NCBI RefSeq assembly: GCF_000152705.1
Contig: NZ_CH672413.1
Coordinates: forward strand, 3,314,862 to 3,378,861
Direction: 5' to 3'
DNA: 64,000 bases
Source of the DNA: Janibacter sp. HTCC2649
GTDB lineage: Bacteria > Actinomycetota > Actinomycetes > Actinomycetales > Dermatophilaceae
Shown: piece after piece, positions 1 to 64,000 of the stretch
How the letters are laid out: the number at the start of each line of letters is the position of its first letter
Position numbering within the stretch: the stretch's first letter is position 1
Position numbers and translations under genes: made by a program
The notes under the pieces: model-generated
Told to the model about the DNA's origin: nothing
The model's database searches: none
What the model saw: the letters and a program-made list of their open reading frames with translations, nothing else

Positions 1-108
1 CTCAGGGGGTGCGGCGAGCGCCAGCGAGTTGTCCGTGCGGGGCACGAAGACGAGCTCAGGAGGTGCGGCGAGCGCTAGCGAGTTGTCCGTGCGGGGCACG
101 AAGACGAA
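1..108. repeat. Tandem direct repeat, two 54-bp units
   Basis: Bases 1-54 and 55-108 are near-identical copies with two visible differences. Each contains GTCCGTGCGGGGCACGAAG, which matches one arm of the CTTCGTGCCC inverted-repeat family found at 16006, 16638, 28977 and 60288. The partner arm may lie left of the window. The repeat sits immediately after the stop of the minus-strand mutT1-like gene. Confidence 0.8.
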
Positions 109-110
109 GG

Positions 111-1022
111 TCAGGTCGTGAGGTGGCGCTCGACGGCGACGATGCGCGCGTCCGCCCCGACACCGGCGACGTGGCAGACGAGCGCCTCGCCCTTGACGAG
201 GTTCTCGTCCTGCGCTGCGACGAACCGCTCGAGCGAGTCGACGGAGCCATCTCCCGCGAGATCGAGCCGCGTGCCCAGGGCTTCGAGCAGCGACCCCATC
301 ACCGGTCCGTGCGAGCACACCGCCGTCGGTTCACCGCGCTCAAGCACCCGCTCGATGTGCTGCTCCGCCTTGTCCGGGGCAGCCTCGTGGCCCTCCTCGG
401 ACAGACCTCTCTTGGCACGGGGCACGATCCCGAACCACACGGCATACGGGGAGATCGTGTCGAGACAACGCACGGACGGTGACGTGAGGATTCGTGAGAT
501 CCCGTATGCCGTGAGCACCGGGATGAGCCCATCGGCGCGTTCTCGTCCGCGCGCCTCGAGTGGGCGCTCGCGGTCGTCGCCCTTCCAGTCCGAGCGTGGG
601 ACGGCCTTGGCGTGCCGGACGATGATGAGCGGCCAGGTGTCGAGGGAGGCCTCGGTGTGGGCGCGCACGAGGGCGCGCAACTGTTCGCGGTCGTGGGCGT
701 AGTCGAGGCGCACGTTGGCCTCGACGACGTCGAGCCATGCGACTGCGTCGATCTCGTTCTCGAGCACGCCGCTGCCGCCGGTGACGGTGGAGGCCCAGTA
801 GCGGACGATCTTCTCGCCGGGCTCGCCCGCCTTGGTGAGCAGGAGGTAGCGGGCCTCGGGCAGGGGACGGCCGAGGCGCACCTCGAGCCCGGTCTCCTCA
901 AGCGTCTCGCGGGCGGCGGCAGTGCCCCAGTCCTCGCCCGGGTCGAGCTTGCCCTTGGGCCAGGACCAGTCGTCGTAGCGAGGGCGGTGGACGAGGGCGA
1001 CCTCGAGCACGCCGTCACGCAC
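111..1022 (-). CDS. mutT1: MutT1-like Nudix hydrolase fused to histidine phosphatase
   Basis: This two-domain protein probably cleans oxidised nucleotides (8-oxo-dGTP type) and hydrolyses related phosphates in the cytosol. Residues 24-46 carry a complete Nudix box (G-x5-E-x7-RE-x2-EE-x-G). The second half has the SixA/phosphoglycerate-mutase motif IVRHAKA. The Nudix-phosphatase fusion next to ppk matches mycobacterial MutT1 (Rv2985 beside Rv2984). The GTG at 1022 is the first ordinary start. However, the frame stays open upstream and encodes the family-like segment AAGTLPWR, so translation may begin earlier, for instance at a CTG at 1079 that overlaps the ppk stop. The function comes from family knowledge and is firm at domain level. 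Confidence 0.88.
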   Translation of the reverse strand: MRDGVLEVALVHRPRYDDWSWPKGKLDPGEDWGTAAARETLEETGLEVRLGRPLPEARYLLLTKAGEPGEKIVRYWASTVTGGSGVLENEIDAVAWLDVVEANVRLDYAHDREQLRALVRAHTEASLDTWPLIIVRHAKAVPRSDWKGDDRERPLEARGRERADGLIPVLTAYGISRILTSPSVRCLDTISPYAVWFGIVPRAKRGLSEEGHEAAPDKAEQHIERVLERGEPTAVCSHGPVMGSLLEALGTRLDLAGDGSVDSLERFVAAQDENLVKGEALVCHVAGVGADARIVAVERHLTT

Positions 1023-1075
1023 CCGCCACGGCAGCGTTCCTGCCGCGGGGATGACCTGGGATCGGGCCTGCGTAC

Positions 1076-3394
1076 TCAGCGCCGCCGAGCCTTGCGTCGA
1101 CGCTTCGCGTGCATCTCGATGAGCCCGGCCTGCAGATCATCGAGCAGCTCGCCGTCGGCTCCGACGTGGTGTCGGCTCCAGCGACCGTCACTCTCGAGAC
1201 TCCAGTGGGAGTAGTCGCCACTCATGCCCTTGGTCATGAGCGAGCTGAGGTCGTGGAGGTGGCGCGGGTCGGACAGGCTCACGAGGCACTCGACACGGCG
1301 GTCGAGGTTGCGGTGCATCATGTCGGCGCTGCCGATCCACGCCTCTGCCTCGTCACCGGTTCCGAAGAGGAAGATCCGGGAGTGTTCGAGGAAGCGGCCG
1401 AGGATCGAGTGGACGGTGATGCTCTCGGACAACCCCTCGACGCCGGGGCGCAGGGACGAGATGCCGCGGACCCAGACGTCGACCTTCACGCCGGCCATCG
1501 AGGCACGGTAGAGCGCGTCGATGACCTGCTCGTCGACGATGGAGTTGACCTTGAAGCCGATGTAGCCGGTGCCCTTCTTGGCTTTCTCGCACTCGATCTG
1601 CGTGTCGATGCGCTCGAGGAGCCCGGTGCGCACCGATCGCGGCGCGACCATGAGTCGCTTGAACTTGCTGCGCGGTGCAATGCCCGAGAGCTGGTTGAAC
1701 AGGCGCGACAGGTCCTCGCCGACCTGCGGGTCGCACGTGAGCAGACCGAAGTCCTCATAGAGGCGGGCCGTCTTGGGGTTGTAGTTGCCGGTGCCGACGT
1801 GGCAGTAGCGGCGCAGCCCGTCCTCCTCCTGACGAACGACGAGGCTGAGCTTGCAGTGGGTCTTGAGTCCGACAATGCCGTAGACGACGTGGACGCCGGC
1901 GCGCTCGAGCTTTCGGGCCCAGGAGATGTTGTTCTGCTCGTCGAAGCGGGCCTTGATCTCGACGACGGCCAGCACCTGCTTGCCGCTGTCGGCGGCGTCG
2001 ATGAGGGCGTCGATGATCGGGGAGTCACCGCTGGTGCGATAGAGGGTCTGCTTGATGGCGAGGACGTTGGGGTCCGCGGCCGCCTGCTCGATGAAGGCCT
2101 GCACCGACGTCGAGAACGAGTCGTAGGGGTGCTGGAGCAGGACGTCCTGCTTGCGGATGCTCGCGAAGATGTCGCGCGCCTTGGCGCTCTCGGTCGGCGC
2201 GAGGTCGCTGTTGGTGCGCGAGACGAACGCCGGATAGTGCAGGTCGGAGCGTTCGAGGTCGGCGATGATGTTGAGGCCGCGCAGGTCGAGCGGTGCGGGC
2301 AGGCGATAGACCTCGTGACCCGAGACGCCGAGTTCACGCACGAGCAGGTCCATGACGTGGTCGTCCATGGCGCGGTCGACCTCGAGCCGGACGGGCGGGC
2401 CGAAGCGGCGACGGGTCAGTTCCTTCTCGAGGGCAGCAAGGAGGTTCTCGGCGTCGTCCTCCTCGACCTCGAGGTCCTCGTTGCGGGTGACCCGGAAGGT
2501 GTAGTGCTCGTGCACCTCCATACCGGGGAAGAGCTGGTCGAGGTGGGCGGACATGACGTCCTCGAGCGGCACGAACCGCACGTCGTAGACGTCGCCGGCC
2601 GAGCCGGTCTCGCCCACCCGGATGAGGCGAGGGAGCAGCGGCGGCACCTTGACCCGAGCGAAGTGCTCCTTGCCGGTCTTGGGGTTGACCAAAAGGACGG
2701 CGAGGTTGAGCGACAGCCCGGAGATGTAGGGGAACGGGTGGGCCGGATCAACAGCCAGCGGAGTGAGCACGGGGAAGACCCGGTCGGTGAAGAGCTGGCC
2801 GAGTTCGGTCTGCTCGTCCTCTGAGAGCTCGTCCCAGCGGACGACCTGGATGCCCTCGTCCTCGAGTGCGGGCTGCACGAGGTCGTCATAGACACGGGCC
2901 TGCATGTCGAGGAGCTCGTGGGCCACGCTGGAGATCTGCTCGAGGACCTCGCGCGGCTCGAGACCCGAGGCCGAGCGCACCGCGAGGCCGGTGGCGATGC
3001 GGCGCTTGAGGCCGGCGACTCGCACCATGAAGAACTCGTCGAGGTTGGACGTGAAGATCGCGAGGAAACGGGCGCGTTCGAGGAGCGGCACGTTCTCGTC
3101 GGCGGCCAGCTGGAGGACGCGCTCATTGAACTGCAGCCACGAGATCTCGCGGTCGAGGAACCGGTCGGCGGGCAGCCCGTCGGCCTCATCCTCGGGTCGT
3201 GTGAAGCGGCCGTTGGACGAGCGGGGCTGGATCGCCCGGGCCTCGGACGCAGAGGCGCTCGCGATCGACACCTCTCGGACGAAGTTCCCACCAGCAGCAG
3301 CCTCGGCAGCCGTGTCAGGGGCGTCGGCCGCTTCCGTCGAATCCTCGGGCTGTTCCAGGTCCACTGAGTTGTCCTGGGTCGTCGACGTCGTCAT
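1076..3394 (-). CDS. ppk: Polyphosphate kinase (PPK1)
   Basis: PPK1 reversibly transfers the ATP gamma-phosphate onto long-chain inorganic polyphosphate. The 772-residue protein has the usual N-terminal, head and two phospholipase-D-like C-terminal domains. It carries the segment ending [12 protein letters not shown], whose histidine is the expected phosphorylated residue, and a second conserved block around HVGTGNYN. A low-complexity acidic N-terminal extension of about 60 residues precedes the family core, which starts near [11 protein letters not shown]. The ATG at 3394 has a CACGAT box 6 nt upstream, suggesting a leaderless transcript. The mutT1-like gene follows almost without a gap, so the two are probably one operon. 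phoU and senX3/regX3 lie elsewhere in the window. Confidence 0.96.
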
Positions 3395-3441
3395 GGCTTC
3401 ATCGTGACAGTTCGAGGTGAACAGGAGAAGACATCACCGGG

Positions 3442-4149
3442 TCAGCGCAGTCTGCCGCCGGCGAGCACCACCGTGCGCGCGGCAAGGGCATCGAGCGAGT
3501 CGACGACATCGGGCTCGTCGACCTTGAGGTCGGTCTGCAGGATGGACAGCTCGGTGCAGCCGAGCACGATGGCGCCGGCACCCTTGGTGCGCAAGTGCTC
3601 GACCGCAGCGTCGAAGCGGTCGCGGCTGACCGGCATACCCGCTTTGACTCCGTCGTAGATCATCGACATGACGTCCTTCTGGACGACGTCGTCGGGGGCG
3701 ATCGGTGTGAGCCCCGCAGCCTCGGCGGCCCGGTGATAGGTCTCCGCGCGCAGCGTGCCGTCCGTCGCGAGGATGCCCAGCGTCGTCAGCCCGGGCACGG
3801 CAGCCTTGGCGGCCTCGACCGTCACGGCGACGATGTCGATGACGGGAATGGTGACGGCGGCCGCGACCTCGTCCTGGAACGCCTGCGCGGTGTTGCACGG
3901 CAGCGCGATGAACTTGGCGCCGGCCCGCTCGAGCTCGCGTGCGTCCTGCGCCATCACCGGTCCGGGGCTCTCGTCACTGTCTCCGACGATGTATGCCGTG
4001 CGGTCCGGAATGCTGGCGTGGTTCCACACGAGCATGTCGACGTGGTCCTGGTCCCGGCCCGCATCCGTCATCTCGAGGACGCGCTGCATGAAGTAGACGG
4101 TGGCCATCGGGCCCACGCCGCCAAGAATGCCGACCGGTTCGTTGCGCAC
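3442..4149 (-). CDS. Aspartate/glutamate racemase family protein
   Basis: Members of this family interconvert L- and D-aspartate or D-glutamate through two catalytic cysteines. Both are visible, C85 in PCNTAQ and C198 in GCTELS. The length (235 residues) and the N-terminal glycine-rich GILGGVGPMAT motif fit the YgeA/RacD group rather than MurI. The GTG start at 4149 is supported by a TAGGCT box 6 nt upstream. The gene is divergent from a FemAB-like transferase and an ATP-grasp ligase. A D-amino acid made here could therefore feed a peptidoglycan cross-bridge, but that link is inference from neighbourhood. Substrate choice cannot be read from sequence. Confidence 0.85.
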   Translation of the reverse strand: MRNEPVGILGGVGPMATVYFMQRVLEMTDAGRDQDHVDMLVWNHASIPDRTAYIVGDSDESPGPVMAQDARELERAGAKFIALPCNTAQAFQDEVAAAVTIPVIDIVAVTVEAAKAAVPGLTTLGILATDGTLRAETYHRAAEAAGLTPIAPDDVVQKDVMSMIYDGVKAGMPVSRDRFDAAVEHLRTKGAGAIVLGCTELSILQTDLKVDEPDVVDSLDALAARTVVLAGGRLR

Positions 4150-4155
4150 GCTTCG

Positions 4156-4161
4156 AGCCTA
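4156..4161 (-). promoter_or_regulatory. Leaderless-type -10 box of the racemase gene
   Basis: TAGGCT on the minus strand lies 6 nt before the GTG start at 4149. No Shine-Dalgarno sequence is present. Confidence 0.6.
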
Positions 4162-4188
4162 ACCCCGGCGTGGGCTGCTCGCCGATGG

Positions 4189-4242
4189 CGCGGAAATCGC
4201 GGATCGTCTCGGTCATATCCGGGAACATGCCCGATTTCCGCG
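4189..4242. repeat. Inverted repeat in the racemase/FemAB divergent gap
   Basis: CGCGGAAATCG (4189-4199) and its exact complement CGATTTCCGCG (4232-4242) flank a 32-nt spacer. Weaker pairing continues outward through GCCGA and TCGGC. It sits between two divergent cell-wall genes, so it could be an operator as easily as a hairpin. Confidence 0.55.
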
Positions 4243-4298
4243 TCCCGCTCGGCGGATAGACTCCGGTGCGATCCCTGACGACCTGACCTAGGAGCTTC

Positions 4299-5525
4299 GT
4301 GGCACTGTCGGCCCTGTCCCTCACCGAGCGTGAGCACGACGATTTCGTTCGTGACCACCCCAACGGGCACCTCATGCAGACGACGCCGTGGGGCAAGGAG
4401 AAGGAGCACACCGGCTGGACCTGGAAGACGGTCGCCGTGGGCCGCAAGGGCGCCGGACCGGATGGCGCCGACGAGGTCACCGGCGCAGCGCTGATCCTCT
4501 TCCGCCGCACCCCGGTCGTGCCGATGGCCCTAGCCTACTGCCCGCGTGGGTTCGTCGTCGACTGGGCAGATGCCGAGGCGGTCGACGCGCTGCTCGCCGA
4601 GGTCACCAAGGTCGCCAAGGAGAACCGTGGCGTCCTCCTGCGCATCGACCCGGCCGTGCGCATCGACAACCCCGACATCCGGCCGGCCCTCGAGTCGCGT
4701 GGCTTCACCCGCACCGACCCGGGCGACGACGCGGCCAAGACGCTCGCCCAGCCGGCGCTGCGCATGGTCACCGACATCAGCGACCTCGAGGCCCTGCACA
4801 AGGACCTCACCCAGGGCACGCGCCAGTCGATCCGCAAGGCCGAGAAGTCTGGCCTCGTCTACGAGTCGGTCGGTCGCGACAAGATCCCCGCGTTCTACGA
4901 GCTCATGAAGACGACCGGTGCGCGCGACGGCTTCGGCATCCGCAGCATGGAGTACTTCACGACCCTCTACGACGTACTCTCACCGACCGACGACATCGTC
5001 ATCTCGCTCGTCAAGCTCGACCACGGTGCTGCGGCCGAGGCAGCCCGCGCCAAGCTCGAGGACCTGCGCGGTCAGCTCGAGAAGGCAGCGGCCAAGCGCG
5101 AGAAGTACCCCTCCGAGAAGGCCGACCGCCAGGTCGCCGGACTCGAGGAGAGCATCGAGAAGAACGAGGGTTCGGCCGCCGAGTTCGAGGCATCGCACGC
5201 GAAGCACCCCGATGGCCAGTACCTCGCCGGCTCGGTCTTCGCGACGTGCGGCACCCGCGGCTCCTACCTGTATGCCGCGAGCTCCGACGAGCACCGCAAC
5301 CTGCGCCCGAACTACCTCATGGTCTGGCAGATCATGCAGGACGCGGCGGCCAAGGGCGTGACGACCTTCGACTTCGGTGGCATCGACGCGTCCGAGGGGC
5401 TCGAGGAGTTCAAGCGCCAGTGGAACCCGGAACGACGCGAGTATGCCGGTGAGTTCACCAAGCAGCTCCGTCCCCTTTCCGGTCGGCTCATCGACCTTGC
5501 CGTCCGCGTCTACAAGCGCCGCTGA
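4299..5525 (+). CDS. FemAB-family peptidoglycan bridge aminoacyltransferase
   Basis: FemABX enzymes add amino acids from aminoacyl-tRNA to the stem peptide of lipid II at the inner face of the membrane. The 408-residue protein has two GNAT-like halves. A charged helical arm lies at about residues 240-310, where a stretch rich in Glu, Lys and Ala looks coiled-coil. The late block containing FDFGGI and FKRQWNP is typical of the family. The GTG at 4299 has AGGAG just upstream. An ATP-grasp ligase starts 12 nt after the stop, so the two are probably co-transcribed. This supports an interpeptide bridge built by tRNA-dependent and then ATP-dependent ligation. The amino acid added is unknown. Confidence 0.9.
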   Translation: MALSALSLTEREHDDFVRDHPNGHLMQTTPWGKEKEHTGWTWKTVAVGRKGAGPDGADEVTGAALILFRRTPVVPMALAYCPRGFVVDWADAEAVDALLAEVTKVAKENRGVLLRIDPAVRIDNPDIRPALESRGFTRTDPGDDAAKTLAQPALRMVTDISDLEALHKDLTQGTRQSIRKAEKSGLVYESVGRDKIPAFYELMKTTGARDGFGIRSMEYFTTLYDVLSPTDDIVISLVKLDHGAAAEAARAKLEDLRGQLEKAAAKREKYPSEKADRQVAGLEESIEKNEGSAAEFEASHAKHPDGQYLAGSVFATCGTRGSYLYAASSDEHRNLRPNYLMVWQIMQDAAAKGVTTFDFGGIDASEGLEEFKRQWNPERREYAGEFTKQLRPLSGRLIDLAVRVYKRR

Positions 5526-5537
5526 GAGGCGAACTCC

Positions 5538-6878
5538 ATGCCAAGGACACAGCCTGAGAGCTCGTATGAATCTGTAGCCGACCAGCCGTTCGTTCCCGTG
5601 ATCGTCGGTGCCCACGTCGGTGGGTACTCGTTGGTGCGTGCCTTCCATGAGGAGTACGGCGTGAAGTCGCTCGTCGTGAGTGGCGCGACGTCGTGGGTCG
5701 TCGAGAACTCCGCGATCCTCGAAGTGGTCACGTGCTCCGACGCCCACGACCCCGAGGCCTTGGCGGCCACCCTCAAGTCCTCGGGCTTTGCCGAGCTCTC
5801 GCAGCCCAAGATCCTTCTCGCGACCTCGGATGCCCTCGTCGACGTCATCGACGCCATGCGCGACCAGCTCGACGACTCGTGGAAGGTGCCCTACGTCCGG
5901 GCCGAGATCCTGAAGCGAGCGACGCGCAAGCACACCTTCGAGAAGGCGGCCCTGGCGGCGGGCGTCTCGATCCCGACCACGACGATCATTGACCTGGCCG
6001 AGAATTCACAAGGAACGGCATACACCGTTTCTGATGGTGGTCAGATCCCGACGCAGGGCTATCCGCTCATCCTCAAGCCCACGGCGCCGCGGGCCTGGAA
6101 CCTCGTGAAGTTCGAGGGCCAGGCGAAGGTGCACGAGGTCGCGTCCGCCGACGAGTTGCGCGACCTGCTCGACCGCATCCACGGGTCGGGCTATCGCGCC
6201 AAGCTGATCCTGCAGGACATGATCCCGGGCGACGACACGGGCATGCGGATCCTCACCTGCTACTGCGACAAGAACTCGCAGGTGCGCTTCGCGTCCTACG
6301 GCCGGACCCTCATCGAGGAGCACTCACCCGGACTGATCGGTGTGCCGGCCGCGATCCTCACCGGCCAGAACCGCGAGATCGTCGACGAGTCCGTGCGCCT
6401 GCTGGCCGAGCTCAAGTGGGTCGGCTACGCCAACTTCGACCTCAAGTACGACCCGCGCGACGGGAAGAGCAAGTTCTTCGAGCTCAACCCGCGGCTGGGG
6501 CGCTCCAACTACTACGTCACCGGGACCGGCTTCAACGCGGTCAAGTGGTACGTCGATGAGTACGTCCACGACAACCTCCCCGACGAGTTCGAACTCATCG
6601 AGGCCGACACCGAGACGGTCTACTCGGTCGTCCCGGTGCGGACGATCAAGTGGGCTCTCGCCCGTCACCCCGAGCTGTGGGCGCGGGTGCAGCGAGTCAT
6701 CAAGGCCGGTGGGTTGCGCAACCCGATGCACTACAAGGCCGAGAAGCATCCGGTGCGGTGGGCCAAGATCCTCGCGGCGGGCGTGAGTTACGACCGCAAG
6801 TTCCACCAGTACTACGACCCCGAGGCGGCCTTCCACCCCGGCGGCGAGGCCGCGGACTCGGACCTCCCTCGACGCTGA
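5538..6878 (+). CDS. ATP-grasp carboxylate-amine ligase (D-aspartate ligase-like)
   Basis: ATP-grasp enzymes join a carboxylate to an amine through an acyl-phosphate. This 446-residue protein resembles the group containing the D-aspartate ligases that complete peptidoglycan bridges. It has an N-terminal Rossmann-like region (PVIVGAHVGGYSLVRAF). The central ATP-grasp core includes YPLILKPTAPRAWN, KLILQDMIPGDDTGMR and the metal-binding end FFELNPRLGRSNYY. It follows the FemAB gene by 12 nt and converges on murJ. Together with the nearby racemase it fits a bridge ending in D-Asp or D-Glu, though the substrate is inferred from neighbours only. Confidence 0.82.
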   Translation: MPRTQPESSYESVADQPFVPVIVGAHVGGYSLVRAFHEEYGVKSLVVSGATSWVVENSAILEVVTCSDAHDPEALAATLKSSGFAELSQPKILLATSDALVDVIDAMRDQLDDSWKVPYVRAEILKRATRKHTFEKAALAAGVSIPTTTIIDLAENSQGTAYTVSDGGQIPTQGYPLILKPTAPRAWNLVKFEGQAKVHEVASADELRDLLDRIHGSGYRAKLILQDMIPGDDTGMRILTCYCDKNSQVRFASYGRTLIEEHSPGLIGVPAAILTGQNREIVDESVRLLAELKWVGYANFDLKYDPRDGKSKFFELNPRLGRSNYYVTGTGFNAVKWYVDEYVHDNLPDEFELIEADTETVYSVVPVRTIKWALARHPELWARVQRVIKAGGLRNPMHYKAEKHPVRWAKILAAGVSYDRKFHQYYDPEAAFHPGGEAADSDLPRR

Positions 6879-6891
6879 CCCGCCGACCCAC

Positions 6892-6997
6892 ACTTCTTGC
6901 GCAATCCGACGGAACTGTCCACTGATTGCGCAAAGCGTCGGGCAGACGGATTGCGCAAGAAGTCAGGCGATCCGACGGGTTGCGCAATAAGTCGGGG
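6892..6997. repeat. Inverted repeat, TTGCGCAA family, between convergent genes
   Basis: ACTTCTTGCGCAATCCG (6892-6908) pairs perfectly with 6947-6963. A third related copy (6973-6997) reads TTGCGCAATAAGTCG, the same sequence as the palindrome at 32291-32355. It lies between the convergent ATP-grasp ligase and murJ and may end both transcripts, although it has no T-tract. Confidence 0.75.
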
Positions 6998-7005
6998 GAA
7001 GTGGG

Positions 7006-8688
7006 TCAGGCGCGGCCGGGGAGGCGCCGCAGGACCGGCGCGACCATGTCCTCGACCTCGCGGATCCGCATGACCTTCGCGGCGACGTAGTAGAGAACCA
7101 GCATGACCAGGCCACCCACCGCGAGTGCGGCGACGTTCAACACGTAGCTGCTCGCCGGGTCGGCAACCAACGACGCCGCGGCCCAGCCACCCAGACCGGC
7201 GATCGCCGAGGCGAGGGCAAGGCGAGTCCACAGCCGCGAGACCCGGCCGAAGTCGAGTCCGCCGAGCTGCGAGCGGGCCACGAAGAGGAACGCGCCCGCT
7301 GAGGCGAAGTTGGCGAGCGTGGCACCTGCGGCCACGGTCGCGACGAGGTACTTCGGCGGCGAGACCCACACGGCCACGGCGCAACCGGCAACGCTGATGC
7401 CCACCATGAGGGCCACGAGCCAGAAGTTGAGCCACCCGTCGCCGCGAGCGAAGCAGTAGCGCTGCTTGAGTGCCGTGACGCCAAAGGGCAGCAGGCCGAT
7501 CGACATGATGGCCAGGACGAGCGCGACGTCCCTGCCGTCGTCGACGCCCTTCTCCGGGATGTAGCGCGTCCCCGGGAAGAGGCTGTTGGCCATGGGTCGG
7601 CCCAGCGCGATGAAGGCAGCAGTCGCGGGGAGCAGAAGGACGGCCGGGCTGGTGAGTCCGCTGACGACCCGGCGCCGCATCTCGGCGAGGTCGCCCGACT
7701 CGTGCGCGCGTGACATCGCCGGGAAGAGCGCGCTGACGATCGAGGTCGTGATGATCGAGTGGGGAAGGATGTAGAGGGTGTAGGCCCAGGTCTGGATCCC
7801 GGTGCTCGGGACGTTGTCACCGACGGACTCGGGCGCCATGATCCCTGTCGTCAGGAAGCCGTAGGCCTGTGAGATGACCAGGGCCGCGACCGTCCATCCG
7901 GTCATGCGCGACATGTCGCTGAAGCCGACACCGCGCCAGCCGAACCGGGGCCGGTAGCGGAAGCCGGACTTCCACAGCGGCCAGATGAGGCACAGGCCCT
8001 GCAACGCAATGCCCAAGGTGGTGCTGACCCCGAGCACGAGGATCATCTCGGTCGTCCAGCCGGTCGCGGCGGACTGCTTCCCCCACTGCACGATGAACCA
8101 GCCCAGGCCGATGATCTGGATGACGTTGGCCGCGGCGGGTGCCCAGGCGTAGGCGAGGAAGTTGCCGCGGGCGTTGAGCACCTGTCCCAGCACGGAGTAG
8201 AGCCCGTAGAAGAACAGCTGCGGCACACAGATGTAGGCCATGAAGATCGTCAGGTCGAGGAAGGCCTGGCCCGCGGAGTCCTTGGTCAGCAGATCGATGA
8301 TCCACGGCGTCCCAGCCATCGAGAGGAGGGTCGCGCCGCCCAGCACGAGCAGGCACAGGGTGATGAGGCGGTCGCTGAAGTCCTGCCCACCGTCCTTGCG
8401 CATCATCGCCTTGGTCAGCTGCGGGATGAGCAACGCAGAGATGATGCCGCCGTTGATGAGCACGTAGAGCTGCGTCGGCAGGGTGTTCGAGATGGTGAAC
8501 GAGTCGAACGCCTTGGACACGACGACACCCGAGAGCATCGCGGTGCGGACGAACCCGAGGACCCTGGACCCGAGGGTTCCGACCGCCATGATCGCGCTGT
8601 TGCGGGCGACGCTGTTGCCGCCCGTGTCGAGCGGCGGGGTGGCGCCTTCGGGATCTACTCCGGCGCCCTCGGGGCGGGTGTCGGTCAC
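7006..8688 (-). CDS. murJ: Lipid II flippase MurJ (MviN family)
   Basis: MurJ moves lipid-linked peptidoglycan precursor across the cytoplasmic membrane. The 560-residue protein is almost entirely hydrophobic, with about 14 likely membrane segments. It opens with the family signature VARNSAIMAVGTLGSRVLGFVRTA read in two parts (VARNSAIMAVGTLG, then SRVLGFVRTA). The first 30 residues are a polar Pro/Gly/Glu-rich tail without domain character. The GTG start at 8688 has AGGGAG upstream. It converges on FemAB and the ATP-grasp ligase, which fits a cell-wall locus. Unlike some actinobacterial MurJ proteins, it shows no C-terminal kinase-like domain. Confidence 0.93.
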   Translation of the reverse strand: MTDTRPEGAGVDPEGATPPLDTGGNSVARNSAIMAVGTLGSRVLGFVRTAMLSGVVVSKAFDSFTISNTLPTQLYVLINGGIISALLIPQLTKAMMRKDGGQDFSDRLITLCLLVLGGATLLSMAGTPWIIDLLTKDSAGQAFLDLTIFMAYICVPQLFFYGLYSVLGQVLNARGNFLAYAWAPAAANVIQIIGLGWFIVQWGKQSAATGWTTEMILVLGVSTTLGIALQGLCLIWPLWKSGFRYRPRFGWRGVGFSDMSRMTGWTVAALVISQAYGFLTTGIMAPESVGDNVPSTGIQTWAYTLYILPHSIITTSIVSALFPAMSRAHESGDLAEMRRRVVSGLTSPAVLLLPATAAFIALGRPMANSLFPGTRYIPEKGVDDGRDVALVLAIMSIGLLPFGVTALKQRYCFARGDGWLNFWLVALMVGISVAGCAVAVWVSPPKYLVATVAAGATLANFASAGAFLFVARSQLGGLDFGRVSRLWTRLALASAIAGLGGWAAASLVADPASSYVLNVAALAVGGLVMLVLYYVAAKVMRIREVEDMVAPVLRRLPGRA

Positions 8689-8727
8689 GTGCTCTCCCTG
8701 ACGCGTCTGCGGGTGGACCGGGCCACT

Positions 8728-9660
8728 CTACGGCGCGGTCGGACGTCCGTAGACGACGTGGATGGCGGCGTCCTCGAAGCCCGCGCGCCGATAGGTCGCG
8801 AGCGCACGCGTGTTGTCGCCGTCGACGTAGAGGTCGATCGTGTCGACGCCCTGACGGGCGAGGTAGGCGGTGCCGAGTCCCGTGAGTGGTCCGGCAAGAC
8901 CACGACCTTGGTATGCCGGGTGCACGCCTACGACGTACACCTCTCCGGTTCTTGAGCCGGGTTCCCGCTTGGTCCAGTGCGAGGCCGCGAGCGGATGGCC
9001 ACCGTCGGCATCGGTCACTGTCGTGTCCTCCACGAGGAAGAGGCCAGCGGGGTCGAACCAGTCCTGGGCCATGCGGTCCTGCAGGTCCTCGAGGGTGATC
9101 GAGCCCTGCTCAGGATGGGTCGCGAAGGCCAGCGCGTTGACCTCGAGCCAGGCCTGCTCGTCACGCCCGAGCTCGAACGTCCGCGCCGAAAAGCCCTCTG
9201 GGAGAACAGGATCGACTTCGTCGCCCGGCGCCACGTCTCGCGCCATGACATGAAGCTCGCGGGTCGAGACCAGACCCTCGGCGGCGGCCAGGGCCTGGGC
9301 AGCTGGCAGATCGCCATGAGCCCACACACCCGTCGCCGACCCGGGCACGAAGTCGGAGTCGAACAAGGCGTGGAGCAGCTCCCGGCCCACGCCCTGCCGG
9401 CGCGCATCCGGGTCGACGACGAGCTCGGCGGAGCCACCGGAGTCCACCGCCGCGTAGCCGAGCAGGTCCTCGGAACGCGACTCACCGGCATACGCCACAA
9501 GGTGTGAAACGTCGCCATGGGCGGAGGTGAGGGCAAGTCGGAAGGCCTCCGAGATGGCCTCGACGCCGTCGGCGTCGGCAGCACGCGCAGCCAACGCGAG
9601 GACGTCAGCAGCCACGGTCCCATCGAGGTGGGAGGACGTCTCGAGGCGGACGGAGGTCAC
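8728..9660 (-). CDS. mshD: Mycothiol synthase (MshD)
   Basis: MshD acetylates the cysteine of Cys-GlcN-Ins with acetyl-CoA, the last step of mycothiol synthesis. The 310 residues form two tandem GNAT domains. The C-terminal, catalytic one has the acetyl-CoA loop [13 protein letters not shown] followed by [19 protein letters not shown]. The N-terminal one keeps a similar [12 protein letters not shown] loop. The GTG start overlaps the stop of the glnR-like gene by four bases (GTGA), so translation is probably coupled. The same glnR-mshD order occurs in mycobacteria (Rv0818-Rv0819). mshA lies 12 kb away in this window. Confidence 0.93.
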
Positions 9661-10367
9661 GAGGACGCGATCTCGGCCTCGGCGGCAGCCTCAGCCTCTT
9701 CGGGGACGAAGCGGTAGCCGACGTTGCGGACCGTGCCGATGAGCGTCTCGTGGTCGGAGCCGAGCTTGGCGCGCAGGCGGCGTACGTGGACGTCGACGGT
9801 GCGGGTGCCACCGAAGTAGTCGTAGCCCCACACCTCCTGCAGCAGCTGGGCACGGGTGAAGACGCGGCCCGGGTGCTGGGCGAGGTACTTGAGGAGCTCG
9901 AACTCCTTGTAGGTCAGGTCGAGGGCCTTGCCGCGCAGCTTGACCGAGTAGGTCGCCTCGTCGATGACGAGCACGCCGGCAGTGATCCGTACGTCGTCAT
10001 CGACTCCTTCGCCCTCCAGGCCGCGAGCAATGGCGAGCCGCAGCCGCGCCTCGACCTCGGCGGGGCCGGCGCTGTCGAGCAGCACGTCGTCGATGCCCCA
10101 CTCAGGGGTCAGGCCCGCGAGCCCACCCTCGGTGAGCACGGCAAACAGGGGCGCGGACAGGCCGGTCGTGCGGATGACACGGCACAACGAACGCGCCATG
10201 GCGAGCTCACGGCGGGCGTCGACGAGCACCGCGTCAGCGGCCGGAGCGTCGATGAGTGCGGTCGGCTCGGCCGGGAGGATGCGAACATGGTGGCTGAGCA
10301 GGCCCAGAGCTGGCAGCACCTCGGCGCTCGGCGCCAAGGCGTTCGTCAGCAGCAGGAGGTGGGCCAT
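9657..10367 (-). CDS. glnR: OmpR-type winged-helix regulator, GlnR-like
   Basis: The 236-residue protein has a degenerate receiver-like N-terminal half and a clear C-terminal OmpR/PhoB winged helix (about residues 135-225, with [19 protein letters not shown] and [14 protein letters not shown]). In actinobacteria, GlnR of this form controls nitrogen assimilation. The identification rests on family shape and on the conserved place upstream of mshD. I start it at ATG 10367, where the family sequence begins (MAHLLLLTN); an upstream in-frame start at 10433 would run through the promoter of the divergent gene. GlnR proteins act without classical phosphorylation, consistent with a weak receiver pocket here. 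Confidence 0.85.
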
Positions 10368-10387
10368 CCAGCACAGAATAGGTGGAC

Positions 10388-10660
10388 ATGACCGCGATCG
10401 ACGGCTCTCACCGGGGCATGAGACTGGTGACACTGCGTTATTGGGCCGGTGCCCGGGCGGCCGCAGGCGTGACCGAGGAGACGTTCGAGGCGGGTCCGCG
10501 GGTCGGTGACGTCCTCGACGCGGCGGTCACGGCGCACCCGGCGCTGCGCGACGTCGTCGCCGTGTGTTCGGTCCTCCTCGACGGCCGATCCGTGGGTCGC
10601 GACGCGGAGGTCGGCGAGGACAAGGTCGTCGAGGTGCTTCCGCCTTTCGCCGGGGGGTGA
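10388..10660 (+). CDS. MoaD/ThiS-family sulfur carrier protein
   Basis: This small beta-grasp protein ends in the Gly-Gly tail (FAGG) that ubiquitin-like sulfur carriers use as a thiocarboxylate. The core from [17 protein letters not shown] matches MoaD, the small subunit of molybdopterin synthase, though a different sulfur-transfer role is possible. The start is uncertain: GTG 10382, ATG 10388 and ATG 10418 are all in frame, and the family core begins at 10418. It is divergent from glnR by about 20 bp. A membrane protein gene follows after four bases. No other molybdenum-cofactor gene is in the window. Confidence 0.78.
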
Positions 10661-10664
10661 CGGC

Positions 10665-11552
10665 GTGACTGATGGCAGGATGCCGATCGTGGATGCGACG
10701 GAGCCCGTGAGTGACCCGGTGAACGAACCGGTGAACGAGTCGCGTGCTGCCCGGCGTGCCGCGCGGGAGGACCGCCGGCGCAACCCGATCCTGCCGCCGA
10801 TCGCCACGGAGCGTCGGGTGACCCTGGTCCTCGCGACTGCGGTGTTCGCCGTGCTGCTGGCCGTCGCGACTGCGGCTGACCATGCTCTGGGGGCTGCGGC
10901 GATTGCCTGGGGTGGCCTCGTGCTCGCCTGGGGCTGGCCCGAGCTGCTGGGTTCCTCGAGCAAGTTCGGCTCGTCGCTTGCCATCGGCCTGGCTGGCGTG
11001 GGCGCACCCGTGGCCGTCGCGCTGACCTCCAGCGAGCCGTTTCTGCGCCATGTGCCCGTCGTCGTGGCCGTCGCGATGCTGGCGATGTTCCTCCACCAAC
11101 TCCTGCGCCGCGACGGTCGACCGCGCCTCACCCAGTCCGTGGCCGTGAGCGCCGCTGGCGTCGCGATCGCTGCCATCGGTGCTGCGTACGTGCCCCTCGG
11201 CCGCACCTACGGCGGCCGAGAGGTCGTCGCCGTCGTGGCGGCCGCCCTCGCCCTGTCCGCCATTGCCGACCTCGGCGCTCCGATCGCGAGGGCCCGGCCG
11301 TGGATGATGCCGGCCGCCGCTGCCATCGGGCTCGTCGCCGGAGGTGTGGCCGGTCTGTTCGTCAACGTGGTCGGTGGGCCTTCGGGAGCCCTGCTCGGCG
11401 CGGTCGTCGGCGTGCTGGCGCACGTGATGCGGCGGGCCCTGTGCACCCTGTCGCCGATTCGCGGGATGCGCGGCCAGATCACGGCCGCGGCGGCCTCGGT
11501 CCTCGTGACCGCCGTGCCGGTCTACCTGCTGTCGCGACTCATCGTCGGCTGA
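10665..11552 (+). CDS. Hypothetical multi-pass membrane protein
   Basis: I do not recognise a family. The 295-residue protein starts at GTG 10665, four bases after the MoaD-like stop, so the two are probably translated together. A charged N-terminal tail of about 45 residues rich in Arg, Glu and Asp (SRAARRAAREDRRR) precedes roughly eight hydrophobic segments separated by short loops. Gly/Ala-rich helices such as GGVAGLFVNVVGG suggest a packed helical bundle. No catalytic motif is visible. It could be a transporter or an anchored scaffold; nothing in the sequence decides. Confidence 0.75.
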   Translation: MTDGRMPIVDATEPVSDPVNEPVNESRAARRAAREDRRRNPILPPIATERRVTLVLATAVFAVLLAVATAADHALGAAAIAWGGLVLAWGWPELLGSSSKFGSSLAIGLAGVGAPVAVALTSSEPFLRHVPVVVAVAMLAMFLHQLLRRDGRPRLTQSVAVSAAGVAIAAIGAAYVPLGRTYGGREVVAVVAAALALSAIADLGAPIARARPWMMPAAAAIGLVAGGVAGLFVNVVGGPSGALLGAVVGVLAHVMRRALCTLSPIRGMRGQITAAAASVLVTAVPVYLLSRLIVG

Positions 11553-11557
11553 CCCGG

Positions 11558-11580
11558 CCACACGGCATACGCCGTCGTGG
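11558..11580. terminator. Hairpin containing CGGCATAC, between convergent genes
   Basis: CCAC-ACGGC-ATAC-GCCGT-CGTGG folds into a short hairpin whose stem and loop are the motif CGGCATAC followed by GCCG. It lies between the ends of the membrane protein gene and the DsrE gene. Confidence 0.5.
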
Positions 11581-11586
11581 TCTGCG

Positions 11587-11964
11587 TCAGTAGACGATCG
11601 CTTGCGCGTCCGGTCGCAGGATTTCTTCGACGTATGCCGCGGCGCCCCTGATCGTCGCGCCGTCCAGCAGGTCGTCGGGGGAGAGGTCACGCCGCGCCGC
11701 GCACTGGCCGCAGACCGTGACGGTGGCACCCGCGAGCAGGGCGTCGCGCAACTCGTGGAGCGGGGCACCGTGGGGGAGTGAGAGCTGTTCGGCGCGACCG
11801 GCCACGGCCACCCAGGTCGCGTCGCCGGTGAGCCACAGGCTGACCTCAGCGCCGGCTGCGACGGCCGTCGCAGCCACGGTGAGCCCCTGGTTGAGGCGTT
11901 CGAGCTCCTCGGCGCCACAGGTGATCTTGACGACGAGCGGTCGGATGGTCGAGGCATTGGCCAT
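11587..11964 (-). CDS. DsrE/DsrF-like family protein
   Basis: DsrE-like proteins are small cytosolic folds that often carry sulfur on a conserved cysteine. This 125-residue protein has the typical alternation of strands and helices. Near the C-terminal half it has CGQCAARRDL, where a Cys-x2-Cys pair could be the sulfur-handling site, and an early cysteine (KITCGAEE). The ATG at 11964 is preceded by GGAGGA. The divergent neighbour is a nitrobindin-like protein and the convergent one an unknown membrane protein, so context adds little. No partner sulfurtransferase is adjacent. Confidence 0.75.
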   Translation of the reverse strand: MANASTIRPLVVKITCGAEELERLNQGLTVAATAVAAGAEVSLWLTGDATWVAVAGRAEQLSLPHGAPLHELRDALLAGATVTVCGQCAARRDLSPDDLLDGATIRGAAAYVEEILRPDAQAIVY

Positions 11965-11986
11965 GGGTCCTCCTCAGGGGTGCGAC

Positions 11987-11992
11987 TACGAT
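11987..11992 (+). promoter_or_regulatory. Leaderless-type -10 box of the nitrobindin-like gene
   Basis: TACGAT lies 7 nt before GTG 12000, with no ribosome binding site between. Confidence 0.6.
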
Positions 11993-11999
11993 CCCACTC

Positions 12000-12509
12000 G
12001 TGGCCTTCCATCTCGACACAGACCTCCCGCCCGAGCTCGCCCCCCTCGCTTGGCTTGTCGGCAAGTGGGTCGGTGCCGGCGTCGTCGGCTACCCCACGAT
12101 GGAGTCGGCGAACTTCGGCCAGGAGATCATCTGCGCCCACGACGGGCGGCCGTTCCTCGAGTGGCGCAGCCAGTCCTGGCTCCTCGACGACGCGGGCGAG
12201 AAGGTCCGCCCGCTCGCGACCGAGGTCGGCTTCTGGCGTCCCGTGCCCGAGAGCGAGGACGGCACCAACGTCGAGCTGCTCCTGGCGCACCCCACCGGTT
12301 TCGTCGAGATGTATGCCGGGCACGCCCAGCCGGCCAAGGTCGAGCTGCGCACCGACGGTGTCATGCGCAGCCCGCACGCCAAGGAGTACACCGCGGCGCA
12401 CCGGATGTACGGCTACGTGACGTCCAACCTCATGTGGGTCATGGACATGGCGGCCATGGGCCAGCCGCTGACCTCACACCTCTCGGCGGAGCTCAAGCGC
12501 GTCGAGTAG
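12000..12509 (+). CDS. Nitrobindin-like heme-binding beta-barrel protein
   Basis: Bacterial nitrobindins are ten-stranded beta-barrels that hold heme and scavenge or isomerise reactive nitrogen species. The 169-residue sequence has the diagnostic GxWxGxG motif as GKWVGAGVVGYP near residue 22. The C-terminal half carries HRMYGYVTSNLMWVMDM, which includes a candidate heme-ligand histidine. The length matches mycobacterial Rv2717c. The GTG start is fixed by the upstream TACGAT box and by the family start. It is transcribed alone. The older database name FABP-like refers to the same fold. Confidence 0.85.
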   Translation: MAFHLDTDLPPELAPLAWLVGKWVGAGVVGYPTMESANFGQEIICAHDGRPFLEWRSQSWLLDDAGEKVRPLATEVGFWRPVPESEDGTNVELLLAHPTGFVEMYAGHAQPAKVELRTDGVMRSPHAKEYTAAHRMYGYVTSNLMWVMDMAAMGQPLTSHLSAELKRVE

Positions 12510-12536
12510 CCGTTCGCCCTTTCGGGCCGCCGGACG

Positions 12537-13562
12537 TTACGGCGTGACGGACACGTCGGCGTAGTCGTCCATGGTGTCGGTGCGCAGGGCCTTGCCCAGT
12601 GCAGCCATACCGACCTCGTCCAGGATGTCGATCGACCCACCTTCGGGGGACGTGCCGAACCCGTTGAACGGTGCGGTGATGAAGACGATGTCGCCGCTGC
12701 GGAGGTTGCGCAGCGAGATCGCTTCGCTGCGCATCGTCCCGATGTCCATGCCCTTGTCCACGACGAGGTTGCTCGTGGCCGCGTTGACGAACTTGGTCAA
12801 GGTGATGGGGTTGGCGATGACGGACGGCGTGAGCGTCTTGATCATGAGCGCCTTGATGAATGCCTGCTGGCGTCTGCCGCGCGAGATGTCGCCCTCGGAG
12901 AGCTCGTGGCGTTCACGCACGAAGGCCAGTGCCTGGTCGCCGTTGAGGTTGTTCCAGCCCTTCTGGATCGCGATGTCCGTGGCCGCGCCACTGCCACTGC
13001 TTGCCTCCTCGGCGTAGACCCGAACTCCGCCGACCGCGTTGGTCATGTTCTTGAAGCCCTGGAAGTCGGTCTTGGCGACGTGGTCGATCTTGACGCCGAG
13101 GAGGTCCTGGAGCGTGCTCACCAGCAGGGGTGCCCCGCCGTAGGCGTACGCGGCGTTGATCTTGTCCTTCTTGCGGCCCGGGATCGAGACGTAGAGGTCG
13201 CGGGGGAAGTGGATGAGCTGGACGGCCTTCTTGTCCTCGGGCACGTGCGCCAGCACGATGACGTCCGCTCGGCCGGCGTCGCCGGGGCGCGTGTCCGCGC
13301 CGATGATGAGGTAGTTCTGGCCGACACCCGTGAGCGGGACCGGCTTGCCGTCCTTCGTCGTCGGGGTGGACTTGGGCAGGAGGTCCTCGTGGCTGATGTT
13401 GCTGGCCGCCTTGCGGTCGAGGAAGACGACGAACCCGACCGCCCCGACGAGCGCCAGGGCGACGAACGAGGCGACGACGAGCAGGAAACGTCGCCCCCAG
13501 CGCGGCTTCTTGTGAGCCTGGCGGTCTGCACGGGAGTCCTCGGCGGCGAAGTCGTCTAGCAC
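12537..13562 (-). CDS. LytR-CpsA-Psr (LCP) family wall-polymer ligase
   Basis: LCP proteins attach teichoic-acid-like or arabinogalactan-type polymers from lipid carriers to peptidoglycan outside the membrane. The 341-residue protein has a basic cytosolic tail, one membrane segment at about residues 25-47, and then the LCP domain. That domain contains the Asp/Arg-rich motifs IIGADTRPGDAGRADVI, FPRDLYVSIPG and ALAFVRERHELSEGDISRG, which bind the pyrophosphate head group. I choose GTG 13562 because a TACACT box sits 7 nt upstream. The frame continues to 13778, but that would overlap the divergent fur gene. Polymer identity is unknown. Confidence 0.9.
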   Translation of the reverse strand: MLDDFAAEDSRADRQAHKKPRWGRRFLLVVASFVALALVGAVGFVVFLDRKAASNISHEDLLPKSTPTTKDGKPVPLTGVGQNYLIIGADTRPGDAGRADVIVLAHVPEDKKAVQLIHFPRDLYVSIPGRKKDKINAAYAYGGAPLLVSTLQDLLGVKIDHVAKTDFQGFKNMTNAVGGVRVYAEEASSGSGAATDIAIQKGWNNLNGDQALAFVRERHELSEGDISRGRRQQAFIKALMIKTLTPSVIANPITLTKFVNAATSNLVVDKGMDIGTMRSEAISLRNLRSGDIVFITAPFNGFGTSPEGGSIDILDEVGMAALGKALRTDTMDDYADVSVTP

Positions 13563-13569
13563 CCTGCCC

Positions 13570-13575
13570 AGTGTA
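13570..13575 (-). promoter_or_regulatory. Leaderless-type -10 box of the LCP gene
   Basis: TACACT on the minus strand lies 7 nt before GTG 13562 and decides that start over the longer reading frame. Confidence 0.6.
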
Positions 13576-13608
13576 GGTGCGCATGCTGGGCCATCCGGCC
13601 GACCGGCA

Positions 13609-13614
13609 TACATT
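13609..13614 (+). promoter_or_regulatory. Leaderless-type -10 box of fur, overlapping CGGCATAC
   Basis: TACATT lies 6 nt before GTG 13621. Its first bases are shared with a CGGCATAC copy at 13604-13611. Confidence 0.6.
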
Positions 13615-13620
13615 GGTGGG

Positions 13621-14040
13621 GTGAGTGATCTCGGCACGCGTCTGCGAGCCGCCGGACGGCGGCTCACGCCGCAGCGCCAGCAGGTGCTCGACGCGGTCGA
13701 GCGACTCGGACATGCCACGCCCGAGCAGATCGTCGACGCCGTCTCAGCACAGGCGGACGCACCGATGGCGCTGTCCACGGTCTACCGCTCGCTCGAGGCG
13801 CTCCAGGAGCTCGGTCTCGTCACCCACACGCACGTCGACCACCGGGTGCCGAGCTATCACCTCACCACCCATGCCACCCACATCCATGTCGTGTGCCGTG
13901 AGTGCGGTTCCGTGGACGAGGCACCGGTCGAGGTGGCGCAGGAATTCGTGGCTCGCCTCGATGGTTCTCTTGGGTTCCAGGCCGATGTCACCCATGCCGC
14001 CATCCACGGCCTCTGCCGCACCTGCAGGAAGCAGTCATGA
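13621..14040 (+). CDS. Fur-family metalloregulator (Fur/Zur type)
   Basis: Fur proteins repress genes when loaded with a metal ion. The 139-residue protein has an N-terminal winged helix (LRAAGRRLTPQRQQVLDAV, then STVYRSLEALQELGLV). The C-terminal dimer domain has the His-rich segment HATHIHVVC and two Cys-x2-Cys pairs (CREC, CRTC) that form a structural zinc site. Whether it senses iron, zinc or peroxide cannot be told. Its ATGA overlap with the ygfZ-like gene couples it to an Fe-S-related protein. That slightly favours an iron or redox role, by inference. Confidence 0.88.
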   Translation: MSDLGTRLRAAGRRLTPQRQQVLDAVERLGHATPEQIVDAVSAQADAPMALSTVYRSLEALQELGLVTHTHVDHRVPSYHLTTHATHIHVVCRECGSVDEAPVEVAQEFVARLDGSLGFQADVTHAAIHGLCRTCRKQS

Positions 14041-15083
14041 CCGAACCTTCAACAGTGCCACCCGTCATCGTTGGCGGTTCACCCCTGCTGACCCGGCCCG
14101 GTGCCGTCGCGGGTGAGGGTCTCGACGCTGGCGTGGCCGCGCACTACGGCGACCCCGGCCGTGAGCAGCGCCTCCTCGAGGAGGGCCTGGCCGTCGTCGA
14201 CCTGTCGCACCGTGGCGTCGTCCGCGTCACCGGACCCGATCGCCTGACGTGGTTGCACTCCATCACGACCCAGCAGCTCACTGGCCTCGCGCCGCGGGTC
14301 TCGACCGAGTCGCTCGTCCTGTCGCCCAAGGGACACATCGAGCATGACCTGCACATCGTTGACGACGGCGAGTCGACGTGGATCACCGTCGAGCCCGGCA
14401 CCTCGCCGGCGCTCGTGGCCTGGCTCGACTCGATGCGCTTCATGTTGCGGGTTGAGGTCTCAGACGTCACTGACGCGTATGCCGTTCTCGGAGAACCGCT
14501 TTCGGCTGCCAGTGTCGAGGGTGAGCCGTTGGCGTGGGTGGACCCGTGGCCGAACCTCGTCGCTGACACGGCGGCATACGGTCCCGAGACCGAGCACCCG
14601 GGTGAGTCGCGCCGCTGGCGCGAGCTGATCGTCCCGCGCGCTGACCTCGAAGCCGCCGTCGGTGACCGCCCCCTGGCCGGGATCTGGGCAGCTGAGGCGT
14701 TGCGAGTTGCCGCCTGGCGTCCGCGACTGGGCTTCGAGACCGACCACCGCACGATCGCGCACGAGGTCGACTGGCTGCGCACGGCCGTGCACCTGCACAA
14801 GGGGTGCTACCGCGGCCAGGAGACCGTCGCGCGTGTCCACAACCTCGGTCGCCCGCCGCGACGCATCGTCTTCCTCCACCTCGACGGCTCCGGTCACCTG
14901 CTGCCCGAGGCCGGGGCGCCGCTGGTCCTCGAGGGCCGCGAGATCGGTCGCATCACGAGCGTGGCGCGCCACCACGAGGACGGCCCCATCGCCCTGGCCG
15001 TCATCAAGCGCAACACTCCCGATGATGTCGATCTTGTCGCCGGAACCGTTGCTGGAGCGCAAACCGTCATCGTCGGACGCTGA
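14037..15083 (+). CDS. ygfZ: YgfZ/GcvT-like folate-binding protein
   Basis: YgfZ proteins bind tetrahydrofolate and help Fe-S cluster enzymes keep their activity. The signature K-G-C-Y-x-G-Q-E is present as KGCYRGQE near residue 258. The GcvT-like N-terminal fold is visible from VVDLSHRGVVRVTGPDRLTWL. The ATG at 14037 overlaps the fur stop (ATGA) and gives 348 residues, normal for actinobacterial members. A longer in-frame start inside fur (13902) is unlikely. Fur and YgfZ in one operon suggest a link between metal sensing and Fe-S maintenance, which is inference. Confidence 0.9.
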   Translation: MTEPSTVPPVIVGGSPLLTRPGAVAGEGLDAGVAAHYGDPGREQRLLEEGLAVVDLSHRGVVRVTGPDRLTWLHSITTQQLTGLAPRVSTESLVLSPKGHIEHDLHIVDDGESTWITVEPGTSPALVAWLDSMRFMLRVEVSDVTDAYAVLGEPLSAASVEGEPLAWVDPWPNLVADTAAYGPETEHPGESRRWRELIVPRADLEAAVGDRPLAGIWAAEALRVAAWRPRLGFETDHRTIAHEVDWLRTAVHLHKGCYRGQETVARVHNLGRPPRRIVFLHLDGSGHLLPEAGAPLVLEGREIGRITSVARHHEDGPIALAVIKRNTPDDVDLVAGTVAGAQTVIVGR

Positions 15084-15146
15084 TCGGCCGCAGGATCTGC
15101 GCGATCCGGGTGCCCAAGGGTCTGGTCCTCCTGACAGACTGAGGCC

Positions 15147-15986
15147 ATGGCCACCGCATCGTCCGCGACCCTGATCACCGTTGCCCCCACGGGGGCGGAG
15201 CATGCGAAGGCCGATGTGCCGCAGCTGCCGACGACTCTCGAGGAACTCGTCGAGACGGCGCGCACGTGTGAAGCGGCGGGGGCGGCCCTCATCCACCTGC
15301 ACATCCGCGACGACGAGCACCGGCCCACGCTCGATGGCGGACACCTGAAGGCTGCAGTCGACGCGATCCGCTCCGAGACCGACCTCATCGTCCAGCTCTC
15401 GACCGGCGGCTCGGTGCACGACCCGCTCGAGCAGCGGCTCACCGTCCTGGACGCCGAGCCTGACTCGTGCTCCTTGACGTGTGGCACGACCAACTTCGGT
15501 GACGACGTGTTCCTCAACCCGTGGGGCTTCATGTCGGACCTCTACGTGCAGGCGCAGGAGCGCGAGGTCGTGCCGGAGTTCGAGCTCTTCGAGCTGGGGC
15601 ACGTCCACGCGTTGCAGCGGCTCCTCGACACCCACGGGCTGCCGTTCGGCGGCAAGGTCCACGTCGACTTCGTCCTGGGTGTGCCGGGCGCGATGCCGGG
15701 CACTGCCGCCGCCCTCCTGGCTGGCGTCGCGATGCTCCCCGACGAGGTGACCTCATGGTCGGCGACGGGGATCGGCCGGACCCACCTGCCCGTCCTGGCG
15801 GCGGCCCTGTCGGCCGGTGGGCACCTGCGCGTCGGCATGGAGGACAACGTGGTGTTCGCCCGGGGTCAGCACGTGCAGCACAACTCCGAGCTCGTTTCCC
15901 GCGCCGCCGAGCTCGCGACCACGATGCAGCGCCCGCCGATGTCGACGACCGATGCCCGCGAGCTGTTGGGCATCAAGCGCCGCTGA
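15147..15986 (+). CDS. BKACE / 3-keto-5-aminohexanoate cleavage family enzyme (DUF849)
   Basis: BKACE enzymes are zinc-dependent TIM barrels that condense beta-keto acids with acetyl-CoA to give acetoacetate and a CoA ester. The 279-residue protein has the metal-binding HLHIRDDE motif near residue 50, a second histidine pair in GHVHAL, and the terminal active-site block GHLRVGMEDNVVFARG. The ATG has a CAGACT box 6 nt upstream, so the transcript may be leaderless. No neighbouring lysine-fermentation gene exists, so the true substrate is open. Many actinobacterial members have unknown keto-acid targets. Confidence 0.88.
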   Translation: MATASSATLITVAPTGAEHAKADVPQLPTTLEELVETARTCEAAGAALIHLHIRDDEHRPTLDGGHLKAAVDAIRSETDLIVQLSTGGSVHDPLEQRLTVLDAEPDSCSLTCGTTNFGDDVFLNPWGFMSDLYVQAQEREVVPEFELFELGHVHALQRLLDTHGLPFGGKVHVDFVLGVPGAMPGTAAALLAGVAMLPDEVTSWSATGIGRTHLPVLAAALSAGGHLRVGMEDNVVFARGQHVQHNSELVSRAAELATTMQRPPMSTTDARELLGIKRR

Positions 15987-16005
15987 CCGGCTTGACGACC
16001 GACCT

Positions 16006-16057
16006 CGTGCCCCGTACGGACACGCGCGCCGGGGCTCGCATGTCCGTACGGGGCACG
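16006..16057. repeat. CTTCGTGCCC-family inverted repeat (copy B)
   Basis: CGTGCCCCGTACGGACA (16006-16022) pairs perfectly with 16041-16057; CACGAAGTC continues past the right arm. It lies between the convergent BKACE and DUF4395 genes and could terminate both. Confidence 0.8.
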
Positions 16058-16071
16058 AAGTCGGGGTGGGG

Positions 16072-16578
16072 TCAGGCGGGTTGGTTGGTGGCCTGGGGCT
16101 GGCGCAGGCGGATGTCGTTGCAGGCCACGCACGTCTCCTCGGGGATGACGCCAAGCCGCATGAGGTGGCCGAACACCCAGCAACCGGCGCAGAACCCGAG
16201 GGCTGACTCGAGCAGCGCAAACACGACGAGGACCGCCAGCAGCACCGTGGCGAGGGTCGTGGCCCCGGCGGCCAGGGCGATGGCCGCGCCGCCGCTGAAG
16301 AGGAGGCCGACGGTCTGCGCGAAGCGCTTCGGCGGGCCGGGCACGAGGCGCGCCTCTCCGAAGCGGGGCGCGATGACGTGGACGGCGAGGCGCCCGAGCG
16401 GGCTGTAGCGCGGCCCGCCGGCAACGCGCAGCGCGAACCCGAGGGCCAGCAAGGCGGCCAGCCACCACCACTGAGTGACCAGGGTCAACAGGGACAGCAC
16501 GACGACGCCTCCGGCGACCGACCTGGCCGCCTTCTCGTTGACCGGGTTGGGGAAGGTGAGGAGCTCGCGCACAGACAT
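16072..16578 (-). CDS. DUF4395 family membrane protein
   Basis: The 168-residue protein has four likely membrane helices and the family cysteine motif GFCAGCWVFG near residue 130. A second Cys pair follows in EETCVACND. DUF4395 proteins are often near thioredoxin or rhodanese genes in actinobacteria, so a redox or sulfur role is possible but unproven. None of those partners is adjacent here. The ATG at 16578 has a TAACCT box 6 nt upstream. The gene is divergent from the XRE regulator, with a CTTCGTGCCC palindrome between them. Confidence 0.82.
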   Translation of the reverse strand: MSVRELLTFPNPVNEKAARSVAGGVVVLSLLTLVTQWWWLAALLALGFALRVAGGPRYSPLGRLAVHVIAPRFGEARLVPGPPKRFAQTVGLLFSGGAAIALAAGATTLATVLLAVLVVFALLESALGFCAGCWVFGHLMRLGVIPEETCVACNDIRLRQPQATNQPA

Positions 16579-16584
16579 AAGGCA

Positions 16585-16590
16585 AGGTTA
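16585..16590 (-). promoter_or_regulatory. Leaderless-type -10 box of the DUF4395 gene
   Basis: TAACCT on the minus strand lies 6 nt before ATG 16578. Confidence 0.6.
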
Positions 16591-16637
16591 TGTCAAACCC
16601 AAGCACGCGGCATACTCCGTCTCAGTCCCCAATCCCA

Positions 16638-16696
16638 CTTCGTGCCCTGGACGGACACTCGTCGCTGCGCTCCTCCTGTCCGTCCGGGGCACGAAG
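16638..16696. repeat. CTTCGTGCCC-family inverted repeat (copy C) in a divergent gap
   Basis: The 20-nt arms 16638-16657 and 16677-16696 pair with one mismatch. Unlike copies B and D, this one sits between two divergent genes (DUF4395 and the XRE regulator), where a terminator is not expected. Confidence 0.8.
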
Positions 16697-16739
16697 GTGA
16701 GGGTGTGTGTTCACCATCACGCTTGCCCCGGTTTGCGTT

Positions 16740-16755
16740 TTGCTAACTACAGCAA
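16740..16755 (+). promoter_or_regulatory. Palindrome upstream of the XRE regulator
   Basis: TTGCT-AACTAC-AGCAA is a dyad placed 14-29 nt before ATG 16769. Because XRE regulators commonly bind their own promoter, it is a candidate operator; binding is not shown. Confidence 0.45.
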
Positions 16756-16768
16756 GCACAATGGATCC

Positions 16769-17137
16769 ATGAGCCGGAACCCGCTGAACGACCTCGCTGG
16801 ATTGGGCGATTACCTGCGCGAGCAGCGTCTGTCGCACCGTCTGTCGCTGCGTCAGCTCTCCGATCTCGCCGGGATCTCGAACCCCTATCTCTCCCAGCTC
16901 GAGCGCGGCCTCAAGCGCCCGAGCGCCGAGATCCTGCAGCAGCTGGCCAAGGGGCTGGAGGTGTCGGCCGAGACGCTCTATGTCAAGGCCGGGCTCCTCG
17001 ATGAGCAGCCCGTGGCCGAGACCACCAGCACCACCGTCCGGGACGCCATCGCCGCCGACCCGAATCTCACCGACCGTCAACGAGAGACCCTCCTCGACGT
17101 CTATGAGTCCTTCATCGGCGCGGACCCCAAGCGCTGA
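16769..17137 (+). CDS. XRE-family transcriptional regulator
   Basis: The 122-residue cytosolic protein carries a single Cro/C1-type helix-turn-helix at about residues 12-67 (LREQRLSHRLSLRQLSD, then ISNPYLSQLERGLKRPS). The C-terminal 50 residues are short and acidic. The next gene encodes an HbhA-like protein, and the same pairing is known in mycobacteria (Rv0474 before hbhA, Rv0475). The ATG at 16769 follows the palindrome TTGCT-N6-AGCAA. Longer reading frames back to 16475 would run through the inverted repeat and are not credible. It may control its own gene and the hbhA-like gene. Confidence 0.9.
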   Translation: MSRNPLNDLAGLGDYLREQRLSHRLSLRQLSDLAGISNPYLSQLERGLKRPSAEILQQLAKGLEVSAETLYVKAGLLDEQPVAETTSTTVRDAIAADPNLTDRQRETLLDVYESFIGADPKR

Positions 17138-17199
17138 ACCCTGACGCACCCCTTCCTTTGCACGACACCCAACCTCACCACCATTCACCAGGAGTGAAC

Positions 17200-17877
17200 A
17201 TGCCCACGAAGACCGCCACCAAGAGCCCCGCCACCCCCCTGTTCGCCGTCGTCGGCGTCACCGACCTCGCCGTCGAGCGCGTTCGTGAGGCCCGTCTGCG
17301 CGCCGAGAAGGCTCGCACCGAGCTCCAGGCCGACCTGGCCCCGACCGCAGTCCAGAAGCGCGCCGAGACCGTCTTCGGCGACATCAAGGCTCTCCCCACC
17401 AAGGCCCTCAACACCGGTGTGGCCAAGGCCGATGAGGTCACCAAGGGCTACGAGGACCTCGCGGTTCGTGGCGAGAAGCTCATCACCCGCATCAAGAACC
17501 AGAAGGCCACCAAGGACCTCGTCGCCCAGGCCGAGACCACCGTCAGCCTCGGCAAGGGCGCCGTCACGACCGCCCGCAAGGCCGTCCTCGACGTCCGCAG
17601 CTCGGCCCTCGCCACGTTCACCACGGGTCGCAAGGAGGCCGTCAAGGTCGCCGAGACCGTCGCCGACGCCGTTGAGGACAGCACCGAGGTCGCCGCGACC
17701 GAGGTCAAGGCTGCCGCGAAGCGCACCCGCACCGCCGCCAAGCGCACCACCACCACGGCCGCCAACGGCGCCAAGCGCACCACCACCTCGGCCAAGGCCA
17801 CGACCACGAGCGCCAAGAAGGCCGCCGCCTCCACCACGAAGGCGACCGCCAAGGCCGCTGACAAGGTCGGCGACTGA
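17200..17877 (+). CDS. hbhA: HbhA-like heparin-binding hemagglutinin homolog
   Basis: In mycobacteria HbhA is a surface or lipid-associated adhesin with a Lys/Ala-rich tail. This 225-residue protein has the same plan. A predicted coiled-coil body (about residues 15-150) is followed by a C-terminal tail of Lys, Ala and Thr repeats (KRTRTAAKRTTTTAANGAK) that could bind polyanions. No signal peptide is visible. The ATG has AGGAG at 17190. It follows the XRE gene by about 60 bp as in mycobacteria. In a non-pathogen it may act in membrane or nucleoid organisation instead; histone-like tails look similar. Confidence 0.8.
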   Translation: MPTKTATKSPATPLFAVVGVTDLAVERVREARLRAEKARTELQADLAPTAVQKRAETVFGDIKALPTKALNTGVAKADEVTKGYEDLAVRGEKLITRIKNQKATKDLVAQAETTVSLGKGAVTTARKAVLDVRSSALATFTTGRKEAVKVAETVADAVEDSTEVAATEVKAAAKRTRTAAKRTTTTAANGAKRTTTSAKATTTSAKKAAASTTKATAKAADKVGD

Positions 17878-17895
17878 TCACAGTTCCCGCGGACC

Positions 17896-17901
17896 TAGTC
17901 T
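17896..17901 (+). promoter_or_regulatory. Leaderless-type -10 box of the asparaginase gene
   Basis: TAGTCT lies 7 nt before GTG 17909. Confidence 0.6.
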
Positions 17902-17908
17902 GGGACGC

Positions 17909-18892
17909 GTGAGCACCCCCCAGACCTCCCGCACCCCTGCAGTCCTCGACGCCGCCCCGGTTCTCGCGCAAGCGATCCGGGGCGGCTTTGTCGAATCCGT
18001 CCACCGAGCGAGCGTCGCCGTCACCGCGGCCGACGGCTCGGTGGAGCTGGAGCTCGGCAACGCCACGGACCCGGTCTTCCCGCGGTCCTCGAACAAGCCG
18101 ATCCAGGCCCTCGCCATGGTGCGCAGCGGCCTCGACGTGGCCCCCCACCACCTGGCCCTCGTGAGCGCCAGCCACTCGGGTGAGCCCTTCCACCTGGACG
18201 CCGTGCGCGAGATCCTCGCCGGCGCGGGCCTCACCGTGGCCGATCTTCAGAACACCCCGGACTTCCCGATCGACCCGCAGGCCCAGGTGGACTGGATCCG
18301 CGCCGGCCACGACAAGGAGTCGCTCGCCCAGAACTGCTCGGGCAAGCACTCCGGCATGCTCGCGACCTGCGTCGCCGCGGGATGGGACCACACGGCATAC
18401 CTTGATCTTGACCACCCGCTGCAGCGCGCCTGCGACGCGACCCTGGCGGAGCTCGCGGGGGAGCCGATCGCGGCGACCGCGATCGACGGCTGCGGTGCAC
18501 CGGTGATGGCCGTCTCGCTCGCTGGTCTGGCTCGCGCCTTCGGCCGCGTGGCCAGCGCCCCGGCCGGCACCGACGAGGCACGCGTTGCCGATGCGATCCG
18601 CAGTCACCCCGAGTACCTCGGCGGCACCCGGCGTGACGTCACGACCTTCATCCAGCGCACTCCCGGCGCGATTGCCAAGGACGGTGCAGAAGCCGTGTAT
18701 GCCGTGGGGCTGGCTGACGGTCGCGGCATCGCCATCAAGGTGGCTGACGGGGGTCAGCGGGCCCGGACGGTCATCCTCGCTGCCGTGCTGCGTCGCCTCG
18801 GTGTCGAGACCGACGCGCTCGAGGCGCTCGAGGACGCGCCGATCCTGGGGCACGGTGAGCCCGTGGGATCCGTCGTCGCCGTGGGCATCTGA
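17909..18892 (+). CDS. L-asparaginase II family (AnsA/thermolabile type)
   Basis: This family hydrolyses L-asparagine to aspartate and ammonia but is unrelated to the E. coli enzymes. The 327-residue sequence has the family blocks FPRSSNKPIQALAMV, SASHSGEPFH and NCSGKHSGMLATC, the last holding conserved Ser, Lys and Cys residues of the active site. It starts at GTG 17909, after a TAGTCT box 7 nt upstream. The dtd gene begins right after its stop with no gap, so the two are translated from one message. The reading frame open to 17285 inside hbhA is a shadow. Confidence 0.88.
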   Translation: MSTPQTSRTPAVLDAAPVLAQAIRGGFVESVHRASVAVTAADGSVELELGNATDPVFPRSSNKPIQALAMVRSGLDVAPHHLALVSASHSGEPFHLDAVREILAGAGLTVADLQNTPDFPIDPQAQVDWIRAGHDKESLAQNCSGKHSGMLATCVAAGWDHTAYLDLDHPLQRACDATLAELAGEPIAATAIDGCGAPVMAVSLAGLARAFGRVASAPAGTDEARVADAIRSHPEYLGGTRRDVTTFIQRTPGAIAKDGAEAVYAVGLADGRGIAIKVADGGQRARTVILAAVLRRLGVETDALEALEDAPILGHGEPVGSVVAVGI

Positions 18893-19327
18893 GTGCGCGC
18901 AGTCATCCAGCGGGTCCGTCGGGCGGCTGTCGTCGTCGATGGCGAGACGGTGGGTGAGATCACCGCGCCGGGGCTCTTTGTCCTCGTCGGGGTCGGGCAC
19001 GACGACGGCCCGGCCGAGGTCGAGTTCATCGCCCGCAAGGTGGCCGACCTGCGGTTGCTCGAGGGCGAGCAGTCGGTGACCGACGCGGGTGCGCCGGTGC
19101 TCGTCGTCAGCCAGTTCACCCTCCTTGCAGACACTCGCAAGGGCCGCCGCCCGTCGTGGAACGCTGCGGCCCCCGGCGATGTCGCCGAACCCGTTGTGGC
19201 ACAGGTGGTTTTGGCGCTGCAAGCCCGCGGACTCGAGGTGGCCACGGGCCGCTTCGGCGCACACATGGAGATCGAGAGCATCGCGGATGGCCCGGTGACG
19301 ATCGTCGTGGACTCCTCCGCGCCGTAG
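18893..19327 (+). CDS. dtd: D-aminoacyl-tRNA deacylase
   Basis: Dtd removes D-amino acids wrongly attached to tRNA, and also glycine from tRNA-Ala. The 144-residue protein shows the MRAVIQRVRRAAV start, the VSQFTLLADTRKGRRPSW active-site strand, and the GPVTIVVDS end containing the Gly-Pro dipeptide that gates chirality. The GTG start follows the asparaginase stop directly. A D-amino-acid quality-control enzyme suits an organism with D-amino-acid cell-wall metabolism, but dtd is nearly universal and this is not special evidence. Confidence 0.95.
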   Translation: MRAVIQRVRRAAVVVDGETVGEITAPGLFVLVGVGHDDGPAEVEFIARKVADLRLLEGEQSVTDAGAPVLVVSQFTLLADTRKGRRPSWNAAAPGDVAEPVVAQVVLALQARGLEVATGRFGAHMEIESIADGPVTIVVDSSAP

Positions 19328-19330
19328 GCT
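19325..19330 (+). promoter_or_regulatory. Leaderless-type -10 box of the DUF2516 gene
   Basis: TAGGCT lies 6 nt before ATG 19337 and overlaps the stop codon of dtd. Confidence 0.6.
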
Positions 19331-19336
19331 GGTCCC

Positions 19337-19663
19337 ATGTTCGCACTCGGTAACGCGCAGGCCTACGTCATGCTCGCGCTCACCATCGCCGCCCTCGCCG
19401 TGGAGGTGTTCGCCTTCGTGCACGCCCTCCGGACCCGCGCCGACGCCTTCGCCGCGGCCGGCAAGCGCACCAAGAACTTCTGGCTCGCGGTGACCGGGGT
19501 TGCGGTCCTGCTCGGCTTTGTCGCTCTGGGCGGGGCAGTGCTCTTCCTGGGGATGATCGCTGTGGCCGCGGCCGGGGTCTACCTCGCCGACGTGCGCCCC
19601 GCGGTCGAGTCGGTGCAGGGCAAGGGCAGCGGTTCGCGCCAGGGCCCCTACGGGCCTTGGTGA
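19337..19663 (+). CDS. DUF2516 family membrane protein
   Basis: This 108-residue protein has three hydrophobic helices (about residues 10-30, 48-66 and 68-84) and a Gly-rich soluble tail. It is a conserved actinobacterial family of unknown function. The ATG is preceded by a TAGGCT box. Its last 16 bases overlap the end of the minus-strand methyltransferase gene, so the two stop codons pass each other. No catalytic residues are visible. Confidence 0.82.
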   Translation: MFALGNAQAYVMLALTIAALAVEVFAFVHALRTRADAFAAAGKRTKNFWLAVTGVAVLLGFVALGGAVLFLGMIAVAAAGVYLADVRPAVESVQGKGSGSRQGPYGPW

Positions 19664-20478
19664 CTCACCGGGTCTGAGCCGGGTCCGGCAGGCGCCACGG
19701 CGTCCCAGGCGACCGTGAGCTCGCCGAGGCGCCACCTCGACGGTCCGTCGAGGAGCGGCCAACCGCTGTCACGCATCGCTTGCGCTGTGGCCAGGAACCG
19801 TTGTCGCACGCCGTATGCCGCGTGGCTCGCGCTGCGTGCCCAGTGCCGATCGAGGTCGGTCAGGTAGTCGTGGACAGCCTCGCCGGGGACGTTGCGGTGG
19901 ATGAGTGCCTTGGGGAGGCGTTCGGCGATGGCCGAGGGCTGGTCGAGCCCACGGAGGTGCCAGGACAGGGTCAGGCTGACCGGTCCAGAGGGCTCGACGG
20001 CGACCCACGTCGCGAGCCGCCCGAGTTCGTCGCACGTGCCGTCGACGAGCAGGCCATCGGCAGTGAGTCGGCCACACACGGACTCCCAGGCCCCCGCCAC
20101 CTCGTCCTCGGCGTACTGGCGCAGCACGTTGAAGGCGCGCACCACGGTGGCATCGCGACCGTCGAGCGGCACCTCGAACCCACCGCGGCGAAAGCTCAGC
20201 CCCGGACGGGCGAGCAGCTGCCCGGCCGCGACGCGGGCCGGGTCGATCTCGATCCCCACGACCTCGACGTCGGAGCGCACGCGCGTGAGTCGGTCGTGCA
20301 GCTCGACGGCGGTGACCGGTGAGGCGCCATAGCCCAGGTCCACGACGATCGGCGGTGAGCCGGTTGCGCGGCGCAGCCGCCCTGCCGCGGGCCCGGCGAG
20401 CCAGCGATCGCAGCGACGAAGGCGGTTGGGGTTGGTCGTGCCACGGGTGATCACCCCAACCGGTTTCGTCCTCGCCAC
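19648..20478 (-). CDS. Class I SAM-dependent methyltransferase-like protein
   Basis: The 276-residue protein has a Rossmann-type SAM site. Motif I is IVVDLGYGASPVTAVELHDR, with Tyr where most enzymes have Gly or Cys. An acidic residue follows in VVGIEIDPARV. The substrate is unknown. I start it at GTG 20478 because a TACGCT box lies 6 nt upstream; the reading frame continues to 20511 without support. Its 3-prime end overlaps the convergent DUF2516 gene by 16 bases. The helical C-terminal half (LTDLDRHWARSASHAAYG) may be a target-recognition region. Confidence 0.75.
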   Translation of the reverse strand: MARTKPVGVITRGTTNPNRLRRCDRWLAGPAAGRLRRATGSPPIVVDLGYGASPVTAVELHDRLTRVRSDVEVVGIEIDPARVAAGQLLARPGLSFRRGGFEVPLDGRDATVVRAFNVLRQYAEDEVAGAWESVCGRLTADGLLVDGTCDELGRLATWVAVEPSGPVSLTLSWHLRGLDQPSAIAERLPKALIHRNVPGEAVHDYLTDLDRHWARSASHAAYGVRQRFLATAQAMRDSGWPLLDGPSRWRLGELTVAWDAVAPAGPGSDPVSHQGP

Positions 20479-20484
20479 GGGCCC

Positions 20485-20490
20485 AGCGTA
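20485..20490 (-). promoter_or_regulatory. Leaderless-type -10 box of the methyltransferase gene
   Basis: TACGCT on the minus strand lies 6 nt before GTG 20478. Confidence 0.6.
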
Positions 20491-20523
20491 CGAGCAGCGG
20501 AGCCCCCTCACAGCCGGGCCGCC

Positions 20524-20529
20524 TAGGCT
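20524..20529 (+). promoter_or_regulatory. Leaderless-type -10 box of the 20536 gene
   Basis: TAGGCT lies 6 nt before GTG 20536. Confidence 0.6.
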
Positions 20530-20535
20530 GCAACC

Positions 20536-21327
20536 GTGCGCCAGTGGGGAGTGCGCGGCCGCGGCCGCGACGTGAGTCGGAGCATGGTGGCGCTCGTCGT
20601 CTCCGTGGCAGCCGCTCTTGCCCTGGGTCTCGCCACCTGGCTGCCCGGTGTGCTGCGCACGGACATCGGTCTCGTCCCGGTCGACCCGGGGTTGCTCACC
20701 GTCAACGAGAGCGCGCGGGGGATTGCCACGCTCGGGCGGGGCTACACGGTCGCGGCCTACCAGTCCGGCTTCCGCGTCTCGGCAGCTTCCGGCACGCTGG
20801 TCGACACCATCACTCGCGGATCACCGGTGAGCGCCGTCCTCGGCCACCTCGGGGAGCGTGAGGACCACCCCATCGAGAACGTCGAAGCCACCCTCGACCA
20901 CGTGCGCATCGACGAGGTGGACATCGAACCCGGCCGCGCGGCATACACCGGTGAGGTCTATGACGACGTCGACGGACAGCGACGCACGATGCCGCTCCGT
21001 CTCGTCTTCCTGCTCACCACGGCGGGAGTGCACGTGACCGCGGACATCCAGGGCGCCGACGCGGTGATCATCCACCTCGATGCCCTGCCAGGGACGACCG
21101 GTATCGATCCGGCCCTGCCCACGCACAACCTGCGCCTTCGTGGCTGGTGGGTGGTCGCGAAGTCGGGGGAGCAGCAAGCCTTCACCACGGCCCGCAAGGC
21201 CGTCGTCGGCATCGGCCCGGCCATCAGGACCCGCGGGCTCGACCTGCGGCCCGACGGCCGGCTCGACATCCATGTGTGGTCCGAGCGGGCGACCCTCACC
21301 CTCAGCGGTGTGCCCGACGCGGGTTGA
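20536..21327 (+). CDS. Hypothetical membrane-anchored protein
   Basis: I do not recognise a family. The 263 residues begin with an Arg-rich stretch and one membrane segment (about residues 17-40, [20 protein letters not shown]), then a soluble, probably external, beta-rich domain. There is no lipobox and no clear cleavage site, so an N-terminal anchor is likelier than secretion. It starts at GTG 20536, 6 nt after a TAGGCT box, and ends 23 bp before mshA, so it may share a transcript with mshA. No cysteine is present. Confidence 0.72.
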
Positions 21328-21350
21328 GCCGTGCGTGTCAGACTGACTCG

Positions 21351-22664
21351 ATGACGACCGACGAGCCACGAGCCCGACGCCGCGTGGCGATGGTGTCAGT
21401 GCACACGTCGCCGCTTGCCCAGCCCGGCACGGGGGACGCGGGCGGCATGAACGTCTATGTCATCGAGACGGCAAAACGGTTGGCGCGCAGGGGAATCGAT
21501 GTCGACATCTTCACCCGTCAGACCACGGCGTCCGACGCGCCCGTTGTTGAGGTCGAACCCGGTGTCGTGGTGCGCCACGTCGCTGCCGGCCCTTACGAGG
21601 GCCTCAACAAGGAGGATCTGCCCGGTCAGCTGTGCGCCTTCGCCGCCGGGATGATGCGGGTCGCAGCGCACGCGCCAGAGGGGCACTATGACCTCGTCCA
21701 CTCGCACTACTGGCTCTCCGGCCAGGTGGGCTGGCTCGCCGCCGATCGGTGGGACGTCCCCCTCGTCCACACGATGCACACGATGGCCCGGGTCAAGAAC
21801 CTCCACCGCGCCGAGGGTGACGCCGAGGAGCCGCGCGGTCGCGAGATCGGTGAGGCCCAGGTCGTCGAGGCCGCTGACCGGCTCGTCGCCAACACCCAGG
21901 ACGAGGCCCGCGAGCTGATCGAGCTCTATGACGCAGACCCCGACCGTGTCGACGTCGTCCCGCCCGGCGTGGACCTCGACGTCTTCCACCCGGGTGATCG
22001 CTCCGAGGCCCGCCGCACCGTCGATGTCCCCGAGGACGCAGTCCTCCTGCTCTTCGTCGGGCGCATCCAGCCGCTCAAGGCACCCGACATCCTCATCCGC
22101 GCCGCGGCCATGCTGACCCGTCGCGACCCCGGCCTGCGTGATCGCCTCGTCGTCGGCATCCTCGGCGGCCCCAGCGGGGGAGCAGTGCGCACCCCCATGG
22201 CTCTCGACCAGCTCGCGCGGGACGAGGGCATCGCCGACCTCGTGCGCTTCGTCGAACCCACCGACCGCGACAGCCTCGCGACGTGGATGCGCGCGGCCGA
22301 CATCGTCGCCGTCCCCTCGCACAACGAGTCATTCGGCCTCGTCGCCGTCGAGGCCCAGGCCTCTGGTGCCGTCGTCGTCGCGACCAACGTGGGCGGCCTG
22401 CCCACGGCCGTCGGCGACGCCGGGCTCCTCGTCGACGGGCACGACGTCCACAAGTGGGTCGACGCCATCGAGTCGGTCATCGACAACCCCGAACGCCAGG
22501 CCGAGCTCTCCGCCCGCGCCGTGGAGCGCGCCCGCGCGTTCGCGTGGGAGGTGACCGCCGAGCGGTTGGCGGCCGTCTACGAAGCCGCGCTGGCGACCCC
22601 ACGCAGAGCCTCGATCAACGACTCGGACGCGCTGGCCGGCATACCCACGGCGGTGATCCCGTGA
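21351..22664 (+). CDS. mshA: D-inositol-3-phosphate glycosyltransferase (MshA)
   Basis: MshA starts mycothiol synthesis by joining GlcNAc from UDP-GlcNAc to inositol-3-phosphate. The 437-residue GT-B protein opens with [19 protein letters not shown], the family's acceptor-binding N-terminus. It has HSHYWLSG and [11 protein letters not shown] in the first domain. The donor domain contains [11 protein letters not shown] and the E-x7-E motif around [13 protein letters not shown]. The ATG at 21351 has a CAGACT box 6 nt upstream. The next gene overlaps its stop (GTGA), and mshA-ybjN-gpm order matches mycobacteria (Rv0486-Rv0489). Confidence 0.96.
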
Positions 22665-23149
22665 CCACCGATCTCAAGGCGACGATCAAGGACTTCCTCG
22701 ACGCGACCGAGATCGAGTGGGAGGCGGGGGCGCGCGACGGCGAGTTCGTCGTCACCCTGCCCGGTGAGAAGAAGCTCAAGACTGTCGTGTCCCTTGTCGC
22801 CGGCTCGGACCTCTCGGTGTCGGCGTTCGTCATCCGCAACCCCGACGAGAACCACGAGGCGTTCTATCGCAGCCTCCTGCGCCGCAACCTGCGCCTGCCC
22901 GGTCTGGCCTACGCCATCGACGGCAGCGGCGACGTCTACGTCACCGGCCACGTTCCAGCTGCAGGTGTGGACGCGGAACTGCTCGACCAGCTGTTCGGGG
23001 TCGTGCTCGAGGCTGCCGATGCACCGTTCAACGAGCTCCTCGTCATCGGCTTCCTCACCTCGATGCAGAAGGAGTGGGACTGGCGGGTGTCGCGCGGTGA
23101 GTCGCTGCGCAACCTCGAGGCGTTCCGTCACCTTCTCGACAAGTCCTGA
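22661..23149 (+). CDS. YbjN-domain protein
   Basis: The 162-residue soluble protein belongs to the YbjN family (related to type III secretion chaperone folds), whose members influence stress response and motility in enterobacteria. Here it follows mshA by translational overlap, as Rv0487 does in M. tuberculosis, and precedes gpmA. The family segment includes [19 protein letters not shown] and ends with EKDWDWRV-like residues seen as [18 protein letters not shown] link to mycothiol is suggested only by the conserved neighbourhood. Confidence 0.82.
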
Positions 23150-23201
23150 ACGACCGATTCCGTATGCCGGGTGCTCCCGGTGCGCTCGCCCGTTGCCTCG
23201 C

Positions 23202-23207
23202 TAGGCT
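23202..23207 (+). promoter_or_regulatory. Leaderless-type -10 box of gpmA
   Basis: TAGGCT lies 7 nt before ATG 23215. A GTATGCCG copy lies upstream at 23162. Confidence 0.6.
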
Positions 23208-23214
23208 GCCGCCC

Positions 23215-23949
23215 ATGGCACACACCCTGATCCTGCTGCGTCACGGCCACTCCGAGTGGAACGCGAAGAACCTCTTCACCGGATGGGTCGATGTCGACCT
23301 CAACGACCAGGGGCGTGAGGAGGCCGTCAACGGTGGCCGCCTGCTCAAGGAACGCGGTGTGCTGCCGACCGTCGTCCACACGTCGGTGCTGCGTCGCGCG
23401 ATCACCACGGCCGACCTCGCCCTCGACGCCGCCGACCGCCACTGGATCCCGGTGCGTCGCGACTGGCGTCTCAACGAACGTCACTACGGCGCACTGCAGG
23501 GGCTCGACAAGGCGGCGACGCGCGACAAGTACGGCGACGAGCAGTTCATGCTCTGGCGTCGTTCGTTCGACACCCCGCCGCCGGCCATCGAGGTCGGCTC
23601 GGAGTTCGACCAGACGAGCGACCCGCGCTACGCCGGCATCGAGGTGCCGCGCACCGAGTGCCTCAAGGACGTCATCGTGCGGTTCACGCCCTACTGGGAG
23701 GGCGCGATCCGCGACGACCTCACCGCCGGCGAGACCGTCCTGGTCGTGGCCCACGGCAACAGCCTGCGCGGCCTCGTGAAGCACCTCGACGGCATCTCGG
23801 ACGAGGCGATTGCCGAGCTGAACATCCCCACCGGTCAGCCGCTCGTCTACGAGCTCGGCGACGACTTCATGCCGACCAAGCCCGGCGAGTACCTCGACCC
23901 CGAGGCCGCAGCCACAGCAGCCGCCGCAGTCGCCAACCAGGGCCGCTGA
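23215..23949 (+). CDS. gpmA: 2,3-bisphosphoglycerate-dependent phosphoglycerate mutase
   Basis: GpmA interconverts 3- and 2-phosphoglycerate in glycolysis and gluconeogenesis. The 244-residue protein has the catalytic [17 protein letters not shown] at its start, the [13 protein letters not shown] block near residue 88, and the second histidine in [15 protein letters not shown]. The start at ATG 23215 is favoured because the LRHG motif then falls at residue 8 and a TAGGCT box sits 7 nt upstream. It probably has its own transcript. The Ala-rich tail ([12 protein letters not shown]) is a lineage variation. Confidence 0.96.
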
Positions 23950-23986
23950 CCAGCCTTAACTCGTAGCGCCCCACCAGTCGGGGCTT

Positions 23987-24028
23987 CTGTGACGAGTCGG
24001 GGCTCCACGGACCCCCGACTCGTCACAG
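23987..24028. terminator. Bidirectional terminator hairpin
   Basis: CTGTGACGAGTCGGGG (23987-24002) pairs perfectly with 24013-24028 across a 10-nt loop. It lies between the convergent gpmA and sigma-factor operon ends. No T-run follows on either side. Confidence 0.65.
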
Positions 24029-24063
24029 ACACCCCGACAGGTGCCCGCCGCTGGGTCAGGGCC

Positions 24064-25386
24064 TCACTGGAACACGTCTTGGGTGGGCACTGTTGTCCGG
24101 ACCGAAGTGAGCACCCGATCGCCGTCCAGCACTTCGATTCGATAGTTCTGGTCAAAGGCGCCGGGCGAGACTGGAACCTTGAAAGTCGCGACGTGGTTGG
24201 TGAGTGGGACCACAGCGGACGAGGGCCACAGTGCGGGAGAGTCCGAGACTGCGCGAACGGCAGTTCCACTGGGCACGACAACATGAATCGTCGTAGGGGC
24301 CTCGGCTGATTTGCCCGAGCCGAACGAGATGATCGGCACTGACTCGGCCCGGATGGCGTCGATGGGGCGTCCGAGTTCGATCCGCATCACCTCGTTGTCA
24401 TCACGAAGTAGCGCCGAGCGCAACACCTGTCCTCCCGGCAGACGGCTGTGCATGACGTGCAGATGGGATGCCCCGCTGTCGCTGGTCAAGCCAGGTGTTC
24501 GGAAGTCTCGCGGGACTGCGCCATTGAAGACTGTCTCCGTGGTGACCGCCTTCCTGTCCAGACCGAGCATGCGCGCAACGAGGTCGTTGGTGTCACGCTC
24601 TTGCGCCGCCACCGGCTCTCGGTTGCAGGTACCGCCTTCACAGGGCACGCCCTCGGTGGTCTCCACGCCTGTCATGAACCCGAGCCGTGGCTGGCCGACG
24701 AAGGCTCCCAACCGTAGGCGGGAGAGTTCGGTCCAGTCGTTGCGCCCGAAACCGGCGATCAGTGGCGCCTTCTGCCACGAGCGGCTCACCGTCCCGTCGA
24801 GAGCGATATCAGGGGTCCTGGACATCTCGTAGAACGTCCGATCCGGTGTGGTCAGGACGATGAGATCATTCGTTCCGACCATGCTCAGAACGCCATCGGT
24901 GACGTCCGAGATCGGGCCGGAGCTCGACCTGCGCATGTCCGCTGCTGCGGCTCCCGCTGGGCCGGTCCCCACGACGAGGTCGGAACGACTCACGACCACA
25001 GCCACGCGGGTTGAGCCAAGGTCCTCGACAAAGATGGGCCGGCCGTCGAACTGTTTGCCGATGGCCGCCACGAGTGCGGTGTCGCCCGCCAGGGAGCCTC
25101 GGGTGGGCCAGGTCGTGACGGATTTCCACGCCTTGTCGGTCGCAGGGGGCAGGTTGGCCGAGTTGCCCGCCGGAGTCGTCCGGCCGTCGGCGAGGCGACT
25201 CGAAACTGTCGGGACGCCGATGGCGATGGCCGCCACCACGGCCACCGCAGCAGCGCCGACGGTGCGCCGACGCGTGCGGTTCTTGGCGACAGCGCCAGCC
25301 ACCCGCTCGTAGGGGTGAGCCTCCACCGACTCGATCGAGCCGGCGTGAGAGGTCAGTGCGTCGCGCAGCTGGGTCTCGATGCTCAT
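24064..25386 (-). CDS. Uncharacterised sigma-factor-associated membrane protein
   Basis: This 440-residue protein starts one base after the stop of an ECF sigma factor gene, so the two are translated together. A cytosolic N-terminus of about 45 residues, with the Arg-rich end RTRRRTVG, is followed by one membrane segment (AAVAVVAAIAIGVPTV) and a 370-residue external domain with one CxxxxxC pair (VPCEGGTCNR). That is the topology of an anti-sigma factor, although no zinc-binding HxxxCxxC motif is visible. SigE-family sigma genes often have such partners, and a regulatory role is inferred. The external domain matches nothing I recognise. Confidence 0.75.
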   Translation of the reverse strand: MSIETQLRDALTSHAGSIESVEAHPYERVAGAVAKNRTRRRTVGAAAVAVVAAIAIGVPTVSSRLADGRTTPAGNSANLPPATDKAWKSVTTWPTRGSLAGDTALVAAIGKQFDGRPIFVEDLGSTRVAVVVSRSDLVVGTGPAGAAAADMRRSSSGPISDVTDGVLSMVGTNDLIVLTTPDRTFYEMSRTPDIALDGTVSRSWQKAPLIAGFGRNDWTELSRLRLGAFVGQPRLGFMTGVETTEGVPCEGGTCNREPVAAQERDTNDLVARMLGLDRKAVTTETVFNGAVPRDFRTPGLTSDSGASHLHVMHSRLPGGQVLRSALLRDDNEVMRIELGRPIDAIRAESVPIISFGSGKSAEAPTTIHVVVPSGTAVRAVSDSPALWPSSAVVPLTNHVATFKVPVSPGAFDQNYRIEVLDGDRVLTSVRTTVPTQDVFQ

Positions 25387-25387
25387 G

Positions 25388-25927
25388 TCACGCTCCATTC
25401 GTCGAAGTGGTGGGGGTGAGGTGTCCGGGTTCGGAGGCGTCGGTGATCGCGTCGCGCATGCGGTCGAGGCCGCGTGAGGTCTGGCTCTTCACCGAACCCA
25501 CCGAGATCCCGAGCGCGTGAGCCGTCTCGGCCTCGGACAGGTCGTCGTAGAACCGCAGGACGATCACGGCGCGCATCCGCGGAGGCAGTCCGTGCAGCAC
25601 GCGAACGAGCTCGTCGCGGTTGTCGACACCCGCATACGCGTCCGTGGTGGAGCGGTCGGCGCTCGCGGGTAGTTCGCCGAGGTTCTCTGCGACCCGCTTC
25701 CGGCGCCACCACGACGTCGACTCGTTGGCGACGGCCGCCCGCGTGTAGGCATAGGGCGAACCGTCGCGATGCACGCGCGGCCAGTGCCGGTGGACCTTGA
25801 CCAACGCCTGCTGCACGAGGTCCTCGGCACGCCCCACGTCGCCGGTGAGAAGGAAGCCGACCCGCACGAGTCGTGACCACTCGCGCATCACGAACTCGGC
25901 GAATGCCGCCTCGTCGTCTCGGTCCAC
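25388..25927 (-). CDS. SigE-family ECF RNA polymerase sigma factor
   Basis: The 179-residue protein has the two ECF domains. Sigma-2 has AEDLVQQALVKVHRHW, which contacts the -10 element and core polymerase. Sigma-4 has LPPRMRAVIVLRFYDDLSE and the helix-turn-helix ALGISVGSVKSQTSRGLDRM. The motif FLLTGDVGRAEDLVQ is typical of the actinobacterial SigE-like group found with a downstream membrane protein, as here. It may respond to an envelope signal sensed by that partner, by inference. About 270 bp of non-coding DNA, including two long inverted repeats, separate it from phoU. Confidence 0.9.
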   Translation of the reverse strand: MDRDDEAAFAEFVMREWSRLVRVGFLLTGDVGRAEDLVQQALVKVHRHWPRVHRDGSPYAYTRAAVANESTSWWRRKRVAENLGELPASADRSTTDAYAGVDNRDELVRVLHGLPPRMRAVIVLRFYDDLSEAETAHALGISVGSVKSQTSRGLDRMRDAITDASEPGHLTPTTSTNGA

Positions 25928-26031
25928 GTCCCCATCCTCACGTCGATCGCACCCCTGTCACCCCAAGAGAACGCGAGCCGCGAAGCCAAGGTTGAGTGCC
26001 GACCGAGACTTTCCGTCATGCGTGCCTGCCA

Positions 26032-26108
26032 GCGGACCATCAGCTCGCCCGACAGTGGCACGGATTCGTGCTCAGCGCCGCGACGGCTGACGTCGGCTGA
26101 TGGTCCGC
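26032..26108. repeat. Long-spaced inverted repeat upstream of the sigma gene
   Basis: GCGGACCATCAGC (26032-26044) is perfectly complementary to 26096-26108 across 51 nt. It lies between phoU and the start of the sigma gene, with both genes reading leftward. It could be part of the phoU terminator or a regulatory site. Confidence 0.6.
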
Positions 26109-26133
26109 CGGTTGGCGGCCGGGCTGGAAGGCG

Positions 26134-26173
26134 ACAGATCCCGTATGCCGGGCGGCCGGCATACGGGATCTGT
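26134..26173. terminator. Hairpin made of two opposed GTATGCCG motifs after phoU
   Basis: An 18-bp perfect stem (26134-26151 with 26156-26173) surrounds a GCGG loop. The stem contains GTATGCCGG in one arm and CCGGCATAC in the other. It begins 27 bp past the phoU stop. No T-tract follows on the phoU side. Paired signature words in terminators are known for Haemophilus and Neisseria uptake sequences. Confidence 0.75.
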
Positions 26174-26200
26174 GGTCTTTCGCTGTGCGGGAGGAACGCG

Positions 26201-26908
26201 TCAGGAGGGTGTGGGCTCCGGTCGGACCTCGTCGTCCTCGGCGTCCTCATGGCTCGCTTCGCTCTCGGCGCTGTGTTCGCCGGTGACGAGGAAGATGACG
26301 CGACGGGCGACCGAGACGGCGTGGTCGGCGAAGCGCTCGTAGTAGCGCCCGACGAGCGTGAGGTCGACGGTCACTTCGGCCGGCTGGTTCCAGGAGTCCG
26401 AGGCGAGGGCCTCGAACAGGCGACGGTGCAGGTCGTCCATGGCGTCGTCGTCGCGTTCGATCTGCTTGGCGGCCTCGACGTCGCGGGCCGCGATGACGGA
26501 GCCGGCCTTGGTCACGATGCGCTCGGCGACCTGGCCCATCTCGAGGATGATCGAGCGGAGCTCGGCAGGGACGGCAGAGTTCGGGTAGCGCAGCCGCGCG
26601 ACCTTGGCGACGTGGCGGGCGAGGTCACCCATGCGCTCGATGTCGGCGCTCATGCGCATCGACGTGACGACCATGCGCAGGTCGGTGGCAACCGGCTGCT
26701 GCAGGGCCAGGAGGTCGAACGACAACAGGTCGAGCTCTTCGCGCAGCGCGTCGATCTCGGCGTCGGCACCAATGACCGACTCGGCGAGCTGCACGTCTGC
26801 ATCGAGCAGAGCAGTCGTCGCCCGGGACATGGCCGAGCTCGCGAGCCGGGTCATCTCGACCAGCCCCTGCGTGACTCGGTCCAGCTCCTCGTGGAATGCC
26901 TTGCGCAT
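26201..26908 (-). CDS. phoU: Phosphate transport system regulator PhoU
   Basis: PhoU links phosphate uptake to the phosphate two-component system. The 235-residue protein is all helical with two repeats of the PhoU domain. The E/D-rich metal-binding motifs appear around EIDALREELDLLSFDLLA and SADIERMGDLARHVAKVA in the first and ERDDDAMDDLHRRLF and YYERFADHAVSVARR in the second. The acidic C-terminal tail is not conserved. It is divergent from senX3/regX3 with candidate Pho-box repeats between, as in mycobacteria. The pst transporter genes are not in this window. Confidence 0.96.
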   Translation of the reverse strand: MRKAFHEELDRVTQGLVEMTRLASSAMSRATTALLDADVQLAESVIGADAEIDALREELDLLSFDLLALQQPVATDLRMVVTSMRMSADIERMGDLARHVAKVARLRYPNSAVPAELRSIILEMGQVAERIVTKAGSVIAARDVEAAKQIERDDDAMDDLHRRLFEALASDSWNQPAEVTVDLTLVGRYYERFADHAVSVARRVIFLVTGEHSAESEASHEDAEDDEVRPEPTPS

Positions 26909-27000
26909 GAATACCCTCTCGACACAGGTGGCTGGCGCCCTCCGGCCCGGCGGGCACGCGGACTAGGGCGCCCGTCTTCGTCGGCAGCGTGACACGGGGT

Positions 27001-27029
27001 GATGAATTCCCGCCAGCGCCAAGGTGAAC
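27001..27029 (-). promoter_or_regulatory. Candidate Pho-box repeats between phoU and senX3
   Basis: On the minus strand GTTCACC (27029-27023) and ATTCATC (27007-27001) are spaced 22 bp apart, equal to two 11-bp units of the direct repeat bound by RegX3/PhoP-type regulators. The unit between is poor. A plus-strand GGTTCATTC lies at 27072. Confidence 0.35.
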
Positions 27030-27090
27030 ATCTGCCTGCTGCCCCCCACTGGCCACCCGCGAGTGGGTCTGGGTTCATTCCCCGTCCGTC

Positions 27091-27096
27091 TACGCT
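27091..27096 (+). promoter_or_regulatory. Leaderless-type -10 box of senX3
   Basis: TACGCT lies 6 nt before GTG 27103. Confidence 0.6.
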
Positions 27097-27102
27097 GATC
27101 TG

Positions 27103-28287
27103 GTGGATGCGACGCTCGCAGGAATCGTGGGTGGCGGCCTGGGACTCGTCATCGGTGCCGTGGCCGTCGCTGCCAGTCGGCTCAGCGAACGCAAACTGAC
27201 GACGATCCCGCCCAGCGCGCCGCCGCCTTTGCCTTCCGGCGTGAGCGATGTGCTCGCCGTCCTCAAGTCGATCGCCATCGTCCTGGACTCCTCGGACGCC
27301 GTCGTCAACAACTCCGCATCTGCCGTGAGCTACGGACTCGTGCGTCACGGCGAGCTCGTCCACACCGAGCTGCGCCAGCTCGCTCGACAAGTGCGACGTG
27401 ACGGTGAGATCCGCGAGGTGGAGCTCGAGCTCTCGCGCGGCTTCGGCACGACGACCAACACGCTGATGACGGCACGAGTCGCCCCGCTCGGCGCACCCCA
27501 CATCCTCATCCTGGCCGAGGACCACACCCACGCCCGCCGGGTCGAGGAGGTGCGCCGTGACTTCGTCGCCAACGTGTCGCACGAGCTCAAGACCCCGGTC
27601 GGTGGCATCGCCCTGCTCGCCGAGGCCGTCCTCGATGCCCGCGACGATCCCGAAGCGGTGTCACGCTTCGCGGCGCGCATCCAGGTCGAGTCCACGCGCC
27701 TGACCCGCCTCGTCAAGGAGATCGTCGACCTCTCCCGGCTCCAGGTCGCCGACACCCTCCACGAGCCCGAACTCGTGCAGATCCCGCAGGTCGTCGCGGA
27801 GGCGGTCGACCGAGTGCGCGTCGCAGCCGAGGCCCGGCAGATCACGCTCGAGGCGGTGGCCGACGAGCGCGCCTCCGTCTTCGGTGACACCGAGCTCCTC
27901 GCGACCGCCGTCGCCAACCTCGTCTCCAACGCCGTCAACTACTCCGAGCAGGGCACCCGGGTCGCCGTGGCTGCCCGCCGGGTGGGCGACACCATCGAGA
28001 TCACCGTCTCCGACCAGGGGCAGGGCATCCCGGCCACCGAGCAGAGCCGCATCTTCGAACGCTTCTATCGCGTCGACGCCGCGCGCTCGCGAGCAACCGG
28101 CGGCACCGGCCTCGGCCTCGCCATCGTCAAGCACGTCTGCGCGACCCACGGCGGCGACGTGTCGGTGTGGAGTGAAGAGGGCCACGGCTCCACCTTCACC
28201 ATGAGACTTCCTGCTGCGTCCGACCGGGCTGCGGCAGACTCCGATCGGCACACGGTCGGCAGAGCACAAGGAGAAACCCCAGGATGA
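27103..28287 (+). CDS. senX3: Sensor histidine kinase SenX3
   Basis: SenX3 phosphorylates RegX3 when phosphate is scarce. The 394 residues start with one membrane segment (about 4-22). A degenerate PAS-like region follows at about 50-150, then the HisKA helix with the phospho-histidine in VSHELKTPVGGIALLAE. The ATPase domain has the N box (ANLVSNAVNYS), G1 box (SDQGQGIP) and G2 box (GGTGLGLAIVKH). The stop overlaps regX3 by four bases (ATGA). It is divergent from phoU. A TACGCT box 6 nt before the GTG suggests a leaderless transcript. Confidence 0.95.
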   Translation: MDATLAGIVGGGLGLVIGAVAVAASRLSERKLTTIPPSAPPPLPSGVSDVLAVLKSIAIVLDSSDAVVNNSASAVSYGLVRHGELVHTELRQLARQVRRDGEIREVELELSRGFGTTTNTLMTARVAPLGAPHILILAEDHTHARRVEEVRRDFVANVSHELKTPVGGIALLAEAVLDARDDPEAVSRFAARIQVESTRLTRLVKEIVDLSRLQVADTLHEPELVQIPQVVAEAVDRVRVAAEARQITLEAVADERASVFGDTELLATAVANLVSNAVNYSEQGTRVAVAARRVGDTIEITVSDQGQGIPATEQSRIFERFYRVDAARSRATGGTGLGLAIVKHVCATHGGDVSVWSEEGHGSTFTMRLPAASDRAAADSDRHTVGRAQGETPG

Positions 28288-28964
28288 CCCGCATTCTCGT
28301 CGTCGAGGACGAAGTGTCCTTCTCCGATCCCCTGTCCTACCTCCTGCGCAAGGAGGGCTACGAAGTGAGCGTCGCCGAGAACGGCAACGACGCCCTCACC
28401 GAGTTCGACAGCGGCGGCGCGGACCTCGTGCTCCTCGACCTCATGCTTCCGGGCCTTTCAGGCGTGGACGTATGCCGTGCGCTCCGGCAGCGCTCCAACG
28501 TTCCGGTCATCATGCTGACCGCCAAGGACAGCGAGATCGACAAGGTCGTCGGGCTCGAACTCGGCGCCGACGACTACGTGACCAAGCCCTATTCGTCGCG
28601 CGAGCTCCTCGCCCGCATCAAGGCTGTCCTGCGTCGACTCAGCGAGCCCGAAGAGCTGCTCCCGACCACCCTTGAGGCGGGCCCGGTGCGGATGGACGTC
28701 GAGCGCCACGTCGTCACCGTGGGCGGTGCCGCGACCCAGCTGCCGCTCAAGGAGTTCGAGCTGCTCGAGATGCTGCTGCGCAACACCGGCCGCGTCCTCA
28801 CCCGCATGCAGCTCATCGACCGGGTGTGGGGCAGCGACTACGTCGGTGACACCAAGACCCTCGACGTCCACGTGAAGCGGCTGCGCGCCAAGGTCGAGCC
28901 CGACCCGGCAGCGCCCAAGCACATCGTCACCGTGCGCGGACTCGGCTACAAGTTCGAAGCCTGA
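28284..28964 (+). CDS. regX3: Response regulator RegX3
   Basis: RegX3 controls phosphate-starvation genes after phosphorylation by SenX3. The 226-residue protein has a full receiver domain: acidic pair in VVEDEVSF, phosphoacceptor Asp in LVLLDLMLPG near residue 52, Thr in MLTAKD, Lys in YVTKPYS. It is joined to an OmpR-type winged helix (KEFELLEMLLRNTGRVLTR, TLDVHVKRLRAKVE). The ATG overlaps the senX3 stop. A 23-bp perfect inverted repeat starts 12 bp past its stop. Confidence 0.96.
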   Translation: MTRILVVEDEVSFSDPLSYLLRKEGYEVSVAENGNDALTEFDSGGADLVLLDLMLPGLSGVDVCRALRQRSNVPVIMLTAKDSEIDKVVGLELGADDYVTKPYSSRELLARIKAVLRRLSEPEELLPTTLEAGPVRMDVERHVVTVGGAATQLPLKEFELLEMLLRNTGRVLTRMQLIDRVWGSDYVGDTKTLDVHVKRLRAKVEPDPAAPKHIVTVRGLGYKFEA

Positions 28965-28976
28965 CGCATTCGATCC

Positions 28977-29047
28977 GACTTCGTGCCCGAGACGGACACG
29001 TCGTTCCGCGCGAAGCGCGCCCTTGTGTCCGTCTCGGGCACGAAGTC
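28977..29047. repeat. CTTCGTGCCC-family inverted repeat (copy D)
   Basis: Two 23-nt arms (28977-28999 and 29025-29047) are perfectly complementary, beginning GACTTCGTGCCC. The 25-nt spacer contains its own small palindrome GCGCGAAGCGCGC. It lies between the convergent regX3 and lipoprotein genes. Confidence 0.85.
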
Positions 29048-29125
29048 GCTGTCGCGGGCAAGCCAAGAGCCCACCGGCGCGCGATCGCGCTCGGTGGGCT
29101 CACGGCATACGGGGCCGTTCTGGGA

Positions 29126-29626
29126 TCAAGGGGTGGCGCTGGACGACGGGCTCGGCTTGTCTCCGGAGTAGTAGCCGTTCGAGGGCAGCACCGGGACGGT
29201 CACGACGTTCTGGCCCGTGGCTTCAGTGATGACCTGGAGCTGGAGGACATCGCCGGGCGAGACGGTCACCTTGGGGAGGGTGGCTGATTCGCCCTCGCCG
29301 AGGGTGACCGAGGAGTGTCGGCCGACCATGAGCTGGGGGCCGGCCGCGCCATCGGTCCCGAACGCGACGGCGATGTCCTCGTCGCTCGAGTTGACGAGCT
29401 GGCCCACGATGTTGCCGGGGGCGTCCTTGGCGTCGGAGATGACGAGCACACCGCGCACGTCGAGGTCACCGAACGTCGCGTCGACACCGTCCGATGCCTG
29501 ATAGGGCACGTCGGTCTGCACCGGCGAGAACACGGCGCAGCCACCGAGGAGAGTGGTGCCGAGGGCAGCGGCCGCAAGGGCAGCGCGCAGGCGATGGCGG
29601 GGAGTGGTCACTGGTGCGGTCGTCAC
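29126..29626 (-). CDS. Hypothetical lipoprotein
   Basis: The protein is probably anchored outside the membrane by a lipidated cysteine. A signal sequence (RLRAALAAAALGTTLLGGC) ends in the lipobox L-G-G-C near residue 28. The 140-residue mature domain is beta-rich (VTLGEGESATLPKVTVSPGDV) and ends in a Ser/Pro-rich tail. It resembles actinobacterial lipoproteins of unknown role, possibly copper-chaperone-like folds, but no metal-binding Met/His motif is visible. The GTG at 29626 is chosen because a TACGCT box lies 7 nt upstream. The longer frame to 29728 lacks support. Confidence 0.8.
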   Translation of the reverse strand: MTTAPVTTPRHRLRAALAAAALGTTLLGGCAVFSPVQTDVPYQASDGVDATFGDLDVRGVLVISDAKDAPGNIVGQLVNSSDEDIAVAFGTDGAAGPQLMVGRHSSVTLGEGESATLPKVTVSPGDVLQLQVITEATGQNVVTVPVLPSNGYYSGDKPSPSSSATP

Positions 29627-29633
29627 GGGGGAC

Positions 29634-29639
29634 AGCGTA
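29634..29639 (-). promoter_or_regulatory. Leaderless-type -10 box of the lipoprotein gene
   Basis: TACGCT on the minus strand lies 7 nt before GTG 29626 and decides that start. Confidence 0.6.
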
Positions 29640-29859
29640 GCGAGCGCCGCCCACCACCGTGCGCACAGTGGTGGTGACAACCGGCGCCCGGTCGCACCTT
29701 CCGCTCCGCACAGGCACGGTAATGGCAATGTGTCAAGACCCAGTTTCGGTGCCTGCCAACGGTTTTCACCGTTCTGACCTGCGGGTATGCCGTCATCGTC
29801 GATTCCGCGTGTCGCTCTCGGCGTGTTAAACTGGGGGTCGCGAAAGGGGCAAGTTGCAT

Positions 29860-30342
29860 ATGGTTTTCAAGGTCGGCGAAACGGTCGTGTACCCCCACCA
29901 CGGGGCTGCGCGCATCGAAGAGATCAACAAGCGCACCATCAAGGGCGTTGAGAGGCTGTACCTGAAGCTCAAGGTGGCCCAAGGAGACCTCGTCATCGAG
30001 GTTCCCGCCGAGAACTGTGACCTGGTCGGCGTGCGTGACGTCGTCGACAAGGCCGGCCTCGAGAAGGTCTTCGAAGTGCTTCGGGCCCCATTTGCCGAGG
30101 AGCCGACCAACTGGTCGCGCCGCTTCAAGGCCAACCTCGAGAAGCTCGCTTCCGGCGACGTCATCAAGGTCGCAGAGGTCGTTCGTGACCTCTGGCGCCG
30201 CGACAAGGACCGCGGTCTGTCCGCCGGCGAGAAGCGCATGCTCTCCAAGGCACGCCAGATCCTCGTGTCCGAGCTGGCTCTGGCCGAGAAGACCGACGAG
30301 GAAAAGGCAGAGACCATCCTCGACGAGGTCCTCGCGTCCTGA
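29860..30342 (+). CDS. carD: CarD-family transcription regulator
   Basis: CarD binds the beta subunit of RNA polymerase and the upstream edge of the -10 element, stabilising open complexes at rRNA and many other promoters. The 160-residue protein has the N-terminal Tudor-like polymerase-interaction domain ([20 protein letters not shown]). The helical DNA-binding domain contains the conserved tryptophan in [13 protein letters not shown]. The ATG at 29860 has AAGGGG about 10 nt upstream and a TAAACT box at 29827. ispD follows in the same frame 12 nt after the CarD stop. Confidence 0.96.
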
Positions 30343-30354
30343 TCGGCTGCTGAC

Positions 30355-31026
30355 ATCAGGGTCGGCATCATCCTCGTTGCTGCTGGACAGGGCACGAGGC
30401 TTGGGGCAACGCAGCCCAAGGCATTCGTCCGCGTCGCGGGCGTCACGCTGATCGAGCACGCGGTCACTCGCGCGTTCGAAGCTGCCGACACCTCTCAGAT
30501 CGTCATCGTCGCGCCCGCTTCCCATCTCCGGGAGGCGGGCGCGCTCGTGTCTGCCCACCCACGTGCCACTGACGTCAGCGTGGTTGCGGGTGGCGCCGAG
30601 CGGACCCACTCCGTCTCCGCCGGGCTCGCTGCCCTGCACGAGGACATCGGCATCGTGCTCGTCCACGACGCAGCCCGGTGCCTGGCGCCGGCTGAGCTCT
30701 TCGACCGACTCGTGGTGGCCGTGCGTGCCGGTCACGACGCGGTCGTGCCGGGGCTGCCGGTCACCGACACGATCAAGCAGGTCGACGAGCAGGGCCAGGT
30801 GGTCGCGACCCCGAACCGTTCCAGCCTGCGGGCCATCCAGACCCCCCAGGCCTTCCGCCGCGCGCTGCTCGCCCGGGCCCACGCCTCCGGGCTCGAGGCC
30901 ACCGACGACGCGGCCCTCGTCGAAGGCCTTGGGGTCCCCGTGACGGTGATCGACGGCGATGACCTCGCCTTCAAGGTGACCACTCAGTCCGACCTCGAGC
31001 GGGCCGGCCGTATCCTCGGCTCGTGA
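30355..31026 (+). CDS. ispD: 2-C-methyl-D-erythritol 4-phosphate cytidylyltransferase, unusual start
   Basis: IspD makes CDP-methylerythritol in the MEP isoprenoid pathway. The CTP-binding motif (AAGQGTRLGATQPKAF) begins eight residues into the frame, and the later motifs SLRAIQTPQAF and TDDAALVE are intact. Between the CarD stop (30340-30342) and this motif there is no ATG, GTG, TTG or CTG in frame. The codons run TCG GCT GCT GAC ATC AGG GTC GGC. The natural start position is the ATC at 30355, which would give a normal Arg-Val-Gly-Ile N-terminus. The first ordinary start, GTG 30547, would remove the nucleotide-binding loop. So it uses a non-standard start, or there is a base error. Confidence 0.85.
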   Translation: MRVGIILVAAGQGTRLGATQPKAFVRVAGVTLIEHAVTRAFEAADTSQIVIVAPASHLREAGALVSAHPRATDVSVVAGGAERTHSVSAGLAALHEDIGIVLVHDAARCLAPAELFDRLVVAVRAGHDAVVPGLPVTDTIKQVDEQGQVVATPNRSSLRAIQTPQAFRRALLARAHASGLEATDDAALVEGLGVPVTVIDGDDLAFKVTTQSDLERAGRILGS

Positions 31027-31793
31027 GCCAGAGACCCGTCGCCCTTGTCACCGGAGGCGGCACCGGCATCGGTGCTGCCATCACCCGTCGCCTCGTCAAG
31101 GACGGGTATGACGTGATCGTGGCCGGACGTCGACCCGACCGGCTCGAGTCGGTGGCCACCCTGCTCGGTGACGCTGTCACTGCAGTGCGCCTCGATGTCA
31201 CCGACGAGCACAGCGTCGACTCGGTCATCTCCTCCGTCGAGCGGCTCGACCTGCTCGTCAACAACGCCGGTGGCGCCCTCGGTCTGAGCTCGGTGGAGAA
31301 GGCTGACCTCGATGAGTGGCAGGCGATGTACGAGACCAACGTGCTGGGCACCGTCCGCATGACCCAGGCGGCACTGCCCCTGCTGCGTGACTCGGCCCGC
31401 GGCACCATCGTCAACGTCAGCTCCATCGCGGGGGAACGCGTCTATCCCGGCGGAGGCGGCTACACGGCGGCCAAGCATGGCCAGTCCGTCGTCTCGGAGA
31501 CCCTCCGGCTCGAGCTCAACGGCTCGCACGTGCGCGTCATCGAGATCCGTCCCGGCATGGTGCAGACCGAAGAGTTCTCACTGACCCGCCTCCACGGCGA
31601 CCAGGCCGCGGCCAACAAGGTCTATGAAGGCGTCGACCGCCCCCTCATCGCCGACGACGTCGCGGCCTGCGTCGCCTTTGCCGTCGGCCTGCCCCAGCAC
31701 GTCAACATCGACACCCTCGTCGTCAAGCCGGTGGCCCAGGCAGCCCCGCACCTCCTGCACCGCGGCTCCATCGACTGGCGGGACGGGTCATGA
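31023..31793 (+). CDS. SDR family NAD(P)-dependent oxidoreductase
   Basis: Classical short-chain dehydrogenase of 256 residues. The cofactor loop is TGGGTGIG near residue 11, NNAGG lies near residue 81, and the catalytic Ser in NVSSIAGE is followed by Tyr-x3-Lys in GYTAAKHGQ. The basic residues GRRPDR after strand 2 suggest NADP preference. It overlaps ispD (GTGA) and ispF (ATGA), so it is translated inside the isoprenoid operon. Its closest general type is YdfG/serine-3-dehydrogenase-like, and its substrate is not deducible. Placement between ispD and ispF may be chance or a real MEP-linked role. Confidence 0.88.
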
Positions 31794-32284
31794 CCCGAGC
31801 GGCGCTGCCGCGCACCGGTGTCGGCGTCGACGTGCATGCGTTGGCTCCCGAGGGTTCAGAGCGTGAGCTCTGGGTCGCCGGTCTGCTCTGGCCGGGGGAG
31901 CGTGGTCTCGACGGCCACTCCGACGCCGACGTCGCAGCCCACGCAGCGTGCGACGCGTTGTTCTCGGCTGCAGGCATCGGAGACCTCGGTCAGCACTTCG
32001 GCACGGGCCGCCCCGAGCTCGCCGGGGCCTCGGGCGTCACCCTGCTCGAAGAGGCCGCGCGACTCGTCCGCGAGGCCGGCTTCGAGATCGGCAACGTCGC
32101 CGTGCAGGTCATCGGCAACCGACCCAAGGTCGGCACCCGGCGGGCGGAGGCCGAGAAGGCCCTCTCTGACGCGTGCGGCGCGCCGGTGTCCGTGAGTGGC
32201 ACGACCACTGACGGCCTCGGACTCGCCGGCCGTGGCGAGGGAGTTGCCGCCATTGCGACGGCTCTCATCGTCTCCACCGACTGA
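31790..32284 (+). CDS. ispF: 2-C-methyl-D-erythritol 2,4-cyclodiphosphate synthase
   Basis: IspF cyclises CDP-methylerythritol phosphate in the MEP pathway. The 164-residue protein shows the metal-binding GVGVDVHAL motif with Asp and His near residue 14, the second histidine in [10 protein letters not shown], and the conserved Thr-Thr in SGTTTDGLG. It overlaps the SDR gene by ATGA. ispD, the SDR gene and ispF therefore form one translationally coupled unit behind carD. A TTGCGCAATAAGTCG palindrome follows the stop by 6 bp. Confidence 0.95.
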
Positions 32285-32290
32285 CCCAAC

Positions 32291-32355
32291 CCGACTTATT
32301 GCGCAATCCGCCGGGAGGAGCGCAGCGGGGGACGACGGATTGCGCAATAAGTCGG
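32291..32355. repeat. Inverted repeat, TTGCGCAATAAGTCG family
   Basis: The 20-nt arms 32291-32310 and 32336-32355 are perfectly complementary (CCGACTTATTGCGCAATCCG). It shares TTGCGCAATAAGTCG with the repeat after the ATP-grasp ligase at 6892-6997. It lies just after ispF and probably ends that operon. Confidence 0.8.
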
Positions 32356-32426
32356 GGCAGGCAAGGTGCTCCGGTTGCGCGACGTGGGCGACCGCCTAGA
32401 GTCAGGGAAGACCAATGGAGGGGAAC

Positions 32427-33515
32427 ATGCCGCAAACCGTCAAGGGTGTCATCGCCCGCGCGAAGGGCGCCGACGTCGAGCTCGTCGACATCGTCGTGCC
32501 CGACCCCGGGCCGGGAGAGGCCGTCGTCCAGGTGCAGTCCTGCGGCGTGTGCCACACCGACCTGCACTACCGCGAGGGCGGGATCAACGACGAGTTCCCG
32601 TTCCTGCTCGGCCACGAGGCTGCAGGAGTGGTCGAGGCGGTCGGCGAGGGAGTCACCGAGGTCGCTCCCGGTGACTTCGTCATCCTCAACTGGCGAGCCG
32701 TCTGCGGCCAGTGCCGCGCGTGCGCCAAGGGCAAGCCCTGGTACTGCTTCAACACCCACAACGCCAAGCAGAAGATGACCCTGACCGACGGCACCGAGCT
32801 CAGCCCGGCGCTCGGCATCGGTGCGTTCATCGAGAAGACGCTCGTCGCCGCCGGCCAGTGCACCAAGGTCGACGCGGATGCTGACGCGGCCGCCGTGGGA
32901 CTGCTCGGGTGTGGCGTCATGGCTGGCTTCGGTGCCGCGGTCAACACCGGTGGTGTCGGTCGCGGTGACTCAGTGGCCGTCATCGGTTGCGGCGGCGTGG
33001 GCAACGCCGCCATCGCCGGGGCTTCCGTCGCCGGCGCGACCACCGTCATCGCCGTGGACGTCGATGACCGCAAGCTCGAGGGCGCGAAGAAGTTCGGCGC
33101 CACCCACACCGTCAACGGGAAGACCGAGGACGTCGTCGAGCGCATCCGCGAGCTCACCGGTGGCCACGGAGCCGACGTCGTCGTCGAGGCCGTGGGGCGC
33201 CCCGAGACCTATGAGCAGGCGTTCTATGCGCGCGACCTCGCCGGAACGGTCGTGCTCGTCGGAGTGCCGACGCCCGACAAGGAGGTGACACTGCCGATGA
33301 TCGAGATCTTCGGTCGCGGGGGAGCCCTCAAGTCCAGCTGGTACGGCGACTGCCTCCCCAGCCGCGACTTCCCGATGCTCGTCGACCTCTATCGCCAAGG
33401 TCGCTTCGACCTCGATGCATTCGTGTCGGAGCGCATCGCGCTCGGCGACGTCGAATCGGCGTTCGAGAAGATGGAACGCGGCGAAGTCCTGCGCTCGGTC
33501 GTGGTGCTGCGATGA
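32427..33515 (+). CDS. mscR: S-(hydroxymethyl)mycothiol dehydrogenase
   Basis: This zinc-dependent medium-chain dehydrogenase oxidises the adduct of formaldehyde and mycothiol and also reduces S-nitrosomycothiol. The 362-residue protein has the catalytic zinc Cys in [11 protein letters not shown] and [15 protein letters not shown]. The structural zinc cysteines are in [15 protein letters not shown], and the NAD site is in [10 protein letters not shown]. The ATG at 32427 follows a strong GGAGGGGAAC site, and a TAGAGT box lies 30 nt upstream, so unlike many neighbours it has a leader. An MBL-fold hydrolase overlaps its stop (ATGA), a pairing typical of this enzyme. Confidence 0.92.
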
Positions 33516-34192
33516 CGGCCGACACTCCGGCTACTCCCTGGCTGCCCCCCATCGCGCCGTCCCACGGCGGCGTCCGCGTCGACCGCGCCATCACGTCGGG
33601 CACGTTCGAGCTCGACGGCGGCTCCTGGGAGGTCGACAACAACGTCTGGGTCATCGGTGACGAGCGCGAGTGCATCATCATCGACGCCGCCCACGACGCC
33701 GAGGCGATCCTCGCTGCCGTCGGTGGCCGCACTGTCCGCGCCATCTTGCTGACCCACGGCCACAACGACCACGTCAACGTCGCCGACGAGCTCCGGGCGG
33801 CGACCGGGGCGCTCGTCCACCTACACCCTGAAGGCCGTGTGGTCTGGGCCCTCAGCCAGGACGGCGCCCCCGACGCGATCCTGGCCGACGGGCAGGAGTT
33901 CCACGTCGGCGACGTCACCCTCCGGGTCCTCCACACGCCGGGTCACTCGCCCGGCGGCTGCTCGTTCCACGCGTCGGCGATGCACGTCGTCTTCACCGGC
34001 GACACGCTCTTCCAGGGCGGGCCGGGTGCCACGGGACGGTCGTTCAGCAACTTCGACCAGATCATCGAGTCGATCCGGACCCGTCTCCTCACCCTTCCGT
34101 CCGGAACGGTCGTCCTCACCGGCCACGGAGATGCGACGACGATCGGCGCCGAGGCACCCCATCTCGACGAGTGGATCGCCCGCGGTCACTGA
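33512..34192 (+). CDS. MBL-fold metallo-hydrolase linked to mscR
   Basis: The 226-residue protein has the metal motif THGHNDH near residue 89, then histidines in [11 protein letters not shown] and the terminal GHGDATTIG, the complete binuclear site of the glyoxalase II-like group. Translational overlap with mscR suggests it hydrolyses S-formylmycothiol, the product of that enzyme, to formate and mycothiol. That role is inferred from the conserved pairing rather than shown by sequence. Ordinary hydroxyacyl-thiol hydrolysis is the alternative. Confidence 0.85.
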
Positions 34193-34239
34193 CCGAACGA
34201 GGGGTATGCCGGGTGGCGGGGAGCCGCGCTCTGCGCCGG

Positions 34240-34245
34240 TACCCT
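34240..34245 (+). promoter_or_regulatory. Leaderless-type -10 box of cysS
   Basis: TACCCT lies 7 nt before GTG 34253 and only 1 nt before the alternative GTG 34247, which favours the later start. Confidence 0.55.
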
Positions 34246-34252
34246 TGTGCGG

Positions 34253-35686
34253 GTGACTCTCAGATTGTTTGACTCCCAGTCGCGCGCAGTGCGCGACTTC
34301 GTCCCGCTGCAGCCTGGCCGGGTCGGGATCTACATCTGTGGACTCACCACCCAAGCCCCTCCGCACATCGGCCACGTCCGCTTCGCCGTCGCCTTCGACG
34401 TGCTCCGCCGCTGGCTCGTGCGCGGTCACGGGCTCGACGTGGCGCTCGTGCGCAACGTCACCGACCTCGACGACAAGATCCTGCGCAAGTCCGCCGAGTC
34501 CGGCGAGGACTGGTTCGCCCTGTCCTACCGCAACGAGGTCGCGACCTCGGAGGCGCTGACCCTGCTCGGTGTCCTTCCGCCGACCTACGAGCCGCGCGCC
34601 ATGGGTCACATCACCGAGATGGTCGAGCTCATCGAGGTGCTCATCGCCAACGGCCATGCGTATGCCGCGGAAGACGGCTCGGGTGACGTCTACTTCGACG
34701 TCCGTTCGTGGCCGGCATACGGAGAAGTGACGAACCAGAAGATCGACGACATGGCCGCCGCGGAGGACGCCGACCCGCGCGGCAAGCGCGACCCCCGCGA
34801 CTTCGCCCTCTGGAAGGGGCGCAAGGACGGCGAGCCCGAGACCGCGAGCTGGCCGACGCCCTGGGGCAGAGGGCGTCCCGGCTGGCACCTCGAGTGCTCG
34901 GCCATGGCGCGCAAGTACCTCGGTGACGCCTTCGACATCCACGGGGGTGGGGTCGACCTGCGCTTCCCCCACCACGAGAACGAGCAGGCCCAGTCGCGCG
35001 CGGCAGGACTGCCCTTCGCGTCCCTGTGGATGCACAACGCGTGGGTGACGATCAGCGGCGAGAAGATGAGCAAGTCGCTCGGCAACAGCCTGCTCATCCA
35101 CGAGGTCACCAAGAAGGCCCGGCCTCTTGCCGTGCGCTACTACCTGACCGCAGCGCACTACCGGTCGATGATCGAGTTCCATGAGGGGTCACTCGCCGAG
35201 GCGGAGGCCGCCGTGGACCGCATCGAGGGATTCCTGCGTCGCGCGCTCGGCCCCGACAGCGCCGTGACGCCGACCGGCGACGAGAAGCTGCCCGTCGAGT
35301 TCGTCGAGGCCATGGACGACGACCTCGGGGTGTCCGGCGCGCTCGCGGCCATCCACGACACCGTGACGCAGGGCAACACCGCCCTCGACGACGGCGAGAA
35401 CGACACGGCGCGTGAGCTCGCCGCGCTCGTCATTGCCATGACCGACATCCTCGGGGTCAACCCGCTGGACCCGGCGTGGGCCGGCGCGGACAACTCGTCC
35501 AGCGACGCCCAGTCGGCGCTCGATGCGCTCGTGAGTGAGCGCCTGGCCGCCAGGACCAGCGCGCGCTCGGCGCGCGACTACGCAACATCCGATGCGATCC
35601 GCGACCAGCTGATCAGTGCCGGCATCACGATCGAAGACACTCCGACCGGCGCTCGCTGGTCGTTGACCCGTGGACGAGGAGAATAG
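34253..35686 (+). CDS. cysS: Cysteinyl-tRNA synthetase
   Basis: CysS charges tRNA-Cys. The class I signatures are clear: HIGH in [10 protein letters not shown] near residue 38 and KMSKS in [10 protein letters not shown]. The zinc ligands are in CGLTTQ, the GWHLECS block and PHHENEQ. The length and the C-terminal anticodon-binding part ([20 protein letters not shown]) separate it from the mycothiol ligase MshC. I prefer GTG 34253 because of the TACCCT box 7 nt upstream; GTG 34247 would add two residues. rlmB follows after two bases. Confidence 0.96.
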
Positions 35687-35688
35687 CC

Positions 35689-36639
35689 GTGGCAGGCAAC
35701 AGCCAGCGACGAGGAGCCGTCCGCAAGGGCGGAAAGAAGGCCCCCACCGTCGGTTCCGGCGGTCAGCGACGCCGAGGACTTGAGCCCAAGGGAGCGACCC
35801 CGCGCGCAGAGGACCGGACCTATCACAAGGCCCACTCGGCCGCGAAGGCCAGCGAGCGACGCTCCGGTGGACGCCCGACCGGTGGCCGCAAGGCCAAGGC
35901 GTCGAGCGAGGTCGTGGCCGGACGCAACTCCGTGCTCGAGGCCCTGCGCAACGACGTGCCCGTCACGACGATGTACATCGCCGGGCGCATCGACAGCGAC
36001 GACCGCGTGCGCGAGGCCCTCAAGATCGCGACCGAGCGCAGCCTGCCGATCCTCGAGACGCCTCGCGGCGAGCTCGACCGCATCACCGATGGTGCCGTGC
36101 ACCAAGGGCTGGCGCTCCAGGTGCCGCCCTACGAGTACGCGCACCCGAACGACCTCATCGACCCCGAGCTGCCGGGCATTCCGCTCATCGTCGCGCTCGA
36201 CGGCATCACGGACCCCCGCAACCTCGGAGCCATCGTGCGTTCAGTGGCGGCCTTCGGTGGTCACGGTGTCGTCGTGCCGGCTCGACGTTCCGTCGGCATG
36301 ACCGCCTCGGCGTGGAAGACCTCGGCCGGTGCTGCGGCTCGCATTCCGGTGGCGCAGTGCACCAACCTCACCCGGACCCTCGAGGACTACCGCAAGGCTG
36401 GCTTCTTCGTCATCGGCCTCGACATGGAGGGTGACGTCGAGCTGCCCGATCTCGAGCTTGCCAATGAGCCGATCGTCATCGTCGTGGGTTCCGAGGGCAA
36501 GGGCCTCTCCCGCCTCGTGCGTGAGACCTGCGACCAGATCGTCTCGGTGCCGATGTCGTCGGCGGTCGAGTCGCTCAACGCCGGCATCGCCACGGGTGTC
36601 ACCCTCTACGAGGTTTCCCGTCGCCGGCGTCGTCGCTGA
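35689..36639 (+). CDS. rlmB: 23S rRNA 2-prime-O-ribose methyltransferase (RlmB/TrmH family)
   Basis: SpoU-type enzyme that methylates the ribose of a guanosine in 23S rRNA. The 316-residue protein has a basic, unstructured extension of about 75 residues. An L30e-like substrate-binding domain follows (AGRNSVLEALRNDVPVTTMY), then the knotted SAM domain with GITDPRNLGAIVRS, IVVGSEGKGLS and SSAVESLNAGIATGVTLYE. The GTG starts two bases after the cysS stop, so it is co-translated. The cysS-rlmB order after ispF is common in actinobacteria. Confidence 0.94.
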   Translation: MAGNSQRRGAVRKGGKKAPTVGSGGQRRRGLEPKGATPRAEDRTYHKAHSAAKASERRSGGRPTGGRKAKASSEVVAGRNSVLEALRNDVPVTTMYIAGRIDSDDRVREALKIATERSLPILETPRGELDRITDGAVHQGLALQVPPYEYAHPNDLIDPELPGIPLIVALDGITDPRNLGAIVRSVAAFGGHGVVVPARRSVGMTASAWKTSAGAAARIPVAQCTNLTRTLEDYRKAGFFVIGLDMEGDVELPDLELANEPIVIVVGSEGKGLSRLVRETCDQIVSVPMSSAVESLNAGIATGVTLYEVSRRRRRR

Positions 36640-36783
36640 TCAGAGGGCTGATCGGGAGCCGGCTCGGTCGAGTTTCTTCCGTGCGTCCGCCAGTCGTGTG
36701 GCGGTGACTTGTGCCACGATTGCGCCAGTCGGTATCCCGACCAGGGGGCTCAACCCTGATGGAACACAGTGAGAGGGACATAG

Positions 36784-37194
36784 ATGTCTGACTACGGAAA
36801 CACGCCGCCGCCCCCGCCGCCTCCCGGCGACGGTGGCTCGACGCCGCCGCCGCCCAGCGGTGGTGGCTACGACGGCGGCGGGTACGGCGCCCCGCCGCCC
36901 CCGGCCGGTGGCTACGGCGGAGTTCCCGCTGGCCCGCCGCCCAGCAACAACTTGATCCTGGCGATCATCAGCCTCCTGTGCTGCTGGCCGATCGGCATTC
37001 CCGCCGTCGTCTTTGCCGCTCAGGTGAACGGCAAGTGGAACGGCGGCGACCAGGCCGGGGCCATCGAGGCTGCTGCGAAGGCGAAGAAGTTCGCGATCAT
37101 CGCCCTTGCGCTCGGCATCGTCGCGACGATCATCTACATCATCCTCATTGCGGTTGGTGTGGTTGGCGCGAACAGCACGTCAACAGGTATGTGA
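36784..37194 (+). CDS. CD225/dispanin family membrane protein
   Basis: The 136-residue protein has a long Pro/Gly/Tyr-rich N-terminus (residues 1-57) and then the CD225 (dispanin, interferon-induced transmembrane) domain. That domain contains LLCCWPIGIPAVVFAAQVN and a run of Ala/Lys before the second membrane helix. In animals the family blocks membrane fusion; in bacteria the role is unknown. GAGAGGG lies 8-14 nt before the ATG. A DUF2752 gene overlaps its stop by GTGA, so the two small membrane proteins are produced together. Confidence 0.85.
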   Translation: MSDYGNTPPPPPPPGDGGSTPPPPSGGGYDGGGYGAPPPPAGGYGGVPAGPPPSNNLILAIISLLCCWPIGIPAVVFAAQVNGKWNGGDQAGAIEAAAKAKKFAIIALALGIVATIIYIILIAVGVVGANSTSTGM

Positions 37195-37646
37195 TCACGA
37201 CGTCCTTGACGCAGTTCACGACGCCTCCGCTCGCCGATCCGTCGGTCGGGCGGGGGCGTCGCCTGTGGTGGCCAGCGGTGGCCGCCACCGGCGCGACGGG
37301 CTTTGTCCTCGTCGCGCACCTCGTCGACCCCAACCAGGCCGGGAACTATCCGACGTGCCCCTGGCTGGCCCTCACCGGAACGTTCTGCCCGGGCTGCGGG
37401 ACCCTGCGAGCGACCCACGCCCTCAGTGAGGGCCATCTGGTCGAGGCACTCCAGCGCAACCCGCTCACCGTGGCGGCCTTCGTCGTGATGATCCTCGGGT
37501 TCGCCCGGTGGACCCGGCGCCAGTGGCGTGGTGAACAGCGCATGACCGCAGCACCCGCCTGGCTCCTCTACGGCCTGTTCTGGCTCATCATGGCGTTCTG
37601 GATTGCCCGGAACATCCCCGGTTGGACGTGGCTCTCACCCGCCTGA
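37191..37646 (+). CDS. DUF2752 family membrane protein
   Basis: The 151-residue protein has three likely membrane helices and the family signature FCPGCGTLRATHAL near residue 70, in which two cysteines may bind metal or form a disulfide. DUF2752 is widespread and has no known function. It often sits beside CD225-type proteins in actinobacteria, as here, where the GTG start overlaps the CD225 stop. The longer reading frame back to 36978 is a shadow of the upstream gene. An RDD gene converges on it. Confidence 0.85.
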   Translation: MITTSLTQFTTPPLADPSVGRGRRLWWPAVAATGATGFVLVAHLVDPNQAGNYPTCPWLALTGTFCPGCGTLRATHALSEGHLVEALQRNPLTVAAFVVMILGFARWTRRQWRGEQRMTAAPAWLLYGLFWLIMAFWIARNIPGWTWLSPA

Positions 37647-37663
37647 AACTCGGGTGGTGGGGG

Positions 37664-38356
37664 TCAGGACTTGGGGACCTGGATCACGGTCGAGTGGACG
37701 ACCTTGTCGTGCAGGGTCTGCTTGTTGTCGTCCCACAGCATCCAGAGGTAGCTGATGTAGAAGACCTGGTTGATGACGCCGCTGAGCAGCTCCCGAAGGA
37801 AGGACTGGAGCGCTCCGATCGGCTGGCCCGTCTGCTCGTTGATGAGCGTGATGCCCATCGCCTTCTTGCCGACGCTCTGGCCGGTGCGGCCCATCTTGAA
37901 GATCCGGTTCCAGATCTGGATCGCGATGGAGATGGCGAATCCGAGGAAGATCAGCACGCCACCGCCGGCCAAGAGGCCGCCGTTGCTCGTGCCGTCGACG
38001 GTCTGGCTGTATCCGTACTCGTCGACCGTGGTCTCCGGAAAGCCCGCGATGAGGAGGCCGATACCGGTGAACGTGGGGATGAGCCCGATCAGGGAGAGCA
38101 GCACATCGATGATCAGTGCTCCGGCGCGGCTGCCGAACCCGGCGATCGGACCAAACTGCTGCTCGACGTAGGCCTTGGAACCCGGGAAGGCCTGGGCCCC
38201 ACCGTAGGGATTCACCTGGGGTGCCGCCTGGTAGGGCGCGGGTGCGGCAGCGGCATACGCGTTCGCCTGCGGCGCCTGCTGCTGCAACGGCTGCGACGGC
38301 TGCGACGGCGGGACCGGCGGCGGAGGCGGCTGGGTCGGGTCGTTCGGTTCGGACAT
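37664..38356 (-). CDS. RDD family membrane protein with Pro/Gln-rich N-terminus
   Basis: RDD proteins are small membrane proteins named for conserved Arg-Asp-Asp residues, with roles proposed in transport or osmotic balance. The 230-residue protein has an N-terminal 70 residues rich in Pro, Gln and Ala. It then has GFGSRAGALIIDVLLSLIG, the first RDD helix with its Arg and Asp, and TGQSVGKKAMGITLINEQTG, the canonical linker before the last helix. I start it at ATG 38356, where the Pro-rich tail begins; the frame open to 38494 is not credible. Confidence 0.85.
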   Translation of the reverse strand: MSEPNDPTQPPPPPVPPSQPSQPLQQQAPQANAYAAAAPAPYQAAPQVNPYGGAQAFPGSKAYVEQQFGPIAGFGSRAGALIIDVLLSLIGLIPTFTGIGLLIAGFPETTVDEYGYSQTVDGTSNGGLLAGGGVLIFLGFAISIAIQIWNRIFKMGRTGQSVGKKAMGITLINEQTGQPIGALQSFLRELLSGVINQVFYISYLWMLWDDNKQTLHDKVVHSTVIQVPKS

Positions 38357-38396
38357 GCTGTGGTCCCCCTGGGGAGTGTGTGTTGGCGCCCTGATT

Positions 38397-39650
38397 CTAG
38401 GGGCGACTGGGCGGCTGGGCGATGACGGGCATCTCGACCGTGTCGACACCCACGACGGAGACTTCGTCGGGCTTGGACGGGAGGATCGAGGCAACGTAGT
38501 CCTCGATGGCGCGCTCGATCGTGACGTCCTGCTGCTCGCGTTCGGCCATGTACCAGCGGTGTTCGAGCACCTCGTGGAACAGCTCGGCCGGCTCGAGCTT
38601 GCCGGACAGCTCGCGGGGCACCCGACGGGTGATGGGTTCGTAGATCTTGGTCAACCAGTCGTGGGCGACGAGCTCTTCGTCGTCGTTCTGCCGGTCGGTT
38701 GCGGCTTGATAGCTGTCGAGGTCGTTGAGGAGGCGCCGGGCCTGACCTTCGCCCACGTCGAGACCCGTGAGTCTCAACAGGCGACGCGAGTGGTGACCGG
38801 CGTCGACCACCTTGGGCTGGATGCTGATGCTGGTGCCGCCGATGTCGGTGGTGATCGCCAGCTCGTCGACGTCGAAGCCCAGTGCGTTGAGGCGACGGAT
38901 GCGTTCCTCGACGCGCCACCGCTCACCGGTGTCGAACTCCTCGGTGGCGGTGAGCTCGCGCCACAGCTCCTCGTAGCGGGTGACGATCTTGTTGGAGATC
39001 TCCACGGGGTCGACAGCGTCATCGAGCAGCTCGCCGGCCTGCAGGTCCATGAGCTCGCCCGCGATGTTGACGCGGGCAATGTCGAGGTCGTGGGCACGCT
39101 GTCCGTCGCTGAGTGAGGACTGGAGCTCACCGGTCTCGGCGTCGACGAGCCACGCGGCGAAGCTCCCCGCGTCACGTCGGAAGAGCGTGTTGGACAGGGA
39201 CACGTCGCCCCACCAGAAACCCGTGAGGTGGAGACGCACCAGGAGGACTGCCAGGGCGTCGATGAGTCGGGTCTCGGTGCCGGGGCGCAGCCCCTGCGAG
39301 AACAGCGCGCGATACGGGAGCGAGAACTTGAGGTGTCGAGTGAGGAGGCACGCGTCGAGCGGGTTCCCGTTGGCGTCGATCCGGCCACTCACGATCCCGA
39401 ACGGCTCCACCGACGGCTGGTCGAGACGACGCAGGTTGCGGAGCATCGCGTACTCACGGCGCGCGATGTCCTCCTTGATCTCCTTGACGGCCAGCACTCG
39501 TCCCGAGAGCTTGACGAAGCGGACGACGTGGCGGGAGATGCCTCGGGGGAGAGCGGCGAGGTGGTGCTCCGGCCAGTCCTCGAGCGGCGTCGACCAGGGC
39601 AGGTCGAGCAGGGCGGGATCGGGCCGGGCGGTCGTGATCTGCAGGGCCAT
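38397..39650 (-). CDS. DUF4032 protein with a kinase-like fold
   Basis: The 417-residue soluble protein belongs to DUF4032, an actinobacterial family whose N-terminal half looks like a lipopolysaccharide-kinase or aminoglycoside-phosphotransferase fold. A Lys after a beta strand (VLAVKEIKED), a catalytic-loop-like segment (GFWWGDVSLSNTLFR) and a metal-binding-like Asp (AAWLVDAETGE) are visible. The C-terminal half (after residue 250) is the conserved DUF4032 domain. The target of any kinase activity is unknown. It lies upstream of the RDD gene on the same strand, about 40 bp apart, and downstream of msiK. Confidence 0.8.
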   Translation of the reverse strand: MALQITTARPDPALLDLPWSTPLEDWPEHHLAALPRGISRHVVRFVKLSGRVLAVKEIKEDIARREYAMLRNLRRLDQPSVEPFGIVSGRIDANGNPLDACLLTRHLKFSLPYRALFSQGLRPGTETRLIDALAVLLVRLHLTGFWWGDVSLSNTLFRRDAGSFAAWLVDAETGELQSSLSDGQRAHDLDIARVNIAGELMDLQAGELLDDAVDPVEISNKIVTRYEELWRELTATEEFDTGERWRVEERIRRLNALGFDVDELAITTDIGGTSISIQPKVVDAGHHSRRLLRLTGLDVGEGQARRLLNDLDSYQAATDRQNDDEELVAHDWLTKIYEPITRRVPRELSGKLEPAELFHEVLEHRWYMAEREQQDVTIERAIEDYVASILPSKPDEVSVVGVDTVEMPVIAQPPSRP

Positions 39651-39691
39651 CGACTACCTCCGACGTGACAGCAGCGGTACGAAACGCTTCA

Positions 39692-39731
39692 GGGGTGCCG
39701 AGCACGCGGCATACGCCGCTCTCGGCACCCC
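39692..39731. terminator. msiK terminator hairpin containing CGGCATAC
   Basis: GGGGTGCCGAG (39692-39702) pairs with CTCGGCACCCC (39721-39731). Inside, GCGGC-ATAC-GCCGC adds a second stem built on the CGGCATAC word. It lies 23 bp past the msiK stop. Confidence 0.7.
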
Positions 39732-39753
39732 CGAAGGCAGTGTTGGTGCGACG

Positions 39754-40857
39754 TCAACTCAGGCGGACGCCGGACTCCGCGTTGAAGATGTGCATGTGGC
39801 TCGCGTTGGGCTGGACCCAGATCTTGTCACCCTTGAGGGGGACGCGGCGGCCGTCGACACGGGCGATGAACGGCTTCGGGATGGAGTCCTCGCCGCCCTC
39901 GAGCTTGATCGACTCGTCGCTCGGGGTGCCGTAGACGTAGGCGTCGGCGCCGAGCTCTTCGACGACGTCGATGGTGATCTCGAGGCCCTGGCCCTCGGAC
40001 GTGACCTCGACGTCCTCGGGGCGAACCCCGACGATCGCGTTGGAGCCGACACCCTTGAGGGAGTCGCGCGGGACCTCGAGCGTGTGCGAGCCGAACTTCA
40101 CGCCGCCGTCGGTGACGGGGACGCTGATGAGGTTCATCGCGGGGGAGCCGATGAAGCCTGCGACGAAGACGTTGGCGGGGCTGTCGTACATCTCGCGCGG
40201 CGTGGCGACCTGCTGGAGGATGCCGTCCTTGAGGACCGCGATGCGGTCACCCATGGTCATGGCCTCGACCTGGTCGTGCGTGACGTAGACCGTCGTGACG
40301 CCCAGTCGCCGCTGGAGAGAAGCGATCTGGGTGCGGGTCTGGACACGGAGCTTGGCGTCGAGGTTCGACAGCGGCTCGTCCATGAGGAAGACCTGGGGGC
40401 TGCGCACGATGGCGCGACCCATGGCGACGCGCTGACGCTGACCACCGGAGAGGGCCTTCGGCTTGCGCTCGAGGTAGGGCGCGAGGTCGAGGATCTTGGC
40501 GGCCTCTTCGACGCGCTTGCGGATCTCGGCCTTGTCGACGCCGGCGATCTTGAGCGCGAAGCCCATGTTGTCGGCGACGGACATGTGCGGGTAGAGCGCG
40601 TAGTTCTGGAAGACCATGGCGACGTCGCGGTCCTTGGGGGACAGGTTGGTGACGTCGCGGTCACCGATCCAGATCTTGCCGCCGTTGACCTCTTCGAGGC
40701 CAGCCAGCATGCGGAGGGCGGTCGACTTGCCGCTGCCCGAGGGACCGACGAGGACGAGGAACTCGCCGTCCTTGACGTCGATGTTCAGTCGGTCAACCGA
40801 AGGGGTGTCGTTGCCGGGGTAGACCCGGGTGGACTCGTCGAACTTGACTGTTGCCAT
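39754..40857 (-). CDS. msiK: ABC transporter ATPase, MsiK/UgpC type
   Basis: In actinobacteria one ATPase of this kind often serves many sugar ABC importers whose own operons lack one. The 367-residue protein has Walker A (GPSGSGKST, near residue 37), the Q-loop (VFQNYALYPHMSV), signature LSGGQRQRVAMGRA, Walker B (VFLMDEPLSNLDAKL) and the H-loop (THDQVEAMT). A C-terminal OB-fold regulatory domain of the MalK type follows. No permease or binding protein is adjacent, supporting a shared role. The start is ATG 40857. The leader to 40945 contains two hairpins, one followed by T residues. Confidence 0.93.
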   Translation of the reverse strand: MATVKFDESTRVYPGNDTPSVDRLNIDVKDGEFLVLVGPSGSGKSTALRMLAGLEEVNGGKIWIGDRDVTNLSPKDRDVAMVFQNYALYPHMSVADNMGFALKIAGVDKAEIRKRVEEAAKILDLAPYLERKPKALSGGQRQRVAMGRAIVRSPQVFLMDEPLSNLDAKLRVQTRTQIASLQRRLGVTTVYVTHDQVEAMTMGDRIAVLKDGILQQVATPREMYDSPANVFVAGFIGSPAMNLISVPVTDGGVKFGSHTLEVPRDSLKGVGSNAIVGVRPEDVEVTSEGQGLEITIDVVEELGADAYVYGTPSDESIKLEGGEDSIPKPFIARVDGRRVPLKGDKIWVQPNASHMHIFNAESGVRLS

Positions 40858-40913
40858 GGCTGCATTGCCTTCCTTCACCGGCAGGAACGTGCCGGACGAT
40901 CCGTTGTAAAGGG

Positions 40914-40945
40914 AAAAACCCGCTCACGTCGGTGTAAGCGGTTTT
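40914..40945 (-). promoter_or_regulatory. Terminator-like hairpin in the msiK leader
   Basis: Read on the minus strand, AAAACCGCT (40945-40937) pairs with AGCGGGTTTT, which runs into a T5 stretch at 40918-40914, 57 nt before the msiK start. A second small stem CCGGCA/TGCCGG lies at 40895-40878. It may be an attenuator or a leftover terminator. Confidence 0.4.
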
Positions 40946-41059
40946 GCCAGCATGCCGTATGCCGTGGCTCCTGTCACTCCCCTGTCTCACCGCAGGGGTG
41001 GTCGGCCGGTCTCACCGCAGGGTGATGGCGTAACTCTGGCGCGGGCACGCGCGGACCAC

Positions 41060-41065
41060 TACCGT
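41060..41065 (+). promoter_or_regulatory. Leaderless-type -10 box of the CBS protein gene
   Basis: TACCGT lies 6 nt before ATG 41072 and decides that start over the longer frame to 40952. Confidence 0.6.
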
Positions 41066-41071
41066 CGGCAC

Positions 41072-41500
41072 ATGAGGATCTCCGATGTCGTGAAGCGCAA
41101 GGGAGACACCGTCATCACGGTGCGCTCCGACGCCAGTGTCACCGACCTCCTCGACCTGCTCGCCGAACATCGCATCGGCGCCGTCGTCGTGAGCGATGAC
41201 GGTCAGAGCGTCGACGGGATCGTCAGTGAGCGTGACATTGTGCGTCATCTCCAGAAGCTCGGTGCCGATGTTCTGGGCAAGCCCGTGTCGTCGATCATGA
41301 CGAGCGAGGTGGCGACGTGTGCCCCCGAGGACGAGCTCGGTGCGCTCGAGCACACCATGACCGAGCTCCGCATCCGCCACGTTCCCGTCGTGGTGGATGG
41401 TCAGCTCAAGGCGATCGTCAGCATTGGTGACGTGGTCAAGCACCGGATCACCGACCTGCAGGCCGAGCGCGACCAGTTGAGCGCCTACATCCAGCAGTAG
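41072..41500 (+). CDS. CBS-domain pair protein
   Basis: The 142-residue protein consists of two CBS domains (about residues 6-60 and 74-127), a module that binds AMP, ATP, NAD or S-adenosylmethionine and senses energy state. Conserved ends of each repeat read GIVSERDIVRHL and AIVSIGDVVKHRI. There is no attached enzyme or transporter domain, so it must act on a partner or as a stand-alone sensor. It is divergent from msiK. Confidence 0.88.
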   Translation: MRISDVVKRKGDTVITVRSDASVTDLLDLLAEHRIGAVVVSDDGQSVDGIVSERDIVRHLQKLGADVLGKPVSSIMTSEVATCAPEDELGALEHTMTELRIRHVPVVVDGQLKAIVSIGDVVKHRITDLQAERDQLSAYIQQ

Positions 41501-41513
41501 CTCCGCGATCTCG

Positions 41514-42152
41514 ATGCCCCGGCGCAACCGGGTCGACCCGTGGGGTGACCTGGTCGCGAACCCTGCCCGCGGGTTGTTCACGGGCAACCGTGGCTGCGTG
41601 GTGGACGACCACGAGCAGGTCGTGCGTCATCACCAGACTAACCTGTTGTGGATCACGTGTCTGCTGGAGTTCAGGGGATGGCGGGTGGATCTGGCCCGCC
41701 CCCATCGCTGGACCCCGATCTTCTTCCTCGATGAGGCGGTGGCGCTGGCCGCCGGTCACCGCCCGTGTGGTGAATGCCGAAGAGCCGCGTATGCCGCGTA
41801 TCGCGACGCTGTCTCCGCTGCGGCAGGTGCCCACAAGCCTTTGACGGCAACGGAGCTCAATCGTCGGCTGGCGGACGAGCGGCTGCGCCCGGGTCGCGGG
41901 ATCGACCGGGCAGCGGATCGCAAGCTCTGGCGTTCCACCCTCGGTGAGCTGCCGAGCGGGACCGTTGTGCTGAACGCCGAGCGCCGACCGTGCCTGTGGA
42001 CAGGGGAGGCGTTGCGACCGTTCGCTTTCGAGGGCTGGGGACCTCCGGTGCCGATCGCGAGCGACACCGTGGAGGTGCTCACGCCGCCGACGTCGGTGGC
42101 TGCGATGGCGCATGGCTTCGAGCCTGTGCTGCACCTCTCCGCCTTCGCCTGA
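41514..42152 (+). CDS. Conserved actinobacterial protein of unknown function with a Cys-x2-Cys motif
   Basis: The family looks familiar from actinobacteria but I know no function. The 212-residue soluble protein opens with RRNRVDPWGDLVANPARGLF. It carries HRPCGECRRAAYAAYRDAV near residue 85, a Cys-x2-Cys unit resembling the methyl-acceptor region of Ada-type or zinc-finger proteins, then an acidic Tyr/Ala helix. No enzyme motif is obvious. It follows the CBS gene by 13 bp and may share its message. The tail (VAAMAHGFEPVLHLSAF) is hydrophobic. Confidence 0.7.
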   Translation: MPRRNRVDPWGDLVANPARGLFTGNRGCVVDDHEQVVRHHQTNLLWITCLLEFRGWRVDLARPHRWTPIFFLDEAVALAAGHRPCGECRRAAYAAYRDAVSAAAGAHKPLTATELNRRLADERLRPGRGIDRAADRKLWRSTLGELPSGTVVLNAERRPCLWTGEALRPFAFEGWGPPVPIASDTVEVLTPPTSVAAMAHGFEPVLHLSAFA

Positions 42153-42179
42153 GAGAAGTCGCCGAGGCGCTCGGGCGCG

Positions 42180-44360
42180 TCAGAGCAGGTCGGCCAGGAG
42201 GGCGGCTGCCCGCGCAGCACCGTCGGTCTCGACGGCCCGATAGTCGACGTCGCGTCCGAGCTCCTTGACGAGCATCGCGGCGAGGGCGTTCGGGTCGGTG
42301 GCCAACCCGTAGTCGACGCACGTCCCGGCGCGGTACTGCTCGAGGCGGTGCCTCACGTGGAAGTTCTGCTCGAAGTGGTGCCGCAGCGGCACGTAGAGGA
42401 ACGGCTTGCGCAGCGCCGTGAGCTCCATGCACGTCGTGAGCCCGCCCTGGGTGAGTGCGACGTCGCACGCCGCAAGGTGGTCGGTGAGGTCGGGGAGGAA
42501 CCCGTGCACCTCGGCCCCGGCAACGGCTGGGAGTGACGCCGGGTCGATCCGCGGCCCTGTGACGATGACGAACCTCAGCTCGGGCACGGACTGCCGTGCG
42601 AGTGGGACCGCGTCCAAAACCCTTCTCAGCAGCGGCAATCCGACGCCCGAACCACCGACGGAGACGACGCAGATCTTCTCGTCCAAGTGGTGGCCGAGCC
42701 GCGGCCGGAGCCCCTCGACGTCCTTGACCGACGCATCGAACCCCGTGACATATCCGGCGAAGTCGAACTCGCCCTCCGTCCACTCGCGGATGGCCGGCAG
42801 CCCCGGCCCGAACGCATCGGCGACGACATCAGCGGGGTTCCCCACGAAGATCGACCGGTCGCGCAGCCCGCGGAACCTCGCCCGGTGCTCGATCATCTCG
42901 GCGTTGAGGTCAGCCGTGAGTGCGGCCTCCTCCTCCCCGCCGTCAGGCATCGGCAGCCATCCCACGAAGTCGGTGAACCACGCATAGCGCGCCCGCTTCA
43001 GCTCGGGGTTCTCGTGCAGGAAGTAGTCGACGTCCCAGGCTTCGTCCCCGATGACGAGGTCGAACGGCTCGCGCTCCATCAGCTCGTCGAAGACCATGAA
43101 GTTGTTGATGAGGATCTCGTCCATCCGACGCACCGCCCGGAACGCGTGCAGGTCGTGTTCGCCGCACTCCGACTCGATGTGGCCCGACTCGTTCGCGAGG
43201 TGCGCTGACGCGGGGTGGATCGTCTCGCCCCTGGCCGCGAGCACCCGCGTCACCGGGTCCTGAGCCAGCCACTCGATCTCGAGGTCGGGGTGCAGCAGCC
43301 GCAGCTCATCGGCGATGGCAACGTCCCGGCGCGCATGCCCCAGCCCGATGGGCGACGAGATGTAGAGGGCGCGCTTGCGCCGCGATGTGGCACGGACGTG
43401 GGTATGCCGGGTACCGCCTTCCGATTCGTCCTCCGGTCGCGACGTGAACCGTTCGGCGAAGCGTCGGATCTCGTGGTTGACGAAGACAGGGTCCCTGGCC
43501 AGCGGCCCGTGTCCGGCGCCCTCGACGACGATGAGGTTGCCACCGGTGAGTTCGGCGAGCCGCTCGCCGTACTGCAACCCTCGGACGTGGTCGTCGGATC
43601 CGTGGAGCACCGTCACCGGCTGCGTGACTCGGGCGCACAACGCCTCGATGTCCGAGCACACCGCCCCGTCACACCCGATGCGCCCGGCGGTCGTGTCGGC
43701 CAAGGTCTGCGGCGAGATCTGGTGCCCCCACGCGACGGCGTCCTCGATCTGCTTCGTCGAGTGCGGCTCACTGAACATCTGCGAGAAGAAGAACCGCACG
43801 AAGTCGCCGTAGTCGCCGTCGAGCCAGTAGTGCTTGTTGTACTTGTTCCACCCGTTGGCGTTCGGCAGGGGCTGGTCCCAGGGCACGTGGTCGCGGTTGG
43901 GGTCATCGATGGAGAAGCCGCACGACGGGGCGATGGCGAAGATCCCGAGCACGCGCTCGGGCCAGCTCGTCGCCACGTGCACCGACCAGCTGGCGCCGCA
44001 CGACAGTGCCACGAGGACAGCCCGATCCACGTCTGCCGCATCCATCACGGCAACGGCGTCGGCGGCATACTCCTCGTTCGTGTATGCCGCGGCGCCCGTC
44101 GGGTGGCCGGAGGCGCCGCTCCCGCGACCGTCGAACGTGACGACCCGGAAGTGACGAGCCAGGTAGCCCACCTGCGCCTTCCAGATCCGCGACGGGACGA
44201 TCGACCAGGTCGGCATCAGCAGCAGCGTCGGCGACGCCGTCCCGAAGGACTCCCAGGCGAGGTCCACACCGTCGCGCGAGGTGACGCCGGACCGGTCGGG
44301 GCGGCGGGCCCGGCTGGCCGGGTCCGCCGCGTCACCGACGCGAGTGCTGGTCAGTGACAC
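42180..44360 (-). CDS. Alpha/beta hydrolase fused to a GT-B glycosyltransferase
   Basis: A 726-residue bifunctional protein. Residues 1-310 form an alpha/beta hydrolase with nucleophile elbow A-L-S-C-G (S120; the first Gly is replaced by Ala), an acid in HGSDDHVRG and a histidine in GAGHGPLARD. Residues 330-726 form a GT-B transferase of the MurG/macrolide type, starting RALYISSPIGLGHARRDVAI and ending with the donor-binding TQGGLTTCMELTALRKPF. A methyltransferase gene lies 4 bp upstream on the same strand, and a LuxR-type ATPase regulator is divergent. This looks like a tailoring or detoxification module. Substrate unknown; both domains appear intact. Confidence 0.85.
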   Translation of the reverse strand: MSLTSTRVGDAADPASRARRPDRSGVTSRDGVDLAWESFGTASPTLLLMPTWSIVPSRIWKAQVGYLARHFRVVTFDGRGSGASGHPTGAAAYTNEEYAADAVAVMDAADVDRAVLVALSCGASWSVHVATSWPERVLGIFAIAPSCGFSIDDPNRDHVPWDQPLPNANGWNKYNKHYWLDGDYGDFVRFFFSQMFSEPHSTKQIEDAVAWGHQISPQTLADTTAGRIGCDGAVCSDIEALCARVTQPVTVLHGSDDHVRGLQYGERLAELTGGNLIVVEGAGHGPLARDPVFVNHEIRRFAERFTSRPEDESEGGTRHTHVRATSRRKRALYISSPIGLGHARRDVAIADELRLLHPDLEIEWLAQDPVTRVLAARGETIHPASAHLANESGHIESECGEHDLHAFRAVRRMDEILINNFMVFDELMEREPFDLVIGDEAWDVDYFLHENPELKRARYAWFTDFVGWLPMPDGGEEEAALTADLNAEMIEHRARFRGLRDRSIFVGNPADVVADAFGPGLPAIREWTEGEFDFAGYVTGFDASVKDVEGLRPRLGHHLDEKICVVSVGGSGVGLPLLRRVLDAVPLARQSVPELRFVIVTGPRIDPASLPAVAGAEVHGFLPDLTDHLAACDVALTQGGLTTCMELTALRKPFLYVPLRHHFEQNFHVRHRLEQYRAGTCVDYGLATDPNALAAMLVKELGRDVDYRAVETDGAARAAALLADLL

Positions 44361-44364
44361 GTGG

Positions 44365-45477
44365 TCACTTCCTGATCTCGAAGACGTTGTTGAACGGCGT
44401 CGTGGCCGCGATCCGGAAGCTGCTGAAGCCAGCGGTGGTCACGATGTCGCGGATGCGGGCCGGCCCTGCCTGGGTGCCGATCGCGAGACCAACGTCCTGG
44501 GACAGGGATCCCGGAGTGCAGAGCAGCGTGGAGAAGCCATAGTAGGCCCGCCCGACGGGGTTGAGATTGTCCTCGACGCGGTCGCCGGCGACCGGTTCGA
44601 CGACCATCCAGGTGCCGTCGGAAGCCAACGCGTCGTGGACCCGACGGGCCGCACCGACCGGGTCTCCCATGTCGTGCAGGGCGTCGAACGTGGTGACGAG
44701 GTCGTAGCCCGACCCGCCGAGCGCAGTGGCCGATGTCGACTCCCATGTGATGCGCACACCGACCCCAGCCTCGGCAGCGCGCTCGCGGGCCACGTCGAGC
44801 GAGGCACCGTGCGCGTCCGATCCGACGAAGGTCGTCGACGGGTAGGCCTGCGCCATGAGGATCGTCGACGCGCCGTGGCCGCAGCCGAGGTCATGGACCT
44901 TGGCGCCGCCCTCGAGCTTGGCGACGACGCCGTCGAGGGCGGGCAGCCATTCGCCCACGAGGTTCGCGGCGTAGCCCGGACGGAAGAAGCGCTCGCACCC
45001 GATGTGGACGTCGGAGTTGTGCTCGCCCCAGCCGAGTCCGTCGCCGTCGCGGGCCAGGTCGAAGATTCGATCCGCGTCGCGGACCGTGCCGAACGCGATC
45101 TGGAAGAACCCCGGAAGGTATGCCGGGCTGCTCGGGTCCGTGAGTGCCATCGCGTGCTCGGCCGGCAGCGTGTAGGTGAGTGACGACGGGTCGTAGGTCA
45201 CGAAGCCTCCCGCAGCCTGCGCGTTGAGCCACTCGGCGGCATACCTCTCGCCGGTTCCGGTACGGCGCGCGAGCTCCGATGCGACGAGAGGTCCGTGGTC
45301 GGCAAGGGCCTGGTAGTAGCCGAGCCGGTCGCCCATGACGACGAGGGCGCAGTTGAGGGTGGCGCCCACCTCGTCGACGGCCCGGAAGACGAAGCCCATG
45401 AGCTTGTCCATGTCGATGGGCGGGGTGGCGGCGTCAGCCGTCGTGGTGTTGGTGGACGTGGTGGTGTCGGTGCTCAT
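44365..45477 (-). CDS. SAM-dependent methyltransferase with N-terminal winged helix
   Basis: The 370-residue protein has an N-terminal region like the dimerising winged helix of small-molecule O-methyltransferases (LGYYQALADHGPLVASELAR, about residues 50-110). The Rossmann SAM site is DLGCGHGASTIL near residue 198, with an acidic residue in FVGSDAHGAS and FDALHDMGDP. It precedes the hydrolase-glycosyltransferase gene by four bases, so both are translated from one message. An AGGAGATC site precedes the ATG. Similar proteins in mycobacteria have unknown substrates. Joint action on one small molecule with the next enzyme is inferred. Confidence 0.85.
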   Translation of the reverse strand: MSTDTTTSTNTTTADAATPPIDMDKLMGFVFRAVDEVGATLNCALVVMGDRLGYYQALADHGPLVASELARRTGTGERYAAEWLNAQAAGGFVTYDPSSLTYTLPAEHAMALTDPSSPAYLPGFFQIAFGTVRDADRIFDLARDGDGLGWGEHNSDVHIGCERFFRPGYAANLVGEWLPALDGVVAKLEGGAKVHDLGCGHGASTILMAQAYPSTTFVGSDAHGASLDVARERAAEAGVGVRITWESTSATALGGSGYDLVTTFDALHDMGDPVGAARRVHDALASDGTWMVVEPVAGDRVEDNLNPVGRAYYGFSTLLCTPGSLSQDVGLAIGTQAGPARIRDIVTTAGFSSFRIAATTPFNNVFEIRK

Positions 45478-45603
45478 GGCGATCTCCTGAGATGGGTGCC
45501 GTGACCCCTGTCATGGCGTCGGATCGAGGTTCGTCGGGGGAGCGGTGTCGTCGCATCCGGGCCCCCACCTAGTCCTTGCGCCCGGCCCTAGCATCGAGGG
45601 GTC

Positions 45604-48348
45604 ATGTTGATGGGCCGGGTTGACGAGCAGCGCACCCTCGATGCGCTGATGTCCGGTGCCCGGGTGGGTCGCAGCGGGGTGCTCGTCCTCAGCGGTGACG
45701 CGGGCATCGGCAAGAGCGCCCTGCTGTCCTATGCGAGGTCGCGCGCCGACGGGTTCAAGGTGCTGACCGGGGTCGGGACCGCCTCCGAGCACGACCTGCC
45801 GTTCGCCGGGTTGGCGCGCGTGCTGCAGCCACTCTTGGGTGCCATCGACGACCTGCCCGAGCCGCAGGCCCACGCGTTGGGCGTCGCTCTGGCCATGAGG
45901 ACCGAGGGTGTCGCTGACAGGTTTGCGGTGTCCGCCGCGGCGCTCACTCTCGTGACCCGAGCGGCCGAATCGGGGCCGCTGGCACTGGTGGTCGACGATG
46001 CCCACCTGCTCGACACACCCTCGGCCCAGGCCCTGGCGTTCGTGGCCCGGCGGGTGCTCGTCGACGCGGTCGTCGTGCTCGTCGCTGTCCGACCACGGGA
46101 GAGCGAGATCTGGGCCGGCCTGCCCACGCTCGACGTCGGACCGCTCGACGCGGAGGCTGCCGATCGGCTCGTCGACGAGGCAGCTCCCGGCCTGCTCACG
46201 GCAGAGCAGCGCCGACGCCTCATGGCGATGAGTGCCGGCAACCCTCTCGCCATCCGGGCTCTGGCCCAGGAGCCCGAGGGACTGACCGGTGTGGCCTTCG
46301 GTCAGACCGTCACCGTGCCGGTCGTCGTCGCGGATGCGTTCTCTCGCAGGACTGCTGGGCTCTCTCCCAAGGAACTGCGGGTGCTCCAGATGGCCGTCAT
46401 CGCTGACGGGGACGTGCCCACGATCGGTGCCGCATGCGTGGCGGCAGGCCTCGACCTGGCGGGCCTGGCGCGCGCGGAGGACCTCGGCATCGTCACGGTG
46501 TCGCCCTATCGCGTCGAGTTCACGCACCCTCTCGTCGCATCGGCGGTCTACGCCACTATCCCGGCAGGCGAGCGTCGGCGGCTCCACACCCTGGTCGCCG
46601 ACTCGCTCTCGCCGGGCGATCGCGACCGTCGTGCCTGGCACCGGAGCGAGGCGGCGCTGGGGCTCGATGACGCGGTGGCGCGCGAACTCGACGACGTGGG
46701 GGCTCGTGCGTCTGCGCGCGGTGCCTTCGCTGTTGCCTCTTCGGCGCACGAGCGGGCCGCCACGTTGTCCGAGGATGCGGCCTCGCGCGCTCGCCGCTTC
46801 TTCGCTGCAGGTGAGGCGGCGTGGCTGGCCGGTGAGGACGCCCGCGCACCCGCGCTCCTCGACGAGGCGGCCCGCCACGCACCGGACGCCGGCCAGCGAG
46901 CCCGTGCCCACGCCATGGCCGGGCAGGTCGCGGCCCGCGGTGGATCGCTCACGCAAGCGCGCGACCTGCTGCTCTCGGCGGCCGGGGACGCCGAAAGCGA
47001 CGCGCCGGACGAGGCCATGCTCATGTATGCCGCTGCGGTCGACGCCTGCTTCTATCTCCTGGACTCGGGCAGTGCACGTGCGGTCGCCGAGCGACTCTCG
47101 GACCTGGGAGCTCGCACCGGCGGCGACCCGTCCCGTCGGGCTGCGGCGGTCGCCGCGATCGCCGTTGGCATGGCACGTGTGATCGCCGGGGAACCGGGGA
47201 TGCAGGAGCTGCGCGCTGGAGTGGACGCTCTGGCCATCCGACAGGACCCCAGTCCCTTCTATGCGGATTTCGCCGTCGCCGGACTGCTCTATCTGCGCGA
47301 GGTCGGGGCCAGCAGGGACCTGCTCCGCGAGACGATCGAGACGCGTCGCCGGAACTCCGAGCTCGGTCAGCTGCCGCACCTGCTCTTCCACCTCGCCCGC
47401 GGCGATGCGACGACGGACCGGTGGGCGTGGGCCGAAGCGGGCTACAGCGAGGCCGTCGGTCTGGCGCGCGAGTTCGGCCAGCTCACCGAGCTCGGTGCGT
47501 CGCTGGCCGGTCTGGCGGCGTTGTACTCCCGCCAGGGGCGGGTCGAGGAGTGCCACCAGCACGCTGCCGAAGCCGTCCGGGTCGGGGAGGGGCGAGATCT
47601 CAACCTTGCTGCCGCGTGGGCCGACTTCGCCCGCGCCGAGCTCGAGCTGTCGCTCGGCGAGGTCGACTCGGCGATCGAGGGATTCACGGCTCTCGAGCAG
47701 CGGCTCGACGACCTCGGCGTGGGCGACCCGGACCTGTCGTCGGGGCCGGAGCTGGTCGAGGCCCTGCTGCGCAAGGGCAACCGGGCTCGGGCCACTGAGG
47801 TCCAGGTGGCGTTCCAGGCACGTGCTCGGCACAAGGGCCTGCCGTGGTCACTGGCCAGGGCGGCGAGGGCGACCGCCCTCCTCGGGTCGGACGACGAGAT
47901 CGACGATCTCTTCGGCCTCGCCCTGACTCTGCACGGTGACGGTCACGGGGAGGGCGACGACGCCTTCGAGCGAGCCCGAACCCTCATGCTCCACGGTGCC
48001 CGGTTGCGGCGGGCCCGTCGACGGGTGGATGCGAGGGTGCCGCTGCAGCAGGCCCGGGCCACGTTCGACGCCCTCGGTGCCCGCCGCTGGTCCGACGTGG
48101 TCTCCGCGGAGCTGGAAGCGACGGGTCTGACGGCTCGCGCTCGCACGGCGGGACCAGTGGTTGACCTGACCGCTCGTGAGCTGCAGATCGCCGAGCTCCT
48201 GGCCGAGGGCCGCACCACTCGGGAGACCGCCGCGGCGCTCTTCCTCAGCCCGAAGACGGTCGAGTACCACCTTCGTCACATCTACACCAAGCTCGACATC
48301 ACCTCGCGGGCGGAGCTGAAGGATCACCTCGGAGCCGTAACCACCTGA
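45604..48348 (+). CDS. LuxR-type large ATPase regulator (LAL family)
   Basis: A 914-residue transcription regulator. It has an N-terminal STAND/AAA ATPase with Walker A in SGDAGIGKSALLS near residue 30 and Walker B-like LALVVDDAHLLD near 135. A long Ala-rich helical repeat region (about 350-830, TPR-like) follows, then a C-terminal LuxR helix-turn-helix (LTARELQIAELLAEGRTTRE, then FLSPKTVEYHLRHIY). LAL proteins usually activate neighbouring metabolite or sugar genes after binding an inducer. Its divergent neighbours are the methyltransferase and hydrolase-glycosyltransferase, which are the likely targets. A TAGCAT box lies 9 nt before the ATG. Confidence 0.9.
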   Translation: MLMGRVDEQRTLDALMSGARVGRSGVLVLSGDAGIGKSALLSYARSRADGFKVLTGVGTASEHDLPFAGLARVLQPLLGAIDDLPEPQAHALGVALAMRTEGVADRFAVSAAALTLVTRAAESGPLALVVDDAHLLDTPSAQALAFVARRVLVDAVVVLVAVRPRESEIWAGLPTLDVGPLDAEAADRLVDEAAPGLLTAEQRRRLMAMSAGNPLAIRALAQEPEGLTGVAFGQTVTVPVVVADAFSRRTAGLSPKELRVLQMAVIADGDVPTIGAACVAAGLDLAGLARAEDLGIVTVSPYRVEFTHPLVASAVYATIPAGERRRLHTLVADSLSPGDRDRRAWHRSEAALGLDDAVARELDDVGARASARGAFAVASSAHERAATLSEDAASRARRFFAAGEAAWLAGEDARAPALLDEAARHAPDAGQRARAHAMAGQVAARGGSLTQARDLLLSAAGDAESDAPDEAMLMYAAAVDACFYLLDSGSARAVAERLSDLGARTGGDPSRRAAAVAAIAVGMARVIAGEPGMQELRAGVDALAIRQDPSPFYADFAVAGLLYLREVGASRDLLRETIETRRRNSELGQLPHLLFHLARGDATTDRWAWAEAGYSEAVGLAREFGQLTELGASLAGLAALYSRQGRVEECHQHAAEAVRVGEGRDLNLAAAWADFARAELELSLGEVDSAIEGFTALEQRLDDLGVGDPDLSSGPELVEALLRKGNRARATEVQVAFQARARHKGLPWSLARAARATALLGSDDEIDDLFGLALTLHGDGHGEGDDAFERARTLMLHGARLRRARRRVDARVPLQQARATFDALGARRWSDVVSAELEATGLTARARTAGPVVDLTARELQIAELLAEGRTTRETAAALFLSPKTVEYHLRHIYTKLDITSRAELKDHLGAVTT

Positions 48349-48415
48349 GTCACATCAGCCACACCAGTCACACCTGGTTCGGCGATTCGGACAGGTTTCT
48401 CGCAGGCTCACGGCA

Positions 48416-48421
48416 TACCGT
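48416..48421 (+). promoter_or_regulatory. Leaderless-type -10 box of the kinase gene, overlapping CGGCATAC
   Basis: TACCGT lies 6 nt before ATG 48428. CGGCATAC occupies 48411-48418, sharing the first three bases of the box. Confidence 0.6.
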
Positions 48422-48427
48422 GTCTGC

Positions 48428-50179
48428 ATGACTGCCGAAATCCTTGACGACTCGGGTGGGAGGGACGGCCTCCCCGAGCACTCGCTGCTCGGGTCCTACC
48501 GTCTCGTCCAGCGACTCGGCGAGGGTGGCATGGGTGTCGTCCACCTCGGACTCGACCGCCACGGCAAGGCCGTCGCGATCAAGGTGCTGCGACCACACGT
48601 CGCGCATGACCCCGCAGCCCGCGCTCGACTGACGCGCGAGGTCGAGACCCTGCGCCGGATTCGCAGCCCTCGCGTCGCCCCGGTCATCGACGCCGACGTC
48701 GATGGGGAGCGGCCCTTCATCGTGACGCGCTACGTTCCCGGCCCGCCGCTGGACGAGGTCGTCAGTGCTCATGGGCCGATGGGTCCCGATGACCTCCACC
48801 GCCTCGGGCGCGGCCTCGCCGAAGCGCTTGACGTCATCCACGCCAGCGACGTCATCCACCGTGACCTCAAACCGGGCAATGTCCTCATCGTCGACGGCGA
48901 TCCCGTCGTCATCGACTTCGGCATCGCCCACGTCGCCGACGACATCCGCCTCACCATGACCGGCCTCGTCATGGGTACGCCCGGCTACCTTGCACCCGAG
49001 GTCGTCGAGGGTTCTCCCGTGTCGACCGCAACCGACTGGTGGGGTTGGGCGGCCACCCTTGCGTATGCCGCGTCGGGACGTCCGCCCTTCGGTCGCGGTC
49101 CGATGGACGCCGTTCTCACCCGCGTCACCACCGGTGAGCCCGACCTCGCGGGCGTCGACAAGCGCATCGCGCCCCTGCTGTATGCCGCTCTCGCTCCCGT
49201 TCCTCAGGACCGCCCGCACCAGCGCGAGGTCGTGGCGGCTCTCGAGAAGTATGCCCACGGCGGCCTTGTCACCGACATCATCAAGGTGCGCCGTCCGACG
49301 CCACCCACCCAGGCGTTGGCGATGCCCCGAACCGCCGTGCTTCCCTTGTCCCGCAACCGGACTCAGCCCTCTCGCCCAGCAGTCGCTCCCGCCGTGATGC
49401 CAGCCGTCGTGCCCTTGGTGGCGCAGCGTCCCACCCCGGCGGAGGCGCTCTTCGGCCCCCCGCTCGGTGCGCCGCAGGTGGCGCCGGAACGACAACTGGA
49501 GCACCCGGCATACCCTCCGCAGGAACCCGGCCAGAACGACTGGGACGCCGCCAGGGACGGCCAGCCACTGATCGACCCGCGCATCGGTCGGCAGAGCCGC
49601 AGTGGCACGGTCGCCGCCCTGCTCGCCGTGCTCGTCGCGACAGCAGCCACCGCCCCAGTCGTGGCCGCGATCGGGCTGCTCGTGTGGATCGTGCTCGCGC
49701 GCACTGCCGACCGTTCGGTGACCTCCCTGATCATGCGCAGGCACGACAAGGGGCGGCGTCGCAGTGACATTCCGGTCGCGGTGGTGGCCAGCCCGTGGCA
49801 CTTCCTGGTGGGCGTCATCAGCTCGCTGTTCGGCGCGATCATGCCGGCGCTCATGGCCGTGTCGGGTGTGTTCTGTGCGGCGCTGGCCGTCGTCGCCATC
49901 CAAGGGACTGGGTCGCCGGAGCCCGATGCTCTCGCACCCCTCGCCGTGGGTGGCCTCCTCGCCGGGCTGATGGCGTGGTGGGGCCCGGGTGGCGCCAGCC
50001 TGCGCCGCGGCACCCGCAGCATCGTTCGGGGGGTGAGTCCCGGCCCGAGCGTGAGTCGCGTCCTCGTCCTCCTCCTGCTCGTCGGCGCGGTCGCCGTGGC
50101 GGCAGCGGGTGTCGTCAACGGCCAGCCGTCGTGGTGGCCGACCGGGACCTCGTGGGCCGACCAGCTCAACCTGCCGTGA
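48428..50179 (+). CDS. Membrane Ser/Thr protein kinase with four C-terminal helices
   Basis: Hanks-type kinase of 583 residues. The glycine loop is GEGGMGVVHLG near residue 30, the ATP lysine is in VAIKVLR, the catalytic loop is HRDLKPGNV near 140, then DFGIAH, and the activation segment reads GTPGYLAPE with a Thr available for autophosphorylation. A Pro/Ala-rich linker of about 120 residues follows. The C-terminus holds about four membrane helices and no PASTA or other external sensor, unlike PknB. The stop overlaps a ThrE-type exporter (GTGA), so the kinase could regulate that transporter, by inference. Confidence 0.9.
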   Translation: MTAEILDDSGGRDGLPEHSLLGSYRLVQRLGEGGMGVVHLGLDRHGKAVAIKVLRPHVAHDPAARARLTREVETLRRIRSPRVAPVIDADVDGERPFIVTRYVPGPPLDEVVSAHGPMGPDDLHRLGRGLAEALDVIHASDVIHRDLKPGNVLIVDGDPVVIDFGIAHVADDIRLTMTGLVMGTPGYLAPEVVEGSPVSTATDWWGWAATLAYAASGRPPFGRGPMDAVLTRVTTGEPDLAGVDKRIAPLLYAALAPVPQDRPHQREVVAALEKYAHGGLVTDIIKVRRPTPPTQALAMPRTAVLPLSRNRTQPSRPAVAPAVMPAVVPLVAQRPTPAEALFGPPLGAPQVAPERQLEHPAYPPQEPGQNDWDAARDGQPLIDPRIGRQSRSGTVAALLAVLVATAATAPVVAAIGLLVWIVLARTADRSVTSLIMRRHDKGRRRSDIPVAVVASPWHFLVGVISSLFGAIMPALMAVSGVFCAALAVVAIQGTGSPEPDALAPLAVGGLLAGLMAWWGPGGASLRRGTRSIVRGVSPGPSVSRVLVLLLLVGAVAVAAAGVVNGQPSWWPTGTSWADQLNLP

Positions 50180-51630
50180 GCGACGCAGACCGTCGCCGCC
50201 GGGCCTGGCGCCTGCAGGGCGGGCCTCCGACCGAGCCCATGCCGCTCGTCGACCTCCTGCGACGCACCCCTTATCGCAACGCCCGGGTCGCCATCGAGGC
50301 CGCGGAAGAGGCGCGCGTGCGCGAGGCCCTCGACCTTGCCGTGCGCCTTGGTGAGCTCATGTTGCGCTCCGGCGCCGGGGCACCCCAGGTCGAAGGGTCT
50401 GTCGCCGCGGTGTGCGCCGCGGCCGGGCTGACCAATGTCGAGATCGACATCACGCTGCAGTCGTTGCTCGTCCACGCGCGCGTCGACGCCGTGCACGCGG
50501 TGACGGAGCTGCGGGTCGTGCGCTCGACGCGCCACGACTACGCCCGGCTGGTGGCGGTGCACGAGCTGGTCGACGCGTTCGTCAGCGGCCACATCGAGCT
50601 TCCGGAAGCCGTCGAGCAGCTGCGCGACATCAAGCGTGCTCGGCGCATCTGGCCCGACTGGTCGGTGACGGCGGCGACGGCGGGGCTCGCTGCGGCTGTG
50701 GCCGTGATGATCGGGGCAACGCTCTTCACTGCTGCGATCACGGTCCTCGTGGTCCTCGCTGTGTCGGCCGTCTCGCGATTGATGCAGCCCATCCATCTGC
50801 CCGACTTCTACTCGAACGCCGTGAGCGCCTTCATCGCGACGGTGCTCGCCTGGGTGGCGTATGCCTTGGGTGCCCAGGGATGGATTCCGTTGGGGGGCAA
50901 GGACTTTGCCTTCATCGTGGCCGGCGGCATCGTTGCCTTGCTTCCGGGGCGGACCATGGCTTCCGCGGTCGAGGACGTCATCTCTGGCTATGCGGTGACC
51001 GGCGCCGGACGGCTGCTCGCCGTCATGGTGTCGCTCACCGGAATCATCATCGGCGTCGCGGTGGCGCTGGGCACGACGATCCGGCTCACCGAAGCGCTGT
51101 CGTTCACCTTCGTCTCACCGTCGGTGCTCGACCTGCGCACGACCCAGGCGGAATGGTGGGCATCGGTCATTGGTGTCTTCATCGTGGGTGCCTGCGGGTC
51201 CATGACGATGCAGACCTTGCGCCGGTTGGTGCTGCCGACCGCGGCTCTGGCCGTGGGCGCAGGAAGTGTGTATGCCGTGCTGACTCGCCTTTTCGATGTG
51301 GGCGCCGTGACGGCGACGGGGCTGGCCGCCGTCACGCTCGGTCTGGTGGGCCGGCTCGTGGCCCTGCGTCTGGGTGCGCCGGCCATGGTGGTCGTCGTGC
51401 CTGCGAGCTTTGGGCTGCTGCCCGGTCTGACGATCTTCCGCGGCCTCTATGAGCTCGTCGGCCAGAACGCCACGGACATCGGGACGCTCTCCTTCCAGGC
51501 CGGTGTCGCGACCCTGCTCGGCGCGGCCGGTGTCCTGCTCGCCATCGCCACGGGGACGACCCTCGGCGAGATCATCGCTTCGCCCTGGGATCGTCGCGTG
51601 GCCCGGGTGCGCCGGCGTGCCCGCGTCTGA
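50176..51630 (+). CDS. thrE: Threonine/serine exporter family protein (ThrE)
   Basis: ThrE exports threonine and serine using the proton gradient in Corynebacterium. The 484-residue protein has the soluble N-terminal domain with LRSGAGAPQVEGSVAAVCAA, common to ThrE and YjjP proteins. About ten membrane helices follow, in two halves split near residue 320. It starts at GTG 50176, overlapping the kinase stop, so the two are stoichiometrically coupled. The longer frame to 49795 is a shadow. Actual substrate and direction are family knowledge only. Confidence 0.9.
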   Translation: MSDADRRRRAWRLQGGPPTEPMPLVDLLRRTPYRNARVAIEAAEEARVREALDLAVRLGELMLRSGAGAPQVEGSVAAVCAAAGLTNVEIDITLQSLLVHARVDAVHAVTELRVVRSTRHDYARLVAVHELVDAFVSGHIELPEAVEQLRDIKRARRIWPDWSVTAATAGLAAAVAVMIGATLFTAAITVLVVLAVSAVSRLMQPIHLPDFYSNAVSAFIATVLAWVAYALGAQGWIPLGGKDFAFIVAGGIVALLPGRTMASAVEDVISGYAVTGAGRLLAVMVSLTGIIIGVAVALGTTIRLTEALSFTFVSPSVLDLRTTQAEWWASVIGVFIVGACGSMTMQTLRRLVLPTAALAVGAGSVYAVLTRLFDVGAVTATGLAAVTLGLVGRLVALRLGAPAMVVVVPASFGLLPGLTIFRGLYELVGQNATDIGTLSFQAGVATLLGAAGVLLAIATGTTLGEIIASPWDRRVARVRRRARV

Positions 51631-51672
51631 GGTGTTGAGGGCGCCCGGACTGGGCGGAAGTTTCACAGATTT

Positions 51673-51720
51673 GTGAATATCCGTGATCTTCTTGTGACCT
51701 TTGGTGATCGAGGCTACCTT
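51673..51720 (+). promoter_or_regulatory. Phased GTGA repeats upstream of the first Rpf-like gene
   Basis: GTGA occurs at 51673, 51683, 51694 and 51704, spaced 10, 11 and 10 bp, just before a TACCTT box (51715-51720). The spacing puts all copies on one DNA face. MtrA-type direct repeats are a candidate, by inference. A palindrome TTCACA-GATT-TGTGAA overlaps the first copy. Confidence 0.45.
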
Positions 51721-51776
51721 CGAGGCTTGGCCCGAACCCCCTGTTGGGTCACCCCTCACCGCAAGGACCCCTGCCG

Positions 51777-52472
51777 ATGTTCTACAGCCCGAAGCACGCT
51801 GCCCCGAAGTCAGCCCCTGTTCGTCGTCGCCTGGCAGGTGTCGCCGTGACCTCCGTGGCCGCCGTGGGTGGCGCCACCGCAATGGCCCAGTCCGCCTCCG
51901 CGGGCGGAACCGTCTGGGACCGAGTCGCCGCCTGCGAGAGCGGTGGCAACTGGGCGATCAACACCGGCAACGGCTACTACGGCGGGCTGCAGTTCTCCTA
52001 CTCGACGTGGAAGGGCTTCGGCGGTCAGCGCTACGCCACCACCGCGAACAAGGCCTCGAAGGGCCAGCAGATCGAGATCGCCCAGAAGGTCCTCAAGACC
52101 CAGGGCCCGGGCGCCTGGCCGGTCTGCAGCAAGCGCGCCGGGCTGACCAGGGAGAACGGCGCGGCCGTGGCCACGCCCGCCGCCGAGGTTCCGGTCTCGC
52201 GCGACACGGTTCGTCCGGGGTTGCTCGCGGTCGACGGACGCAAGGGTCCGGCGACCCGGCGCGCGATCGAGTCGTGGATCGGTGGGTCCGTCAACGGCTC
52301 GCTCAGCAAGGCCGACACCCGCCTCCTCGAGAAGAAGGTCGGCGGCACCGTCAACGGTGGGTTCAACCGCTCGGACGTCCGCAAGCTCCAGAAGCTCGTG
52401 GGCGCCACGGCTGACGGATCGTGGGGTCCGAAGACCACCGCAGCCCTGCAGCGTCACCTCAACGCGCGCTGA
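51777..52472 (+). CDS. Resuscitation-promoting-factor-like secreted muralytic protein 1
   Basis: Rpf-like proteins are lysozyme-like enzymes that cut peptidoglycan glycan chains during growth or exit from dormancy. A Sec signal (LAGVAVTSVAAVGGATAMA, cleaved near residue 38) is followed by the Rpf domain with the catalytic Glu in WDRVAACESGGNWAINTGNG and the GGLQFSYSTWKGFGG core. Two peptidoglycan-binding-like repeats lie at the C-terminus, the last reading ADGSWGPKTTAALQ. The ATG at 51777 has AAGGA upstream. It is a tandem paralog of the next gene. Confidence 0.92.
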   Translation: MFYSPKHAAPKSAPVRRRLAGVAVTSVAAVGGATAMAQSASAGGTVWDRVAACESGGNWAINTGNGYYGGLQFSYSTWKGFGGQRYATTANKASKGQQIEIAQKVLKTQGPGAWPVCSKRAGLTRENGAAVATPAAEVPVSRDTVRPGLLAVDGRKGPATRRAIESWIGGSVNGSLSKADTRLLEKKVGGTVNGGFNRSDVRKLQKLVGATADGSWGPKTTAALQRHLNAR

Positions 52473-52536
52473 TCGCGACACGCCGTGCGGCGTCCTTGCG
52501 TGACAGGTGGTGTTGAAGTTACAGTTGTGTAGTTAT

Positions 52537-52575
52537 GTGACAGGATTGAAATCTGTGACTGATGTGACGTAGCGT
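52537..52575 (+). promoter_or_regulatory. GTGAC repeats upstream of the second Rpf-like gene
   Basis: GTGAC occurs at 52537, 52555 and 52564, spaced 18 and 9 bp, followed directly by a TAGCGT box (52570-52575). This matches the arrangement before the first Rpf-like gene and suggests one activator for both. Confidence 0.45.
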
Positions 52576-52609
52576 CCTTTGTCGTCCCCTGACGCAAAGG
52601 ACTTCGGTC

Positions 52610-53299
52610 ATGCTCTTCGCCCCTGAATTCCCCTCCCGCCCGACTCGACGCCGGCCCCTGCGCCGCGCAGTCGTCGGCACCGCGCTCCTTGCCACGACCG
52701 CGTCAGCGGCCGTCTTCGGTCTGGCGACCGGCGCCGGGGCGGCCGAGAACGTCTGGGACCGCGTGGCCATCTGCGAGAGCGGTGGGAACTGGTCGATCAA
52801 CACCGGCAACGGCTACTACGGCGGGCTGCAGTTCTCGTACTCGACGTGGAAGGCCTTTGGCGGCCAGACCTACGCGACCACTGCGAATCTCGCGTCGAAG
52901 TCGCAGCAGATCCTCATCGCCCAGAAGGTCCTCAAGGTCCAGGGCCCCGGTGCGTGGCCGGTCTGCAGCGTCCGTGCAGGGCTCACCCTGTCGAACGGGC
53001 TCGCCGTTCCCGTCTCCCGCGACACCACCCGGACCCTCTTCCCTCTCGTCGTCGATGGTCAGAAGGGACCTGGCACGCGCAAGGCCGTGGAGACGTGGGT
53101 CGGCGGATCGATCGATGCCATCTGGTCGCGCGACGACGTCAAGAAGCTTCAGGGCAAGGTCGGGTCGACGCAGGACGGCTCCATCGGACCGAAGACGACG
53201 AAGGCCCTCCAGGCCAAGGTCGGCGCCGAGCAGGACGGCTCGTGGGGTCCCAAGACCACCGCGGCGCTGCAGGGCTACCTCAACCGCGTCTTCGACTGA
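52610..53299 (+). CDS. Resuscitation-promoting-factor-like secreted muralytic protein 2
   Basis: Paralog of the preceding gene, nearly identical through the Rpf domain (CESGGNWSINTGNGYYGGLQ, catalytic Glu intact). It differs in the signal peptide and the linker. The 229-residue protein has a signal sequence ending AGAA near residue 44 and C-terminal repeats (STQDGSIGPKTTKALQ, then AEQDGSWGPKTTAALQ), which look like peptidoglycan-binding modules. AAAGGA lies before the ATG. Local duplication is the simplest origin. Two enzymes with a shared upstream pattern suggest joint control but separate dosage. Confidence 0.92.
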   Translation: MLFAPEFPSRPTRRRPLRRAVVGTALLATTASAAVFGLATGAGAAENVWDRVAICESGGNWSINTGNGYYGGLQFSYSTWKAFGGQTYATTANLASKSQQILIAQKVLKVQGPGAWPVCSVRAGLTLSNGLAVPVSRDTTRTLFPLVVDGQKGPGTRKAVETWVGGSIDAIWSRDDVKKLQGKVGSTQDGSIGPKTTKALQAKVGAEQDGSWGPKTTAALQGYLNRVFD

Positions 53300-53323
53300 G
53301 TTCGCGAGTTCAGATGTTCTCGA

Positions 53324-53695
53324 TCAGCCGCGGTCGGGGAGTTGTTGCAACGTCCACTGGTTGCCGTCGGCGTCGCTGAAGTCGACGAAGCGCCCCCAGG
53401 CAAGGTCCTTGACATCAGTGCACTCGACGCCCCGCCCGCGCAGGTAGTCGCAGGCGGCGTCGGCATCGGCGACAACGATTTGGATGTGCTGGGTCTGCCC
53501 AGCAGGCAGCATGTCCAGGCCCGTGCCGAAGCAGAACGAACATGCCGACCCCTGTGGCGTGACCTGCACGAAGCGCAGCCCCTCCATGGGCGTCTGGTCG
53601 TGGTCGACCGTCCAGCCGACCTTCCTGCCGTAGAAGTCCACGGCAGCATCAACGTCACTGACGCTGATGGGCACGAGCTCGATCCGGAAGTCCAT
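53324..53695 (-). CDS. VOC superfamily (glyoxalase-like) protein
   Basis: The 123-residue protein is a single vicinal-oxygen-chelate unit with two beta-alpha-beta3 halves. The second ends in the usual WGRFVDFSDADGNQWTLQQL. Metal ligands expected from the family are only partly present: His in QTQHIQIVV and a late Asp/Glu position occupied by Gln. It may be a binding rather than catalytic member, and no substrate can be named. GGGAGGAC precedes the ATG. It converges on the second Rpf-like gene. Confidence 0.8.
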   Translation of the reverse strand: MDFRIELVPISVSDVDAAVDFYGRKVGWTVDHDQTPMEGLRFVQVTPQGSACSFCFGTGLDMLPAGQTQHIQIVVADADAACDYLRGRGVECTDVKDLAWGRFVDFSDADGNQWTLQQLPDRG

Positions 53696-53785
53696 GACGC
53701 GTCCTCCCGCAGTCGCCCGAGCCGGTCTCGAGCTCTCCAGCGACGCTAGCGGGCGTTCCGGTCAGTTTCAGGACACCCGGAACGA

Positions 53786-54034
53786 TCAGGACAGGCGAGA
53801 AACCTCGGCGATGTAGTCGGCCTCGGCCTGCTCGCTCGAGGTGCCCGAGAGCTTGGCCCACGCGTCGTACTTGGCGCGGCCGACCGGGTTCGTGAAACCG
53901 GGGCGCTTGCCGTCGGCGTCACCACCTGTCGCCTGCTTGTAGAGCGCGTAGAGGCGCAGCTTGGTGTCGTTGCCGGGGTCCTTGGTGAGGTCCGCGACCG
54001 ACGCGACGGCCTGTTCAAACTGGTTGCTTGCCAT
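53786..54034 (-). CDS. Acyl-CoA-binding protein (ACBP)
   Basis: ACBP is a four-helix protein that holds long-chain acyl-CoA in the cytosol. The 82-residue sequence has the hallmark LRLYALYKQATGGDADGKRP with Tyr and Lys residues contacting CoA, followed by KYDAWAKLSG. I start it at ATG 54034, the usual beginning, with a TAGCCT box 7 nt upstream; the frame open to 54064 is less likely. ACBPs are mainly eukaryotic but are scattered in actinobacteria. The acyl-CoA dehydrogenase 3.5 kb away is a possible functional partner only by theme. Confidence 0.88.
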   Translation of the reverse strand: MASNQFEQAVASVADLTKDPGNDTKLRLYALYKQATGGDADGKRPGFTNPVGRAKYDAWAKLSGTSSEQAEADYIAEVSRLS

Positions 54035-54041
54035 GTCCGTC

Positions 54042-54047
54042 AGGCTA
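54042..54047 (-). promoter_or_regulatory. Leaderless-type -10 box of the ACBP gene
   Basis: TAGCCT on the minus strand lies 7 nt before ATG 54034 and supports that start. Confidence 0.55.
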
Positions 54048-54073
54048 TCGCTGAGCGCGCCCACTGCGTGTGA

Positions 54074-54238
54074 TCAGCCACCAGGCATGACGCGTGACCA
54101 CTGGCCCGGCGGGCCATATTGCTTCTTCTCCTTGCCGCACCGACGACACTGTTCGTAGTTGGCGTCCGGCCCGCTCGCTTCGTGGTTGACGTGATGCTCC
54201 CAAACGTGCCGGCCCAACAGGCAGAGCGCTCGCTTCAT
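54074..54238 (-). CDS. Small protein with a CRRC zinc-ribbon knuckle
   Basis: A 54-residue protein starting at ATG 54238, well placed behind GGGAGGTG. It has CLLGRHVWEHHVNHEAS and then C-R-R-C-G-K-E-K, so four potential metal ligands (two Cys, His residues and an early Cys) could form a small zinc site. The basic C-terminus suggests nucleic-acid contact, but nothing identifies it. The longer frame to 54397 would run into the next gene's tail and lacks a ribosome binding site. Confidence 0.6.
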   Translation of the reverse strand: MKRALCLLGRHVWEHHVNHEASGPDANYEQCRRCGKEKKQYGPPGQWSRVMPGG

Positions 54239-54332
54239 CGCGCACCTCCCAAAAGGATGGGTTCCCGTCAGTGTCCTGCGGTGATGCGCTGAAGGCAAGG
54301 GGTAACGGGCTTGGCCAGTCGGTTCGCGGCGG

Positions 54333-54665
54333 TCAGGACTCGAGGGGCGTGATCTCACCCATCGGTCCGAAGCCGGTGACCTCCTCGGCATCGACATAGA
54401 TGATCTGTGGCTGTGCCGAAACGATTGCCGGCATCTCAGCCATGAACGTGGCGACGTGGTCCTGGCTCATGTGCTCGCCACCGGCTGCAGAGTCACGGAA
54501 TCCTTCGATGCACACGAAGGTGTTCGGCTCGGTGAGGCTGCGGGACAACTCGAAGAAGACGCATCCCGGCTCCTCGTTGACGGCGCTCGCGTAGAACGAC
54601 GACAGCTCGTCCCACCGCTCAAAGCGGTCCTCGCGGATCGGAAACTTCACGGTGATGAGGATCAT
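54333..54665 (-). CDS. Antibiotic biosynthesis monooxygenase (ABM) domain protein
   Basis: The 110-residue ferredoxin-like dimeric fold starts ILITVKFPIREDRFERW. It contains the conserved EEPGCVFFELSRSLTEPNTF, which in this family lines a cavity for quinones or aromatic substrates. Many relatives (YgiN type) oxidise quinols, and others bind heme. Substrate here is unknown. The ATG at 54665 has GGAGGGCAA upstream. The small zinc-ribbon gene follows on the same strand after about 95 bp. Confidence 0.82.
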   Translation of the reverse strand: MILITVKFPIREDRFERWDELSSFYASAVNEEPGCVFFELSRSLTEPNTFVCIEGFRDSAAGGEHMSQDHVATFMAEMPAIVSAQPQIIYVDAEEVTGFGPMGEITPLES

Positions 54666-55012
54666 CTGTTGCCCTCCAAGGCATCGAGTGGGGAACTGTG
54701 AGGTGGACGACTCGCGTCAGGTAGCAGCCTTTCACCGATCAGGCACACCCTGCAGGTCGCTGACGCCGAGGAGCGACAGTCCTCATCGGGTGTCATCGTC
54801 GGGACGGGAACCGGTGCGACGGGATGGTGCCTCTCGCTGCAGCAGCTTCAGGCACCCCAGCTCGCCCTGCCGCGACGGCATCGAGAGCGATCGGCCTACC
54901 CTCGTGTAGGGGCAGTCCGTGTCCATTCCCCCATCCGACCGCAGGCTGGCGACGGTCCGTAGGCGACCCGGCGGCCGACCGAACGTCCACTCGGAACGGC
55001 CTTCGGGCCTTG
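54666..55012. other. Gene-free stretch of about 350 bp before tRNA-Thr
   Basis: No credible coding region, repeat or known RNA is visible. The reading frames that cross it pass through the tRNA. A weak dyad CCTAC/GTAGG lies at about 54896-54911. The tRNA reads leftward, so this region is its downstream side and may hold its terminator and the upstream DNA of the ABM gene. Confidence 0.6.
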
Positions 55013-55085
55013 AGCTGGCGAAGGGACTTGAACCCTCAACCCCCTGTTTACAAGACAGGTGCGCTACCAATTGCGCCACGCCAGC
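55013..55085 (-). tRNA. tRNA-Thr (anticodon TGT)
   Basis: On the minus strand the acceptor arms GCTGGCG (55085-55079) and CGCCAGC (55020-55014) pair fully. The anticodon stem CCTGT/ACAGG encloses the loop CTTGTAA with anticodon TGT, reading ACA. The D-loop contains AATTGGTAGC and the T-loop GGTTCAAGTCC. A T discriminator follows and no CCA is encoded. The gene stands alone in the window. Confidence 0.95.
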
Positions 55086-55317
55086 GCGCGTCGGCGAGCT
55101 CTCACCCCCGACGGCGACCCGAACTTTACCTGTCGCTGGCCGTCGTGCCCTCATCGTCAGCCCGGCCAGCACTGCAGGTCTCACTGGTCCATGTCGTTAC
55201 CGCTGATCCGTGGCCCTGCAGCGGCATGGATCAGCGAGAACGCCATGGGCGACCCGGCCAACCGCGGGCCGGCGGCCGGGGCGCGGACGGGGGCGGACGG
55301 CATACCCCGTCCGTCCC

Positions 55318-55323
55318 TAGAAT
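55318..55323 (+). promoter_or_regulatory. Leaderless-type -10 box of the MFS gene
   Basis: TAGAAT lies 6 nt before GTG 55330. A CGGCATAC copy lies 13 bp further upstream (55298). Confidence 0.6.
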
Positions 55324-55329
55324 TGAGCG

Positions 55330-56673
55330 GTGACGCGACCCCTACGACGCCAGATCCACGACATCGGGCGACGTCGTGCGTGGACGATCTGGGTCGTCGC
55401 GCTCGCGGTCTACACGGTCGCGATCTTCCACCGCACCTCCCTTGGCGTCGCGGGACTCGTTGCGGCCGAACGCTTTGACATCACCGCGTCCCAGCTCGCG
55501 ACGTTCACGGTCCTCCAACTCGTCGTGTATGCCGGGATGCAGATTCCCGTGGGCGTCCTCCTCGACCGCTTCGGGTCGCGTCGCCTGCTGCTCGTCGGGC
55601 TCACGCTCATGACGGCCGGACAGCTGTGGTTCGCCTTCGCGGACAGCTACGCGATGGGGCTTGCGGCGCGCGTCCTGCTCGGCATCGGCGACGCCATGAT
55701 CTTCACGAGCATGCTGCGGCTGGTCGCGTTGTGGTTCCGGGTCAAGCAGGCGCCGATCATCACGCAACTGAGCGGCATGGTCGGGCAGCTGGGTGCGGTT
55801 GCCGCGGCCACGCCGCTGGCGCTTGCTCTCGATCGTTGGGGCTGGGAGCGGTCCTTCTCGATCACCGCAGGCTCCGGCGCCCTGCTCCTCGTCGCCCTCT
55901 TCTTCGTCGTCAAGGACTCGCCCTACACCGGTGAGGCCGTCGAGAAGATCAAGGTGCGTGCCCTCGCCCGAACCCTCGGCGAGGTGTGGGGCAACCCCGG
56001 CACGCGCCTGGGCATGTGGATTCACTTCACCGGTCAGTTCGGTGCCACGGTGTTCACGATGCTGTGGGGCTACCCGTTCCTCGTCGAAGGGCAAGGGCTC
56101 AGCCCGGCCGTCGCCGGCGGGCTCCTCATCACGCTCACCCTCTCGTCGATGGTCGCGGGGCCGATCATCGGCCACCTCACCGGGCGCCTGCCCTACCGCC
56201 GCTCGCAGATCGTCCTGTGCATCGTGGCCGCCATCGTCACCGTGTGGGCCGTCGTCCTCCTCTGGCCCGGTCGCGCCCCGTTGCCGCTGCTCGTCCTGCT
56301 CGTGTGCGTCATGGCGTTCGGCGGGCCGGGCTCGATGGTCGGCTTCGACCTCGCCCGCAGCTTCCACCCCTCCGACCGGTTGGGTCGGGCGACGGGCGTC
56401 ATCAACATCGGTGGCTTCTTTGCCTCGCTCGTGACGATGGCCCTCATCGGGCTGATCCTCGACCACCGCGCGCCGGGCGGTCCGGGAACCTACACGCTCG
56501 ACGACTTCAAGGTCGCGATGTCGGTGCAGTTCCTGCTCTGGGGCCTGGGCTCAGTGCAGATCTGGCGCTACCGCCACAAGGGTTTGTCGTTCGTCGACGA
56601 ACACCCGGGCGCCCTGGATGCGCTGCGAGCCGGCGACACGTTGCTGCCCGGCATCTCGCGCGATCCCGACTGA
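55330..56673 (+). CDS. MFS transporter
   Basis: The 447-residue protein has 12 likely membrane helices of the major facilitator fold. The loop between helices 2 and 3 has the family motif VLLDRFGSRRLLLVG near residue 75, and a central cytosolic loop (about 195-225) separates the two halves. The region AARVLLGIGDAMIFTSMLR resembles the proton-coupling helix of many antiporters. Substrate cannot be named; general resemblance is to metabolite and organic-acid carriers. It is a single-gene unit with a leaderless-type promoter and is divergent from the tRNA. Confidence 0.88.
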   Translation: MTRPLRRQIHDIGRRRAWTIWVVALAVYTVAIFHRTSLGVAGLVAAERFDITASQLATFTVLQLVVYAGMQIPVGVLLDRFGSRRLLLVGLTLMTAGQLWFAFADSYAMGLAARVLLGIGDAMIFTSMLRLVALWFRVKQAPIITQLSGMVGQLGAVAAATPLALALDRWGWERSFSITAGSGALLLVALFFVVKDSPYTGEAVEKIKVRALARTLGEVWGNPGTRLGMWIHFTGQFGATVFTMLWGYPFLVEGQGLSPAVAGGLLITLTLSSMVAGPIIGHLTGRLPYRRSQIVLCIVAAIVTVWAVVLLWPGRAPLPLLVLLVCVMAFGGPGSMVGFDLARSFHPSDRLGRATGVINIGGFFASLVTMALIGLILDHRAPGGPGTYTLDDFKVAMSVQFLLWGLGSVQIWRYRHKGLSFVDEHPGALDALRAGDTLLPGISRDPD

Positions 56674-56715
56674 TCCGCGCAATCCCCAGGTGCCGCGGTG
56701 GCGACCACTGGCGTG

Positions 56716-57282
56716 TCACGGGGCTCCGACCCACCACGTGACGGCCACGGCGAGGCAGAACAGCAGCAGCGACAGGCCCCAGGCACATTGTCCGCGGCGC
56801 AGGTCGCGCCTCGCCCCGACGACCCTGCGCAGGTAGCGGTGGGCATTCGCCTGGTCACCAAGCAGCTCCGTGAGCCAGGTCGGGCCGTTCGCGGCGTTGA
56901 CGAGGAGGAAGAGGCCCACGAGGGCGCTGGCCAACGACGCCGCCAGCAGGAACATCAGCAGGCTGCGGGTGTCGCCGGTGTACTTCATGAAGCCCTCGCC
57001 CGGCTTGATCGCGAGGCTCGCGAGGATCAGGGTGAACGTCGCTCCGATCCCGTTGCGCCACCCATCGGCGCGCTTGCGGACCGCCTCGAGCATGGCCTTC
57101 GCCTCCTCCGAGGTGGGGCGGGTCTGCTGGGGCGTCAGCCCGCCTCCCGCGGGGGCTGCTCCAGCCACTGGCGCGTCGCGGTCGACACCGTCCCGCGCGA
57201 GCGCCGCGTTGATCTCGTCCTTCAGTTTGGCGACGGATTGATCAGCTCTGTCGCCCTTCGCGCTCCCTGTCACGGTCACCAC
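56716..57282 (-). CDS. Hypothetical membrane protein
   Basis: No recognised family. The 188-residue protein has an 80-residue cytosolic N-terminus with a charged helix (SVAKLKDEINAALARDG) and a Gly/Pro stretch. Three membrane helices follow: about residues 78-94, 104-128 and 167-185. A conserved-looking GEGFMKYTGDTRSLLMFLL follows the first. It is separated from the upstream acyl-CoA dehydrogenase by 275 bp with three hairpins, so it has its own promoter. It converges on the MFS gene, 42 bp apart. Confidence 0.7.
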   Translation of the reverse strand: MVTVTGSAKGDRADQSVAKLKDEINAALARDGVDRDAPVAGAAPAGGGLTPQQTRPTSEEAKAMLEAVRKRADGWRNGIGATFTLILASLAIKPGEGFMKYTGDTRSLLMFLLAASLASALVGLFLLVNAANGPTWLTELLGDQANAHRYLRRVVGARRDLRRGQCAWGLSLLLFCLAVAVTWWVGAP

Positions 57283-57298
57283 TCCCCATGGAGTCAGT

Positions 57299-57319
57299 GG
57301 CGGCTCCCTCCGAGCCGCC
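57299..57319. terminator. Small GC-rich hairpin
   Basis: GGCGGCTC-CCTCC-GAGCCGCC, upstream of the 56716 gene. No T-run follows on the side reading away from the acyl-CoA dehydrogenase. It may be a leader structure of the next gene instead. Confidence 0.4.
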
Positions 57320-57436
57320 GAAACATTTCAGGTTATCCACCGGCGCACGTCTCGCAGCGATTTCGACGTGCACTGGCCACGTGCTTGTTGCGTGTCGGTC
57401 ACCGGCTGGGCCGGGTCAGCCACCTATGAAGAGGTG

Positions 57437-57463
57437 ACCGGGCCGTGTATGAGACGGCCCGGT
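57437..57463. terminator. Hairpin with a 10-bp perfect stem
   Basis: ACCGGGCCGT (57437-57446) pairs with ACGGCCCGGT (57454-57463) across a 7-nt loop. It lies between the acyl-CoA dehydrogenase end and the next gene; probable terminator. Confidence 0.6.
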
Positions 57464-57484
57464 CTGACATTTCCGGGGGATTCG

Positions 57485-57552
57485 CGAGTCGAGATAGACC
57501 AACACGCTGCTCCCACGCGGCGCGAGACCGCTTGTTGGTCTATCTCGACTCG
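57485..57552. repeat. Inverted repeat with 19-bp perfect arms
   Basis: CGAGTCGAGATAGACCAAC (57485-57503) is exactly complementary to 57534-57552 across 30 nt. It sits 5 bp past the acyl-CoA dehydrogenase stop. The sequence differs from the two named repeat families. Confidence 0.8.
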
Positions 57553-57557
57553 GTCGG

Positions 57558-58718
57558 TCAGCGCAGGATGTGGCGGCTGATGACGAGCCGCTGGATCTGG
57601 TTGGTGCCCTCGAAGATCTGGGTCACCTTTGCCTCGCGGAACATGCGCTCCACCGGGAAGTCCTGCGTGTATCCCGCGCCGCCGAGCACCTGCACCGCAT
57701 CCGTCGTCACCTTCATCGCCGCGTCGGTGGCGAGCAGCTTGGCCACTGCCGCCTCCTTCGAGAACGGGCGTCCGGCGTCCTTGAGGCGCGCGGCATACAG
57801 GTAGGCCGCCCGTGCCCCCGAGACCGCAGCCTCCATGTCGGCGATCATGAACGCGAGTCCCTGGTTGGCCGCGATCGCGCGCCCGAACTGCTGCCGTTCC
57901 TTGGCGTAGGCCGCGGCCGCGTCGAGCGCCGACTGCGCCAATCCCGTTGCGCCGGAAGCGATTCCGAGCCGACCGGCGTCCAGTGCGGACAGTGCGATGG
58001 CCATGCCCTGGCCCTCGTCGCCGATGCGGTTGGCCTCCTCGACGGGCACACCGTCGTAGATGACCTCGCGCACCGTGTCGCAGTGCAGGCCCATCTTCTT
58101 CTCCGGCGCACCGAAGGTCATCGCGTCCGACCCGGCCGGGACGATGAAGCACGAGAGGCCGCGCCCGCCGTCATCGGAGGTGCGCGCAAACGTCGTGTAG
58201 TAGTCGGCGTGACCGGCGTGCGAGATCCAGGCCTTGCGGCCCTTGATGGCGTATGCCGCGTTGTCACCGTCGCGCGTCGCTCGCGTGGTCATTGAGCCGA
58301 CATCAGAACCGGCGAGCGGCTCGGAGAGGGCGTAGGCGCCGAGCTGGTCACCCGAGAGCATCCCGGGCAGGAGGGCAGTCTGCTGCTCCGGTGTCCCGAA
58401 CGTCGTCACCGGATAGGCGGTGAGCGAGTGCACGGAGACCCCGACCGCGACGCTCATCCATGCCGAGGCGATCTCCTCGACCACCTGGAGGTAGACCTCG
58501 TAGGGCTGCCCGCCGCCACCGTGCTCCTCGGGGTGGGGGAGGGACAGCAGTCCGGCCCGACCCAGGGTGCGGAAGATCTCGGTGGGGAACTGCTCGTCCG
58601 TCGCCGCCGCGCGTTCGGCCTCGTCAACGCGCGGTCGCAGCTCCTTGTCGCAGATCTCGCGGGTGAGCTCGATGAGATCGTGACCCTCATCGGTGGGCAG
58701 AAGGCGATTGACCGGCAT
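57558..58718 (-). CDS. Acyl-CoA dehydrogenase
   Basis: FAD-dependent dehydrogenase that introduces the alpha-beta double bond in acyl-CoA thioesters. The 386-residue protein has the FAD-binding strand block GAYALSEPLAGSDVGSM, the YAIKGRKAWIS segment, and the C-terminal QVLGGAGYTQDFPVERMFRE followed by the catalytic-base region QIFEGTNQIQ with Glu. It fits the short-branched or glutaryl-like bacterial FadE group; exact chain preference is unknown. The ATG lies in a GTATGCCG word (58720-58713) and has a TACAGT box 7 nt upstream. Confidence 0.93.
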   Translation of the reverse strand: MPVNRLLPTDEGHDLIELTREICDKELRPRVDEAERAAATDEQFPTEIFRTLGRAGLLSLPHPEEHGGGGQPYEVYLQVVEEIASAWMSVAVGVSVHSLTAYPVTTFGTPEQQTALLPGMLSGDQLGAYALSEPLAGSDVGSMTTRATRDGDNAAYAIKGRKAWISHAGHADYYTTFARTSDDGGRGLSCFIVPAGSDAMTFGAPEKKMGLHCDTVREVIYDGVPVEEANRIGDEGQGMAIALSALDAGRLGIASGATGLAQSALDAAAAYAKERQQFGRAIAANQGLAFMIADMEAAVSGARAAYLYAARLKDAGRPFSKEAAVAKLLATDAAMKVTTDAVQVLGGAGYTQDFPVERMFREAKVTQIFEGTNQIQRLVISRHILR

Positions 58719-58725
58719 ACGCGCG

Positions 58726-58731
58726 ACTGTA
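58726..58731 (-). promoter_or_regulatory. Leaderless-type -10 box of the acyl-CoA dehydrogenase gene
   Basis: TACAGT on the minus strand lies 7 nt before ATG 58718, whose codon is part of GTATGCCG. Confidence 0.55.
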
Positions 58732-58764
58732 ACGCGAGCGGCAGGGAGCCGAAGGCGCGCAGGG

Positions 58765-59595
58765 TCAGGTGCCGGGCCCCTCGTCGAACGGCCGCATCGG
58801 CGCGAGGTTCGGCCGCTTCGGCTCGACCGTGTCGCCGCTGGACTCGCCCTTCATGCGGCGCTGGACCCAGGGCGCCAGGTGCTCGCGGGCCCAGGCAGCG
58901 TGTGCGCGGAGCTCTTGGCGCTTGGTCGTGGCCTCGCCGGGAGGCAGCGGGCTGCGCCAGTCCTCTTCGTCGGTCGCGTGTCCGAGGGCGGTCAGTGCGG
59001 CGAGCGCCACGCGACGGTGGCCCTCGGTGGTGAGGTGGATGCGATCGTCGGCCCAGAGGCGCCAGTCGCGCAGCGCCGGCAGCCCCCACAGGTTGAGGAC
59101 GTAGCAGCCGTGACGCTGGGCGATGGTGAAGATGTTGGCCGTGTGGATCGCGTGGCGACCGCGCAACGGCTTGAGGAGTCCGGCCTCCTGCGGGTCCACC
59201 GGGGTGGCCAGCAGGACGTCAGCACCACTCTGCCGCACCCGAATCACGGCATCCTCGAGCGTCTCCATGAGCGCGTTGGTGTCCGCGCCCGGTCGGAGGA
59301 GGTCGTTGCCACCGCCGACGAGGGAGACGAGGTCGGGTGACATCTCCAGGGCGCGGTCGAGCTGGGGTCCGACGACGTCTGCGAGCAGGCGACCGCGCAC
59401 CGCCAGGTTGGCGTAGCGGAAGGACAGGTGCTCCATCTGGGCGAGGTCGCTCAGCGACTCGGCCAGACGGTCCGCCCAGCCGATGTAGGCGTTGTCGTAC
59501 TCGGGGTCGGGGTCCGACATGCCCTCGGTGAACGAGTCGCCGATCGCGACGTAGCTGCTCCAGACGCGCGGGGCGTTCGGCGGCGAGGGGGTCAC
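58765..59595 (-). CDS. SGNH/GDSL-family hydrolase
   Basis: The 276-residue esterase-like protein has all SGNH blocks: [12 protein letters not shown] (Ser), a Gly-containing [21 protein letters not shown] (Asn) and [16 protein letters not shown] (Asp and His). It is cytosolic, with no signal peptide, and carries an acidic/Pro-rich tail. The GTG at 59595 overlaps the ung stop (GTGA), so the two are coupled. The longer frame to 60303 runs through ung in another frame and is rejected. Substrate is unknown; lysophospholipase, thioesterase and deacetylase roles are all possible. Confidence 0.88.
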
Positions 59596-60269
59596 GGCAG
59601 TCTCCAGTCGAGTGGCTCGGCGCCCTGGCGGACGAGCAGGTCGTTGACCTGGCTGAACGGTCGCGAACCGAAGAACCCGGACCGCGCCGACAGGGGAGAG
59701 GGGTGGGCGCTCTCCACACACGGTATGTCCTCGAGCCGAGGCCGTAGCGACCGGGCATCGCGGCCCCAGAGGATGCCCACGAGCGGCCCGCCTCGGTGGA
59801 CGAGGGCGTCGATGGCGCAGTCGGTGACCTGCTCCCAGCCCTTGCCGCGATGGCTGGCGGAGGCCCCGGGCCGGACGGTGAGGACGCGGTTGAGGAGGAG
59901 GACGCCGCGCTCGGCCCACGGCGTGAGGTCGCCGGTGGTCGGAGCGGGTACGCCGAGGTCGGACTGCATCTCCGTGTAGATGTTGACGAGGCTGCGCGGG
60001 ATGGGCCGCACGTCGGGGGCGACCGCAAAGCTCAGGCCGATGGGGTGTCCGGGCGTCGGGTAGGGGTCCTGGCCGACGATGAGCACGCGCACGTCGTCGA
60101 GGGGCTGCTCGAAGGCCCGCAGGATGTGGGCGCCGCCCGGCAGGTAGCCGCGCCCCGCCGCCACCTCGCCCCGGAGGAACTCCCCGAGCTCGGTCAGGGT
60201 CGACTCCACCGGCGCCAGGGCCTGCGCCCACGAGGGGTGGACGAGCTCGGTCAGCGGTCGAGTGGTCAC
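59592..60269 (-). CDS. ung: Uracil-DNA glycosylase
   Basis: Ung removes uracil from DNA, starting base-excision repair. The 225-residue protein has the catalytic [18 protein letters not shown] block with the Asp, the conserved LLNRVLTV strand and the C-terminal [18 protein letters not shown] loop with the active-site His. The start at GTG 60269 is backed by a TAGGTT box 6 nt upstream. It shares its transcript with the SGNH gene. A CTTCGTGCCC palindrome separates it from the divergent ArsR gene. Confidence 0.96.
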
Positions 60270-60275
60270 CTCCCC

Positions 60276-60281
60276 AACCTA
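60276..60281 (-). promoter_or_regulatory. Leaderless-type -10 box of ung
   Basis: TAGGTT on the minus strand lies 6 nt before GTG 60269. Confidence 0.6.
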
Positions 60282-60287
60282 AGGCCT

Positions 60288-60362
60288 CGACTTCGTGCCC
60301 CATACGGACACGTCCAGCCGGCCGAAGGCCGCCCTGTCGTGTCCGTACGGGGCACGAAGTCG
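60288..60362. repeat. CTTCGTGCCC-family inverted repeat (copy E) in a divergent gap
   Basis: The 25-nt arms 60288-60312 and 60338-60362 pair with one mismatch. It lies between the divergent ung and ArsR genes, immediately beside both promoters, so it cannot be an ordinary terminator. Confidence 0.85.
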
Positions 60363-60376
60363 CAAAGTGAGGGTTG

Positions 60377-60406
60377 ACAACCTACAACCATGTAGTTGTA
60401 GGTTGT
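60377..60406 (+). promoter_or_regulatory. ArsR operator and promoter
   Basis: ACAACCTACAAC (60377-60388) and its perfect complement GTTGTAGGTTGT (60395-60406) flank CATGTA. The dyad overlaps a TTGACA -35 (60374-60379) and covers the TAGGTT -10 (60399-60404), 6 nt before ATG 60411. Binding there would block polymerase, as expected for self-repression. Confidence 0.7.
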
Positions 60407-60410
60407 GCTC

Positions 60411-60740
60411 ATGAGCGAAGCCGAGGAGAAGCGGGCCGACGCCCTCTTCCATGCCCTCGCCGACAGCACGCGCCGCGACATCCTGCGCCGCGTCCTGGCG
60501 GGGGAGCACTCGGTCTCGGCGCTGGCCCGCGCGTATGACATGAGCTTTGCGGCGGTCCAGAAGCACGTCGCGGTCCTCGAGCGAGCCGGCCTGATCAGCA
60601 AGCGCCGCAGCGGCCGGGAGTCGCTCGCCAGCGGAGAGGTCGAGGCCATTCGGTCCGTTGCCTCCCTGCTCGGCGAGTTCGAGGCCGTGTGGCGAGGCCG
60701 CATCGGTCGGATCGACGACCTCCTCGCCCGACCTGAATGA
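60411..60740 (+). CDS. ArsR-family winged-helix repressor (non-metal type)
   Basis: The 109-residue dimeric repressor has the helix-turn-helix SVSALARAYDMSFAAVQKHVAV and the wing LISKRRSGRES. It lacks the cysteine pair of arsenic sensors, so it is of the kind that controls an adjacent SRPBCC gene. That gene follows after 34 bp with its own AAGGAG site. The ATG at 60411 is chosen over an in-frame GTG two codons earlier because the operator and TAGGTT box end 6 nt upstream. Inducer unknown. Confidence 0.88.
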   Translation: MSEAEEKRADALFHALADSTRRDILRRVLAGEHSVSALARAYDMSFAAVQKHVAVLERAGLISKRRSGRESLASGEVEAIRSVASLLGEFEAVWRGRIGRIDDLLARPE

Positions 60741-60774
60741 GTCCCGAATGAGTCACCACCCGAAGGAGAGCACC

Positions 60775-61269
60775 GTGCCCGTCACGAGCATCGACAAGAA
60801 CGTTGACGACCACTCGATCGTCGTCACCTCTGACTTCCCCGCTCCGGTCGAGCGCATCTGGCAGCTGTGGTCCGACCCGCGCCAGCTCGAGCAGTGGTGG
60901 GGCCCGCCGACCTACCCGGCCACGGTCTCCGACTTCGACTTCGTGCCCGGTGGTCGTGTCGGCTACTTCATGACCAGCCCCGAGGGTGAGAAGTACGGCG
61001 GGCTCTGGACCCTCGACTCCATCGAGGCGCCCCACCGGCTCACCTTCCAGGATGCCTTCGCCGACGACAGCGGCAACCCCGCAGAAGGTATGCCGGTCGG
61101 CACCTGTGTCGTCGAGCTCACTGAGCGTGACGGCGGGACCCGCATGGTCACGACGACGACCTACGGCAGCGCCGAGGACCTCGCGAAGGTTGTCGGGATG
61201 GGCATGGAGGAAGGCCTCACCGGAGCCATTGGCCAGATCGACGACATCCTCGCCGCCGAAGCCGCCTGA
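60775..61269 (+). CDS. SRPBCC/AHSA1-type ligand-binding protein
   Basis: The 164-residue START-like fold has a deep hydrophobic pocket typical of AHSA1 proteins. It opens with SIVVTSDFPAPVERIWQLWS and has the conserved WWGPPTYPATV strand and LWTLDSIEAPHRLTFQDAF. Many ArsR-SRPBCC pairs occur in actinobacteria; the ligand and role are unknown, and such proteins are thought to be self-regulated through their repressor. The GTG at 60775 has AAGGAG upstream; the frame open to 60658 overlaps the repressor gene. Confidence 0.88.
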   Translation: MPVTSIDKNVDDHSIVVTSDFPAPVERIWQLWSDPRQLEQWWGPPTYPATVSDFDFVPGGRVGYFMTSPEGEKYGGLWTLDSIEAPHRLTFQDAFADDSGNPAEGMPVGTCVVELTERDGGTRMVTTTTYGSAEDLAKVVGMGMEEGLTGAIGQIDDILAAEAA

Positions 61270-61287
61270 GCGGAGCGAGGTGGGGCG

Positions 61288-61689
61288 TCAGCTGAAGATG
61301 GAGCGGACGTCGTCGAGGCGGGACGGGATCACGCGGAACCACGCCCACGTGCCCCGCTTCTCGCGCTCGATGAGTCCGGCCTCGGTGAGCACCTTGAGGT
61401 GATGGCTGACCGTCGGCTGGGCGAGTCCGACGGCGGGGGTGAGGTCGCAGACGCAGGCCTCGCCACCCGTGCTGTCGCGGATGATGCTCAGCAGGCGCAG
61501 CCGGACGGGGTCGGCGACAGCCTTGAGCAGCTGGGCGTTGGTCTCCGCCTGCTCGCGAGTCAGTCCGCCGGGAGTCGTGATCCCACAACACGGCGCCGCC
61601 TCCAGAAGGTTCTCGTGCGCTCGTGCGCTCGCCTTCGTGGTCGCGCTCGTCGTCATGTCATCCCTTCCGGTGGTCTGGGTGTTCATCAT
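61288..61689 (-). CDS. arsR: Arsenic-responsive ArsR repressor
   Basis: The 133-residue protein has the winged-helix LLKAVADPVRLRLLSII and the metalloid site CVCDL at the start of the DNA-recognition region (T-G-G-E-A-C-V-C-D-L), plus an N-terminal Cys pair (EAAPCCGITT) that may complete a trigonal arsenite site. It is divergent from arsI-acr3-arsC and should repress them until arsenite binds. Two closely spaced Met codons (61689, 61686) and another at 61656 leave the start open; the cysteine pair is kept by all. Confidence 0.9.
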   Translation of the reverse strand: MMNTQTTGRDDMTTSATTKASARAHENLLEAAPCCGITTPGGLTREQAETNAQLLKAVADPVRLRLLSIIRDSTGGEACVCDLTPAVGLAQPTVSHHLKVLTEAGLIEREKRGTWAWFRVIPSRLDDVRSIFS

Positions 61690-61772
61690 GCCATCCTATG
61701 TATTGACGTCCATCGATGTATGCGATTCACTTCATCCATCGACAGTCATCAATCTATGGGAAGGTAAGTCGG
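61690..61772. promoter_or_regulatory. arsR/arsI divergent promoter region
   Basis: It contains TTGACG (61703-61708), the palindrome CATCGATG (61711-61718), the direct repeat ATGTAT (61697 and 61716) and related CCATCGAC. These are likely ArsR sites. A GGGAAGG sequence precedes the arsI ATG. Confidence 0.45.
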
Positions 61773-62270
61773 ATGACCACTCCAGCCGCCGTCACCACTT
61801 CGCGAGTGCAGCTCGCCCTCAACGTCGTCGACCTCGAAGCGTCCATCGCCTTCTACTCGGCGATGTTCGGCGTCGAGCCCGCGAAGCGCCGCCCCGGCTA
61901 CGCGAACTTCGCCGTTGCTGAGCCGCCCCTCAAGCTCGTCCTCATCGAGACCACCGAGGAGCAGCGCGGCACGGGTGCTGCGGGGGCGCTGAACCACCTG
62001 GGCGTCGAGGTCTCCTCCGTCCAGGGCGTCACTGCCGCCCGCGAGCGCTTCGCCGATGCCGGCCTGGCCGCCTTCGACGAGAACGACACGACCTGTTGCT
62101 ACGCCCTCCAGGACAAGGTCTGGGTCCACGACCCGGCCGGTGCCCCGTGGGAGGTCTACACCGTCAAGGATGAGAACCCCGTGGACGCGCGCCCGGCCAC
62201 CGCGAGCCTCGAGGTCCTCGACGTCTCCGCCTCAAGCAGTGGAGCCGCCTGCTGCACCACCAACGCATGA
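61773..62270 (+). CDS. arsI: ArsI/CadI-family VOC protein (organoarsenical C-As lyase-like)
   Basis: ArsI breaks the carbon-arsenic bond of trivalent methyl- and aryl-arsenicals using Fe(II). The 165-residue VOC protein has the family's vicinal cysteine pair in DTTCCYALQDKVWVHDP, metal-binding His in NHLGVEV and Glu in PWEVYTV, and a further C-terminal Cys pair (GAACCTTNA). The ATG at 61773 has GGGAAGG upstream. It overlaps acr3 (ATGA) and sits in an arsenic operon, which supports the role. CadI-like cadmium-induced proteins share the fold and are the alternative. Confidence 0.85.
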   Translation: MTTPAAVTTSRVQLALNVVDLEASIAFYSAMFGVEPAKRRPGYANFAVAEPPLKLVLIETTEEQRGTGAAGALNHLGVEVSSVQGVTAARERFADAGLAAFDENDTTCCYALQDKVWVHDPAGAPWEVYTVKDENPVDARPATASLEVLDVSASSSGAACCTTNA

Positions 62271-63337
62271 GCACGACGGCAACGCGCCCACCCGACGAGG
62301 TGGTCACCGCTCGTCTCTCGACCCTCGATCGGTTCCTGCCAGGGTGGATCGGCGTCGCGATGATCGCGGGGCTCCTCCTCGGCCGGATGGTGCCCGGTCT
62401 CGGCACGGCCCTGAGCGCGGTCGAGGTCGATGGGGTGAGCCTGCCCATCGCCGTCGGGCTGCTCGTGATGATGTATCCGGTCCTGGCCAAGGTGCGATAC
62501 GACCGGCTCGGCTCGGTGACCGGTGACCGGCGGATGCTCGGCGCGTCGCTCGTCCTCAACTGGATCATCGGGCCGGCACTCATGTTCGCCCTGGCCTGGC
62601 TGCTGCTCCCCGATCTGCCGGAGTACCGGACGGGCCTGATCATCGTCGGGCTGGCTCGGTGCATCGCCATGGTGATCATCTGGAATGACCTCGCGTGCGG
62701 GGATCGCGAGGCGGCAGCGGTGCTCGTGGCCCTGAACTCGATCTTCCAGGTCCTGGCCTTCGGTGTTCTCGGGTGGTTCTACCTGTCGTGGCTGCCGGAC
62801 CGGCTCGGCCTCGAGCAGGCCAGTCTCGAGATCTCCTCCTGGAAGATCGCCGGGAGCGTCATCGTCTTCCTCGGGATGCCGCTGGCTCTCGGGTACCTGT
62901 CGCGCAAGGTGGGCGAAAAGCGCTGGGGGAGAACGGCATACGAAGAGTCATTCCTGCCTCGAGTAGGGCCGTGGGCCCTCTACGGACTGCTCTTCACGAT
63001 CGTCATCCTTTTTGCGCTGCAGGGTGACCAGATCACGTCACGACCTTGGGATGTCGCTCGGATCGCACTCCCGCTCCTGGCCTACTTCGCCCTGATGTGG
63101 GGTGGCGGCTTTGCGCTCGGGCGTGGGCTCGGCATGACCTACGAGCGCACGACGACGCTGGCCTTCACAGCGGCGGGCAACAACTTCGAGCTGGCCATCG
63201 CTGTTGCCATCGCCACCTTCGGGGTGACCTCGGGCCAAGCGCTCGCGGGAGTCGTCGGACCGCTCATCGAGGTGCCGGTTCTCGTCGCGCTCGTCCATGT
63301 CTCGCTCACTCTCAGAAAGCACTTCCGCCATGCCTGA
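62267..63337 (+). CDS. acr3: ACR3-family arsenite efflux transporter
   Basis: Acr3 pumps arsenite out of the cell using the proton gradient. The 356-residue protein has ten likely membrane helices and the family's conserved GLARCIAMVIIWNDLACGD near residue 127, where the cysteine is essential in studied members, plus FTAAGNNFELAIAVAIA in a late helix. It overlaps arsI and arsC, so the operon is tightly coupled. It is often named arsB, but the sequence family is ACR3, not the E. coli ArsB type. Confidence 0.93.
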   Translation: MSTTATRPPDEVVTARLSTLDRFLPGWIGVAMIAGLLLGRMVPGLGTALSAVEVDGVSLPIAVGLLVMMYPVLAKVRYDRLGSVTGDRRMLGASLVLNWIIGPALMFALAWLLLPDLPEYRTGLIIVGLARCIAMVIIWNDLACGDREAAAVLVALNSIFQVLAFGVLGWFYLSWLPDRLGLEQASLEISSWKIAGSVIVFLGMPLALGYLSRKVGEKRWGRTAYEESFLPRVGPWALYGLLFTIVILFALQGDQITSRPWDVARIALPLLAYFALMWGGGFALGRGLGMTYERTTTLAFTAAGNNFELAIAVAIATFGVTSGQALAGVVGPLIEVPVLVALVHVSLTLRKHFRHA

Positions 63338-63746
63338 CCGTCCGTCGGTCCTCTTCGTCTGCGTCCACAACGCCGGGCGCTCGCAGATGGCTGCTGGCTA
63401 CCTCGAGGCCCTCTGTGGCGGTCAGGTCGAGGTCCGCTCCGCAGGCAGCGCGCCCACCGACCAGGTGAACCCCTCCGCGATCGCGGCGATGGCTGAGGAG
63501 GGCATTGATCTCACCGCCGCCTCACCCAAGGTCCTCACGCCCGAGGCCGTCAAAGCGTCGGACGTCGTCATCACGATGGGCTGTGGTGACGCGTGCCCGA
63601 TCTTCCCGGGCAAGCGCTACGAGGACTGGGAGCTCGAGGACCCGGCCGGCAAGGGCGTCGAGTCGGTGCGTCCGATCCGCGACGACATCAGGCGTCGCGT
63701 TCTTGACCTGCTCGCCAGCCTTGAGATCGAGCCGGCACGAACCTGA
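63330..63746 (+). CDS. arsC: Arsenate reductase (LMW phosphatase-like ArsC)
   Basis: ArsC reduces arsenate to arsenite for export. The 138-residue protein has the phosphatase-like P-loop C-x5-R as VCVHNAGRSQM near residue 10 and TMGCGDACPIFPG with two further cysteines around residue 83, which carry the disulfide relay. In actinobacteria such enzymes can use mycothiol or thioredoxin; the mycothiol genes elsewhere in this window make mycothiol coupling plausible but unproved. The ATG at 63330 overlaps the acr3 stop by eight bases. The longer start at 63297 is less likely. Confidence 0.92.
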   Translation: MPDRPSVLFVCVHNAGRSQMAAGYLEALCGGQVEVRSAGSAPTDQVNPSAIAAMAEEGIDLTAASPKVLTPEAVKASDVVITMGCGDACPIFPGKRYEDWELEDPAGKGVESVRPIRDDIRRRVLDLLASLEIEPART

Positions 63747-63823
63747 CCCTTCGCTGAAACCGCGACCCACCGAGGGATCGAAGGTCCCCGGCTCAGGTTG
63801 CGGGCGCTGGTGTGATTGACCTC

Positions 63824-64000
63824 GTGACACGTGCGCACCCAGCCAGGGGGCCGGACTTGCGCGGAGAGCCACCACTGGTGCTCACCGCGCGAGGGCGTCG
63901 CGGACTCCTCATCCTCGTCGTTTTCACGGTGTTGCTTTCCGCGCTCACCATCCGCGCGGTCGTGAGTGACGCCAGTCCTGTGGCCAAGGACGCGGCGGTT
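63824..64000 (+). CDS. Start of a small membrane protein (cut by the window end)
   Basis: A frame from GTG 63824 runs open to the last base. It has a basic N-terminus of about 30 residues (LTARGRR), then one hydrophobic segment (GLLILVVFTVLLSALTI), then a polar region. This is the usual shape of a short membrane-anchored actinobacterial protein such as LysM-domain or septum-associated proteins, but nothing more can be read. GTG 63812 is an alternative start. It lies 77 bp beyond arsC and seems not to belong to the arsenic operon. Confidence 0.5.
   Translation, partial: MTRAHPARGPDLRGEPPLVLTARGRRGLLILVVFTVLLSALTIRAVVSDASPVAKDAAV

Follow-up and report, generated by a model that had tools for sequence, protein, structure and literature searches.

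To our knowledge, only two bacterial families, both Gram-negative and both equipped with type IVa pili, take up DNA in a self-recognising way. The USS of the Pasteurellaceae combines a core word with weaker flanking preferences. In cyanobacteria, the palindromic octamer HIP1 is over-represented genome-wide, and a methylation target or a repair or mutation bias has been proposed to explain it. The Neisseriaceae DUS is described as a short word present in thousands of copies, with species dialects and inverted pairs at terminators, located both in genes and in gaps (PMC3630211), and the predicted receptor of the Pasteurellaceae USS is a minor pilin (PMC12616744). Transformation of M. luteus requires comEA, comEC and the tad-1 and tad-2 clusters (PMC4322843; PMC6370729), and the main text of the first of these papers has no occurrence of the term 'uptake sequence'. 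Mobile elements interrupting competence genes have been described for Listeria comK and streptococcal comYC and comFA (PMC4774983), in an article with no occurrence of 'tad' in its main text.

The 8-base word GTATGCCG resembles the Neisseriaceae DUS in being short, in having thousands of copies, dialects and inverted pairs, and in occurring in genes and gaps, but the word is a different one, the bacteria are Gram-positive actinobacteria and Tad/Flp genes stand in place of type IVa genes. With the Pasteurellaceae USS it shares a core with weaker flanks and, by inference here, a receptor of the minor pilin type, whereas the word, lineage and pilus all differ. The initial annotation had suggested an uptake- or HIP1-like signature. 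The uptake part gained support from the dialects, the placement of copies and the link to competence genes; the likeness to HIP1 is poorer, for although both are 8-mers over-represented genome-wide, HIP1 is a palindrome, whereas GTATGCCG differs from its own reverse complement and has dialects.

In the window, the whole 64-kb stretch of DNA that was analysed, GTATGCCG has exactly the 28 plus-strand and 24 minus-strand copies originally claimed, the first starting at 440 and the last ending at 62941. The claimed excess over 2-3 expected copies was confirmed by a third-order Markov model of the window, with an expectation of 1.96 and a z-score (35.7) that was the highest among all window 8-mers. 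Mapping of the copies, listed below, also placed them in both genes and gaps, as had been claimed.

440..447, minus strand, copy in CDS
504..511, plus strand, copy in CDS
3631..3638, minus strand, copy in CDS
3991..3998, plus strand, copy in CDS
5270..5277, plus strand, copy in CDS
5441..5448, plus strand, copy in CDS
6016..6023, minus strand, copy in CDS
8911..8918, plus strand, copy in CDS
9486..9493, minus strand, copy in CDS
11563..11570, minus strand, intergenic copy
11632..11639, plus strand, copy in CDS
12311..12318, plus strand, copy in CDS
13604..13611, minus strand, intergenic copy
14477..14484, plus strand, copy in CDS
14572..14579, minus strand, copy in CDS
16608..16615, minus strand, intergenic copy
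18393..18400, minus strand, copy in CDS
18697..18704, plus strand, copy in CDS
19813..19820, plus strand, copy in CDS
20939..20946, minus strand, copy in CDS
22637..22644, minus strand, copy in CDS
23162..23169, plus strand, intergenic copy
26143..26150, plus strand, intergenic copy, left arm of predicted hairpin with 26157..26164
26157..26164, minus strand, intergenic copy, right arm of predicted hairpin with 26143..26150
28470..28477, plus strand, copy in CDS
29103..29110, minus strand, intergenic copy
29785..29792, plus strand, intergenic copy
34204..34211, plus strand, intergenic copy
34660..34667, plus strand, copy in CDS
34713..34720, minus strand, copy in CDS
38251..38258, minus strand, copy in CDS
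39707..39714, minus strand, intergenic copy
40957..40964, plus strand, intergenic copy
41789..41796, plus strand, intergenic copy
43402..43409, plus strand, copy in CDS
44063..44070, minus strand, copy in CDS, inverted pair with 44082
44082..44089, plus strand, copy in CDS, inverted pair with 44063
45118..45125, plus strand, copy in CDS
45237..45244, minus strand, copy in CDS
47025..47032, plus strand, copy in CDS
48411..48418, minus strand, intergenic copy
49063..49070, plus strand, copy in CDS
49180..49187, plus strand, copy in CDS
49506..49513, minus strand, copy in CDS
51270..51277, plus strand, copy in CDS
55298..55305, minus strand, intergenic copy
55527..55534, plus strand, copy in CDS
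57791..57798, minus strand, copy in CDS
58251..58258, plus strand, copy in CDS
58713..58720, minus strand, copy straddling a CDS edge
61088..61095, plus strand, copy in CDS
62934..62941, minus strand, copy in CDS

Genome-wide, 2982 copies were detected in 4,235,068 bases (1486 forward and 1496 reverse), an average of about one site per 1.4 kb across the entire chromosome. The word read backwards, which served as a control, was found at background with 59 copies (35 + 24), so that the genome count of GTATGCCG does not fall within expectation. In 444 kb of sequence from this genome, 346 copies were observed against 13.9 expected by the Markov model, a yardstick that gives a less extreme excess than the reversed-word control. 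The possibility that the window itself is unusual was not borne out: its density of 0.81 per kb lies inside the usual range and is typical of the chromosome, as 19 of 20 chromosome-sampled 20-kb stretches carried 0.50-1.05 copies per kb. The remaining stretch, with 0.05 per kb, lies inside an apparent mobile element.

The density of GTATGCCG is 2.8-fold higher between genes (1.78 per kb) than inside them (0.63 per kb), and 196 of the 244 in-gene copies are held by Tyr-Ala or Ala-Tyr codon pairs. Examination of synonymous sites revealed that copies override codon choice. In the context G-TAY-GCC-G, TAT was used in 119 of 127 cases compared to 35 of 163 elsewhere; GCA was used in 77 of 119 cases against 0 of 168, and the rare codon ATA in 29 of 72 against 2 of 494. 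In a congener alignment, 76 of 111 sites were identical, versus 16-32% of other 8-mers. Conservation and codon override would also be expected of any other selection acting at the DNA level.

Copies are evenly spaced (mean 3.91 and variance 2.04 in 5-kb bins) and balanced between strands (165 plus and 181 minus over 20 stretches; chi2 11.1, 20 df). Amongst copy pairs at most 30 bp apart, 11 were inverted and 0 direct, and the inverted pair at 26143-26164 is predicted to form a strong hairpin. Beyond the 8-base core, likeness between copies is limited to weak flanks. Flank preferences of intergenic copies in this genome reach, weakly, well past the 8 bases (e.g., T at +18 in 48% of 97 intergenic copies vs 17%); outside the genus flanks are weak, and no extended flanks were consistent between genera, the main exception being that the GTATGCCG group lacks A at +8.

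The comparison with relatives showed that, within a single actinobacterial family (Janibacter/Intrasporangium relatives), GTATGCCG is common in many genera, that other genera of the family carry the one-letter variants GGATGCCG, GTACGCCG, GTATGDCG and GAATGCCG, and that whole genera are wordless. None of 273 sampled genomes from 19 other families of the order had more than 177 copies of GTATGCCG. Positions 1, 3, 5, 7 and 8 are identical among the dialects. GGATGCCG reaches 3816-4480 copies in two genera (g17 and g26) and in genome G103 of a third (g44), GTACGCCG as many as 4185 in genus g40, and GAATGCCG 3135 in genome G012 versus 17-388 in 21 other genomes, while genome G027 has 4011 copies of GTATGDCG compared to 617 of its reversed form. 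Two genomes (G044 and G079) each carry two spellings at once. In a quick ComEC tree, which lacks G014 (the gene caller found no ComEC there) and includes a partial sequence for G054, GGATGCCG appears at two separate places and GTACGCCG at three or more.

The search for competence genes identified ComEA domains, comEC and counterparts of both M. luteus Tad clusters in this genome, the latter recognised by their gene order and by visual comparison of pseudopilin N-termini. The genome resembles M. luteus in its machinery but carries a genome-wide uptake-type word, a feature on which PMC4322843 is silent, in its main text, for M. luteus. A type IVa pilus was rejected as the uptake machine: PilM (PF11104) occurs in 5 of 149 family genomes and is absent from this one. 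No ComP-like receptor was identified. Neither ComEC, detected in 145 of the 149 family genomes, nor the presence of any Tad-type ATPase was retained as a predictor of the word, as both are nearly universal and not discriminating. The tad-1 ATPase was more informative. Amongst near-complete genomes, 11 of 13 without it were wordless compared to 29 of 118 with it (Fisher 3e-5, with related genomes treated as independent, classification by hand and split or partial genes counted as present), and 2 of 91 word-bearing near-complete genomes had no orthologue when split copies were scored as present. The 29 wordless genomes having this ATPase indicate that the machine alone fails to predict the word. 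Inspection by eye of the tad-1 pseudopilins across dialects revealed no dialect-tracking residue. In the receptor search, fold comparison of two confidently predicted structures (mean pLDDT 89.1 and 88.5) yielded no match at E <= 0.001; profile searches of solved structures found nothing for one of the two proteins and, for the second, just one match, at E 0.67.

Mobile DNA is poor in the word. In word-bearing genomes, the elements that interrupt comEC or tad-1 carried 5 copies in 59 kb, versus 38.8 expected; the mobile element of this genome carried 3 versus 36.2 expected, although it was picked out for lacking the word and is no independent test. Of 7 splits of the tad-1 ATPase gene, 6 had a serine-recombinase element at the break, as did 4 of the 5 comEC truncations. 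The interruption of comEC and of a competence-type pilus gene by phage-like and other elements resembles the Listeria and streptococcal cases. The genes hit are different ones, however (comEC and the tad-1 ATPase gene), and serine recombinases lie at the junctions. Due to the restriction of the screen to these two genes, without control genes, the argument that they are preferred insertion targets is weak. In genome G090 the comEC break resembles a frameshift, in G089 the comEC breaks lie close to one another, and in G095 comEC stops at a contig edge.

Dialects, codon override, intergenic enrichment, spacing, strand balance, conservation and scarcity in mobile elements together make up the profile typical of uptake sequences, and GTATGCCG is probably such a sequence, maintained by molecular drive through a Tad pilus. 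We infer that DNA carrying the word is bound by a protein on the surface of the Tad/Flp competence pilus, the tad-1 minor pseudopilins TadE and TadF being the likeliest candidates, and that the word originated from the resulting uptake bias. DNA from kin would be favoured for entry via ComEA and ComEC, followed by recombination into the chromosome. With word-bearing fragments imported more often, recombination would restore and spread the word, which would settle at synonymous and intergenic positions where it is harmless. Drift in receptor specificity would rewrite the word into one-letter dialects, and loss of the pilus would let it decay.

One-letter variants could also be produced by a sequence-specific enzyme that changes its specificity. 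The word could then be the target of a DNA methyltransferase, with dialects tracking the enzyme's recognition domain, or be preserved by a repair or mutation bias. This explanation is unlikely, given that it predicts neither the even spacing and inverted pairs nor the mostly wordless genomes in which the pilus ATPase is missing, and that intergenic preferences in this genome go well beyond the 8 bases, as with the T at +18. Restriction systems, in addition, usually lead to site avoidance and not to a large excess. An evenly spaced, chromosome-wide array of sites would also suit a chromosome-organising or segregation factor (i.e., a nucleoid protein or a KOPS-, Chi- or matS-like system), for which we see only a slight chance. 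KOPS and Chi sites require strand polarity and were rejected, as strand use was homogeneous over the 20 stretches, with origin and terminus unlocated, and no polarity was observed along the chromosome. Whole genera of the family manage without the word, and the occurrence of two spellings in one genome and the link to tad-1 are not readily explained by such a factor.

The concentration of in-gene copies in Tyr-Ala and Ala-Tyr codon pairs is the one observation favouring a dispersed repeat or a by-product of codon or oligonucleotide bias, and the probability of this origin is negligible. A dispersed repeat or REP element was ruled out by the lack of likeness past the core other than the weak flank preferences. 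An artefact of base composition or codon usage was likewise discarded: the reversed word is at background, the codons chosen (TAT, GCA and ATA) are otherwise rare, and the density peaks between genes.

The best reading of these sequence comparisons is an independently evolved uptake-sequence system, and we know of no earlier one from a Gram-positive lineage. Among the papers listed by searches of open-access PubMed Central, none was, judged by title and opening of the abstract, about an actinobacterial uptake sequence; one listing consisted almost wholly of work on Neisseria, and the matches listed for the word itself were unrelated by title. We also consider it reasonably likely that the system is family-wide, with recognition by a Tad/Flp pseudopilin, that co-evolution of the word with its receptor has produced at least five spellings, which hinder the exchange of genes from one genus to another, and that serine-recombinase elements counter the system by breaking comEC or the tad-1 ATPase gene. 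If true, this would be a third, unrelated case, Gram-positive and with a different pilus, and would show specificity of uptake to be a trait that evolves repeatedly. With word-bearing and wordless genera numbering in the dozens, together with the dialects and the mixed-dialect genomes, one could test how a genome signature originates, is respelled and dies, and dialect swaps may offer a route to the receptor. Altogether, this reading, if true, yields predictions of natural transformability among actinobacteria and of the DNA tag involved.

The 8-mer GTATGCCG, hereafter the word, occurs in the window in 28 plus-strand and 24 minus-strand copies between positions 440 and 62941, exactly as claimed in the initial annotation. 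Its proposed over-representation was borne out as well: a third-order Markov model of the window expects 1.96 copies, the word is the top-scoring 8-mer, and its one-base variants are scarce in the window (0-6 each). The whole genome of HTCC2649 (4,235,068 bases, 7 contigs) contains the word 1486 times in forward and 1496 times in reverse orientation; the count control, the word read backwards, numbers 35 and 24. On 444 kb of this genome the Markov yardstick gave 13.9 expected versus 346 observed copies. The window, with 0.81 copies/kb, is not exceptional for its genome, where 19 of 20 chromosome samples (20 kb each) showed densities of 0.50-1.05/kb and the remaining one 0.05/kb.

Placement was analyzed in the same 444 kb, which exclude stretch L002, with gene boundaries from a simple purpose-made gene caller. 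Within genes 244 copies were located (0.63/kb), between genes 97 (1.78/kb), and 5 crossed gene edges. Inside genes, codon choice gives way to the word. In Tyr-Ala pairs of frame G-TAY-GCC-G, TAT was used in 119 of 127 cases versus 35 of 163 in the remaining Tyr-GCC pairs; for Ala-Tyr in frame CG-GCN-TAC, GCA in 77/119 versus 0/168; and for Gly-Ile in frame C-GGC-ATH-C, the rare ATA in 29/72 versus 2/494. Copies are spaced more evenly than chance (mean 3.91 and variance 2.04 per 5-kb bin, 88 bins) and, with 165 on the plus and 181 on the minus strand, show no strand polarity over the chromosome (chi2 11.1, 20 df). Neighbours within 30 bp comprised 11 inverted and 0 direct pairs, and those within 100 bp 24 inverted and 7 direct; a strong hairpin is predicted for the inverted pair at 26143/26157 of the window. 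Intergenic copies in HTCC2649 also have weaker flank preferences, being A-rich from -12 to -5 and almost without A at +8, with C at +14 (65%) and T at +18 (48%); outside the genus these are weaker still, +8 being the clearest. Separately, the palindrome TTGCGCAA is clustered in intergenic-looking sequence at window positions 6897-6987 and 32293-32353, spaced 25-41 bp, with several copies inside TTGCGCAATAAGTCGG or its reverse complement; these clusters look like REP-type repeats.

Conservation was assessed in the comEC and tad-1 regions of eight congeners with 80-86% DNA identity. Aligned word sites were identical in 76 of 111 comparisons, in which one HTCC2649 site may count in several relatives, versus 16-32% for other 8-mers; a further 85 comparisons were unalignable.

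Among the matches listed in a LeuS scan, the HTCC2649 protein shares 74% identity with Janibacter indicus, 70% with Intrasporangiaceae bacterium URHB0013, 68% with Ornithinicoccus and a Micropruina metagenome genome, and an equal 67% with Austwickia, Ornithinimicrobium, Jiangella and Streptomyces-type genomes; its family is taken to be Dermatophilaceae of GTDB. Among 149 genomes of this family (G numbers) from 53 genera (g numbers), the word reaches ~500-4700 copies in many genera, ~10-100 in many and intermediate numbers in some, the two strands being near-equal in all 149. In 273 genomes from 19 other families of the order, it numbered at most 177 per genome and never went beyond ~4x the reversed control; the genome with 177 copies has 135 of the reversed word. 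Beyond the order, sampling was limited to 80 loci among the matches listed in a LeuS scan. In shorter stretches, the word was counted 10 times in 23 kb of Intrasporangiaceae bacterium URHB0013, 6 times in 18 kb of Ornithinimicrobium sp. CNJ-824 and 0 times in the 18 kb examined of Janibacter indicus, and the variant GTACGCCG 7 times in 11.8 kb of Austwickia sp. TVS 96-490-7B. As raw counts, GTACGCCG was also seen 23 times in a Hamadaea stretch (L124), 17 times in Plantactinospora (L097) and 15 times in Streptomyces ochraceiscleroticus (L062), each of 17-23 kb; codon preference could be reflected in this abundance.

Several genera without the word carry a one-letter variant in its place. Genome-wide, GGATGCCG reaches 3816 and 3838 copies in g17, 3949 in g26, and 4480 (G103), 3619 (G118), 2195 (G044) and 2099 (G079) in g44, where two spellings coexist, as G044 and G079 also hold 1217 and 1189 copies of GTATGCCG. 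GTACGCCG is found in g40 (3903, 2111, 4185), g48 (2618, 2366, 785), G023 (2216), G024 (1359), two of four g3 genomes (2529 and 1125), and G069 (1463), while the congeners of the latter, G025 and G096, use GTATGCCG. Additional variants were spotted in 20-kb samples and then counted over whole genomes. GTATGDCG, searched in 27 genomes, exceeds its reversed form in G027 (4011/617), G003 (3747/884), G070 (5477/870) and G099 (1249/203), and about equals it in HTCC2649 (110/113) and in G125, a genome of the same genus as G099 without any recognised word (wordless), at 45 versus 37. The reversed control is poor for GAATGCCG (99 forward-read versus 4 reversed in HTCC2649), which was therefore judged genome against genome: G012 has 3135 copies and G051 730, whereas the 21 further genomes covered by this search have 17-388. 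Across these four variants positions 1, 3, 5, 7 and 8 are constant, and 2, 4 and 6 vary. Additionally, GTATGCCC occurred 6 times versus 0.2 expected in a single 20-kb sample from g47.

A quick tree built from the ComEC proteins of 60 genomes places GGATGCCG at two separate spots and GTACGCCG at three or more, amid users of GTATGCCG. Because the background of GGATGCCG and GTACGCCG is high (~115-1340 copies in genomes classed wordless), weak excesses were not scored as dialects, such as the modest one of GGATGCCG in genus g2 (G001, 1336 versus 310 reversed; G134, 1210 versus 280). This genus adjoins g44, with GGATGCCG as its main word, on the tree, and its excess is possibly a decaying relic.

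ComEC is present in 145/149 family genomes, wordless ones among them, and in HTCC2649 its gene follows comEA, which encodes SLBB and HHH domains. PilM of type IVa pili was found in 5/149 genomes and T2SSE/Tad-type ATPases above cut-off in 146/149; weak additional ATPase matches look like ClpC. Two recurrent Tad clusters, B and C, were recognized in six genomes examined closely, and Tad sets are incomplete in G014 and G026. Cluster B includes an Flp of TTAEYAVG type; of two cluster C pseudopilins scanned, only TadE had a Pfam match.

HTCC2649 C1:1367323-1371920: cluster C, with tadA, tadB, tadC, Flp-like, TadE, TadF-like and TadG-like genes

Compared by eye in gene order and pseudopilin N-termini, clusters C and B match the Micrococcus luteus clusters tad-1 and tad-2, respectively; transformation of that species is described as requiring both (PMC4322843; PMC6370729).

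A clear orthologue of the tad-1 ATPase is present in most family genomes, and its absence is associated with absence of the word. In the 131 genomes at least 90% complete, counted as independent regardless of relatedness, 11 of 13 lacking the gene are wordless, versus 29 of 118 having it whole or in pieces (Fisher p = 3e-5); word status was assigned by hand with weak cases scored as word-bearing, and without these p = 5e-5. Six genera (g7, g14, g15, g41, g45, g49), three of them sampled by a single genome, lack the gene in every sampled genome and are all wordless. The two genomes that lack the gene yet bear the word, G065 and G047, belong to genera in which it is found in other genomes. The 29 wordless near-complete genomes having it may reflect unspecific uptake, loss of the receptor or of competence, or another spelling.

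The tad-1 ATPase gene is split in seven genomes, with halves ~4 to 79 kb apart and breaks at residues ~203-207 or 223-232, in and just past the nucleotide-binding loop. A large serine recombinase, 33-77% identical to that of L188, adjoins the break in 6/7; none was recognisable at the 14-kb split of G129 (L187, C1:411000-430000). A 465-aa protein inside L187 resembles, by eye, a transposase. Similarly, comEC is truncated around one spot (HTCC2649 residues ~256-267) in five genomes. In four of them the junction carries a serine recombinase, all from a single family (51-59% identical); the fifth truncation (G095) lies at a contig edge. Both comEC halves were seen only in G080, 40 kb apart, and both genes are hit in G146.

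L186, L188, L189, L191, L193, L194, L195: tad-1 ATPase elements with large serine recombinases, several genera
L197, L198, L199, L200: comEC elements carrying another serine recombinase family; by eye, some resemble phages

Such insertions occur in word-bearing as well as wordless genomes. Mobile elements are described as blocking transformation by inserting into competence genes (PMC4774983), and the insertions in comEC and the tad-1 ATPase gene, the only two genes screened, fit a common role in transformation.

Mobile DNA is poor in the word. Elements in these two genes hold 5 copies versus 38.8 expected from each genome's density (seven stretches, 59 kb, five word-bearing genomes), and an element in G137, outside this sum, has 0 in two stretches examined. 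A mobile element of HTCC2649, picked out for lacking the word, has 3 copies versus 36.2 expected in ~51 kb; it encodes a TraG/VirD4-type coupling protein, a DnaG-type primase, its own Tad-like cluster and metal-type genes.

C1 ~148.6-200 kb (L143:5654-20000, L144, L002, L145): HTCC2649 mobile element, ~50 kb, limits drawn by eye

Altogether, GTATGCCG most probably serves as a DNA uptake sequence that comes in dialects. The receptor candidates would be the tad-1 pseudopilins, whose models pair a long helix with a small sheet, one of them with a cysteine pair invariant across 19 sequences. As no dialect-specific residue was seen in them by eye and fold searches with the models gave no match at E ≤ 0.001, we infer rather than observe this receptor. 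Uptake sequences are known in Neisseriaceae (PMC3630211) and Pasteurellaceae (PMC12616744); no report of an actinobacterial one was found in the open-access literature. As read here, the putative uptake system of the word works in the same way as those, but differs in word, lineage and pilus, and in having a receptor that is only inferred. In this scheme, the Tad/Flp pilus would bear a receptor that gives preference to word-carrying DNA, and import by ComEA/ComEC followed by recombination would maintain and spread the word.
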